Assembly: GCA_025937835.1 (NCBI GenBank)
Contig: JAICQO010000063.1
Coordinates: 1-39,187, forward strand
Source of the DNA: Polyangiaceae bacterium
GTDB taxonomy: Bacteria > Myxococcota_A > Polyangia > Polyangiales > Polyangiaceae
Direction: 5' to 3'
DNA length: 39,187 bases
The stretch's first letter is position 1. Each line of letters starts with the position of its first letter. Below, in pieces: positions 1-39,187 of the stretch. Under the pieces are notes generated by a model that saw nothing but the letters and a program-made list of their open reading frames with translations, was not told the DNA's origin and did no database searches. Position numbers and translations under genes: made by a program.

Positions 1-2139
1 ACGTATCTGAACGTCGTGGGGCCGGAGGCGAGCCTCGAGCACGTGCGGCGCTGCTGGGCCTCGCTCTACACCGAGCGTGCGGTGACGTACCGCTCGCGGA
101 ACGGCTTCGACCAGCGAAAGGTGTCGATGGCCGTGATCGTCCAGCGCATGGTCCCTGCGCAAGCGGCGGGCATCCTGTTCACCGCCGATCCGGTCACCGG
201 TAATCGAAAGGTCAGCTCCATCGAGGCGAGCTTCGGCCTCGGCGAGGCGTTGGTCTCGGGTCTCGTGAATCCCGACGTCTACAAGGTGCAGGGCGAACGC
301 GTCGTGGCCACGGTTTTGGCACCCCGGCAGGCGCCTCGCGCAGGTGCTCTGCTGACCGAACGGCAGGCGCTCGAGCTCTCACGGCTCGGGCGGCGGATCG
401 AGGCTCATTTCGGCTGCCCTCAGGACATCGAGTGGTGCGCGGCCGACGGGCTCTTTCACTTCGTGCAGAGCCGGCCGATCACCACGCTCTTTCCCGTCCC
501 CGCGGTGAGCGACGGAGAGAACCACGTTTACGTCTCCGTCGGTCATCAACAGATGATGACGCATGCGATGAAGCCACTGGGGCTATCCGTGTGGCAGCTG
601 ACCACCGCGCGCCAGATGGCCGAGGCCGGCGGCAGGCTGTTCGTCGACGTCACCCGCCCGTTGTCTTCACCCGAGAGCCGGAAAAACTTGCTCGATGCGC
701 TCGGAAAATCGGACCCGCTGATCCGAGACGCACTGCAGACGCTCGTGGACCGCGGGGACTTCATCACCGAGATCCCGGACGCGGGCACGGCCTGGGCCCC
801 ACCGGGCACCACGGAGACTCCGCTCGAGACCGATCCGGCGATCCCTGCGGAGCTCGTCGCGCGCAGCCAGGCGTCGATCGCGACGCTCGAACGCGAGATC
901 GCGGCCCAGTCCGGTCCCGCTCTGTTCGACTTCATCCTGGCCGACATCCAGGAGCTGCGGCGGATTTCGTTCGAGCCGCGCAGCATGCAAGTGATCCTGG
1001 CGGCGATGCAGGCGAACTGGTGGCTCAACGAGCAGCTGCAGGCCTGGCTGGGCGAGAAAAACGCCGCCGACACGCTCACGCAGTCAGTGCCGCACAACGT
1101 CACGTCGGAGATGGGGCTTGCATTGCTCGAGGTCGCGGACGTGATTCGACCGCATCCGGAGCTCGTGACCCTTTTGGAGCGCGTCGAAGACGATGGCTTC
1201 TTGGAGGCGCTGCCCAGCGTAGCGGGCGGACGCGAAGCACAGGACGCCATCCAACGCTTCCTCGACAGGTACGGCATGCGCTGCGGTGGGGAGATCGACA
1301 TCACGCGGCCCCGCTGGAGCGAACGCCCGAGCACGCTGGTCCCGGCGCTCCTCGGGAACATCAAGAATTTCCAGCCCGGAGAGGGCAAGCGGCGCTTCGA
1401 GCAAGGGTGCGAGCAGGCCCAACAGAAGGAACGAGAAATCCTCGAGCGCTTGCGGCGACTCCCCGACGGCGCGCACAAGGCCGACGAAGCCAAACGCAGG
1501 ATCGACCGCGTACGAACCTTCGCCGGCTACCGCGAATACCCCAAGTACGGGATGGTGAGCCGCTACTTCGCCTACAAGCAGGCTCTGTTGAAAGAAGCCG
1601 AGCGCCTCGTCGCAGCCGGTGTGCTCCGAGAAATAGAAGATATCTACTATCTCCGTTTCGAGGAGCTGCGTGACGTCGTGCGCACGCAGCGCTTGGATCA
1701 AGCGCTCGTCCGCGAGCGCAAGCAGGCGTTTCGAACGTATGAAGCACTCACGCCTCCGCGGGTGCTCACCTCCGACGGCGAGGCTTTGACCGGGGAATAC
1801 CGGCGCGAAGCTCTGCCCCCTGGCGCGCTCGTCGGCCTGCCGGTTTCGAGCGGCAGCGTGGAGGGCCGCGCCCGGGTGATTCTGGAGATGGCCCAGGCCG
1901 AGCTCCAGCCGGGCGACATTCTGGTCACCACCTTCACGGACCCGAGCTGGACTCCGCTGTTCGTCGCGATCCAGGGGCTCGTGACGGAGGTCGGCGGCCT
2001 GATGACGCACGGCGCGGTCATCGCCCGGGAGTACGGTTTGCCCGCCGTGGTCGGAGTCGAAGGCGCCACGCGGTTGATCCGCGATGGACAGCGGATCCGC
2101 GTGCACGGGACGGACGGGTTCGTCGAAATCTTGTCGTAG
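1..2139 (+). CDS. rph: Rifampicin phosphotransferase-like PEP-utilising enzyme, 5' end outside window
   Basis: The frame is open from the first base, so the N-terminus lies upstream; about 712 residues remain against about 870 in the characterised Rph family, so roughly 150 residues of the ATP-grasp domain are missing. The visible part starts in the ATP-binding domain (SLYTERAVTYR, then GILFTADPVTGN) and ends it at DIEWC and QSRPITTL. The middle domain carries the family's VGHQQMMTHAMKPLG stretch and GGRLFVDVT. The C-terminal swivelling domain has TEVGGLMTHGAVIAREYG, whose His (codon 2008-2010) is the phospho-carrier. Known Rph enzymes use ATP to phosphorylate rifamycins and release AMP and phosphate. 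The HQQMM region argues for Rph over PEP synthase, but the substrate here is inferred. No partner gene lies downstream on this strand. Confidence 0.85.
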   Translation, partial: TYLNVVGPEASLEHVRRCWASLYTERAVTYRSRNGFDQRKVSMAVIVQRMVPAQAAGILFTADPVTGNRKVSSIEASFGLGEALVSGLVNPDVYKVQGERVVATVLAPRQAPRAGALLTERQALELSRLGRRIEAHFGCPQDIEWCAADGLFHFVQSRPITTLFPVPAVSDGENHVYVSVGHQQMMTHAMKPLGLSVWQLTTARQMAEAGGRLFVDVTRPLSSPESRKNLLDALGKSDPLIRDALQTLVDRGDFITEIPDAGTAWAPPGTTETPLETDPAIPAELVARSQASIATLEREIAAQSGPALFDFILADIQELRRISFEPRSMQVILAAMQANWWLNEQLQAWLGEKNAADTLTQSVPHNVTSEMGLALLEVADVIRPHPELVTLLERVEDDGFLEALPSVAGGREAQDAIQRFLDRYGMRCGGEIDITRPRWSERPSTLVPALLGNIKNFQPGEGKRRFEQGCEQAQQKEREILERLRRLPDGAHKADEAKRRIDRVRTFAGYREYPKYGMVSRYFAYKQALLKEAERLVAAGVLREIEDIYYLRFEELRDVVRTQRLDQALVRERKQAFRTYEALTPPRVLTSDGEALTGEYRREALPPGALVGLPVSSGSVEGRARVILEMAQAELQPGDILVTTFTDPSWTPLFVAIQGLVTEVGGLMTHGAVIAREYGLPAVVGVEGATRLIRDGQRIRVHGTDGFVEILS

Positions 2140-2319
2140 CGAGCTCCCGCCATCGCGAGGGCCAGCTGAATTGCCGAACCCGCTTGCCACGCGGTCGTCG
2201 AGCAGCGACGGCAACTTCTCTTGCGACGCGGATAGCCCGATCAATCACTTGGTCTACTCGGCTCCAAGCGCCGGAGAGCCGATCCTCGAAATCGTACCGG
2301 ACGGGCTCTGCCCTGAACT

Positions 2320-3696
2320 CTAGAGATGCACGCGCAGGCGATCGCTGTCGCGCACGCCCTGCAAGACCACGAAACCCGCGCTGCGCAGGCCGTCTACCAC
2401 GCGCTCCGGGAGCCAGGCTTCGGCGCTCGGCTGCAGGCGGTAACCCTCTTCGTCGGGCAGCCGAACGATCGGCAGATCCGAGAGCTCGACGCTTCCGTCC
2501 AGCTGTGAGCCGGCGCCCGCATGGCGCTCGGCCAGCGCGTGCGCTGCCAGGTAGGCAGGGTTGCCCCAAGGGAACGCTTCGTGATCGCCCCCCAAAACCT
2601 CCTCGAACTCCAGCCGATCCAGCGACTCTCCGAGCTTGCCGTAGGGCTGCCGCAACAGGTAACGCGGCAGCGCCAGCGCGAGCTGCGCCCCTCCGGCGCG
2701 CGTCTGCGCGAGCGCTTGCCAGGCTTCGAGCGCGGAAGGCGGAGGCGCGACCGCTTCGGGAGGCGCCACTGAGCCTGCAAAGCTCGCGTACCCTGCGAGC
2801 GCTGGGCTCGCTCCAATCGCGAGGATGGCCCCGTGCGCATGGCAAGCGCGGAGCAGTGATTGCAGCGCCGCGATGCCCTCCGCGCTGGCAGCAACGTAGT
2901 CGTCCACCACCACCAGCGAGGGGCGCTGTGCTTCGAGCAGCGCATCGAAAGCGCTCGGCTCAGCGAGCAGCTCCGCGGGCGACGCATCCAGCACCTGATA
3001 GCGAACGAGCTCCTCGTCGGGGCAATTGCGGCACAGGCCGTCGATGGCGCGCCACGTCGCCTCCAAGCTGCGGAAGGCGGGGTCGTGCAACAGCGCGCGG
3101 AGCCGCATCCCGAGCTCCGATTCGGCTGCGGAGCCTCGCGCCTGCTGAGCGCTGCTCGGGGCCGCTGCCAAGCCGGCATCGCCCACCGCGCTGCGGATCA
3201 GCTGGTCGACGACGCTGCGTGGCCCAGCGTGGGTCGCGGCGGGGTCCGGTCGAGCCGCGCCGCCCGCGGGCGCGCCCAGCAGCTTTTCGAGCAAGTCGGA
3301 GTCCGCTCCCGGAGCTGCTTGCGACGCGGCCGGACTGTCCGGAGTGTGCCGGTGCTCGAAGAGCGCGCGCAGCGGCGCCACGCTGCGCAGCAGTTGGTCC
3401 GGGTGCAGGTCGTCGAGCGAACGTGGGCTCAACCCAAAGCTGAGCTCACCGACCTCGACCTCCAGCTCGGCGCCGAAGGCCGCGAATACCGAATCCAGGT
3501 TGTCTACGGCGATCGAACGGGCGCGGCGCCCCGACAGCGGTGCCGTCACACCACGCGCGCGGCGGCCGCTGCAGTCGGCGACCATCAGGATCCCCATCGG
3601 TTCGTCCGCCCGAAGCCGTCCCGATTTCGAGGTCGCGCTGCCGAGGTCGATCTCGAACCTCAGCCCACGACCCTTCCCGGAGCTCACCGCAGCCAT
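2320..3696 (-). CDS. Fused TssB-like/TssC-like type VI sheath protein
   Basis: The N-terminal third looks like the small sheath subunit TssB/VipA: LRFEIDLG, then GILMVADCSGR, SIAVDNLDSVFAAF and SFGLSPRSLDDLHPDQLL, the hallmark (S/L)DDFHPD region. After a Pro/Ala-rich joint, the rest resembles the large subunit TssC/VipB: LLHDPAFRSLEATWRAIDGL, later ALPRYLLRQPYGK, LEFEEVLGG and WGNPAYLAAHAL. At about 458 residues it is shorter than a separate TssB plus TssC (about 170 plus 500), so the TssC part is abbreviated. An in-frame TTG at 3732 exists; I chose the ATG because GGAGG lies just before it, though spacing is short. It follows the phosphatase on the same strand and is probably co-transcribed. 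No other T6SS gene is in the window. Family membership is well supported; a role in an actual sheath is not shown. Confidence 0.72.
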   Translation of the reverse strand: MAAVSSGKGRGLRFEIDLGSATSKSGRLRADEPMGILMVADCSGRRARGVTAPLSGRRARSIAVDNLDSVFAAFGAELEVEVGELSFGLSPRSLDDLHPDQLLRSVAPLRALFEHRHTPDSPAASQAAPGADSDLLEKLLGAPAGGAARPDPAATHAGPRSVVDQLIRSAVGDAGLAAAPSSAQQARGSAAESELGMRLRALLHDPAFRSLEATWRAIDGLCRNCPDEELVRYQVLDASPAELLAEPSAFDALLEAQRPSLVVVDDYVAASAEGIAALQSLLRACHAHGAILAIGASPALAGYASFAGSVAPPEAVAPPPSALEAWQALAQTRAGGAQLALALPRYLLRQPYGKLGESLDRLEFEEVLGGDHEAFPWGNPAYLAAHALAERHAGAGSQLDGSVELSDLPIVRLPDEEGYRLQPSAEAWLPERVVDGLRSAGFVVLQGVRDSDRLRVHL

Positions 3697-3758
3697 GGAC
3701 CTCCGGATCTCAGAAAACCCGCCGCCCGCCAAGCAGAATCAGCCGGGCTGATCCGCGT

Positions 3759-4751
3759 TCAAGCTTTGGAACCGCGCGCGTTCCACAGCAAGCGCATCGC
3801 CGCCGGCGTCCACTCGTAGCCCGAGCTGCCGGCGAGCACGAGCGCTGCGCGGGGCGAATCGGGGCCCGAGGCGAGCCCTACGTCCACCGAGACCAGGCGG
3901 CCCCCCGCTTGGACGTGGATCCGACCCTCGCGACCTCCGCGCAGCGAGCGCGTCTGAGTGTGACCAACGATCATGCGCTCCGCGCCGAGCAGCGCCAACG
4001 ACTTCCCGAGGGCGCTCCGCGATTCCGCTCCACCGCGCACGAGGCTCCGGTCCCAGAGCGGGCCCCGGTTGTTGCGGAACAGGCCGCGCTTCGACAGCGT
4101 CCAGATGCCCCGCTTGCCTGCCGCCGCCCATTCCTGCTGCGCGAGCCGATCCAGGGCGTCGATGCCGAGCTCCGCCCATTCGGGGAGCAGACCTGCGTGC
4201 ACGAACAGCGAGCCCTGGCTGAGGTAGGCCACCGGCAGCGAACGCAAGGCGCGTCCGAGCGTGGCGTTCGGAGCCAGCGCCCGCCGCAGCGCCGCACGGC
4301 CCGGCACGTGCTCCACCTTCCATGCCTCGAGGCGGGGGGCGATCGGCAACACCACGCCCCGGGTTCGCTTTCGCGCGAGCTGGCGCATGGCGCGGGCCAC
4401 GCGAGCGGGCCAGGCGCGGCGCTCAGCCGCCGTTGCAAAGGTCAGGTACTCGGCCTCCGTGCAGTAGCCTTCGTGGCGAAGCGCGCTCATCGCCTCGTGA
4501 TTGCCGAGCAACACCGTGACGCGGCCGCCGCTCACTCGTGCCTCTCGGCGCAAGCGCAGCAGCAGCTTCAACGCCTGCACGGCGCCCCCTCCCCGGTTGA
4601 AGATGTCTCCGAGCTGCACGAGCTCGGCTCGCCCCCCGATCCACTCGAGTCGGCGATTGACGAGCTTCGTGCCCCGCAGGATCTCGACGAGAGCGTCGTA
4701 CGCGGCGTTCAGGTCGCCAATCACGACGATACGCGAGCTCATGCCGACCAT
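3759..4751 (-). CDS. PPP/Shelph-like metallophosphoesterase with variant metal motifs
   Basis: A 330-residue calcineurin-like phosphatase. The motif order is that of the PPP superfamily: VVIGDLN (near residue 12), LGDIFNRGG (near 68), LLGNHEAM (near 102) and IVGHTQTR in the C-terminal third. Two canonical positions differ: GDxHG reads GDLNA, so the metal-ligand His is Asn, and GDxxDRG reads GDIFNRG. I see no signal peptide, so it is probably cytoplasmic. It would hydrolyse phosphoesters, possibly phosphoproteins or nucleotides; the substrate is unknown. It begins 19 bases after the transglycosylase stop and ends about 60 bases before the sheath-like gene start, which suggests one operon. A second in-frame ATG lies three codons downstream (4743). 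Confidence 0.75.
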   Translation of the reverse strand: MVGMSSRIVVIGDLNAAYDALVEILRGTKLVNRRLEWIGGRAELVQLGDIFNRGGGAVQALKLLLRLRREARVSGGRVTVLLGNHEAMSALRHEGYCTEAEYLTFATAAERRAWPARVARAMRQLARKRTRGVVLPIAPRLEAWKVEHVPGRAALRRALAPNATLGRALRSLPVAYLSQGSLFVHAGLLPEWAELGIDALDRLAQQEWAAAGKRGIWTLSKRGLFRNNRGPLWDRSLVRGGAESRSALGKSLALLGAERMIVGHTQTRSLRGGREGRIHVQAGGRLVSVDVGLASGPDSPRAALVLAGSSGYEWTPAAMRLLWNARGSKA

Positions 4752-4770
4752 CCGCCGCAGCAGAAAAACC

Positions 4771-5391
4771 TCACTTCCGTGCGACCCGACGCGACGCGGC
4801 TCCCGCCTTTGCGGGCTTGGGCTTGGGCTTGGGCTTGGGCGTGCCCTTCGCCTTGGCGGGCGCAGCGAAGCGATTCATCAACTCTCGGCGGTTGGCGAGG
4901 ACTTTCTGCGTGAGCTTCGGGACCGCGGGGAGCGCGATCCAGCTGCTCTTTCGCCGCTGATGGCCGCAGATCGCGCCGCGACGCATGTCGAGCCCCTGGT
5001 AGCCAGGCAGCCAGTGGATAGCGAGCTCGCTGCCGACGCGCCGGTTGCAGTAGCCGCGCCAGGTGGCCATCGTGCGCGCGGTCTCCGATAGGTTGTACTT
5101 CCACCCCAAGAGCGCGGCCTTGATGCGCTCGCACGCGCGGCCGTCCGGCGCCTCGACACACTTCCGGTAATTGCTGGGCATGATTTGCCCGAGCCCGCGC
5201 GCCCCTGTTCGCCGGTTGATGGCTCCTGATTGCCAGGCACTTTCGTTGCGCACCACGGCGATGATCGTGAACGGATCGAGGTCGTGTTTGACGGCAAGCG
5301 CCTGCAGATGGACGCTGGCCTCCGCCTTATGCTGAAACTTGGGAGCCACGAACTCGAGGGCAGCCACGATCACATGTAGAGCGCGGAGCAT
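4771..5391 (-). CDS. Lytic transglycosylase, SLT domain
   Basis: A 206-residue protein with a soluble lytic transglycosylase (goose-lysozyme-like) domain. VVRNESAW holds the catalytic Glu, GARGLGQIMPSNY is the second family motif, and YNL and MATWRGYC follow at the usual spacing. The family cleaves the MurNAc-GlcNAc bond of peptidoglycan and leaves 1,6-anhydro-MurNAc. The N-terminus is moderately hydrophobic but not a clear signal peptide, so the export route is uncertain. The C-terminal 25 residues are a basic tail with a KPKPKPKP run. It is first in a minus-strand run followed by the phosphatase and the sheath-like protein. A cell-wall lytic enzyme beside a sheath-like protein fits wall remodelling for an envelope-spanning machine, but that link is inference. 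Confidence 0.85.
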   Translation of the reverse strand: MLRALHVIVAALEFVAPKFQHKAEASVHLQALAVKHDLDPFTIIAVVRNESAWQSGAINRRTGARGLGQIMPSNYRKCVEAPDGRACERIKAALLGWKYNLSETARTMATWRGYCNRRVGSELAIHWLPGYQGLDMRRGAICGHQRRKSSWIALPAVPKLTQKVLANRRELMNRFAAPAKAKGTPKPKPKPKPAKAGAASRRVARK

Positions 5392-5589
5392 GACCAGGCT
5401 CTATCGGCCGGGTTCGAGATTTCGGCCAAATCTCCGGCAGGGTGGGTCAGATCCCTGATCCGCGGACCGCGCTCGCGCATTGGAACGGGCATGAGCCGAG
5501 CCAGACGAACCCGCCCCCGCTCCCGAATGCGCGGGACGCGTTTCCTCGCTTTTTCCGACGGATCAAGGGCACTCGATTCACTGCGCCGC

Positions 5590-6780
5590 ATGACGGCGCG
5601 CCCCTGGTTGCTCCCCCCGTTGCTGGCCGCACTGGCGGTCGGGTGCGCCGCGGAAAGCGGTGCGGGGTCCGACCCGGCACCCTCGACGGGCGGGCAGATC
5701 GCTACCGGCGGCAAGCCACCCACCACGGGCGGCGTCGCTTCTCGCGGGGGAACCGAGAGCGGCGGGCGGGCGGGCGCGGTTGCGGGTGGCAGCGGCGGCG
5801 CGGCCCCAACGGCCAGCGGCGGAGCGCCGAGCCAGGCAGGGATGTCTCCCACGGGAGGAAGAACATCGCCGACCGGCGGCGTCGGTCCGGGCTCCGGTTC
5901 GGGCGGCGACTCGCAGACCGGGGGTGCCTCGCCGACCGGAGGAGCTCGGCAGACGAGCGCGGGGGCTTCGGGCGCTGGCGGTGCGCCCGCTGGCGGTGCG
6001 GCGTCGGGCGGTGCGCCCCCTGCAACAGGGGGAACGGGAGGCCGCGGCAGCGGCCCGATCGACGTCCAGGGCGTGACCACTGCCTGCCCCGGTGCGGTCC
6101 CGAAAGGGGTGACCGCCAGCTGGTGCTCGTGCGAGCAATGGGGTCAGAAAACGATCGGCGAGTACACGTATTACAATAACCTCTGGGGCACCGGGCCCGG
6201 ACCTCAGTGCATCTGGCTCGCCGAATCCGGAGCTTGGGGCGTCGCGTCGTCACATCCGAACGGCGGCGGCATCAAATCGTATCCCAACATCTCCGTCTCG
6301 CCGCAGAAGGCGATTTCGAGCATCCAGACCTACACGAGCAGCTTCGAGATCCAGGTGCCCGGCGGGGGGATGTACGACACGGCGTACGACCTGTGGGTGA
6401 AGGGGACGACCTCCGCGCGGATCGAGATCATGTTGTGGATGAGCCACCGCGGCGGAGCGCAACCGATTGCCCAGGCCTACGATGCCTCGGGCGCAATCGC
6501 CGACGCGACCAACGTGACGGTCGGCGGACACACCTGGAACGTCTACTACGGCACGAACGGGGCGAACGACGTGGCTTCGTTTCTCCGGACGAGCAACACC
6601 AACGCCGCCACGGTCGACATCAAGGCCATCCTTGCCTGGTTGATCGCCAACAACCGCTCCAAGTACGCGGTGTTCACGGACAGCTACACGCTGGATCAAG
6701 TCCAGTTCGGCCACGAGATCACCACGGACAGCGGCACTCAGGCCTACGTGACGCCCAGCTTCTCGGTCACTTCCAACTGA
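5590..6780 (+). CDS. GH12 endoglucanase/xyloglucanase lipoprotein
   Basis: The frame opens at 5491, but the ATG at 5590 gives a proper lipoprotein signal peptide (LLAALAVGC, lipidated Cys19), so I start there. Residues 20 to about 162 are a Gly/Ser/Thr/Pro linker with many TGG and SGG units. Residues about 163-396 are a GH12 domain: YNNLWG, QCIWL, SSHPNGGGIKSYPN, YDLWV, then RIEIMLWM (nucleophile Glu) and VQFGHEITTDSG (acid/base Glu region). GH12 enzymes hydrolyse beta-1,4-glucans such as cellulose and xyloglucan with retention. No carbohydrate-binding module is present. A hairpin overlaps its stop codon, and the DUF8021-like gene converges on it. The family call is strong; substrate preference cannot be read from sequence. 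Confidence 0.9.
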   Translation: MTARPWLLPPLLAALAVGCAAESGAGSDPAPSTGGQIATGGKPPTTGGVASRGGTESGGRAGAVAGGSGGAAPTASGGAPSQAGMSPTGGRTSPTGGVGPGSGSGGDSQTGGASPTGGARQTSAGASGAGGAPAGGAASGGAPPATGGTGGRGSGPIDVQGVTTACPGAVPKGVTASWCSCEQWGQKTIGEYTYYNNLWGTGPGPQCIWLAESGAWGVASSHPNGGGIKSYPNISVSPQKAISSIQTYTSSFEIQVPGGGMYDTAYDLWVKGTTSARIEIMLWMSHRGGAQPIAQAYDASGAIADATNVTVGGHTWNVYYGTNGANDVASFLRTSNTNAATVDIKAILAWLIANNRSKYAVFTDSYTLDQVQFGHEITTDSGTQAYVTPSFSVTSN

Positions 6781-6805
6781 GCGCGCGGCAAGCCGCGTGC
6801 GCTCA
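6778..6805. terminator. Hairpin spanning both stop codons of convergent genes
   Basis: TGAGCGC-GCGGC, AA, GCCGC-(GT)-GCGCTCA: 12 paired bases with a two-base bulge. The left end is the TGA stop of the GH12 gene and the right end is the complement of the TGA stop of the DUF8021-like gene. No T-run follows on either strand, so it may act as a bidirectional transcript end or 3' stabiliser rather than a textbook intrinsic terminator. Confidence 0.6.
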
Positions 6806-8026
6806 ATCCCAGCCCGACTCCCCGTCGGTGTTGCGCAAGATCGCGTGCACCGCGTGGACCTGGCCGCCCGACATCTTGATCATGTGCATGTCGAGGTGAC
6901 CCGTCGTCTGGAAGTCGAAGATCGTGAAGCCCGCCGCGATCCCGCGGACCTCATCGACCACGATCACGCGCGGCTCGAAGATCGGGCTCGCGGGCACGTT
7001 CTGCGTGCACGAAGCACCCGCGCCGCACGAGAAATTGCCACCGCCGTTCTCGAGCCGGCGGCAGGCGCTCGTCACGTTGCAAACTCCGGAAGGAAACGCG
7101 CGGAAGTACTTGTCGATCCAGCTCGACAGCTCTTGGCGCGTGGCGCGCTGACCCTCGGGGACCTCGTCGTGCCAGCCGATGCCTTCCGCGATGTCGATGA
7201 TCGCGCCGGGGTCCGAGTCCACCGCGAAGGACGCGGTGTAGTCTCCCGGGCGCACGACGATGCTTTCGATTTCGGTGAGCTGCCCGCCCGCGACCTTTAT
7301 CCGCAGCGCCACGGGAAGATCCGTGTTGCCCTCCGGAATCACGGCTTCGGCCGCGGCGGCGCAGGCCGTCGTGTCCAGGGCGCGCTGGGAGTACTTGGTC
7401 TCTCCCGCGTTCATCCAGAAGTCGGTCTTGCCGAGCTCTGCCGCCTTGGCATTCTCGGTGAACTTCAGGTTGGCAGCGAGCGGGAGCGTCGAGGGATCGC
7501 CGGCGGCGAGCGCCGCGAAGTAATCATCGAGCAGGCCGTCGAGCAACGCGCGCGTGCACTCGGTGCTCGGCGCTCCGCCTGAGCCGGACGCTCCAGCAGT
7601 GGAGCCTCCCACGCCCCCGCCGCCATTCTGAGCACCTCCGCCGGGTGCGCCTGCACCACTCACGCCACCCGCGGATTTCTCACCCGCCTGCCCCGTCGAG
7701 CCTCCACGTCCCCCACCCGGGCTCTGCCCGCCGGACTGAGACGCACCGCCGCTGCCGTTCTGGCCGCCGGTCTGCGCTTTGCCACCCGAGCTGCTTTGCC
7801 CGCCAGTTGCAGGAGCTCCGCCGGTGGTGCTCCGTCCACCGGTGACGCCGCTTCCACCCGCTCCGCCCTGTCCGCCCGTCGCCGAGCTTCCGCCCGTGGT
7901 GCTCTCCTCGCTCTTGCCGCCTTCGTCGGCCTTGTCGCTTCCACAAGCCGCGACGCTGAGGAACGCCAACGCAAGCCCAGAAAAGGCCGTGAAGCTGCTA
8001 CGAGAAAAGCGCCGCCGGGATGCCAT
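6803..8026 (-). CDS. Lipoprotein with GG-rich linker and DUF8021/SnoaL-like domain
   Basis: A 407-residue protein. Residues 1-28 are a lipoprotein signal peptide (LAFLSVAAC, Cys28), and 29 to about 154 are a Gly/Ser/Thr linker like those of the neighbouring hydrolases. From residue 157 the sequence resembles the NTF2/SnoaL-fold family annotated as DUF8021: DDYFAALAAGDPSTLPLA, LKFTENAKAAELGKTDFW, LRIKVAGGQLTEIESIV, a second Cys-containing part, and GHLDMHMIKMSGGQVHAV. Members are secreted proteins of unknown activity; some SnoaL-fold proteins are cyclases or isomerases. It converges on the GH12 gene. Sharing the signal and linker design suggests it is displayed at the same place as the CAZymes. 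I do not assign a reaction. Confidence 0.65.
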   Translation of the reverse strand: MASRRRFSRSSFTAFSGLALAFLSVAACGSDKADEGGKSEESTTGGSSATGGQGGAGGSGVTGGRSTTGGAPATGGQSSSGGKAQTGGQNGSGGASQSGGQSPGGGRGGSTGQAGEKSAGGVSGAGAPGGGAQNGGGGVGGSTAGASGSGGAPSTECTRALLDGLLDDYFAALAAGDPSTLPLAANLKFTENAKAAELGKTDFWMNAGETKYSQRALDTTACAAAAEAVIPEGNTDLPVALRIKVAGGQLTEIESIVVRPGDYTASFAVDSDPGAIIDIAEGIGWHDEVPEGQRATRQELSSWIDKYFRAFPSGVCNVTSACRRLENGGGNFSCGAGASCTQNVPASPIFEPRVIVVDEVRGIAAGFTIFDFQTTGHLDMHMIKMSGGQVHAVHAILRNTDGESGWD

Positions 8027-8091
8027 GGGAAACGAAGAGTATCATGCGTTTCTTCGCACACGCCCGCTCGGCGTCACATCGGGAGGGACTA

Positions 8092-8197
8092 TCACTTTCG
8101 TGGGAAAGATTCGCGGTGGGCAAATCCTTAAGGCGCAGCGCCGTTGCTCCAAGCGTCGGGAGGCCCGATCACTTTCGAACGCGCGATGTCACTTTCG
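8092..8197 (+). repeat. Three direct copies of TCACTTTCG
   Basis: Copies start at 8092, 8169 and 8189; the last two are 20 bases apart and extend to (A)TGTCACTTTCG(G/A)ACG-like sequence, followed by a further TGTCAC. Repeated end-proximal motifs of this kind are typical of IS21-family termini, so this could be the scar of a decayed element. No transposase remnant was seen. Alternatively it is a cluster of regulator sites upstream of the PP2C gene. Confidence 0.4.
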
Positions 8198-8277
8198 GAC
8201 GTGTGATGTCACGCAGCGCGCGAGCGCCGCATCCTGGCCTGGGTGCAACGGCGCGGTTCTTGCGTCGAATTGGTTCG

Positions 8278-9177
8278 ATGGACGCAGCGCACTCCGAACA
8301 ACCCCGCCTCATTCCTGCCGGCCCGCACGCCCAAGTCGCTCTCGACGCCGCGGGCCTGACCGATACCGGTCTCCACCGCGAGAAGAACGAGGATTCGTTT
8401 CTGATTGCGACGCTTCAGCCCACGCTCGTGGTGCACGAAGCCACGGCCTCTGCGCAGGGCTGGTTCGCGGGCGAGCCCCTCGGCACGCTGTTGATCGTGG
8501 CCGACGGCATGGGAGGCCAGGGTGGCGGTGACGTGGCCAGCCGCACTGCCGTGAATGCCGTCAGCAACTACCTGCTGAACGCGCTGCCGTGGGGCCCGCC
8601 GGGCGTCGACAAGGGCGGGAACCGCGACTCGATTGCCGGACTCAGGGGCCAGCTTTCCTCTGCCCTGGTAGCGGGTGACGCGACCATCAAGACGGCCGGG
8701 GCAAACTCGCGCACTCCGCGCATGGGGACGACGCTCACTGCGGCGTTCGTGCTCTGGCCGGTGGTGTACGTCGCGCATGTCGGAGATACCCGTTGCTACC
8801 TGCTTCGCAACGGCCAGTTGCGGCGTCTGACGACGGACCACAACATGGCGGAAAAGTTCGCTGCGCACCACGTCGCCCACGACGCGGTTCAGCTCCAGAG
8901 CATTCTCTGGAACACGCTCGGCGCGAGTGACGAACTGCCGCAGCCGGAGCTCTGCAAGCTGGAGCTCGCGATGGGGGACACCCTACTGCTCTGCTCCGAC
9001 GGGCTCAACCACCACGTGAACGACGAGCAAATCCAGGCAGTGCTGGAAAACCACACCGGCAGTAGGGCATGCTGCGCCAGGCTCGTGGAGCTGGCGCTGG
9101 CCGGCGGCGGCACCGATAACGTCACGGTGCTCGTGGCTCGCATCGAAGCGGCGCGAGAAAACCCCAAACCCACATGA
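8278..9177 (+). CDS. PP2C-family Ser/Thr protein phosphatase
   Basis: The frame is open from 8020, but homology to the family starts only after the ATG at 8278, and the upstream part holds repeats, so I start here (299 residues). PP2C motifs are in order: HREKNEDSF near the N-terminus, VADGMGGQGGG (residues 74-84), MGTTLTAAF, VAHVGDTRCYLL, LCSDGL and GGTDNVTVLV. The Asp residues bind two metal ions. Such enzymes reverse Hanks-type kinase phosphorylation, and myxobacteria have very many of those kinases. There is no kinase domain or membrane segment, so it is probably cytoplasmic. Its stop overlaps the ATG of the RND adaptor by four bases (ATGA), suggesting translational coupling. Confidence 0.9.
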   Translation: MDAAHSEQPRLIPAGPHAQVALDAAGLTDTGLHREKNEDSFLIATLQPTLVVHEATASAQGWFAGEPLGTLLIVADGMGGQGGGDVASRTAVNAVSNYLLNALPWGPPGVDKGGNRDSIAGLRGQLSSALVAGDATIKTAGANSRTPRMGTTLTAAFVLWPVVYVAHVGDTRCYLLRNGQLRRLTTDHNMAEKFAAHHVAHDAVQLQSILWNTLGASDELPQPELCKLELAMGDTLLLCSDGLNHHVNDEQIQAVLENHTGSRACCARLVELALAGGGTDNVTVLVARIEAARENPKPT

Positions 9178-10475
9178 TACATCCTCCCCCCGCCGAGCCA
9201 GTTCCCGAGGCGGAGCGCGTGGGTAAGGGCGACTTCGCGGCATTGGGGGCGGCGAGCCGGCGCGCCACGCTCGGAGGCCCTCACGTCTCGGTCGGCGGTT
9301 CGCGCCACCCTCACGCGCTCTTACGCTTGGCGCTGTTGGCACTGCTCGCGTGTCACTGCGAAAGCAAGGCTCAGCAACCCGCTCCTCCGCCGCGGCCGGT
9401 CGAGGTCGGCGTGGTCGTCCTGCAACACGAGGCCGTGTTGCTCACCACGGAGCTGCCAGGGCGGACGTCCGCCTACGAGACCTCCGAGGTCCGTCCACAG
9501 GTTTCCGGGATCATCCGCGAGCGCTCGTTCACCGAGGGACAAGTCGTCAGAAAGGGCCAGACGCTCTATCAGATCGACGCGCGCCTCTACCGAGCCTCCG
9601 AGGCACAGGCTCGCGCCAACCTGACGAGCGCGGAGGCGGCGATCGCAGCGGCGCGCTCCCGCTCCGAGCGCTACGCGGAGCTCGCGAAGGTCGGCGCCGT
9701 GAGTCAGCAAGACTATGCCGACGCCAAGGCCAGCGCCGATCAGGCGGTTGCCGCGGTCGCGCAGGCGCGCGCGGCCCTTCAGACCGCCAGCATCAACCTG
9801 CAATACACCGCGGTTGCGGCGCCGATCACGGGGCGCATCGGCCGTTCTCTCGTGACGACGGGAGCCCTCGTGACCGCCAACCAACCGACACCGCTGGCGA
9901 CGATTCAGCGGCTCGACCCGATGTTCGTGGACATGCAGCAGTCCACCGCAGAGATGCTGGCGCTCCGGCGCTCACTCTCGCAAGGGAGCGCGCTGGTCGC
10001 CTCGACGGACGTGACCCTGGAGCTCGAAGACGGCACTCAGTATGCGCGGACGGGGCAGCTGCAGTTCGCAGAAGCTACGGTAGATCCGAGCACCAGCGCC
10101 GTCACGCTGCGGGCGCGCTTCGACAATCCGGACGCGATCTTGTTACCGGGCATGTACGTTCGCGCGCTGGTGACGCAGGCCCGGCGCCCCGCGGCAATCC
10201 TGGCGCCGCAAGCGGGCATCGCTCGCGATCCGAAGGGCAACGCGACGGCGCTCGTGGTCGGTCCCGACGACCAGGTGGCGCTGCGACAGGTCCGAACCTC
10301 GCGCGTGGTTCGGGACCGCTGGCTCGTGGAAGAGGGCCTCGGTCCGGGTGATCGCCTGATCGTCGAGGGGACCGGCAAGGTCAAACCCGGCCAGCGCGTG
10401 AAGCCGGTTCCAGCCGGCCAGCCTCCGGCCGCGCCGTCCTCTGCACCGCCCCCTGCACCGAGCGCGAGCCGCTGA
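9174..10475 (+). CDS. RND efflux periplasmic adaptor (AcrA/MexA family)
   Basis: A membrane fusion protein of up to 433 residues. A hydrophobic stretch ending LLALLAC (near residue 60) looks like a lipobox, giving an inner-membrane lipoprotein adaptor. Then come the barrel-sandwich half VRPQVSGIIRERSFTEGQVV, a coiled-coil hairpin rich in Ala, Glu and Arg, the second half AAPITGRIGRSLVTTGALV and a beta-barrel domain. The start is uncertain: the ATG at 9174 leaves an unusually long leader, and a GTG at 9219 with GAGG eight bases upstream is a good alternative. The tail is Pro/Ala-rich. It links the RND pump to an outer-membrane channel; no TolC-like gene is nearby, so that partner must be encoded elsewhere. 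The pump gene starts six bases after the stop. Confidence 0.9.
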   Translation: MIHPPPAEPVPEAERVGKGDFAALGAASRRATLGGPHVSVGGSRHPHALLRLALLALLACHCESKAQQPAPPPRPVEVGVVVLQHEAVLLTTELPGRTSAYETSEVRPQVSGIIRERSFTEGQVVRKGQTLYQIDARLYRASEAQARANLTSAEAAIAAARSRSERYAELAKVGAVSQQDYADAKASADQAVAAVAQARAALQTASINLQYTAVAAPITGRIGRSLVTTGALVTANQPTPLATIQRLDPMFVDMQQSTAEMLALRRSLSQGSALVASTDVTLELEDGTQYARTGQLQFAEATVDPSTSAVTLRARFDNPDAILLPGMYVRALVTQARRPAAILAPQAGIARDPKGNATALVVGPDDQVALRQVRTSRVVRDRWLVEEGLGPGDRLIVEGTGKVKPGQRVKPVPAGQPPAAPSSAPPPAPSASR

Positions 10476-10481
10476 CACTCC

Positions 10482-13400
10482 ATGATCTCGCGCATCTTCA
10501 TCGACCGGCCGATTTTTGCGTGGGTGATCGCGATCGTGATCATGCTCGCCGGTGTCGGCTCGATCTTCTTTCTGCCGATCGAGCAGTACCCGGACGTCGC
10601 GCCGCCGAGCGTGAACATCCGGGCGAATTATCCGGGCGCTTCGGCCGACACGCTCGAGACCAGCGTGACGCAAGTGCTCGAGCAGCAGCTGACCGGGCTC
10701 CACGGCCTCATGTATTTCAGCTCGAGCTCGAGCTCCCAGGGGTCCACGTCGATCACGGCGACCTTCGCCAAGGGCACCGATCCGGACATCGCCCAGGTCC
10801 AGGTGCAGAACAAGATCCAACAGGCAATTTCCCGGTTGCCTCAAGCCGTGCAGCAGCAAGGGGTGACGGTCACCAAGTCGAACCCGGACTTCTTGCTGAT
10901 CATCGCGGTGTACGACGAGACCGATCGCTCGAGCGCCAGCGACATCGCTGACTTCCTGGTCTCGACCATGCAGGAGCCGATCGGGCGCGTGCCGGGCGTC
11001 GGCGACCTGCGCGTCTTCGGCTCGCAGTACGCCATGCGCATCTGGCTGGACCCGCTCCGGCTCGCGGCAACCCGGCTGATGCCCTCGGACGTGCGCGCTG
11101 CGATCTTGACCCAGAACACGCAGGTCGCCGCGGGACAACTCGGCGCGCAGCCGTCGCCACCGGAGCAGATGCTGAACGCGACGGTGCTCGCCAAATCCCG
11201 CCTGCAAACGCCGGAGCAGTTTCGCAAGATCATCCTGAAGACGGAGCCGAACGGCTCCCAGGTGTTGCTCGAGGACGTGGCCCGGGTCGAGCTCGGCAGT
11301 GAGGACTACAGCACGGTCACGCGTGTCAACGCCCACCCCGGCTCGGGCATGGCGATCATGCTCGCGCCCGGAGCCGACGCGCTGGAAACGGCCGATGCCG
11401 TCAAGGCGGAAGTGACGCGCAGGGCGCCCGGGTTTCCGAGCGGTTACCGCTATGCCTTTCCGCGCGACAGCACGGCTTTCGTGCGGCTCTCGATCGAGGA
11501 GGTCGTGAAGACCTTGCTCGAAGCCATCGTGCTGGTGGTGATCGTGATGTTCGTGTTCTTGCAGAGCTGGCGCGCCACGCTGATCCCGGCGATCGCGGTG
11601 CCGGTGGTGATCCTCGGCACGTTCGGCGTGCTGCAGGCTTTCGGGTTCTCGATCAATACCCTGACGCTGTTCGGGTTGGTGCTGGCGATCGGCCTGTTGG
11701 TCGACGACGCGATCGTCGTCGTCGAAAACGTCGAGCGCGTCATGGTAGAGCGCCCTGGCATCTCCGCGCGCGAGGCGACCCTGGTCTCGATGGCCGAGAT
11801 CCAGACGGCGCTGATCGCGATCGCGCTCGTGCTGTCGGCCGTATTTCTGCCGATGGCGTTCTTCGGCGGGTCGACGGGCGTCATCTATCGCCAATTTTCG
11901 ATCACCATCGTCTCGGCGATGGTGCTGTCCGTGGTGGTGGCCCTGGTACTTACGCCCGCGCTCACGGCGCAGCTGCTCAAGCCGCCGCCGCACGAGAGCC
12001 CCGAGCAACCCCGCGCCGCCCGCAAGCGCAGCGATCGCTTGCGTGACTGGTTCAATCGTTGGTTCGAGCGCGCGACCGCCGGCTACACGCGCGGTGTCGA
12101 GCTCGTGCTCCGCCGCCGCGGCTGGTTCTTGCTCGGCTACGCGGCGCTCTCGGCGGCGCTCGTGCTCGTGTTCCTGCGCATCCCGACCGCGTTCTTGCCC
12201 ACGGAGGACGAGGGCAGCGCGATGGTCCAGTTCACGCTGCCACCGGGCGCGACGCAGGGGCGCTCGGCCAAGGTCGCGGCGGCGGTGGAGTCCCACTTCC
12301 TCGGAACGGAGAAGGACAACGTCGCGACGCTGTTCAGCGTGCTCGGCTTCGGCTTCAGCGGCTCGGGGCAGAACAACGGCATGGGCTTTTTGTCGCTTTC
12401 GCCGTGGGACGAGCGCGCCGGACCCGAAAACTCGTCCGCTGCCATCAGCCGGAGAGCGACGCAGCGACTGAGCAGCGTACGCGACGCGCAGATCGTCGCG
12501 CTCACGCCGCCCCCCGTGCGCGGCCTCGGACAGTCGAGCGGCTTCACGCTGGAGCTATTGAACTCCTCGGGCATGCCCCGCGAGCAATTCATCGCGCTTC
12601 GCAATCAGCTACTCGGTGAGGCGATGTCGGATCCGGAGCTCGCGGCGGTGCGCCCGAGCGAGCTGCCGGACACGCCCTCGCTGCGCGTGACGCTCGACGA
12701 GGCCAAGGCGGGCGCCCTCGGAATTTCGGCGGAGGACGCGTTTTCGACCCTGTCGTTCGCCTGGGGTGGCAGCTACGTCAACGACTTCGTGGATCGAGGG
12801 CGCGTCAAGCGCGTGTTCCTCCAAGGCGACGCGCCCTACCGCTCCGAGCCGGCCGATCTCGGCAAGTGGTACGTCCGTTCGAGCAGCGGGACGATGGCTC
12901 CGCTCTCCGCCTTCGCGACAAGCTCCTGGGAATACGCTCCGGCAGTGCGCGCGCGCTTCAACGGGCTGCCTTCTTTCGAGCTCCAGGGGCAAGCGGCTCC
13001 CGGCAAGAGCTCGGGCGAGGCCATGGCGCGGATCGCGGAGCTCGCAGGAAAGCTGCAGGGCACGAGCATCGCCTGGAGCGGGATCTCGTACCAAGAGCAG
13101 CTCTCGGGGGGACAGGCGCCACTCCTTTACGGGCTCTCGTTGCTCGTCGTGTTCCTGTGCCTGGCCGCGCTCTACGAGAGTTGGTCGATCCCGCTCGCGG
13201 TCCTGCTGGTGATCCCGCTCGGCGTGCTGGGCGCGGTCCTGGCGGTGTTGTTGCGCGGCCTGCAGAACGACGTTTTTTTCCAGGTCGGCCTGCTCACGAC
13301 CATGGGCCTGTCGGCCAAGAACGCAATTTTGATCGTCGAGTTCGCCGAGCACGCAGAGCGCCAGGGAAGCAGCGCCGAGGCCGCGGCGCTCGAAGCAGCG

Positions 13401-13661
13401 CGGCTCCGGCTGCGGCCGATCTTGATGACCTCCTTCGCCTTCATGTTCGGCGTGTTCCCGCTCGCCGTTTCGACCGGGGCGGGCGCCTTGAGCCGGATCG
13501 CGATCGGCACCACGGTGCTCGGCGGCATGGTGGCAGCCACCGTGCTCGCAATCTACTACGTGCCGCTGTTCTTCGTGATGCTGCGTCGCGTGTTCCACGC
13601 CAAGCCGCTGGTAGCGGCTACGGGATCTCCTCCGGATCGGCAGTCGTCGACGTCACCGTAG
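10482..13661 (+). CDS. RND multidrug efflux pump, inner-membrane subunit (AcrB/MexB, HAE1)
   Basis: A full-length 1059-residue pump beginning with the family's MISRIFIDRPIFAWVIAI. It has two repeats of transmembrane bundle plus porter domain. The proton-relay Asp pair is in LLVDDAIVVVENVER at about residues 408-409, nearly the AcrB numbering. FGGSTGVIYRQFSIT and the C-terminal GLSAKNAILIVEFA are further signatures. It exports hydrophobic drugs, bile-like compounds or secondary metabolites by proton antiport. It lies directly behind the adaptor and is probably in one transcript with it and the PP2C gene. Its last 44 bases overlap the 3' end of the HPF gene on the other strand; the final Ser/Pro residues are outside the conserved fold. 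Confidence 0.95.
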   Translation: MISRIFIDRPIFAWVIAIVIMLAGVGSIFFLPIEQYPDVAPPSVNIRANYPGASADTLETSVTQVLEQQLTGLHGLMYFSSSSSSQGSTSITATFAKGTDPDIAQVQVQNKIQQAISRLPQAVQQQGVTVTKSNPDFLLIIAVYDETDRSSASDIADFLVSTMQEPIGRVPGVGDLRVFGSQYAMRIWLDPLRLAATRLMPSDVRAAILTQNTQVAAGQLGAQPSPPEQMLNATVLAKSRLQTPEQFRKIILKTEPNGSQVLLEDVARVELGSEDYSTVTRVNAHPGSGMAIMLAPGADALETADAVKAEVTRRAPGFPSGYRYAFPRDSTAFVRLSIEEVVKTLLEAIVLVVIVMFVFLQSWRATLIPAIAVPVVILGTFGVLQAFGFSINTLTLFGLVLAIGLLVDDAIVVVENVERVMVERPGISAREATLVSMAEIQTALIAIALVLSAVFLPMAFFGGSTGVIYRQFSITIVSAMVLSVVVALVLTPALTAQLLKPPPHESPEQPRAARKRSDRLRDWFNRWFERATAGYTRGVELVLRRRGWFLLGYAALSAALVLVFLRIPTAFLPTEDEGSAMVQFTLPPGATQGRSAKVAAAVESHFLGTEKDNVATLFSVLGFGFSGSGQNNGMGFLSLSPWDERAGPENSSAAISRRATQRLSSVRDAQIVALTPPPVRGLGQSSGFTLELLNSSGMPREQFIALRNQLLGEAMSDPELAAVRPSELPDTPSLRVTLDEAKAGALGISAEDAFSTLSFAWGGSYVNDFVDRGRVKRVFLQGDAPYRSEPADLGKWYVRSSSGTMAPLSAFATSSWEYAPAVRARFNGLPSFELQGQAAPGKSSGEAMARIAELAGKLQGTSIAWSGISYQEQLSGGQAPLLYGLSLLVVFLCLAALYESWSIPLAVLLVIPLGVLGAVLAVLLRGLQNDVFFQVGLLTTMGLSAKNAILIVEFAEHAERQGSSAEAAALEAARLRLRPILMTSFAFMFGVFPLAVSTGAGALSRIAIGTTVLGGMVAATVLAIYYVPLFFVMLRRVFHAKPLVAATGSPPDRQSSTSP

Positions 13662-14235
13662 ATCGGCGGCGAGTGGGCGCGACGGTGCTGGCCTGCGGAC
13701 CCTTTTCGCCTTCCTCCTCGGCGAAGCGAACCTGAGTACCGACCTCGAGCTCGCCGAAGCGTCCGTGCAGCACCGAGTGCTCGTGGAAGTACACTTCTCG
13801 CCCGTCCTGCGTCTCGAGGAAACCGTAGCGAGTGCCCGGCCCCTCGGACTCGAACAGCTTCACCACGCGCCCATGCGGAGTTCCGTCGTGCTGTTTCACG
13901 TCCCAGCGCGAGCGGCGTACGTAGTCGTCCAGCTGGCGCTTGGCCTCGTCCATCACTTCGTTCAGGGCAACGTACACGTCCCCGTTCGCGTCACCGGCCT
14001 GGGAGTTTTGGGCCACGAGCTCGGCGTTCGGGACGGCGAGATCGACACGGCAGCGAAAGTTCTGCGCGGCCCGCCGCCCGTGGTGCATTTCGAGCGCCAC
14101 GCTACAGCGCGTGATCTTGGGGAAAAACTCGTACAGCTTGCTCACGCCCTCGCGCACGCGCTCTTGAAGCGTGTCCGTGGCCGAGAAATGACGAAACGTG
14201 ACGTGCACGTTGTCCGGCAGCGATGTGTTGATCAT
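13618..14235 (-). CDS. HPF/RaiA ribosome hibernation domain fused to a cold-shock domain
   Basis: The open frame is longer (to 14580), but homology starts at NVHVTFRHFSATDTLQERV, so I use the ATG at 14235 (205 residues); an ATG at 14289 is possible. Residues 1 to about 110 form the sigma-54-modulation/HPF fold that binds the ribosomal decoding region and silences it in stationary phase. Residues about 125-190 are a cold-shock domain: HGRVVKLF, YGFLETQDGREVYFHEHSVL, LEVGTQVRF and GPQASTV, including the nucleic-acid-binding aromatics. The tail is Thr/Arg-rich. The fusion suggests ribosome silencing joined to RNA binding. It is divergent from the small basic gene at 14302 and overlaps the RND gene tail to tail. 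Confidence 0.85.
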   Translation of the reverse strand: MINTSLPDNVHVTFRHFSATDTLQERVREGVSKLYEFFPKITRCSVALEMHHGRRAAQNFRCRVDLAVPNAELVAQNSQAGDANGDVYVALNEVMDEAKRQLDDYVRRSRWDVKQHDGTPHGRVVKLFESEGPGTRYGFLETQDGREVYFHEHSVLHGRFGELEVGTQVRFAEEEGEKGPQASTVAPTRRRSTVTSTTADPEEIP

Positions 14236-14301
14236 TCCCGATTTCAAAGCAACGTCCGTGCCCCAGCTAGTACGGCACTGGATGTGCATCCCAGTCGGGA
14301 C

Positions 14302-14619
14302 ATGGCAACCAAGGCTGAGAATCATCGAGCCGCTGAACAACGCGCAAACCAATCCACGAAGCCGAAACGGCCCTCCAAGGCCCCGAATGGCGGCGAGCAC
14401 AAGGCGGGTGTGCAAGGCACGGCCGCGCGCAACCTGAAAACCTCCCCTTCCCACGTGAAAGACGGTCCAGCGCTCGAGGACTCGAGCTCGGGGAAGCCCT
14501 CCCGCAAATCGACCCGCGGCAGCGCGGGTCATATCAAGCTCGCGACGAATCTCCAGCGCCGTCAGGTGCGGCGGGTGCACTCACCCGAGGCGCGCGCAGC
14601 GCGCAGCGCCGTGCGCTGA
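14302..14619 (+). CDS. Small basic protein of unknown function
   Basis: About 105 residues starting MATKAENHRAAEQRA. It is very rich in Lys, Arg, Ser and Ala and appears disordered through the middle. The C-terminal block RKSTRGSAGHIKLATNLQRR followed by an Arg/Ser/Ala-rich end resembles a short conserved tail I recall from unannotated bacterial small proteins, possibly nucleic-acid binding. The frame continues upstream to 13765, but that part lies antisense to the HPF gene and looks like a shadow. The start is 66 bases from the divergent HPF start, so the two probably share a promoter region. No function is assigned. Confidence 0.5.
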   Translation: MATKAENHRAAEQRANQSTKPKRPSKAPNGGEHKAGVQGTAARNLKTSPSHVKDGPALEDSSSGKPSRKSTRGSAGHIKLATNLQRRQVRRVHSPEARAARSAVR

Positions 14620-14700
14620 CGTCGCCGAGCAGGTCGGGCAGATCAGCCGGCAGACGGCGGCACGATCCGCTACCCTGGGCGCCCCCAAAAGGAGCTCTAG

Positions 14701-15177
14701 ATGATCGCCAAGAACACGATCTGCCTGTGGTTCGACAACGATGCGGAAGCGGCAGCGCGCTTTTATGCGGCCACCTTCCCGAACAGCGAGGTGACAGCCG
14801 TGCGCCGAGCGCCCAGCGACTTCCCGGGTGGCCAAGAAGGCACTCCGCTGACCGTCGAGTTCACGGTGCTGGGTATCCCCTGCATCGCGATCAACGGCGG
14901 CCCGATGTTCAAGCACAGTGAGGCGTTCTCGTTCCAGATAGCGACCGACACTCAGGAAGAGACCGACCGCTACTGGAACGCGATCGTGAACAACGGCGGC
15001 CAGGAGAGCCAATGCGGTTGGTGCAAAGACCGCTGGGGCCTCTCCTGGCAAATCACGCCACGCACCTTGACGGAGGCCATGGCCCGGGGCGGCGCCGAAG
15101 CCAAGCGTGCCTTCACGGCCATGATGTCGATGAAGAAGATCGACGTCGCCGCCATCGACGCGGCCCGCCGCGGCTGA
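14701..15177 (+). CDS. VOC-family (PhnB-like) protein
   Basis: A 158-residue protein of the vicinal-oxygen-chelate fold, closest to the PhnB/'3-demethylubiquinone-9 3-methyltransferase' annotation group: ICLWFDNDAEAAARFYAATF at the N-terminus, VEFTVLGIPCIAINGG, then SFQIATDTQEETDRYWNAI and CGWCKDRWGLSWQI. The old methyltransferase label is not supported by structure; members are metal-binding or resistance-related proteins of unclear reaction. AAAAGGAG lies six bases before the ATG, a strong ribosome site. It converges closely on the ArsR gene, with six bases between the two stop codons. Confidence 0.85.
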   Translation: MIAKNTICLWFDNDAEAAARFYAATFPNSEVTAVRRAPSDFPGGQEGTPLTVEFTVLGIPCIAINGGPMFKHSEAFSFQIATDTQEETDRYWNAIVNNGGQESQCGWCKDRWGLSWQITPRTLTEAMARGGAEAKRAFTAMMSMKKIDVAAIDAARRG

Positions 15178-15183
15178 CGCGCC

Positions 15184-15492
15184 TCAACGCTCGAACCAAC
15201 CGAGCCACTCGCTGACCAGCGCGAGCCGGCTCTTGTCGACACTGTAAACGCGGCTCCTCCCCTTTCGTTCCTGCTGCACCAGGCCGGCGTCCTCGAGCAC
15301 GCGCAAGTGCCTCGTGGTCGTCGGCCACTTGTGAGCGAAGCGGCCGGCAATTTCGCCGGCCGAGGCGGAGCCGCGGAAGTGGATCGTCATCAAGATCTGC
15401 CGCCGCGCCGCGTGGGCCAGAGCAGCGACGACGGCGTCGAGCGCAGCGAGCTTCTCGGCTGTGCCTTCCGTCAGATCGGCTCCACTTCGCAA
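15184..15492 (-). CDS. ArsR-family transcriptional regulator
   Basis: A winged-helix regulator of about 102 residues: LAALDAVVAALAHAARRQIL, then ASAGEIAGRFAHKWPTTTRH (recognition helix), LRVLEDAGLVQQERKGR and the wing RSRVYSVD. The frame is open much further upstream but has no ArsR homology there. I start at TTG 15492 because AGGAG (15501-15505) sits eight bases upstream; a CTG at 15474 overlapping the previous stop is the other candidate. No Cys metal-binding pair of the ArsR/SmtB type is seen, so it is more like the non-metal group that regulates small catabolic or SRPBCC genes. It overlaps the upstream monooxygenase-fold gene by about 20 bases and is probably translationally coupled to it. 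Confidence 0.8.
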   Translation of the reverse strand: MRSGADLTEGTAEKLAALDAVVAALAHAARRQILMTIHFRGSASAGEIAGRFAHKWPTTTRHLRVLEDAGLVQQERKGRSRVYSVDKSRLALVSEWLGWFER

Positions 15493-15812
15493 ATGGTCAG
15501 CTCCTCGAGCACCGGACCCATCGGCTCCCAGACCGCCATCACCTCGGGCGCCTGGTGTGCGATGTCGCTCGCCTTGCCGTCCTTCCAGACGAAGTACTCG
15601 ATGTACTGCTCGCGCTGTTTGCGAATGTCGTAGGCTTTCCACACGCGAAACGGTTCGCTCGTGACGAGATCGACTTTTCTGAGCGCCGCCTCGTGCTGCC
15701 TCACGAGCGCCAAGAGCTCTGCCTCTTTCCCCTTTTTCGGAACGTAGGTGACGATGTTCGTCACGGGCGCCGCGGGGTTCTGTCGCTCTCTCGGTCGGTG
15801 TTGCTCGGTCAT
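15471..15812 (-). CDS. Small dimeric alpha-beta barrel protein, ABM-like
   Basis: 113 residues. The pattern TNIVTYVPKKGKEAELLALV, a helix, then YIEYFVWKDGKASDIAH and a C-terminal strand fits the dimeric alpha-beta barrel fold of antibiotic-biosynthesis-monooxygenase-like and NIPSNAP-like proteins. The reaction is unknown. AGAGGCGG lies just upstream of the ATG at a usual spacing. It is the first gene of a two-gene operon with the ArsR regulator, directly behind the palindromic operator at 15842-15861, so it is probably the main target of that regulator. Confidence 0.7.
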   Translation of the reverse strand: MTEQHRPRERQNPAAPVTNIVTYVPKKGKEAELLALVRQHEAALRKVDLVTSEPFRVWKAYDIRKQREQYIEYFVWKDGKASDIAHQAPEVMAVWEPMGPVLEELTICEVEPI

Positions 15813-15841
15813 GTTTCCGCCTCTTTCGTGGGTGGTCTGAT

Positions 15842-15861
15842 ATTTAGCTCATTCGCTAAAT
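15842..15861. promoter_or_regulatory. Palindromic operator, probable ArsR site
   Basis: ATTTAGC-TCATTC-GCTAAAT: perfect 7-base arms with a 6-base spacer. It is AT-rich in very GC-rich DNA and lies 30 bases upstream of the ABM-like gene, in the gap to the divergent DUF2231 gene. Form and place are those of ArsR-family autoregulatory operators. Binding is inferred. Confidence 0.75.
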
Positions 15862-15953
15862 GATGCCAAGGAGGGCTTGGACGGCCCGTGGCGCTCGCGG
15901 CGCGCGGGCTACGCTGCGGGCTCCGGTGGCACGCGGATTGCTCGCGCACCGGC

Positions 15954-16484
15954 ATGGAAAGTCGCGCTCAGTTTCTGGGTCACCCCGTGCATCAGATCCT
16001 GGTCGAGCTCCCGGTGGGCGCTTTCGTGTTCGCGGTCACGTGCGACACGCTGCACTCCGTCACCGGCAAGCGCGCGTTGGTACCCGCTGCGCGCCTCGCC
16101 CTCGATTTCGGCCTGGTCACTGCGACGGCCGCTGCGCCTTTCGGGTTGGTCGACTGGCTCGCCATCCGCCCCGGCACCCGCGCCAAGCGTGTCGGGCTCG
16201 CGCATGCGCTGGGCAACCTGGTGATGCTCGGTCTTTTCGCCTCTGCCCGCGCACTCCGTGGCAACCGGCGCGCGCTGGGGTCGGCGAAATGGCTCGCGGC
16301 ATCGGGGCTCGGTGTGGCGGGCGTGACCGCCTGGTTGGGCGGCGAGCTCATCAATCGCCACGGCGTTGGCGTGCACGACCTGGTCGGCGAGGACGCGCCG
16401 AGCTCGTTGTCGCAGCAGAAACGAGCGACGTCCGGCACGCAGGATCTCGGGAAAGCGCTGATTCGAGAGAGGAACGCATCATGA
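15954..16484 (+). CDS. DUF2231-family membrane protein
   Basis: About 176 residues from the ATG at 15954. The N-terminal LGHPVHQILVELPVGAFVFA is the DUF2231 signature. Around four membrane segments follow, with WLAIRPGTRAKRVGLAHALG in a loop and a polar C-terminal tail. Members are inner-membrane proteins of unknown function, sometimes found next to heme or redox genes. The stop overlaps the start of the next gene by four bases (ATGA), so the two are coupled. The gene is divergent from the ArsR operon and could be controlled by the same operator. Confidence 0.75.
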   Translation: MESRAQFLGHPVHQILVELPVGAFVFAVTCDTLHSVTGKRALVPAARLALDFGLVTATAAAPFGLVDWLAIRPGTRAKRVGLAHALGNLVMLGLFASARALRGNRRALGSAKWLAASGLGVAGVTAWLGGELINRHGVGVHDLVGEDAPSSLSQQKRATSGTQDLGKALIRERNAS

Positions 16485-16831
16485 AGACGAAAAAAGTCGC
16501 ACGCGCGTTGGGTTGGTTCAGCATCGCGCTCGGCAGCGCGGAAGCGCTCATGCCGCAGAAGATCGCGAGCGCGCTCGGGATGCCGCGGCATGCCGGGCTC
16601 GTCCGCGCCTTCGGGCTCCGCGAAATCGGAACTGGCATCGGGCTGCTCTCTCAGCCCGTGAAGGCGCCGTGGCTCTGGGCGCGGGTTGCGGGCGACGCGC
16701 TCGACGTGGCCGTGCTGTACGCAGCGTTTCGCTCCGCTCCCGAGAAGCGCCCGCAGGTGAAGGCCGCGCTCGCGAGCGTGCTCGGCGTCACGGTCATCGA
16801 CGCCGTGACGGGCGCGCGCGCCAGCTCCTGA
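16481..16831 (+). CDS. Small membrane protein, unknown function
   Basis: 116 residues beginning MKTKKVARALGWFSIALGSAEALMP. GAGAGGAA lies about seven bases upstream, and the ATG overlaps the DUF2231 stop. Three or four hydrophobic segments with LVRAFGLREIGTGIGLL and WARVAGDALDVAVLY resemble the N-terminal membrane part found in 'cyclase/dehydrase' SRPBCC proteins and DUF4267-like proteins, but here it stands alone. It probably works with the DUF2231 protein; no reaction can be given. Confidence 0.7.
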   Translation: MKTKKVARALGWFSIALGSAEALMPQKIASALGMPRHAGLVRAFGLREIGTGIGLLSQPVKAPWLWARVAGDALDVAVLYAAFRSAPEKRPQVKAALASVLGVTVIDAVTGARASS

Positions 16832-16858
16832 GCCGTCGAACGGCGGCGAATGCCGCGC

Positions 16859-18280
16859 CTAGAATGGGCAGTTCGTCTGCTCTGACTTGAACTTCGGGTT
16901 GTCCGCGACCTGGAACCAGTCCACGAACCAGAAGCAGCCGTCGCGCGCGGGGCCGGCCGGGATCTTCATGCAGTTCTGGCGCACGCAGTCCTTCTTGGCC
17001 TGGTGTGAGCCGGTGCAATTCGTGAGGAAGCCGCCGTACTGCGCGCCCAGGTCGTTCGAGCCCCATTGCCGGCTGCAGGCGTTGAACATCCCCACGCCGC
17101 CGCCCGGGATCATCAAATCGAATTGATTGCCGGCGACGTCGCCACCGGTGTTGCTCACCTTGACGATCATCTGCTTGCCCTTGATCGCGACGGAGCCCGG
17201 GTCGTTGGCGTTGTGGTAGCCCTGACCCGTGAACTGAATGCGGTAGCATCCGCCGCAGTTCGGGTTCGCCTTGGCGATGTAGCCGTAGGAAAGGCAGTCG
17301 TTCACGGCTTTCGGGGCCTCGTCGTAACAAGCGAAGGAGCCGCCGCCGTTGCACGAGCTGGTGTTATCGCCCGTGCGGGAGGTGCCGTCCTGCCCGCATT
17401 TGTGGCCGTCGAACTGGGCGCAGTGCGGCTGGCAACAATCCCAGTAGCGCGTGGCGAACCCCTCATTTCCGTTGACGGTCGGGTTGCCGCTGTTGGAGCA
17501 ATCCACGGCGCCGGTGCTGCCGCCCCCCGAACCGCCGCTGCCAGGTTCGGGAGTGCAGCGACCGCAGGTCACGTCGCAGTAGTTCGCGAACCAGCTTTCC
17601 GAGCAGGCCTTCGCCTCCAGGGCCCACTCGCTGCAACCCGCGCCGGGCCACTCCGGATCTTCCGGCGGAGGAACGTCCATGCAGACCTTCGGCGGCGCGC
17701 CGCCGCTGCCTCCACCCGCGCCGCCGCTACCACTGCTGGTCGGCGTGCAGCGACCGCAGCTCACGTCGCAGTACCTGGCGAACCAGGACTCCTGGCACTC
17801 CGTCGTTTCGGTAGCCCAGCTCTTACAGGTTGCCCCGGGCCACTCCGGATCGGCGGGCGGCTCGAGGTCGACGCACGCCTTGCCGCCGGTCGCGGCGCCG
17901 GCGCTGCTGACGCCTCCGCCGCCGATCACGACGCCGCCGCTGCCGCCGCCCGGGGTGCTCCCAGACACTCCGCCGCTGCCGCCGCCGGCGCTGGCGACGA
18001 AAGCGCCGCCGGTCGTGGAAGCTCCGGCGGTCGTGAAGGTGCCGCCCGTGACGGTCACGGCGCCGCCGGTGCCCGCTGCACCGCTGCTTGCCGTGAAACC
18101 GCCCGCGCTGCTGCCGGCCGTTGCTGCGTTGCCCGCGACGCCGATCGGGCCGCTGGGCTCCGGCTCGCCCGTGTCACAGCCGCCAGCCGTAGCCAGGGCT
18201 GCGCAGCAGGTGACCGCGGAGACGGAGATGACCGAGCGGCCCATGAAGAGAGAAGCGGATGCGCGAGAGGTCTTGCTCAT
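16859..18280 (-). CDS. GH45 endoglucanase lipoprotein with two Cys-rich modules
   Basis: I start at ATG 18280; a GTG at 18316 is in frame. The signal peptide ends in a slightly unusual lipobox (ATAGGC, Cys35), followed by a Gly/Ala/Thr linker to about residue 130. Two 43-residue modules (about 136-178 and 200-242) each hold six Cys in the spacing C-x15/16-C-x9-C-x8-C-x3-C-x2-C, resembling ShKT domains. The GH45 domain follows, with TRYWDCCQPHC (Asp281), ACYDEAP, LSYGYIA, CGGCYRIQFTG and GNQFDLMIPGGGVG (Asp388). The two Asp are 107 apart, close to the fungal enzyme spacing of 111. GH45 enzymes cut beta-1,4-glucan with inversion. The modules may bind substrate. Confidence 0.9.
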   Translation of the reverse strand: MSKTSRASASLFMGRSVISVSAVTCCAALATAGGCDTGEPEPSGPIGVAGNAATAGSSAGGFTASSGAAGTGGAVTVTGGTFTTAGASTTGGAFVASAGGGSGGVSGSTPGGGSGGVVIGGGGVSSAGAATGGKACVDLEPPADPEWPGATCKSWATETTECQESWFARYCDVSCGRCTPTSSGSGGAGGGSGGAPPKVCMDVPPPEDPEWPGAGCSEWALEAKACSESWFANYCDVTCGRCTPEPGSGGSGGGSTGAVDCSNSGNPTVNGNEGFATRYWDCCQPHCAQFDGHKCGQDGTSRTGDNTSSCNGGGSFACYDEAPKAVNDCLSYGYIAKANPNCGGCYRIQFTGQGYHNANDPGSVAIKGKQMIVKVSNTGGDVAGNQFDLMIPGGGVGMFNACSRQWGSNDLGAQYGGFLTNCTGSHQAKKDCVRQNCMKIPAGPARDGCFWFVDWFQVADNPKFKSEQTNCPF

Positions 18281-18679
18281 TTTGGACCTGCGGGAGTACG
18301 TGCTCGAAGAGGCCACGCTATCGCCCGGCCTCGGTAAAGGTAATCAAGAGCGCACTCGGTGCTCTCACAAATCACGGACCGACCGACAAAAAGCGCTCGC
18401 GTGTCGCAGCTGGCTGCATTTTTTCTGTAACAGCCAACTCCGGAAGAGAACCGGAGCGAAAGCGTCGACCGACCACGTGCAAACTTCCGACGGCGTCACA
18501 CGTCGTGAGCACGCGCTGCGCACCGGACTTTCGCGTCCATCTCGAGGATCGCGGATCGCGCGAGTTAGTAGCTAGAAATGAGAACGTAAAGAGCGCTCAC
18601 GAATCGCTTGCCCGTGCCGACGACGTGCTAGTTTCTCCGCGAATTGTCTCACCCCTCGGTGAGCGCGCGGAGGCCCCGT
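18281..18679. other. Divergent intergenic region, GH45 to CE4
   Basis: About 400 bases with no convincing gene; the open frames have no signal or homology. It is less GC-rich than its surroundings and must hold promoters for both CAZyme genes. A hairpin CTCCGG-AAGAGAA-CCGGAG lies at 18438-18456. I cannot place -35/-10 elements with confidence. Confidence 0.6.
18669..18673 (+). promoter_or_regulatory. Ribosome site GGAGG deciding a TTG start
   Basis: GGAGG lies six bases upstream of TTG 18680. The start this implies gives a compact lipoprotein signal peptide ending LLLATAAC, so it is preferred over the upstream TTG at 18644 and GTG at 18659. Confidence 0.75.
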
Positions 18680-20005
18680 TTGTACTCGAAGCATTTGATC
18701 TCGGTGACTGCGCTCTTGTTGGCAACCGCTGCCTGTTCAGCCGAGGACTCGGGCGACGGAAGCGGCGGCGCGACCGGCGTCGGCGGACAAATCGGCACGG
18801 GCGGGCTGAAAGCCCCTACCGGCGGCTCGGGCGGATCGACGAGCACCACCGGAGGCGTCGCGACGACCGGCGGCACGTTGTCACCGACGGGTGGAACGAC
18901 CGGCGGTACTCCCATTTCGGGCGGCGCTCCGAGTGGCGGAACGCCGACCACCGGCGGCTCGTCGAGCACGGGCGGCGCCCCCGTCGCGGGCGGAGCGCCG
19001 AGCGGTGGCAGCGGCGGTTCCATTGCCGGCGGTCCCTCGGGTGGCGGTGGCGCGAGCGGTGGCACGCCGAGCTCGGGCGGCTCAGGGCCCGCCGCGTCGT
19101 TCAAGTGCGAGAACCTCACGCTCGCGCCGAGCACGACTGGCGTCGCCAAGCCTGCGGGCGCAGCGGGCGGCCTGAAGGTGCTCGACTGGGCCGGTTTCAA
19201 GGGCGCCGCATCGTTCACCTTCGACGACAACACGCCGTCGCAGATGGCGAACTACAACGCGCTGAAGGCAACGGGCGGACACGTCACGTGGTTCGTCGTG
19301 GGGAGCTGGCTCTCCGGCTCGGCGGGAGAGGTGTCGAAGTTCAAGGCGACGCTCGCCGACAACCAGGAGATGGGGAACCACACGTACAATCACCAGTCGA
19401 ACGGCTCGCAGAGCGATCTGCAACAAGCGCAGGACTTCATCAAGACGCAGTTCGGAGTCAACGCGAACAGCATGGCCGCGCCGAACTGCGCGGGCGCGTG
19501 GGCTGGCGTCGCGCCGATGGTGTTGTTCCAGAACCGCGGTCCATGCGGCGGCAACGTCGCGGCCATCAGCCCGCGTGACAACACCGATCCGTTCCAGCTG
19601 CCCGCGTATCTACCGAATACCGGCGAATCCGCCGCCAACCTGAGCGCGCAGATCAGCGCCGGAAAGTGGCGCATCTACGTGATCCACGGCTTCGACAGCC
19701 AGGGCGGCACCTACCAACCGGTACCGATCGCGAGCGTCACGGGAGCGATGTCGAAGGCCGTGATGGACGGCTACTGGGTCGAGGGCATGAGCGCCGTCGG
19801 CGCCTACTGGCAGGGGCAAAAGCTGATCCCGACGTCCGCCACCACGACGGCGACCTGGACGCTGCCCTCCAAGTTCCCGCCGAACCAGTGCCTGCGCATC
19901 ACGACCACCGGCGGCACCGTCACGCAGAAGGGCATGACGATCCCCTGGGACGATCACGGCTACTACCAGATCTCGCTGGATGCCGGCGAAGTGACGGTTC
20001 AGTAA
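18680..20005 (+). CDS. CE4 polysaccharide deacetylase lipoprotein
   Basis: 441 residues from a TTG start. The lipoprotein signal ends at Cys19 and the mature N-terminus is SAEDSGD. A GG-rich linker runs to about residue 140. The NodB/CE4 domain shows motif 1 SFTFDDN (Asp182, Asp183) and motif 2 GNHTYNH (His234, His238), so the metal triad Asp-His-His is intact. WRIYVIHGFD is the C-terminal catalytic His region. CE4 enzymes remove acetyl groups from xylan, chitin or peptidoglycan. With GH10, GH11 and GH30 enzymes nearby, acetyl-xylan is the likely target. About 80 C-terminal residues after the fold form a small beta-rich region. The stop abuts that of the HupE gene. Confidence 0.85.
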   Translation: MYSKHLISVTALLLATAACSAEDSGDGSGGATGVGGQIGTGGLKAPTGGSGGSTSTTGGVATTGGTLSPTGGTTGGTPISGGAPSGGTPTTGGSSSTGGAPVAGGAPSGGSGGSIAGGPSGGGGASGGTPSSGGSGPAASFKCENLTLAPSTTGVAKPAGAAGGLKVLDWAGFKGAASFTFDDNTPSQMANYNALKATGGHVTWFVVGSWLSGSAGEVSKFKATLADNQEMGNHTYNHQSNGSQSDLQQAQDFIKTQFGVNANSMAAPNCAGAWAGVAPMVLFQNRGPCGGNVAAISPRDNTDPFQLPAYLPNTGESAANLSAQISAGKWRIYVIHGFDSQGGTYQPVPIASVTGAMSKAVMDGYWVEGMSAVGAYWQGQKLIPTSATTTATWTLPSKFPPNQCLRITTTGGTVTQKGMTIPWDDHGYYQISLDAGEVTVQ

Positions 20006-20968
20006 CTAGGCCGAGAACATCGCGACGGCCCGCTCCAGCGACCAGTAGGCCGCTGTACAGCCCATGGCGTAGACGAACGCACGGGTGGACCAGGCGGGCC
20101 GCCTCTCGATGCGCGTGAACAGCCAGCCGAGCGCGAGAAAGACTGCGATCGCGGCGAGCTGACCGAGCTCGACGCCGACGTTGAAGAACAGGAGCGCCCA
20201 CGGCACGTGCCGCTCGGGCAAGCCGGTCTCGAGCAGCGCCGACGCGAAGCCCATGCCGTGAAGCAACCCGAACGCGAACGTCACGAGCCAGGGCTTTCGA
20301 TGCATCAACGAGTCCGTCGGCCGTAGACACTCGACGCAAGCAAGCACGATCGATAGGGCGATCGTCGTCTCTACGGCGGCGGCCGGCAGATTCAACCAAC
20401 CGAGGACGGTGGCAGCGAGCGTCAGGCTGTGAGCCAGCGTAAACGCCGTGATCGCGAGCAGCAGCGCCCTGCGATTTCGGACGAGGATCGTGACGGCGAG
20501 CACGAACATCAGGTGGTCGAAGCCGGCGAGGATGTGCTCGACGCCGAGCCGGGTGTAGTCTACGGAGATAGGCTCGAGAAAGCGCAGCCCCGCCGAAGCC
20601 GGGATGCCGTAGACGGTGAGGCTCGTCGCGCGGCCGTTGACGATCCGGAGCAGGCGAGAGCCGGAGAGCCAATCGATCAGCACCGTCACGCGCGACTCGC
20701 CCCCCTCGAGCCACGGAAACTCGATCGTCCCCGACAGCCCAAGCGGCCCGCATTCGAGCAGCGCGCCGTCCCGGTGACAGGTCTTCGGGAATTGCGCCGG
20801 CTCTCGTAGCCCTTCGAGCGTCTTGGCGGTGGTTTGCCAGTCGATCGCGAACTTGCCTTCGGCGACCTCGGTGAGCGTCAGCGTGGCGGCGTCGATCGAG
20901 TGGGCCGAAGCTCGAGCCGCGAACGACCACACGCACAGCGCGAGCAGCAGCGCCGCGAGCCGGCTCAT
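20006..20968 (-). CDS. HupE/UreJ-family membrane protein
   Basis: 320 residues with a Sec signal peptide (LLLALCVWSFAARASAH). A roughly 120-residue extracytoplasmic part is followed by a six-to-seven-segment HupE/UreJ_2 membrane domain with GVEHILAGFDHLMFVLA, ITAFTLAHSLTLA and GFGLLHGMGFASALLETG-like signature regions holding conserved His residues. Relatives are proposed nickel or cobalt permeases or hydrogenase accessory proteins, but this signal-bearing version is of unknown substrate. The start overlaps the stop of the PPIase gene (TGATG), a pairing I recall from other genomes, so the two form an operon. Not obviously linked to polysaccharide degradation. Confidence 0.8.
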   Translation of the reverse strand: MSRLAALLLALCVWSFAARASAHSIDAATLTLTEVAEGKFAIDWQTTAKTLEGLREPAQFPKTCHRDGALLECGPLGLSGTIEFPWLEGGESRVTVLIDWLSGSRLLRIVNGRATSLTVYGIPASAGLRFLEPISVDYTRLGVEHILAGFDHLMFVLAVTILVRNRRALLLAITAFTLAHSLTLAATVLGWLNLPAAAVETTIALSIVLACVECLRPTDSLMHRKPWLVTFAFGLLHGMGFASALLETGLPERHVPWALLFFNVGVELGQLAAIAVFLALGWLFTRIERRPAWSTRAFVYAMGCTAAYWSLERAVAMFSA

Positions 20969-21777
20969 CACGGCGTTTCCTCGACGCGGTAGCGCTCGGC
21001 GACGCGTCGGGTCGCCTCCGCCAGCGTCTTCTGGGCTACCTCCCCTTTCCAACCCGCGACCAGGCGCGCGTGCAGCTGTTCGACGGGAGGCAAGCCGCCG
21101 TGGACGCGGATCAGTTTGACCAACAGCCAGCGGTCGTTCGTCTCGAGCTCTTGCCAGCGTCCCGGCGGCAACCCGGCGATCTGGTCGGCGGCGCCCGGCC
21201 CGAACTCTTGCTCGATTCGCGCGCGATCCACGTTGGCAGCGGTGCTGCGCAAGCCGAGAGCGGCGGGAGTCGCGCCGACCGCCAGCTGTTCCCTGGCCTT
21301 GGCTCGCTCGCGTTCTGCCGTGGGCGACCGTTTCGGGAACGCCACCCACTCGTGCTCGTAAATCAACGGCGCCTCGAATTGGTCACGGTGCCGCTCGAGG
21401 TATTGCTCCAGGTCCGCATCCGTCGGCTCGGGCAGGCGCTTCTCGAGCAATAGCCGCTCGCGCATCTTGGCCACCAGCACGTTGCGAACGCCGGCGTCGT
21501 CGCGATCGATGCCCTCGCGCAGGGCCTCTCGATACAGGGCTTCTTCGGCCTTCCACGACGCCAGAAACGCCTCGACCTCCGCGGGGGTCGGCGGGCGGCT
21601 CAGCTGATCCTGATAGCGCCGCAAGAGGTCCGCCTTGAGCGCGGGGGTCAGCTCGATCGTGTGGGAATCCCCCTGCGCGAGTCGCTGGCCGAGCAGCACG
21701 AGCGCCGCGATCACGAAGAAGTGGAGCGTCGGTTCGCGCAGGAGACGCGGCAGCTTCGAGGTGGTTCTGGGCGCCAT
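20968..21777 (-). CDS. Membrane-anchored parvulin-like peptidyl-prolyl isomerase
   Basis: I start at ATG 21777 (269 residues), since this gives LLREPTLHFFVIAALVLLGQ, the N-terminal membrane anchor typical of the PpiC/SurA-like group; the frame is open to 21894. A long helical region (residues about 50-130) holds PPTPAEVEAFLASWKAEEAL and MRERLLLEKRLPEPTDADLE, as in SurA N-terminal domains. The C-terminal part is a weak parvulin domain. It would assist folding of exported proteins in the periplasm. It is coupled by a one-base overlap with HupE, so the isomerase may serve that membrane protein. Confidence 0.75.
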   Translation of the reverse strand: MAPRTTSKLPRLLREPTLHFFVIAALVLLGQRLAQGDSHTIELTPALKADLLRRYQDQLSRPPTPAEVEAFLASWKAEEALYREALREGIDRDDAGVRNVLVAKMRERLLLEKRLPEPTDADLEQYLERHRDQFEAPLIYEHEWVAFPKRSPTAERERAKAREQLAVGATPAALGLRSTAANVDRARIEQEFGPGAADQIAGLPPGRWQELETNDRWLLVKLIRVHGGLPPVEQLHARLVAGWKGEVAQKTLAEATRRVAERYRVEETP

Positions 21778-21866
21778 GATCAGCGGGGGCCGTCCGAGGC
21801 GTAGTTCCGATCGGAACCGGCGGCCAGGGCTTACCCGTTGTCGTGCACTGGCTCTAGGATCCGGCA

Positions 21867-22352
21867 ATGGCCGACGAACGACCCGACTACGCACCTGTTT
21901 CGTCCGAAGACGTGCCCTGGCAATCCTGGGGGCACGGCGAGCGCTTCGGCATCCGCTACCGGCACCTGACCGCCTCGCGCGTGGGCGGCAATTACCGAGT
22001 CGGCGTGTCGATCGAGGAGCTTGCCCCCGGCAAGCAAACGGCGCCGTTCCACTATCACATGCTCGAGGAGGAACACGTGCTGCTGCTCGAGGGGGAGCTC
22101 ACTCTGCGCCTCGGGGACGAGCGCTTCCGGATGAAGGCCGGCGACTACGTGTGCTTTCCGGCGGGGCGAAAGGTCGGGCATTGCTTGATCAACGAGAGCT
22201 CTGCCACGTGCCGCTACGTGATCATCGGCGAGAACGACCCGAACGAGGTCTCGGTGTATCCCGATTCCAACAAGGTGCAGGTGCGCTGGCTGGACGAGCG
22301 CTACGACCGCTCGGCGAAGCGCGAGTACTGGGACGGCGAGGACCCGGGCTGA
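21867..22352 (+). CDS. Cupin-domain protein
   Basis: 161 residues with one cupin barrel. Motif 1 is PFHYHMLEEEHVLLLEGE (metal-ligand His, His, Glu and a following His), and motif 2 is AGDYVCFPAGRKVGH. The first strand segment is YRVGVSIEELAPGKQT. Such small cupins may be sugar isomerases, dioxygenases or binding proteins; the N-terminal region WQSWGHGERFGIRYRHL resembles a general 'cupin domain-containing protein' group of unknown reaction. It is a single gene, 90 bases from the divergent PPIase start and 170 bases before the xylanase. A sugar-linked role is possible but only by position. Confidence 0.8.
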   Translation: MADERPDYAPVSSEDVPWQSWGHGERFGIRYRHLTASRVGGNYRVGVSIEELAPGKQTAPFHYHMLEEEHVLLLEGELTLRLGDERFRMKAGDYVCFPAGRKVGHCLINESSATCRYVIIGENDPNEVSVYPDSNKVQVRWLDERYDRSAKREYWDGEDPG

Positions 22353-22523
22353 GGCAGCCTCTGCCCCTCAGATATTGCTTCCCGACACGACCTCTCGGCA
22401 GAGCGACGGCGGTTCTCATTTTTGGGTGGGCCCGGAGCCAACCGCCGACCTGAAATTCGCCGGTAGTCTCTGGTTCGGGGTTGGTGGGTCGAGCCCGGCG
22501 TTGTATGGGCATTCGCTACTACC

Positions 22524-24272
22524 ATGAACGCCACTTCGTCGAAGCTCGCCCTCTCCACGCTCGCCTGGCTTTCTCCCGTCGCTGCGCTCTGTCTCTGGGC
22601 CAGCCCCGCGCAGGCGCAGAGCTTGATCACGAACGGGACTTTCGACGCGGACTACGCGCCCTGGTGGGGCAACGCCAGCAGCACCGAGGAGGCCCCCGCG
22701 GACTACGCGCTCGCGGCCACCGACGGCCAGCTCTGCGCGACGATGATGGCAGGCGGCAAGAACCCGTGGGACGTGATCGTCGGTTACAGCGGCCTCGCGC
22801 TGCTACCGAACCAGCATTACCACATCGCCTTTTCGGTCTCTGCCGACGTCAATCGCACGATCAAGTTCAAGACCGGGCTCGGCGAGGCGCCCTACACGGA
22901 CTACTTCCTGAAGACGATCGAGGTGACGACGACGCCGACGCTGGTCGACTTCACGTATCTGAACCTGCGTAACGACGCGACGGCGCAAGCGCAGTTCCAG
23001 ATCGGCGCGACGGCCGGCAAGGTCTGCTTCGACAACATCGTGATCGAGCCGGTGGCCGCTCCGACCGTGCCCCCGCACGTGACGCCGTCCGCGAATGGGC
23101 ATCCGCTCAAGGACTACAGCGCCATCGTCAAGATGGGCACCGCCGTCGATACGCCGATCTTCCTCAGCAACGCCCAGCACAACGCGATCGTCGCCGGGGA
23201 GTTCAGCATGATCACGCCGGCGAACTCGATGAAGATGAACATCATCCAGCCGACGCAGGGCGTGTTCGACTACACGGACACCGACGCGCTCGTGGCCTGG
23301 GCCCAGCAGAACAACCTCGAGTTCCGCGGCCACCCGCTGGTCTGGCACACTCAGGCTCCGGGCTGGCTCACCAGCGGGACGTTCACGCGCGAAGAGATGA
23401 TCGCGATCATGTACGCGCACATCGACGGGCTGATGGGCCACTACGCCGGCAAGTTTCCGTACTGGGACGTCGTGAACGAGGCGATCGATCAGAAGGACGG
23501 TCAGTGGACCTTCCGCCCCACGTTCTGGCACGAGCGGATCGGCGACGACTTCATCGATCTCGCGTTCACCCACGCCCGCACCGCGGACCCGGCCGCGAAG
23601 CTCGTCTACAACGACTACAACATCGAGCAGAAGGGCAACGCCAAGGCGGACCGCGTCTTCGAGCTGATCCGCGACATGAAGATGCGCGGCATTCCGATCG
23701 ACGCCGTCGGCATGCAGGCGCACTATTTCGTCGAGCCGAACGGCAACACGGCCTCGGGCGTGCCCAACATGCAGGCGATCAGCGACAACATGGCGCGGTA
23801 CAACGAAATCGGCATCGAGGTGCACATCACCGAGTGTGATTTCCGCATCGGCAAGCCGCTCGACGACACGAAGACGCAGCTGCAGAACAAGTTCTTCGCG
23901 GACCTCTTGCAGGTCTGCATCGACGCTCCGAACTGCTCGCACTTCACGGTCTGGGGCTTGAGCGACGTGGACTCGTGGGTTCCGAACACGTTCAAGGACT
24001 ACGACTTCGCCCACATCTACGACGCCGCTCTGATGCCGAAGCCCGCGTACCATGCGCTCGCCGGCGTGTTCGCCAAGTACAACACCGACGGCACGCTGAT
24101 CGGCGCCACGCCGCCTCCGGCGCCGCCTTCGGGCAGCAGCGGCGGTGGCGACGACAGCGGCGGCTGCTCGCTCGCCCCGCGCGCGATGCGGACGAACGCG
24201 GGCCTGCTCGCGGGTCTCGCGCTCCTCGGGCTCGCAGCATCGCGCCGCGCTTCGAGGCGCACGCGTTCGTGA
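22524..24272 (+). CDS. GH10 endo-beta-1,4-xylanase with N-terminal CBM and MYXO-CTERM tail
   Basis: 582 residues. A Sec signal peptide ends AQA-QS (cleavage after about residue 31). Residues about 33-175 form a CBM4/9-like beta-sandwich (SLITNGTFDADYAPWWGN at its start). The GH10 barrel covers about 185-525: FRGHPLVWHTQAPGWL, YWDVVNEAI with acid/base Glu319, VYNDYNIE, GMQAHYF and EVHITECDF with nucleophile Glu437, and WGLSDVDSW. The C-terminal 37 residues are a Ser/Gly hinge, GGCS (Cys548), a hydrophobic helix and an Arg-rich end, the layout of the MYXO-CTERM sorting signal. So this enzyme is probably anchored by a route other than the lipoprotein one used by its neighbours. It cleaves internal xylan bonds. 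Confidence 0.93.
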   Translation: MNATSSKLALSTLAWLSPVAALCLWASPAQAQSLITNGTFDADYAPWWGNASSTEEAPADYALAATDGQLCATMMAGGKNPWDVIVGYSGLALLPNQHYHIAFSVSADVNRTIKFKTGLGEAPYTDYFLKTIEVTTTPTLVDFTYLNLRNDATAQAQFQIGATAGKVCFDNIVIEPVAAPTVPPHVTPSANGHPLKDYSAIVKMGTAVDTPIFLSNAQHNAIVAGEFSMITPANSMKMNIIQPTQGVFDYTDTDALVAWAQQNNLEFRGHPLVWHTQAPGWLTSGTFTREEMIAIMYAHIDGLMGHYAGKFPYWDVVNEAIDQKDGQWTFRPTFWHERIGDDFIDLAFTHARTADPAAKLVYNDYNIEQKGNAKADRVFELIRDMKMRGIPIDAVGMQAHYFVEPNGNTASGVPNMQAISDNMARYNEIGIEVHITECDFRIGKPLDDTKTQLQNKFFADLLQVCIDAPNCSHFTVWGLSDVDSWVPNTFKDYDFAHIYDAALMPKPAYHALAGVFAKYNTDGTLIGATPPPAPPSGSSGGGDDSGGCSLAPRAMRTNAGLLAGLALLGLAASRRASRRTRS

Positions 24273-24318
24273 GAGATCACACGCGTTCCTGAGAGAACAA
24301 ACGCTCTCAGGGAAACGC
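24261..24318 (+). repeat. 20-base tandem repeat and hairpin at the GH10 gene end
   Basis: ACGCGTTCGTGAGAGATCAC (24261-24280, containing the stop) is followed by a near copy ACGCGTTCCTGAGAGAACAA (24281-24300). The second copy pairs with downstream bases: GCGTT plus CCTGAGAG (24283-24295) against CTCTCAGG (24304-24311) and AACGC (24314-24318). The stem is 13 pairs with a two-base bulge and an 8-base loop. No T-run follows. Probably a transcript end or 3' stabiliser. Confidence 0.6.
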
Positions 24319-24431
24319 ACGCGTAGTGCCGCCAGAAAGCTTTAATCGTAACCGAACAAAAGGCGCGTCAGCAAACACGGTATCTGACGCGCTCGCGCAG
24401 GGGCGACCACGTGGTAGGTTTCGCAACCACG

Positions 24432-25568
24432 ATGACGCCGCTATACCGCCAATTCCGAGCTCGCATCGCCACCGTCGTCCTCTTGCCGCTCTTGGCAGTC
24501 GCCGCCTGTAGCGACGACAAGACCGAAGACCCGGGCGCGGTGGCTTCGGGCGGGAGCGGTGGAAACGGCGGGACCGCGGCGGGCGGCATCCAGGCCAAGG
24601 GCGGCGCGACGCCCACCGGTGGCATCAGCTCGAGCACGGGCGGCGCTGCGACGGGCGGCGCGACCACCGTGCCGACCGGTGGAACCTCCAGCGCAACGGG
24701 CGGCGCGGCCACGAACCCGAGCTCGGGTGGCGCAGCAACGGGTGGCACCATCTCCGCAAGCGGCGGCGTTGCCAACGGCGGAACGAACGCGGGCGGGGGT
24801 GGCACCGCGAGCGGCGGCAGCGCTGCCGGCGGGAGCAGCGCGGGCAACACCGGCAGCGGCGGAGCAAGCGTGTTTCACATCTTCATGTTGATGGGGCAGT
24901 CGAACATGGCGGGCGTGGCCAAGAAGCAAGCCAGCGACGAGAACACCGACGACCGGCTGAAGGTGCTGGGCGGCTGCAATCAGCCCGCCGGGCAGTGGAA
25001 CACGGCGAAGCCGCCGCTCAACGATTGCCCCGGCGAAAAGGGCTGGAACCTCAACGACACGGTCGACCCCGGGATCTGGTTCGCCAAGACGCTCCTCGAG
25101 AAGCTGCCCAAGGGCGACACGATCGGTCTGATCGGCACCGCCGAGAGCGGCGAATCGATCAACACGTTCATCACCGGCGGCTCGCACCACCAGATGATCT
25201 TGAACAAGATCGCCAAGGCGAAGATGACCGCGCCGGACGGGCGCTTCGCCGGCATCATCTTCCACCAGGGTGAATCCGATAACGGCCAGAACACCTGGCC
25301 CGACAAGGTCGTGCAGCTTTACAACGAGGTGAAGAAAGCTTGGGGGGTGAGCTACGACGTGCCGTTCGTCCTCGGCGAGCTACCCGCGGGCGGCTGCTGC
25401 GCCGGGCACAACACGCAGGTGCACGCCGCCGCCGACAAGCTACCGATCGGCGCCTGGGTCTCGCAGGAAGGCACCAAGGTGATGGACGAGTATCACTTCG
25501 ATCACGCCTCCGTGGTCTTGATGGGCCAGCGCTACGGCGAGAAGATGATCGAGAAGTTGAAGTGGTAG
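24432..25568 (+). CDS. CE6-like acetyl-xylan esterase lipoprotein (SGNH hydrolase)
   Basis: 378 residues from ATG 24432; the frame also has a GTG at 24411. The lipoprotein signal ends PLLAVAAC (Cys26), with SDDKTED after it. A GG-rich linker covers about residues 35-145. The catalytic domain is a sialate-O-acetylesterase/CE6-type SGNH hydrolase: MLMGQSNMAG (nucleophile Ser157), GTAESGESI, FHQGESD and the C-terminal DEYHFDHAS (Asp-x-x-His). It should remove acetyl groups from xylan, the usual CE6 substrate, and fits with the GH10 gene just upstream. Its stop overlaps the start of the next lipoprotein gene by seven bases. Confidence 0.85.
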   Translation: MTPLYRQFRARIATVVLLPLLAVAACSDDKTEDPGAVASGGSGGNGGTAAGGIQAKGGATPTGGISSSTGGAATGGATTVPTGGTSSATGGAATNPSSGGAATGGTISASGGVANGGTNAGGGGTASGGSAAGGSSAGNTGSGGASVFHIFMLMGQSNMAGVAKKQASDENTDDRLKVLGGCNQPAGQWNTAKPPLNDCPGEKGWNLNDTVDPGIWFAKTLLEKLPKGDTIGLIGTAESGESINTFITGGSHHQMILNKIAKAKMTAPDGRFAGIIFHQGESDNGQNTWPDKVVQLYNEVKKAWGVSYDVPFVLGELPAGGCCAGHNTQVHAAADKLPIGAWVSQEGTKVMDEYHFDHASVVLMGQRYGEKMIEKLKW

Positions 25569-26485
25569 CTCGCGGGTTTCGGCGAGCGCTCGTCGCCAGC
25601 GTGGTCGCCGGCGGCGCGAGCGTCGCAGGAGGGTGTTCCGGTGACGCCGAGCCGGGGCCGGCCGAACCGAGCGCGGGGGCCCCGAAAACCGGTACCGGCG
25701 GAGCCGACGCGCCGAGCGGTGGCAGGGCGGCTTCCTCCAGCGGTGGCGCACCCGCGAGGGGCGGAAGGCCCGCTGCAGGGACGGCGGGCGCCGATAGCGG
25801 CGGCTCGACCCGTGGTGGTTCGAACAGCGGTGGGGCTCACACCCCGGCTGGTGGTGCTGGCGGCTCGAGCGATGCCGGCGGCTCGAACGATGCTGGCGGC
25901 CCGAGCGATGCTGGGGGCTCGAACGATGCTGGCGGCCCGAGCGATGCTGGCGGCTCGAGCGGCGGGAGGTCACCGGCTGAGGGCGGCGCGAACGCGGGGG
26001 CTGGCGCTGGCGGCCGTGATCCGGAGTGTCCCGAATCCCTCAGCGCCGCGTTGCTGCCCCCGTCGAAAAGCTGTTCGAAAGCGGGGCTCGTCTGCGCGGT
26101 TCCCGTGGACTGCAACACGGGCTCTGGGCTGCTGTCCATGACCTGCGAAAATCAGATCTGGGAAGTGCCGAGGGGCTGTGACGAGCCATTCAACTTCTGT
26201 GTCGATGCCACCGGGGGCGTCAGGGACAACATCGCCAGCGCCGATTGCGAAGAGGGCTCCTGGGTCATCGAGTGGACGCTCTCTTCCTTCGGCCCGATCC
26301 CCTGCCCCGCCGAGCCGCCGGCAGACGACATGCCGTGCGACGCAACCGGCGGGACCGAATCCAGCGGCGACCGCAAACACTGCGGCTATCCGTGCAGCGG
26401 CGGCGAAGGCTGGTCGGTGATCAGCTGCACCGGCGAAGGCAGCGACGCGAAGTGGCTCTCGGACGGCGCCTGTGACGGCGCCTGA
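25562..26485 (+). CDS. Cys-rich lipoprotein of unknown function
   Basis: 307 residues from GTG 25562, inside the last codons of the esterase gene; GAGAAG lies upstream. The signal ends SVAGGC (Cys25), followed by SGDAEPG and a linker to about residue 155 that includes GGSNDAGGPSDA repeats. The remaining 150 residues contain 14 Cys and seem to be a duplicated module: CAVPVDC...SMTC...PRGC in the first half and CGYPCSGGEGWSVISC...GAC in the second. I recognise no enzyme family. Translational coupling to the acetyl-xylan esterase and the shared anchor design suggest a binding or structural role on the same polysaccharide. Confidence 0.65.
   Translation: MVARGFRRALVASVVAGGASVAGGCSGDAEPGPAEPSAGAPKTGTGGADAPSGGRAASSSGGAPARGGRPAAGTAGADSGGSTRGGSNSGGAHTPAGGAGGSSDAGGSNDAGGPSDAGGSNDAGGPSDAGGSSGGRSPAEGGANAGAGAGGRDPECPESLSAALLPPSKSCSKAGLVCAVPVDCNTGSGLLSMTCENQIWEVPRGCDEPFNFCVDATGGVRDNIASADCEEGSWVIEWTLSSFGPIPCPAEPPADDMPCDATGGTESSGDRKHCGYPCSGGEGWSVISCTGEGSDAKWLSDGACDGA
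25862..25951 (+). repeat. 18-base tandem repeat, five copies, in a linker
   Basis: Units of GGCTCGAACGATGCTGGC type encode GG(S/P)(N/S)DA. Copies 2-3 and 4-5 form a 36-base pair of repeats (25880-25915 and 25916-25951) that differ at one base, indicating recent duplication and probable length variation of the linker. Confidence 0.9.
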
Positions 26486-26504
26486 CTAGAAGCCGTAACA
26501 GCCG

Positions 26505-27932
26505 CTACAACGCCCGCGATTGCACGAACAACGACAGCGGGAAATTGCCGTCCTTGCCCACGAATCGGGCGTCGGGGACGTCGATCACGACCTCGTGCGC
26601 TCCGGCCGCCTGCGCGCCGAGCGAGATGATGCGGGTGTCGATCACGTCGCCGGGGCACCAGTTGCTGAACGACTGCCACGTCGCGTCGGTGCGCGGAGAC
26701 GGTCCGTAGATGCCGTTACCCTGGGTGTTGAACTTGCGAAATGGCTCGCAGCTCATGCGCCCGGGCTTGTACTCGAGGACCTGTTCGCCGTCGACCGACA
26801 CGAAGTGATCGCGGCGCACGTACTCTTCGCCGTCGGTGTTCGCGCCGTGGTTCGAGGTGATGAGCACGAGCTGCGTCTCGGCGCTCGCCCGAGCCAGCGT
26901 GAACGAGAGCGTCTTCCGCGTCGTGCCGCTGCTATCGCTCGCCCCTTGCTGGTAGTTGTTGAACGGAGCCTTGTACGCGAGGGGGATCAGCTCGTCGAAC
27001 AGCGCAGCGGCGGCGCTGCTGTCGGAGTCCAGGATCAGCGTGCCGCGGAAGACGTCGCTGCGGTTGGCGCAGCCGGCCACCTCCTCGTTGGCGGCGTACG
27101 GCACGCCGAACAACTCGAGCTCGAGCCAGAGATCGTGCTCTTCGCGGAGCTCCGGATCGCGCAATACCGGGACGAGGTGGTCCGCGGAAAACTCGTACGG
27201 CACCTGGTCCGGCTGATTGTTGCGGTTCATGAACGGCGTGATGTAGCGGCCGATCTCGATGCGCTGGACGTCGTCGGGCTGGTAGGTGCGCTGCCCTTTC
27301 GGCACCAGCGCGAGCGCGACGCTGCCGATGCGATCGTAGTTGTCGCAGAGCGCACCGATGATCACCCGCACCGTCAAGCTGCCCTGGATCGAGCCGAGCT
27401 CCGAGTCGGTCAGCTGGTGCGTGAAGAGATCGTTGCGCAGCCGCACGACGCCGGCTGGGACAGGCTCGCTCACGACTCCGGCGTATGCGTCGTAGAACAC
27501 CACTTCGTCGAAGATGGTGAGGCTCACGGGCTCACTTGGAGCAGCGCCGCCGCCCGCCGCAACGCCGCCGTTTGCCTTGCCGCCGCTGCCTCCACCCGCG
27601 ACCGCGGCGCCGCCCGTGCTCGCGAGCCCGCCACCGCTGCTCGCCCCGCCCGTGGCGCTGCCGCTCTTGGCGCCGCCGCCGCCGCTCGCACCGCCCGTGA
27701 CGCCGCCTGCGCCGCTGTTGCCCGCAGCAGCGCTGGCCTTGCCTCCCACGCTGCCTCCGCTGGCTGCACCCGCACCGGCCGCCGCGCTCCCGCCCGTGCC
27801 CGCTGAGCCACCGGTCGCGCGCGCACCGCCGGTGCTCGAGCTTTTCGTCGATGCCGCGTCGTCGGCCTCACAGGCGACGACGCAGAGCAGCGGAGCGAGC
27901 GCGACCGCGCAGCGAGCCCACTGAGTCGGCAT
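26505..27932 (-). CDS. PNGase F-like N-glycanase lipoprotein
   Basis: 475 residues. The lipoprotein signal ends LLCVVAC (Cys21), with EADDAAS after it, then a Gly/Ala/Ser linker to about residue 130. The rest matches the two-domain PNGase F family: TIFDEVVFYDAYAG, LCDNYDRIG (Asp200, equivalent to catalytic Asp60), RIEIGRYITPFM, DVFRGTLIL, then TSNHGANTDGEEYVRRDH (Glu370, equivalent to Glu206), DGEQVLEY and NWCPGDVIDTRI. Known enzymes release whole N-glycans by cutting the Asn-GlcNAc amide. The domain is about 340 residues, close to the 314 of the characterised enzyme. It likely acts on glycoproteins of prey, fungi or plant walls. The Cys-rich lipoprotein gene converges on it. Confidence 0.88.
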   Translation of the reverse strand: MPTQWARCAVALAPLLCVVACEADDAASTKSSSTGGARATGGSAGTGGSAAAGAGAASGGSVGGKASAAAGNSGAGGVTGGASGGGGAKSGSATGGASSGGGLASTGGAAVAGGGSGGKANGGVAAGGGAAPSEPVSLTIFDEVVFYDAYAGVVSEPVPAGVVRLRNDLFTHQLTDSELGSIQGSLTVRVIIGALCDNYDRIGSVALALVPKGQRTYQPDDVQRIEIGRYITPFMNRNNQPDQVPYEFSADHLVPVLRDPELREEHDLWLELELFGVPYAANEEVAGCANRSDVFRGTLILDSDSSAAAALFDELIPLAYKAPFNNYQQGASDSSGTTRKTLSFTLARASAETQLVLITSNHGANTDGEEYVRRDHFVSVDGEQVLEYKPGRMSCEPFRKFNTQGNGIYGPSPRTDATWQSFSNWCPGDVIDTRIISLGAQAAGAHEVVIDVPDARFVGKDGNFPLSLFVQSRAL

Positions 27933-28016
27933 GGCGAGCTCAGCGCGTACCGCAGCAGCACCCGATAAGCAACGGAACCGGCGGGATGATGTTCGAGAAG
28001 AAAAGTTCCGCCCGGA

Positions 28017-28460
28017 CTACTCGCGCATAGCGGACCGAGAAATGGCCCGGAAGATCAGCGCACACACCAGCGCCGGCAAGAGCCCGACGCTGACGAGCAA
28101 CGTCGGAACGAGCCACAGCCGCTTCCAGGACGTGAGCCGCGCTTTCGCCGGATCGTGGGGGTCGAAGGCGACTTCGACGGCTTCTCCGACGGCATGGTCG
28201 GGCGGCAAACTGCCGGCAGGATCCGAGAAGCGCCGCAGTCGGCCGTCCGCGTCTCGATACTCCACCACCGGCTGATACGCCTGCTCTTCGAAGCCGTCCC
28301 GGTGGTCGATGACCAGACGGTTGTCGACTACCGTGCCCTGCGCGCGCAGCGAGCGCCGGAGCTCGGCGGAGGTCTCGACGGCTTCGCAGGCGCCGATCAG
28401 CACGAAGGGGCTACCGAGCAGCAACGAGCCGCCGAGAACCCAGCGGAACAGGCCTTCCAT
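28017..28460 (-). CDS. DUF3592-family membrane protein
   Basis: 147 residues with two membrane segments: one at the N-terminus (FRWVLGGSLLLGSPFVLIG) and one near the C-terminus (WLVPTLLVSVGLLPALVCAL). Between them is an extracytoplasmic beta domain of about 75 residues with AQGTVVDNRLV, YQPVVEYRDADGRLRRF and VGEAVEVAFDPHDP, the DUF3592 pattern. Function is unknown for the family. It is a separate minus-strand gene between the PNGase gene and the DoxX operon; I see no link to either. Confidence 0.75.
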   Translation of the reverse strand: MEGLFRWVLGGSLLLGSPFVLIGACEAVETSAELRRSLRAQGTVVDNRLVIDHRDGFEEQAYQPVVEYRDADGRLRRFSDPAGSLPPDHAVGEAVEVAFDPHDPAKARLTSWKRLWLVPTLLVSVGLLPALVCALIFRAISRSAMRE

Positions 28461-28503
28461 CGTCGTCGGGAGCGTACGACGGATTCAATGCTGGGGGCGG
28501 GCG

Positions 28504-28893
28504 TCAGCGAGCCAGCGGCGCCGACGACAGCACGCGCCACGACAGGTACGAAAGCGCCCAGAGCACGAAGGTCCCCGCGGCCCAGCCCCACGCCTCGGGA
28601 CCGTCGCCCACGGCCAGGTGCGCAATCAGCGCCGAGCCGAGGTCGAAAGCGAACCCCGCGTACGCCCACTCTTTCAGGCGAGCTGGCACCGGCGAAAGCA
28701 ACAACGCCACCCCCACGAACTTCGCGAGCGACAGCTCGATCCGGAAGTAGTCGGGGAAGCCGAGGTGAGCGAACGCCTCGGCCACCTGCGGCAGGCTGAG
28801 CTGGGCATAAGCGGTGAAGCCGAGCTGCAGGCAGAGCAGGCCCGTGACGGCCCAATATCCGATACGCAGCCCTTTGGAGTGGTTCATCGTCAT
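28504..28893 (-). CDS. DoxX-family membrane protein
   Basis: 129 residues with four membrane segments, starting MTMNHSKGLRIGYWAVTGLL. It belongs to the DoxX/DoxX-like group (YFRIELSLAKFVGVALLL and LKEWAYAGFAFDLGSALIAH are typical). Members are inner-membrane proteins of poorly known role, often linked with thiol or redox stress. The ATG overlaps the stop of the SRPBCC gene by four bases, so it is the last gene of the ArsR-SRPBCC-DoxX operon. Confidence 0.82.
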   Translation of the reverse strand: MTMNHSKGLRIGYWAVTGLLCLQLGFTAYAQLSLPQVAEAFAHLGFPDYFRIELSLAKFVGVALLLSPVPARLKEWAYAGFAFDLGSALIAHLAVGDGPEAWGWAAGTFVLWALSYLSWRVLSSAPLAR

Positions 28894-29438
28894 GCCTTCC
28901 CCCAGCTCGGCGATTCGACGCCGAACTGTTTGCCGTAGTCTGCCGCCAGGCGTTGCCAGCCTTCGTGCTGCATGGCTTCGGGACCCACGATGCGGCCGAT
29001 CGGAGTGCCGGAGAGCAGATGCTCGAGCACGTCGAAGCAGACGTGCCATCCAGCAGCGCCCCAGGCGATGTAGCCGGGGGTGATGTTGTGCCAGAGCGTG
29101 AGGCGTGTACCGCTGCTCAGCGGCTCGAGCTCCCAGCGCAGATCGCCGCCGCCCCAGCTGTATTCGAGCAGCTTCGGCGCCTCGGCGCGCTTGACGGACG
29201 TCTCTGCGACCTGCGGCGTGCCGGTGGTCGAGAGCTTGACGGGGCCGGGCGTGGCCAGGCTGCGATCCGCGTCGAACGGCGCCCACTCGGACAACTGGTC
29301 GGGGTCGGTCAGCGCGTCCCAGACCAGCGCCGGGGGATGGCGGAGCTCGCGCACGAGGACGAGCGTCCACTTGTCTCCTGCTTTTTCGATTTCGGCGCCT
29401 GCGGCGGGGCCGGGGCGATAGTTGGCGCGGGTGCTCAT
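28890..29438 (-). CDS. SRPBCC/AHSA1-domain protein
   Basis: 182 residues with an Aha1/START-like fold: LVLVRELRHPPALVWDALTD at the first strand and helix, LSEWAPFDADRSL, LEYSWGGGDLRWELEPLSSGTRLTLWHNI, and a C-terminal helix WHVCFDVLEHLLSG. This fold binds hydrophobic ligands; these bacterial members regularly sit behind an ArsR regulator, as here. The ligand is unknown. It overlaps the ArsR gene upstream and the DoxX gene downstream by four bases each (ATGA), a tightly coupled three-gene operon. Confidence 0.85.
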   Translation of the reverse strand: MSTRANYRPGPAAGAEIEKAGDKWTLVLVRELRHPPALVWDALTDPDQLSEWAPFDADRSLATPGPVKLSTTGTPQVAETSVKRAEAPKLLEYSWGGGDLRWELEPLSSGTRLTLWHNITPGYIAWGAAGWHVCFDVLEHLLSGTPIGRIVGPEAMQHEGWQRLAADYGKQFGVESPSWGKA

Positions 29439-29770
29439 CGAACTTTTCCTTTCTTCGGTTCTCGTTCTGCGATGCGGTCCAGGTGGCGCTCGAGCGCGTC
29501 GACGTGCGTCGACCAGAAGCGGCGAAATTGAGCGAGCCAGGCGTCGACCTCCTGGAGCGGCTCGGGGCGCAGCCGATACAGGCGGCGTTGAGCGTCGACG
29601 CGCGACTCGACGAAGCCGGCGTTGCGCAGCACGCGCAGGTGCTTGGACACGGATGTCTGCGGCATGCGCAAACGTCGTTCGATTTCACCGACCGACTGCT
29701 CGGACACGGCGAGCAGACTGAGGATGGCCCGGCGGTTGGGCTCGGCGATGATCGCGAACGACGACTCCAC
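29435..29770 (-). CDS. ArsR-family transcriptional regulator
   Basis: 111 residues from a GTG start. Winged helix: FAIIAEPNRRAILSLL, SVGEIERRLRMPQTSVSKHL as the recognition region, RVLRNAGFVESRVDAQRRLYRL as the wing. A C-terminal helix with FRRFWSTHVDALERHL is usual in the ArsR regulators that precede SRPBCC genes. No metal-binding Cys motif is seen. The start lies eight bases after a set of ATATG/CATAT inverted repeats that is the likely autoregulatory site. The leader is very short, so transcription may begin close to the start codon. Confidence 0.88.
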   Translation of the reverse strand: MESSFAIIAEPNRRAILSLLAVSEQSVGEIERRLRMPQTSVSKHLRVLRNAGFVESRVDAQRRLYRLRPEPLQEVDAWLAQFRRFWSTHVDALERHLDRIAEREPKKGKVR

Positions 29771-29777
29771 GCAGCGT

Positions 29778-29813
29778 ATATGCTCATCAGGTCATATGAA
29801 CGTCAAGGCATAT
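29778..29813. promoter_or_regulatory. Overlapping inverted repeats, probable ArsR operator
   Basis: ATATG (29778-29782), CATATG (29793-29798) and CATAT (29809-29813) are separated by 10 bases each, making two inverted repeats that share the central CATATG. The stretch is AT-rich and lies between the divergent ArsR and histidine kinase genes. Binding is inferred. Confidence 0.6.
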
Positions 29814-29880
29814 TTCGAACACATCCAATTGTTGAGTAAGTTCAAGCAGCTCTGAGCCAACGTGGGGGGTCGCCGATTCG

Positions 29881-31797
29881 GTGTACTCTGCGGACGTGCC
29901 GGCGGACGACACGGACGACACGGAGGAGCGGACCCGCAAGCTGGAGGCGGAGGTGCGCCTGCTTCAGGTCCTGCTCGAGAGCGCGCCCGATTTCATCACG
30001 CGCATCTCGGTAGACGGGAAGTTCCTGTTCCTGAACCGGCTCGCGCCCGGCTTCCGCATGGAGGACGTGATCGGCACGAGCATCGACAACTACGTCCCCG
30101 AGGAATACCGCGGCCTCGCCCACACGGCGATGAGCGCTGCGCGAGAGACCCGAGCGGTGCAGCAATACGCGACGATCGGGCAGATCTCGGCGGATCGAGT
30201 CGGGCACTACCTGACGCGCGTGAGCCCCGTGATCGAAAACGGCGAGGTGACGTCGCTGGTGCTGATCGCGACCGACGTCAGCGCGCTCGAAGAGCAGCGC
30301 ATCTTGCTGCAGATCGCGCTCGACGCGGGCGGGCTCGGGATCTGGACCTACGATCCGAGCGCCGGCACCGGCACCTGGGACGAGACCGCGCGCCGCATCT
30401 TCGGAATAGCCGACGGCGCCCACCCGCCGAACCTCGCCAGCGTGATGGACCGGATCCATCCGGAAGATCGCGAGGCAGTCCAGAAAGAGCTCGCGCGTTT
30501 GGAGACGGTCGACCGCTACGGGCCGCTCGAGCACCGGCTGATCCGCCCGAGCGGCGAGGTGCGCTGGGTGATGGCCTCGGGTCTGGCCGTTCGAGACCAC
30601 ACCGGCCGCGTCGCGAATGTCGTCGGCAGCATGCAGGACATCACCGAGCGGCGCGCGTTCGAAGCGCGGCTGCTCGAAGCCCAGAAGCTCGAGAGCATCG
30701 GGCGGCTCGCCGGCGGCATCGCGCACGACTTCAACAACCTGCTGACGGCGATCCTCGGCAATCTGGAGTTCGCTCAAGAGGCCGAAACGCTCGAGGACGC
30801 GCGGGCGCTGCTCGAACCGATCCGGATCGCCGCCGAGCGCAGCGCCGCGCTCACGGCGCAGCTCCTGGCCTTCGCGCGCCGCCAGGTGATCGAGCCCAAG
30901 GTGCTCGATCCGAACCCGCTGGTGCGGCGGCTCGAAGGGCTCTTTCAGCGCGCGATCGCCGAAAACATCCGCACGAACTATTCGCTCTCGGCGCGCGGGC
31001 GGGTGAGAGCCGACGAGAGCCAGCTCGAGCAGGTCGTGATGAACCTGGTGACGAACGCGCGCGACGCGATGCCCAACGGCGGCGAGCTGACCGTCGAGAC
31101 GCGCGACGCGGACGTCGGCGCCCGGTCGGCCACCGAGCCTTCGGAGCTCTCGCCCGGCCGCTACGTGGTGATCCGCGTGAGCGACACCGGCGCCGGCATC
31201 GCGCCGGAGACGCTGCCTCACGTGTTCGAGCCGTTCTTCACGACGCGCACGGGCGGCACCGGGCTCGGGCTCGCCACCTGTTACGGAATCGTCAAGCAAA
31301 GCGGCGGGCACATCGGCGTCGAAAGCGCGCTCGGTCGCGGGACGACCTTCGAGGTCTACCTGCCCCGGGTGGACGAGGAAGCCGCATCCTCGCTGGTTTT
31401 TCAGCCGAGCCCGGGGACGGCCTCGGGAGAGCGCGTGCTGATCGTCGAAGACGAAGCGGCCGTGCGAGCGGTCGTGGAGCGCACGCTGCAAAAACAGGGC
31501 TATCAGGTGGTCAGCGTGCGCACTGCCGAAGAAGCGCTCGAGCTCTCGGCCCGTGGCGAAGCCTTCGACTTGCTGGTCACGGACGTGGTGCTGCCGGGGA
31601 TCAACGGCCGAAAGCTGGCGCAGCAGCTGGCCTCGCGCGGGCGCCCGATGCGAGCGCTGTTCGTCTCGGGATACACCGAAGACGCGATCGCCCAGGGCGG
31701 CGTGCTCGAGCCGGGCATCTCGTTCTTGCAGAAGCCGTTTCAGCGGGCCGAGCTGCTCGCGGCCGTGCGCACGCTGCTCGATCTGCCGAAGCCTTGA
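29881..31797 (+). CDS. PAS-containing hybrid histidine kinase
   Basis: 638 residues from GTG 29881 (another GTG at 29896). A short helical start precedes PAS domain 1 (about 25-140, LLESAPDFITRISVDGKFLF) and PAS domain 2 (about 145-265, ending GSMQDITERRAFE). The HisKA helix has GGIAHDFNNLLTAILGN with phospho-His282. The HATPase_c domain has N-box NLVTNARDAM, DTGAGI and GTGLGLATCYGI. A receiver domain starts VLIVEDEAAVRAVV with phospho-Asp568 in LLVTDVVLPGI and a Lys in FLQKPF. There are no membrane segments, so it senses an internal signal. No separate response regulator is adjacent. The Kelch gene converges on it. Confidence 0.93.
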   Translation: MYSADVPADDTDDTEERTRKLEAEVRLLQVLLESAPDFITRISVDGKFLFLNRLAPGFRMEDVIGTSIDNYVPEEYRGLAHTAMSAARETRAVQQYATIGQISADRVGHYLTRVSPVIENGEVTSLVLIATDVSALEEQRILLQIALDAGGLGIWTYDPSAGTGTWDETARRIFGIADGAHPPNLASVMDRIHPEDREAVQKELARLETVDRYGPLEHRLIRPSGEVRWVMASGLAVRDHTGRVANVVGSMQDITERRAFEARLLEAQKLESIGRLAGGIAHDFNNLLTAILGNLEFAQEAETLEDARALLEPIRIAAERSAALTAQLLAFARRQVIEPKVLDPNPLVRRLEGLFQRAIAENIRTNYSLSARGRVRADESQLEQVVMNLVTNARDAMPNGGELTVETRDADVGARSATEPSELSPGRYVVIRVSDTGAGIAPETLPHVFEPFFTTRTGGTGLGLATCYGIVKQSGGHIGVESALGRGTTFEVYLPRVDEEAASSLVFQPSPGTASGERVLIVEDEAAVRAVVERTLQKQGYQVVSVRTAEEALELSARGEAFDLLVTDVVLPGINGRKLAQQLASRGRPMRALFVSGYTEDAIAQGGVLEPGISFLQKPFQRAELLAAVRTLLDLPKP

Positions 31798-31821
31798 GGT
31801 GCGCGCCTGGTGCGCGCCTCA
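31795..31821. terminator. Hairpin spanning both stop codons of convergent genes
   Basis: TGAGG-(T)-GCGCGC, loop CTGGT, GCGCGCCTCA: 11 pairs with one bulged base. The left end is the kinase TGA and the right end is the complement of the Kelch TGA, the same design as at 6778-6805. No T-run is present. Confidence 0.6.
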
Positions 31822-32817
31822 CAAGCAGCAACCGACGTAGGTCATAGCAGACGGATCGGTCGAGGTCGGCGAGCCGCTGCTGACGATGATCTGGTCGCCG
31901 ATACGCGCGGCGATCGCGCCCTTGAGCGGCCGCGGCAAAGGGGCGAGGGCCGACCAGACGTCGGCGCGCGGATCGTAGACCAGCACCTCGTCACTCGGCT
32001 TCTTACCGAAGACCGAGCCGCCGACCGTGAGCAGCCGTCCGTCCGACAAAACCAGGGTCGAGGCGCCGATCTCGGAGCGGCCGAGCGGCATCGGGGCGCG
32101 GGCCTGCCAGGAGCTCGTCCTTGGCTCGAAGGCGTGCAGATCCGGGACGTGGCCCGAGGTCTCGTCCCAGCGAAAGCGACCGGCTACGGCGTAGAACAGG
32201 CCGCCCGAGGCGGCGCCTCCGCCGTGGTTGCGCGGAGTGGGCAGCGCCACCGAGGTCGCCCAACCAGCGCCGCTCGCGAGCTCGAGCGTGAAGTGATCAC
32301 CGGTGTCGGTGTTGCCGTCCTCTGCGAGACCCCCGGCGACGTGGAGCGTCGAGCCCACCAGCGCGGTCGCGGTGCCGGCACGCGCCGCAGGTAAATCCGG
32401 ACCCGCGACGAAGCTCGCGCTCGCGGCGTTCCATCGCCACATGCCGGCGGTCGTCACGCGATCGAGCACGTTGCCGATGAAGCCGCCGACGAGCACGAAG
32501 TCTTCACCGACGTTGGCCACGCCCGCGTGAGTCTCCGCGCCAGGCAGCTCGGGGCCGAGCCGCCAGCTGTCGGTTCGCGGATCGTAGATATCGATGCGCC
32601 GGGTGACGTCGAGCTTGGTCGATAGAAAGCCGCCCATCACCCACAGCTCGCCGGCCACGACGACGCCGAGCGCCTCGAAGCGCGGCACCGGGCAGGGCGT
32701 GACTTCGACCCAGGCGAAGCGTTTAGGCTCCGAAGGCGACGGACTGTCGCCTTTGCCCGCGTCGGAGCAGCCGACCATCCACGCCATCAGACCAACCGCG
32801 AACCCCACGCTCTTCAT
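31819..32817 (-). CDS. Kelch-repeat lipoprotein
   Basis: 332 residues. A lipoprotein signal ends AWMVGC (Cys17), followed by SDAGKGD and a short Ser/Pro segment instead of the long GG linker. The rest is a beta-propeller built of about six Kelch repeats, for example GELWVMGGF...IDIYDPRTDSWRLGPELP, DFVLVGGF, LHVAGGL, RLLTVGGS and VLVYDPRADVWSALAPLP. Kelch propellers bind proteins or carbohydrates, and some are galactose oxidase-like, but no copper-site residues are recognised here. It probably has a binding role at the cell envelope. It converges on the kinase gene and is divergent from the GH11 gene. Confidence 0.82.
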   Translation of the reverse strand: MKSVGFAVGLMAWMVGCSDAGKGDSPSPSEPKRFAWVEVTPCPVPRFEALGVVVAGELWVMGGFLSTKLDVTRRIDIYDPRTDSWRLGPELPGAETHAGVANVGEDFVLVGGFIGNVLDRVTTAGMWRWNAASASFVAGPDLPAARAGTATALVGSTLHVAGGLAEDGNTDTGDHFTLELASGAGWATSVALPTPRNHGGGAASGGLFYAVAGRFRWDETSGHVPDLHAFEPRTSSWQARAPMPLGRSEIGASTLVLSDGRLLTVGGSVFGKKPSDEVLVYDPRADVWSALAPLPRPLKGAIAARIGDQIIVSSGSPTSTDPSAMTYVGCCL

Positions 32818-32952
32818 TGCGACCTCATCATTCGGGCGCGAGCGTATTCCGATTCAGCGAGCGCGGCGAGTCACGCAGTTCCCCGATGCTGGAAACTTCG
32901 CGCGCCCACGAATGTTGGGCCGCCGCCTTGATCCGGTGTAACGGACGCGGCC

Positions 32953-34083
32953 ATGCTTGCGGCGATGCGTCTCTTCAGCGCCTATCTGGCCGCAGCGGCG
33001 CTCGCCGCCTGCTCGAGCTCCGAGACCAGCGACGGCGGGAGCGGCGGCGCCGGCACGTCGACCGGCGGAGCAACCGGCGGAGTGCAGAACACCGGTGGCA
33101 GCACCGGCGGTCTCGCGCCCACCGGTGGCGCGCGCGCGTCCGGCGGAGCTCCGAGCATCGGCGGCAGCGACGACACTGGCGGCAAGGCGAGCGCGAGCGG
33201 CGGAGCTCCGGCGCCGAGTGGCGGTCAGGCGAACAGCGGCGGCAAGTCGAACAGCGGCGGGAGTCCGAGCGCCGGCAACTCGAGCACGAGCGGCGGCGCC
33301 CCCTCTCCGAACGGCGGCGCGGTCGGCGGCGGCGGGAGCGCGGGCTCGGCAGGCTCCAGCGCTGGCGGCTCCGGAGGCAGCGGCGGTGGCTCGAGCGGCG
33401 CGCCAAGCACCTGTCCACCTGCGACACCGCTCAGCGGCGGGACCCAGGTCTGCACGAACGCGACTGGCAACGCCGGGTCTGGCTACACCTACGAGCTCTG
33501 GGGCGAAGGAGCTGGAAAGGGCTGCATGACCGTGCACGGCAAGGACGCGACCTTCAGCGCGACCTGGACGGGCGTCGAAGACTTGCTGGCGCGCGTCGGG
33601 CGTTCGTTCGACAAGACCAAGAAGCACGCGCAGATCGGCACCATCACCGCGGAGTTCGCCGAGACCAAGACGGGCAGCAACAACCTCGTCTACATCGGCG
33701 TCTATGGCTGGACCGACGAGCCGCTCCGCGAGTTCTACATCCTCGACGACTGGGGCGAGATCAAGCCCGCGGGCACGTCGTCCGACGGCAGCCCGCGCGA
33801 CTTCGTCGGCACGATCGAGGTCGATGGCGGCACCTACGACGTCTGGAAGAAGACGCGTATGAACAAGCCCGCCATCACCGGCGACAACAAGACCTTCGAT
33901 CAGTACTTCAGCATCCGCCAGACGGCGCGTCAGTGCGGCCGCATCTCGGTCTCCGAGCACTTCACCAAGTGGGAAGCGCTGGGCCTGCCGCTCGGCAACC
34001 TGTGGGAAGCCAAGCTCTTGATGGAAGCGCAGGACAGCACCGGCACGATCAGCTTCACGACGGCCAAGGTCGAGGTCGACTGA
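32953..34083 (+). CDS. GH11 endo-beta-1,4-xylanase lipoprotein
   Basis: 376 residues (a second ATG is at 32965). The signal ends AAALAAC (Cys20), followed by SSSETSD and a GG-rich linker to about residue 150. The GH11 jelly roll shows GYTYELWGEG, TFSATWTG, YIGVYGWTDEPLREFYILDD with nucleophile Glu260, and LWEAKLLMEAQDSTG with acid/base Glu358. The 98-residue spacing is normal for the family. GH11 enzymes are small retaining xylanases specific for xylan. No CBM is present. It is the first of three plus-strand enzyme genes before a strong terminator, though 222 bases separate it from the next gene, so it may have its own transcript. Confidence 0.92.
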   Translation: MLAAMRLFSAYLAAAALAACSSSETSDGGSGGAGTSTGGATGGVQNTGGSTGGLAPTGGARASGGAPSIGGSDDTGGKASASGGAPAPSGGQANSGGKSNSGGSPSAGNSSTSGGAPSPNGGAVGGGGSAGSAGSSAGGSGGSGGGSSGAPSTCPPATPLSGGTQVCTNATGNAGSGYTYELWGEGAGKGCMTVHGKDATFSATWTGVEDLLARVGRSFDKTKKHAQIGTITAEFAETKTGSNNLVYIGVYGWTDEPLREFYILDDWGEIKPAGTSSDGSPRDFVGTIEVDGGTYDVWKKTRMNKPAITGDNKTFDQYFSIRQTARQCGRISVSEHFTKWEALGLPLGNLWEAKLLMEAQDSTGTISFTTAKVEVD

Positions 34084-34305
34084 GTCCGGCTGACGCCGTG
34101 TGTCACGCCGCGGCGATCACTGTGGCTGGATTCGACGCACGCTTCACCTTTTTTTTTCGAGCGCGCCGCGCGAATGTCCGATCGTTAAGAAAGTTGACAG
34201 ACATCTCCCTGGTCGCGGAATCCGTGCTAGCTGGGCTTCTGGCTTGGTCCGCAGATCCGGCCCGGAGGCGTGGGCGGATCTCGACGAGTTACGCGGGATA
34301 TTCAG

Positions 34306-36036
34306 GTGCGCGACATTCGATTTCTCGGATTGGTACTGACCGGCACGCTCTGTGCGGGATGGGGCTGTACGTCCGACGATCCGGGTGCTGCTGCCGGCAC
34401 TGGTGGGGCAGTGGCCACCACGGGTGGGGCCGCGTCGACCGGCGGGGTCAAACCGAGCGGCGGCAGCCCGCCGACCGGCGGCAGCGTGCCAACGGGCGGG
34501 AGTACCCCGACGCCGAGCGGCGGCTCGGGCACGGGCGGGACCGGCGGCGCGCCGCTGGCGGGTGGAACCGGCGGCAGTGCCGGCAATAGCGGGGGCTCCA
34601 GCGGCGGGAGCCTCCCCGGCGGCGGCGGTTCGGGCGGCGCGACGGCGGGCAGTGGCGGCGCCGTGGGCGGCGCGATGGGCGGCACGGCGCCCGGTGGCGC
34701 GTCTCCAGGCGGCGCGGATGGCGACCCGAAGACCGGTCCCGTGACGGTGCGGCTCGACGCCCCGAAGCAAAAGATGGAGGCGTTCGGCATCAACAACAAC
34801 TGGGCGCCGGCCATGACCGAGGCCGACGCGGACGCGATGTTCGACGTCAGCAAGGGCCTCGGCATCTCCGCGCTGCGGATCGGGATGAAGGCCGACGGCG
34901 GCCCCTTCAACGGCACCGCTTGTTGGGACGACATCAAGAAGGCCTCGGCGCGGGGTGTCAAAATCTTCATCGGTACGCTCTGGTCGCCGCCCGCTAGCTA
35001 CAAGACCAACAACAACGAGAACGACGGCGGCCACCTGAAGTCGGAGTTCTACGAGGACTGGGCGGACACGATCGCTGCCTTCCCCGCGAAGGTGAAGGCC
35101 GGCGCGGGCGTGGATCTGTACGCGATGTCGCCGCAGAACGAGGTCGACTTTGCCTCGTGCGGCAGGAACGAGCCGTGCAACGGCAACTACCCGACCACGC
35201 TGTACACGGGCGCGGAGATGGCGGCGTTCGTCAAGATCGTCGGGCCCAAGCTCAAGGCGCTGAGTCCGCCGGTAAAGCTGATCGCGCCCGAGGCCTCGGA
35301 GTGGCTGCACACCTGGTCGAACGAGTCGGCGTGCTGCTCGGTGCCGGGCGGCTTGCCGAGCTCGAACCCGCTGAAGGGCACGGGCTACGACTACGGCCAC
35401 GAGCTCGCGAAAGACCCAGCGACGTGGGAGCTGGTCGATATCCTGGGCGTGCACCAGTACGACACCCAGGTGGCCGAGGTCTGGCCTGCCGATGTGCCGG
35501 TGAAGAAGCCGGTCTGGCAGACCGAGATGTCGGGCGTGAAGTGGTGGCCCGAGCAGGGGCCGAGCAGCGATATCAACAACGCCGTCGCGGTGGCGGGTTG
35601 GATCCACAACGCGATCACGGTCGGCGAAGCCTCGGCCTGGTTCTGGTGGTGGTGGAAGGCGGCGGGCGACACGAACGAAGGCTTGTTGCTCGCCAATGGC
35701 ACCGACACGAAGCGCCGCTACGCTTTCGGCAACTTCAGTCGCTTCATTCGTCCGGGTTATCAACGCGTGGACGTCCGGGGAGCCGTTCCCGCCTCCGTCG
35801 AGATGACCGCTTACGCGGGTGAAGACGGCACCCTCGCGATCGTCGCGATCAACAAGGCCGACGCGGCCGCGAGCTTCTCGATCAACATCTCCGGCGGGAC
35901 CGCCCCCGCCATGTTCACTCCGTGGGTGACGTCTGCCACGGACAATCTTGCATCCAAGGCGGCCGTCGCGGTTACTAACGGCGCATTCACCGCTGAGCTC
36001 GCCGAAAAGACAGTGACGACGTTCGTAGGTAAGTAG
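34306..36036 (+). CDS. GH30-family xylanase-like lipoprotein
   Basis: 576 residues from GTG 34306; the frame is open to 34270. The signal ends CAGWGC (Cys21), an unusual lipobox with Trp at -2, followed by TSDDPG and a Gly/Thr linker to about residue 145. The barrel and side beta domain fit GH30: QKMEAFGINNNWAP, LRIGMKADGG, WSPPASYK, YAMSPQNEVDF (acid/base Glu279), WQTEMSG (nucleophile Glu407), EASAWFWWWW and a C-terminal YAGEDGTLAIVAIN. It may be a glucuronoxylanase or another beta-glycanase; the subfamily cannot be fixed by eye. The second GH30 gene begins 12 bases after the stop, so the two are one transcription unit. Confidence 0.85.
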   Translation: MRDIRFLGLVLTGTLCAGWGCTSDDPGAAAGTGGAVATTGGAASTGGVKPSGGSPPTGGSVPTGGSTPTPSGGSGTGGTGGAPLAGGTGGSAGNSGGSSGGSLPGGGGSGGATAGSGGAVGGAMGGTAPGGASPGGADGDPKTGPVTVRLDAPKQKMEAFGINNNWAPAMTEADADAMFDVSKGLGISALRIGMKADGGPFNGTACWDDIKKASARGVKIFIGTLWSPPASYKTNNNENDGGHLKSEFYEDWADTIAAFPAKVKAGAGVDLYAMSPQNEVDFASCGRNEPCNGNYPTTLYTGAEMAAFVKIVGPKLKALSPPVKLIAPEASEWLHTWSNESACCSVPGGLPSSNPLKGTGYDYGHELAKDPATWELVDILGVHQYDTQVAEVWPADVPVKKPVWQTEMSGVKWWPEQGPSSDINNAVAVAGWIHNAITVGEASAWFWWWWKAAGDTNEGLLLANGTDTKRRYAFGNFSRFIRPGYQRVDVRGAVPASVEMTAYAGEDGTLAIVAINKADAAASFSINISGGTAPAMFTPWVTSATDNLASKAAVAVTNGAFTAELAEKTVTTFVGK

Positions 36037-36048
36037 AGGTTCCCGACA

Positions 36049-37890
36049 ATGACTAGATTCCTTTCGATCTCCAGCTTCGGACTCGTAGTCGCGGCCATCG
36101 CGTGTAGCTCTGAAGGCGACCCGCCCGCCCCCGGCGGCGGCACCGGCGGCGGCACCGCGGCCCCCAACGGTGGCTCCGGCGGCACTCCGGCGACCCCGAA
36201 CGGAGGCTCGAATGCCTCGGGCAACACTGGCGTTACCGGCGGCAACAAGGGCACCGGCACGACCGGCGGTAGCACCGGCACCGGCACGACCGGCGGTAGC
36301 ACGGGCACTCAGGGCGGCAGCACCGGTGTCACTGGTGGCAGCACGGGCACTCCCGTCGCGGGCATGGCCGGCGGCGGCGGCGCGCCCCCGATTGGCGGCG
36401 CACCGCCGGTCGGCGGAGCCGGAGACGGCGGAACGCCCAGCGCCGGCGCTGGCGGCGGGGTCATGGCCCCTGCCCTGCCCCCGGTCGTGACCTCCGCGCC
36501 GGGCGCTTACTGGAAGACCGAGCCCATGCTCATGGAGTCCGAGGCCGCGGCCACGGTCACCGTGAACGACACGACGCTCGCCCAGGTCTGGGAAGGCTTC
36601 GGCGGCTCGTTCAACGAGATGGGCTGGAACTTCCTCACCACGGCCGAGATGCAGAGCAAGGCCCTCGCGTTGCTGTTCAGCGCCACCGACGGCGCCGCGC
36701 TCACCTGGGGACGCATCCCGATGGGCGCGAGCGACTACGGCATGACTCGCTACACCCTCGCGGACACGGGCGAGGACGTCCAGGCCATGGCCGGCGAGGC
36801 CAACCGCCCGCCGACGGACACCGCGCTCGCCTCGTTCTCGCTCGCACGCGACGAAATGCGGCTGATCCCGTACATCAAGGCCGCGCAGAACGTGAAGGCG
36901 GACATCCGCTTCTGGGCGAGCCCCTGGACGCCGCCGGTCTGGATGAAGACGGGGTTCAAGGACAAGAGCGGCGGAGACAGCAGCAAGGCCGCGACGAGGC
37001 CGTCTTACTTCGACGGCGGCACCATGAAGAGCGACTCGGCGATCCTCGCCTCGTACGCCGAGTACTTCAAGAAGTTCGTAGACGGCTACCAGGCCAAGGG
37101 CATCAAGGTCGAGCTCGTCTCGCCGCAGAACGAGCCGGGCTACGACCAGAACTACCCGTCGTGCCTCTGGGAAAGCGCGACCTTCATCAGCTTCATCAAA
37201 GACCACCTCGGCCCGAAGATGAAGGAGATGGGCGTGAAGGTGATGCTCGGCACCATGTCGAACGCCGGTGACGGCGGCCGCAACGATCTCAACATCGTCA
37301 CGGCGGTGCTGGGAGACGCGACGGCGAAGAGCTTTGTCTCCGTCGGCGGCGCGCAGTGGGGCGTGCTTGGACAGCAGAACATGGGCAACAAGTTCGGCGA
37401 TCTGCCGGTCTGGGCCACCGAGCACAAGTGCGGCAATTACCCGTGGGAGGAGGGCACGTACAAGCAAACCGCTCCCAACGATCAGGCTTACGCCGAGGAG
37501 AGCTGGGGCTACATTCGCGACGCGATCGGCAAGGGCAAGGTCACTTCGTACAGCGCCTGGAACATGGTCCTCGACGCCTCGGGCCTCGGCAACGACACGA
37601 GCCGCCACTGGGCACAGAACGCGCTGCTCGTTGCCAACGGCGGTCAGGTCACGGCGACCCCGTTCTACTGGGTCTTCCGGCACCTGTCGCAGTACGTCAT
37701 GCCCGGCGCGAACGTCGTCGGTACATCGGGAGGCGATGCGCTCGCCTTCAAGAATCCCGACGGCAGTCTGGTCGCCGTCGCCTTCAACAGCGGGGCAGCG
37801 AACCCCAACTATGTCGTGGCGATGGGCGGTAAGAAGTTCCAGGTCAACATGCCCAGTAAGGGCTGGGTGACGGTGAAGTACAAACCGTAG
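36049..37890 (+). CDS. GH30-family beta-glycosidase lipoprotein
   Basis: 613 residues. The signal ends VVAAIAC (Cys19), followed by SSEGDPP and a linker to about residue 145 with GTGTTGGST repeats. The domain is of glucosylceramidase/beta-1,6-glucanase type: VWEGFGGSFNEMGWNFL, WGRIPMGASDYG, FWASPWTPPVWMKT, VSPQNEPGYDQNYPSC with acid/base Glu362, VWATEHKCGNY with nucleophile Glu458, and SYSAWNMVLD. The C-terminal beta domain ends the chain. It differs clearly from the GH30 protein just upstream, so the pair probably have distinct substrates, for example xylan and beta-1,6-glucan of fungal walls. It shares a transcript with that gene and ends at the terminator at 37922. Confidence 0.88.
   Translation: MTRFLSISSFGLVVAAIACSSEGDPPAPGGGTGGGTAAPNGGSGGTPATPNGGSNASGNTGVTGGNKGTGTTGGSTGTGTTGGSTGTQGGSTGVTGGSTGTPVAGMAGGGGAPPIGGAPPVGGAGDGGTPSAGAGGGVMAPALPPVVTSAPGAYWKTEPMLMESEAAATVTVNDTTLAQVWEGFGGSFNEMGWNFLTTAEMQSKALALLFSATDGAALTWGRIPMGASDYGMTRYTLADTGEDVQAMAGEANRPPTDTALASFSLARDEMRLIPYIKAAQNVKADIRFWASPWTPPVWMKTGFKDKSGGDSSKAATRPSYFDGGTMKSDSAILASYAEYFKKFVDGYQAKGIKVELVSPQNEPGYDQNYPSCLWESATFISFIKDHLGPKMKEMGVKVMLGTMSNAGDGGRNDLNIVTAVLGDATAKSFVSVGGAQWGVLGQQNMGNKFGDLPVWATEHKCGNYPWEEGTYKQTAPNDQAYAEESWGYIRDAIGKGKVTSYSAWNMVLDASGLGNDTSRHWAQNALLVANGGQVTATPFYWVFRHLSQYVMPGANVVGTSGGDALAFKNPDGSLVAVAFNSGAANPNYVVAMGGKKFQVNMPSKGWVTVKYKP
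36250..36303 (+). repeat. 27-base tandem repeat in GH30 linker
   Basis: Two near-identical 27-base units (starting at 36250 and 36277) encode GTGTTGGST and are followed by degenerate copies. They mark where this linker has recently grown. Confidence 0.8.
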
Positions 37891-37921
37891 TGTTCGGTCC
37901 TCGCGGCTGACGCTCGAAGGG

Positions 37922-37957
37922 AAAAGCCGATCGCGTTTCGCGCGATCGGCTTTTTTT
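37922..37957 (+). terminator. Rho-independent terminator
   Basis: Perfect 14-base arms AAAAGCCGATCGCG and CGCGATCGGCTTTT with loop TTTCG, then a continuous T-run to 37957. It ends the GH30 transcript. The opposite strand has four Ts after the stem, so it may also weakly end the convergent ABC transporter transcript. Confidence 0.92.
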
Positions 37958-37993
37958 ATGCGTAGCGCCCGAACGGGAGCGCGACCTGCGGCG

Positions 37994-39016
37994 TCACTGA
38001 GCCGCGCGTCGCACGCGCCGCCGCGCCTGGACCAGGTGAATCGCTTGATCGAGGATCACCGCGGCGAGGATCACGCCGCCGATGATGATGAACGTCCAGT
38101 TGGGGTCGAGCCGCCAGATCCTGCGGATGCCGTCACCGTCGGTGTACGGCAGCTGGAACATGTTGATGCCGTTGTCGATGACCCGCATCATCGCCGAGCC
38201 GATCACCACGCCGAGCACCGTCCCCTCGCCGCCGCGCAGAGAACAGCCGCCGAGCACCGCCGCCGCGATCGCGTACATCTCGTACGCCACGCCGACCTGT
38301 TGCGACATCTGGCTGATGTAGGCCGCATAGCAAACACCGGCCACGCCGGCGAGGCCGGCCGAGATCACGTACGTGGAGGCCTCGACCCGCCGCACGGCGA
38401 TCCCGGAGTAGGCCGCCGCGTCGCGGTTGCCGCCGATGGCGTAGACGTAGCGCCCGTAGACCGTGAAATGCAGGACGTAGGTTGCGATCGCGATGACGCC
38501 AGCGAAGATCAACAGCGGATAAGGGATCAGCGGCTCGCCGCCTATCTCCAGGAACCCGCCGCTGGCGATGCCGAGCAACGGCGAACCGCCGAGGCTCAAG
38601 GTGCCGCCCTCCACGATGGTCTGCGATAGGCCGCGCACGAGCAACATTCCGCCGAGGGTGACGATGAACGGCTGCAACCCGAGCCGGGTTATCAGCAAGC
38701 CCTGCGCGAGCCCCACGAGCAGAGCCGCGGCGAGGGCGATCGGGATCCCCACCCACAACGACCAGCCCAGACCACCGGCGGTTTCCGCCGAGAATTTCGC
38801 GATCAGTACGCCGGTGAGGCCGATCGTCGAGCCGATCGAGAGATCGATGCCGCCCGCGATGATCACGAACGCGATGCCAATCGCGAAGATCCCGAGCATC
38901 GAGATCTGACGCAGCAGGTTGACCGCGTTCGATTGCCCCGCGAAATCCGGGTTGCTGATGAACAGCGCCACGCACGTGACCACGAGCGCGATGCTCATGC
39001 CGGCTTCGCGCCTCAT
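37994..39016 (-). CDS. Sugar ABC transporter permease (RbsC/XylH type)
   Basis: 340 residues with about eight to ten membrane segments. It is of the ribose/xylose/galactoside permease family: GIAFVIIAGGIDLSIGS is the signature, then LGLQPFIVTLGGMLLVRG, YAIGGNRDAAAYSGI and AAVLGGCSLRGGEGTVLG, the ATPase-contact loop. It forms the membrane channel that moves a monosaccharide delivered by a periplasmic binding protein. Its ATG overlaps the ATPase stop by four bases. Standing next to xylanase genes, xylose or another pentose is a reasonable guess for the substrate, but the family also takes ribose, galactose and others. Confidence 0.92.
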   Translation of the reverse strand: MRREAGMSIALVVTCVALFISNPDFAGQSNAVNLLRQISMLGIFAIGIAFVIIAGGIDLSIGSTIGLTGVLIAKFSAETAGGLGWSLWVGIPIALAAALLVGLAQGLLITRLGLQPFIVTLGGMLLVRGLSQTIVEGGTLSLGGSPLLGIASGGFLEIGGEPLIPYPLLIFAGVIAIATYVLHFTVYGRYVYAIGGNRDAAAYSGIAVRRVEASTYVISAGLAGVAGVCYAAYISQMSQQVGVAYEMYAIAAAVLGGCSLRGGEGTVLGVVIGSAMMRVIDNGINMFQLPYTDGDGIRRIWRLDPNWTFIIIGGVILAAVILDQAIHLVQARRRVRRAAQ

Positions 39017-39187
39017 GCCACCCGTCCCTCTGGCTCACCCGCCAGCGTCATGAAGCGGGCGATGGTTTCCTGGCTCAGACCATCGCGATCCAACACCGCT
39101 TCCACGCGGTGCTCGCGCATGACGACCACGCGATCGCTCATGCCCATCACTTCTTCCATATCGGAGCTCACCAGCAACACCGTCACC
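39013..39187 (-). CDS. Sugar ABC transporter ATPase (RbsA/XylG type), C-terminal end only
   Basis: Only the last 58 codons are in the window; the gene continues past the right edge. The visible part reads VTVLLVSSDMEEVMGMSDRV, then VVVMREHRVEAVL and QETIARFMTLA. This is the end of the second nucleotide-binding domain in RbsA-type double ATPases: the H-loop position, where this class has SSDMEE, and the D-R-hxVhxxG strand. It would power the permease encoded downstream. The binding-protein gene should lie farther along on the same strand, outside the window. Confidence 0.88.
   Translation of the reverse strand, partial: VTVLLVSSDMEEVMGMSDRVVVMREHRVEAVLDRDGLSQETIARFMTLAGEPEGRVA

Follow-up and report, generated by a model that had tools for sequence, protein, structure and literature searches.

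A positional acidic tag after the lipidated Cys marks a class of Gly-linker lipoproteins in a Polyangiaceae genome

Lipoproteins with a Gly-linker in the genome of a Polyangiaceae bacterium carry an acid (Asp or Glu) at a preferred position close to the lipidated Cys, which we number +1. This positional signature is specific to a class of lipoproteins within the genome, is set against Lys/Arg at +2/+3 in others, and occurs in a genome that encodes a member of the GspN family. Tentatively, and with somewhat less than an even chance of being right as a whole, we propose that the tag is a surface sorting signal, shared by one lipoprotein class and acting through T2SS/GspN. Precedents are already known, in the export signal of the Bacteroidota and in the Gly/Ser/Asp motif of T2SS/GspN surface lipoproteins. 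For myxobacteria, the mechanism of lipoprotein trafficking was called unknown in 2011, and the question of lipoprotein export by the two T2SSs predicted in M. xanthus was left to future work (PMC3222651). If the proposal is true, many unannotated lipoproteins could be assigned by their residues as surface, periplasmic or inner-membrane candidates, and acidic tags would be a recurrent way of bringing lipoproteins to the surface, used by groups that are not related.

The window, by which we mean the whole stretch of 39,187 nucleotides from contig JAICQO010000063.1, holds eleven lipoproteins in which a sequence-only reading had noticed an acid by +5 in every case and exactly at +4 in eight (Table 1). 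Re-reading the tags from the DNA confirmed both counts, 11/11 and 8/11, the exceptions at +4 being the GH45, Kelch and GH11 proteins. The lipobox predictor written for this analysis found 10 of the 11 with the residues as quoted. It missed the Cys-rich protein, which from the assumed GTG start reads ...ASVAGG before CSGDAEPG. Pfam agreed with the protein identities given for GH12, GH45, polysaccharide deacetylase, SASA/CE6, PNGase F, Kelch, GH11 and the two GH30 proteins, and gave no match for either the DUF8021 or the Cys-rich lipoprotein. A caveat raised in the same reading, that the RND adaptor also has Glu at +4, proved real, with the candidate Cys reading LLAC before HCES. This adaptor has an Arg at -9 in the h-region and was rejected by the predictor.

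Table 1. Tagged lipoproteins of the window and the RND adaptor counter-example
Feature	Position	Strand	Tag	Tag position	Acid	Support
GH12 lipoprotein	5590-6780	+	CAAES	5644..5658	+4	lipobox predictor, Pfam PF01670
DUF8021 lipoprotein (name from the sequence-only reading)	6803-8026	-	CGSDK	7931..7945	+4	lipobox predictor; no Pfam match
GH45 lipoprotein	16859-18244	-	CDTGE	18164..18178	+2, +5	lipobox predictor, Pfam PF02015
Polysaccharide deacetylase (CE4-type) lipoprotein	18659-20005	+	CSAED	18734..18748	+4, +5	lipobox predictor, PF01522
SASA/CE6-type esterase lipoprotein	24432-25568	+	CSDDK	24507..24521	+3, +4	lipobox predictor, PF03629
Cys-rich Gly-linker lipoprotein	25562 (assumed GTG start)-26485	+	CSGDA	25634..25648	+4	no Pfam match
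PNGase F-type lipoprotein	26505-27932	-	CEADD	27858..27872	+2, +4, +5	lipobox predictor, PF09112, PF09113
Kelch lipoprotein without Gly-linker	31819-32817	-	CSDAG	32755..32769	+3	lipobox predictor, Pfam
GH11 lipoprotein	32953-34083	+	CSSSE	33010..33024	+5	lipobox predictor, PF00457
GH30 lipoprotein	34306-36036	+	CTSDD	34366..34380	+4, +5	lipobox predictor, PF14587
GH30 lipoprotein	36049-37890	+	CSSEG	36103..36117	+4	lipobox predictor, PF02055
RND adaptor (counter-example)	9174-10475	+	CHCES (possible lipid Cys)	9351..9365	Glu +4	HlyD_3

For the wider pattern, 1.96 Mb of the 6.92 Mb genome was sampled for lipoproteins. Contigs C44, C48, C188, C57 and C226 were chosen through a match to a GH12 query and the remaining contigs were picked by number. 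The predictor returned 247 matches, of which 9 were removed for a hydrophobic mature start or a low score, and genome-wide counts refer to the 228 predicted lipoproteins outside the window (62 Gly-linker and 166 others). The set retains some false lipoproteins, such as an epimerase, and misses some true ones, among them the Cys-rich protein of the window. As a control for the linker we looked for Gly-linker proteins with an SPase I signal; only 8 were found, of which 5 resemble missed lipoproteins by eye.

An acid at +4 was present in 36 of the 62 Gly-linker lipoproteins and in 38 of the 166 others (p 1.1e-6), which rules out a general property of all lipoproteins. Somewhere in +2 to +5 an acid was found in 53 of the 62. 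Given the Gly-linker rates of the genome, the 11/11 and 8/11 of the window are ordinary (P 0.18 and 0.25), although against the rate for all lipoproteins outside the window (74/228) at least 8 of 11 at +4 has P 0.007. The tags of the window thus sample a pattern that runs through the genome, and a local oddity of the gene cluster can be dismissed. Using a strict lipobox the difference at +4 was still 20/31 against 24/105 (p 4e-5), and C[SG]x[DE] occurred in 31/62 Gly-linker lipoproteins compared with 21/166 others. Nor is the tag a duplicated N-terminal cassette, as the 62 proteins form 55 clusters (cluster-weighted acid at +4, 34.3/55) and the last 14 residues of their signal peptides average 16% identity.

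Along the 71 Gly-linker proteins, window included, Asp or Glu occupies 6% of residues at +2, 27% at +3, 61% at +4 and 48% at +5, and drops to 3-8% at +15 to +20. When each protein kept its own acid content over +2 to +20, none of 5000 simulations gave as many acids at +4, or at +5, as were observed. It is conceivable, if rather unlikely, that the acids have no sorting role and reflect a habit of composition early in a long neutral Gly-linker, favouring solubility or repulsion from lipid head groups. The linker class does keep about 30% acids through +6 to +8, and the strong protein-level effect is seen in this genome only. However, among the acids of +2 to +8 alone there is a peak at +4 (0/5000 simulations) and at +5 (p 0.007), with +2 depleted, and lipoproteins that have no linker but at least 7 Cys are also enriched at +4 (20/49, against 15/93 with fewer Cys).

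To compare extracellular and periplasmic types we scanned 100 proteins outside the window with Pfam, 30 with the linker and 70 others (20 of the last 30 drawn were scanned). This typed 23 proteins, 11 as extracellular and 12 as periplasm or inner membrane; the remaining 77 either lacked a match or fell into families judged ambiguous, such as trypsin, fn3, imelysin, DUF1588-type, VWA, PEGA/TPR and alpha/beta hydrolase. In the periplasm or inner-membrane types an acid occurred at +4 in 1/12 and at +4/+5 in 3/12, with one RND adaptor as an exception that carries the acid. Plain tests between the two types gave p 0.07 for +4 and 0.04 for +4/+5, with class labels that were assigned with the N-termini in view. 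An acid at +4/+5 with no Lys/Arg at +2/+3, a criterion picked after seeing the data, separated 8/11 extracellular from 0/12 periplasmic types. The extracellular exceptions were a GH5 lipoprotein without the acid (CLKTPER) and, without one at +4/+5, a polysaccharide-lyase-like and an RTX-type protein; these last two lie below the Pfam cut-off.

Control families were also collected across the order, giving 18 readable lipoproteins from 30 substrate-binding protein (SBP) loci, 11 from 30 RND adaptor loci and 8 from 10 LpoB loci, the rest being without a readable lipobox. An acid at +4 was found in 1/18, 0/11 and 0/8 of these, or 1/37 in all, and at +4/+5 in 3, 2 and 0 (5/37). The sequence-only reading had named equal acid frequency at +4 in periplasmic and inner-membrane lipoproteins as the result that would count against a signal, and neither the genome nor the order gave it. 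Because the acid at +4 is scarce in these types, and because 15 of the 18 SBP lipoproteins have Lys/Arg at +2/+3 instead, the tag probably acts as a sorting signal. The difference between classes may point to an address label, perhaps with the cell surface as its destination.

Among known sorting systems, two resemble the tag. Surface lipoproteins that depend on T2SS/GspN (InvL and FilF of A. baumannii, PulA of Klebsiella) have a Gly/Ser/Asp-rich motif after the lipid Cys that is not in other lipoproteins, and their cargo includes a polysaccharide-degrading enzyme, PulA (PMC12802150). The Gly/Ser/Asp-rich stretch over P2'-P8' was found here in a similar, not identical, form, with acids at +4/+5. 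Unlike that motif, which lies at P2'-P4' and uses Gly or Asn/Asp, the tag peaks at +4/+5 and Glu is common (PMC12802150). The Bacteroidota LES likewise places a polar residue before acids at +3 to +5, has hydrolases in its cargo, and is paired with periplasm-facing lipoproteins that have no conserved residues (PMC5080379), an absence that the low counts in our genome and order-wide controls reproduce. The +4/+5 peak is as in C. canimorsus, and Ser/Gly at +2 is nearer to the Ser of B. fragilis (PMC5080379). The LES differs in belonging, probably, to another phylum, and no requirement for Lys/Gln was seen here. The comparison with Bacteroidetes made in the sequence-only reading holds for the residue pattern, as one of two precedents; the other, which that reading had not mentioned, is the T2SS/GspN Gly/Asp motif, which fits as well (PMC12802150).

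We consider it unlikely that the tag is a Bacteroidota-like export signal of independent origin, in which Lol would carry the lipoproteins to the outer membrane and an acid-reading machine would then flip them to the outer leaflet. The sequences SDDDD of B. fragilis and SDDFE of F. johnsoniae do resemble C-[S/G]-[S/G/D]-[D/E]-[D/E], and the acids at +4/+5 of C. canimorsus follow Lys or a polar residue, similar to the tag (PMC5080379), but a similar motif also belongs to an alternative of T2SS type (PMC12802150). The SLAM barrel (PF04575) had no match in the genome, and the control genomes were likewise without a match.

Quite improbable, in our view, is that the acids merely secure release to the outer membrane, as the opposite of Lys/Arg retention, with the facing decided otherwise. 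Lys/Arg at +2/+3 is indeed rare in the Gly-linker class (2/62, against 35/166 others), the reverse of the inner-membrane-type SBPs. But the expected periplasm-facing outer-membrane lipoproteins, a small set, are without acids (LpoB as above; the OmpA-domain lipoprotein of the genome reads CGGTMAF), and lipoproteins with an Ala/Pro-linker have an acid at +4 in only 3/24. Two rules from other bacteria were also rejected. In M. xanthus, extracellular matrix lipoproteins are reported to depend on Ala+7, inner-membrane lipoproteins have Lys+2 in 8/12 and the outer-membrane set shows no conservation (PMC3222651). The Lys/Arg of the SBPs here is like the inner-membrane case, and Ala+7 is found in just 2/62 Gly-linker lipoproteins. 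The Asp+2 Lol avoidance of E. coli (PMC3222651) also places an acid near the lipid Cys, but at +2, where Asp or Glu is avoided here (2/62).

In the surface-sorting account that we favour, C-[S/G]-x-[D/E]-[D/E] would be an N-terminal signal common to one large class of the genome, comprising secreted-type hydrolases along with Cys-rich proteins and binding proteins, most of which continue into a flexible Gly/Ser/Thr linker. Tagged lipoproteins would avoid Lol, depend on T2SS/GspN and be anchored on the outer side of the outer membrane, where the linker may act as a spacer that lets the enzyme reach its polymer. Lipoproteins of the inner membrane would have Lys/Arg at +2/+3 in place of the acids, and those that face the periplasm from the outer membrane would have neither mark. 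The genome encodes a GspN of the TIGR04411 kind (E 4.5e-53; 181.6 bits, cut-off 50), which is above the cut-off in 37/38 genomes of the order and in no control genome. PF01203, the GspN family that matches in E. coli, had no match in the genome. The search for T2SS genes covered the GspN families, and TIGR04411 proteins may serve the same function as the PF01203 family.

Literature on the pathway bears on surface sorting in both directions. In A. baumannii, positions P2'-P4' of lipoproteins that depend on the T2SS read GGG or ND(N/D), and a hybrid of Gly and Asp is described for two further species (PMC12802150). Surface location requires the motif, although the motif alone does not suffice, and for Pseudomonas GGG or GDD is given as a Lol avoidance signal (PMC12802150). 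A Caulobacter lipoprotein that the T2SS releases reaches the surface even without that system (PMC2996285), which counts against the account, as does the presence of GspN throughout the sampled order when the tag is uneven. A fuller three-way residue code is doubtful. In it, Lys/Arg at +2/+3 would direct a lipoprotein to the inner membrane, acids at +4/+5 that follow Gly/Ser would send it to the surface, and a lipoprotein with neither would go to the periplasmic side of the outer membrane. The acidic arm would have evolved independently of the Bacteroidota signal and would bring a large set of Gly-tethered proteins, including many degradative enzymes, to the surface, probably via a GspN-type T2SS.

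Beyond this genome the tag is unevenly spread. The data support a position-specific tag that divides exported-type from periplasm-type lipoproteins of the genome; calling it myxobacterial overall, as had been suggested, is too wide. In groups built from record titles, the Sorangium/Polyangia/'Myxococcales' MAG sample had an acid at +4 in 4/17 Gly-linker lipoproteins (24%) compared with 17% of 63 others, and the very small Myxococcia sample in 0/3. The lipoproteins read from loci of Planctomycetota (8) and Acidobacteriota (3) included none with a Gly-linker. A search for GH11/GH12 across the order gave 11 readable lipoproteins, 5 from this genome, with an acid at +4 in 3/11 and at +4/+5 in 6/11. 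The six from other genomes had one at +4 in 1/6, at +4/+5 in 2/6 and within +2 to +5 in 5/6, and these surface-side families do not support +4. When the exact DNA pattern was counted, 22 of 38 genomes had more matches at +4+5 than at +9+10, 13 had fewer and 3 had the same number, with two genomes supplying much of the excess. Of the 26 lipoproteins in the 1.96 Mb sample that have acids at both +4 and +5, the DNA pattern finds just 3, so absence of signal in other genomes means little. For one lipoprotein family of the genome, the list of relatives is headed by Myxococcales, Sorangium and Polyangiaceae records.

Re-reading the DNA of the window confirmed the 11 lipoproteins and their tags, an acid (Asp or Glu) soon after the lipid Cys, at the coordinates and with the residues claimed in the sequence-only reading. 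Counting the lipid Cys as +1, an acid lies by +5 in 11/11 and exactly at +4 in 8/11, as had been proposed. Pfam supports the family names of the GH12, GH45, CE4-type, CE6/SASA, PNGase F, Kelch, GH11 and the two GH30 proteins; neither the DUF8021 protein nor the Cys-rich protein gave a Pfam match. The lipid anchor does not seem to be present on all hydrolases of the cluster, given the GH10 xylanase.

Positions in the window of the tagged lipoproteins and of two neighbouring genes
Feature	Position	Observation
Eleven tagged lipoproteins	5590-37890	
RND adaptor	9174-10475	Reads CHCES, two Cys
GH10 xylanase with CBM4_9 domain	22524-24272	Same cluster, no lipobox called

The tag rates in the window are those of its own genome at large. 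We sampled 1.92 Mb of this genome as stretches; together with the window, the resulting 1.96 Mb cover roughly 28% of the assembly (6.92 Mb). A hexamer-based gene caller of our own predicted 1649 genes, among which 247 lipobox signals were found and 238 kept. A Gly-linker, defined as 20 residues with at least 85% G/S/T/A/P/N/Q and 30% Gly inside the first 60 mature residues, was present in 71/238 lipoproteins, window included. In these 71 the acid frequency was 6% at +2, 27% at +3, 61% at +4 and 48% at +5, then about 30% at +6 to +8, falling to 3-8% at +15 to +20, whereas the remaining 167 had 23% at +4 and 13-25% across +5 to +12. With the window excluded, an acid at +4 was found in 36/62 Gly-linker lipoproteins against 38/166 others (p 1.1e-6), and at +4/+5 in 48/62 against 61/166. 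The reverse was seen for an acid at +2 (2/62 against 13/166) and for Lys/Arg at +2/+3 (2/62 against 35/166). In simulations that kept each protein's own acid content over +2 to +20, 0/5000 reached the observed count at +4 or +5; limited to +2 to +8, the excess remained at +4 (0/5000) and was weaker at +5 (p 0.007). The contrast at +4 was also kept under a stricter lipobox (20/31 versus 24/105). The 62 proteins do not belong to a single family: they fall into 55 clusters and have dissimilar signal peptides. N-terminal Gly-linkers were nearly confined to predicted lipoproteins in this genome (71, versus 8 proteins carrying another signal, and 5 of those 8 resemble lipoproteins overlooked by the predictor), and Gly-spacer and lipid anchor seem to be one architecture.

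The tag also varies with four proxies for where a protein works: linker type, Cys content, Pfam class and membership of families with an expected location. An acid at +4 was found in 3/24 Ala/Pro-linker lipoproteins compared to 36/62 with a Gly-linker (p 2e-4). These 24 proteins outside the window make up a second class in which an acid is rare, perhaps a periplasm-facing outer-membrane class. Disulphide-rich proteins are often extracellular, and among linker-free lipoproteins an acid at +4 occurred in 20/49 with at least seven Cys but in 15/93 of the rest (p 0.002). Using Pfam-based classes, labelled with the N-termini in view, the extracellular types of this genome had an acid at +4 in 5/11 and at +4/+5 in 8/11, against 1/12 and 3/12 for periplasm/inner-membrane types (p 0.07 and 0.04). 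The periplasm/inner-membrane proteins that do have an acid at +4/+5, namely a substrate-binding protein (SBP), PpiC and cytochrome c, each carry Lys or Arg at +2/+3. Across the order, an acid at +4 was found in 1/18 SBP, 0/11 RND adaptors and 0/8 LpoB, and at +4/+5 in 5/37 of these pooled. The outcome named beforehand as speaking against a surface-export signal, an acid just as frequent in lipoproteins of the periplasm and inner membrane, was therefore not observed. The RND adaptor of the window is, as had been cautioned, an awkward case, though its lipobox is doubtful; lipidation at the first Cys of CHCES would break the adaptor rule of the order. Six GH11/GH12 lipoproteins that come from further genomes in the order count against a tie between tag and place of work, with an acid at +4 in 1, at +4/+5 in 2 and within +2 to +5 in 5, so that acids elsewhere may sit at other positions.

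Lys/Arg at +2/+3 was found in 15/18 SBP of the order. Most SBP lipoproteins (loci L136-L165; 15/18) start CKK, CKx, CxK or CRK, a candidate inner-membrane retention signal. Lys/Arg adjoining the lipid Cys agrees with what PMC3222651 reports for M. xanthus, where Lys+2 is the inner-membrane rule.

The spread of the tag across the order is uneven. Among 80 named loci taken from public genomes, 17 lipoproteins of the Sorangium/Polyangia/'Myxococcales' MAG group had a Gly-linker; 4 of these carry an acid at +4 and 5 at +5, no clear excess over the group's 63 others (17% and 19%). Nannocystales (2) and Myxococcia (3) had too few Gly-linkers to judge. The relatives found in this set are the basis for calling the present organism myxobacterial, probably Polyangia. 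An exact DNA pattern, coding for L-x-[G/A]-C plus a pair of acid codons, matched 436 times at +4+5, 309 at +9+10 and 325 at +2+3 in 38 genomes of the order. It is insensitive, catching 3/26 lipoproteins of the present genome with two acids at +4+5. Two genomes, G012 (65/22/32 at +4+5, +9+10 and +2+3) and G030 (63/31/31), supply much of the excess, and the totals without them are 308, 256 and 262. G008 (24/8/10) and G006 (22/2/2) also stand out at +4+5, their listed matches often translating as CGDDD, CGDDE or CGGDD, while G024 (35/41/55), which peaks at +2+3, and G002 (18/30/31) show the opposite trend. The acid position may differ between families. The tag is thus strong in the present genome and probably in some further families of the order.

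Polysaccharide-degrading, often Cys-rich enzymes are typical T2SS cargo, and the cargo here is of this kind. GspN was the only T2SS component looked for. Its family TIGR04411 is encoded in this genome and scored over the cut-off in 37/38 genomes of the order; PF01203, another GspN family, had no match in this genome. According to PMC12802150, the T2SS/GspN motif of A. baumannii is GGG or ND(N/D), while B. pseudomallei and S. oneidensis are described as having a Gly/Asp hybrid; the tag here, Gly/Ser then Asp/Glu, resembles this hybrid. From the hybrid likeness, the cargo and TIGR04411 we rank first, by analogy, a route in which tagged lipoproteins would be carried by T2SS/GspN with Lol avoidance. 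For M. xanthus, two T2SSs are said to exist, and PMC3222651 leaves their role in lipoprotein export open. In Caulobacter, a lipoprotein that the T2SS releases still arrives at the cell surface when that system is missing (PMC2996285), a warning against certainty on this route. Below it, at about equal odds, stand two rivals: a habit of linker composition, and a flippase like that of Bacteroidota. The Bacteroidota export signal, the second precedent for the acids besides the T2SS/GspN motif, reads SDDDD in B. fragilis and SDDFE in F. johnsoniae, whereas C. canimorsus has X-K-[D/E]2; the signal depends on its position (PMC5080379). A later structure paper takes at least two acids in the six residues after Cys as the signal (PMC12578637).

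It is well known that lipoproteins can be sorted by the residues that follow the lipid Cys. No acidic lipoprotein signal of myxobacteria appeared in titles or abstract openings among the matches listed, with subscription journals mostly outside this scope, and the literature within reach yielded no earlier description of acids at +4/+5 as a class mark in this group. The genome has five GH11 and four GH12 matches; counting it, GH11 occurs in 3/115 and GH12 in 5/110 genomes of the order, and its organism is perhaps a plant-polymer specialist.
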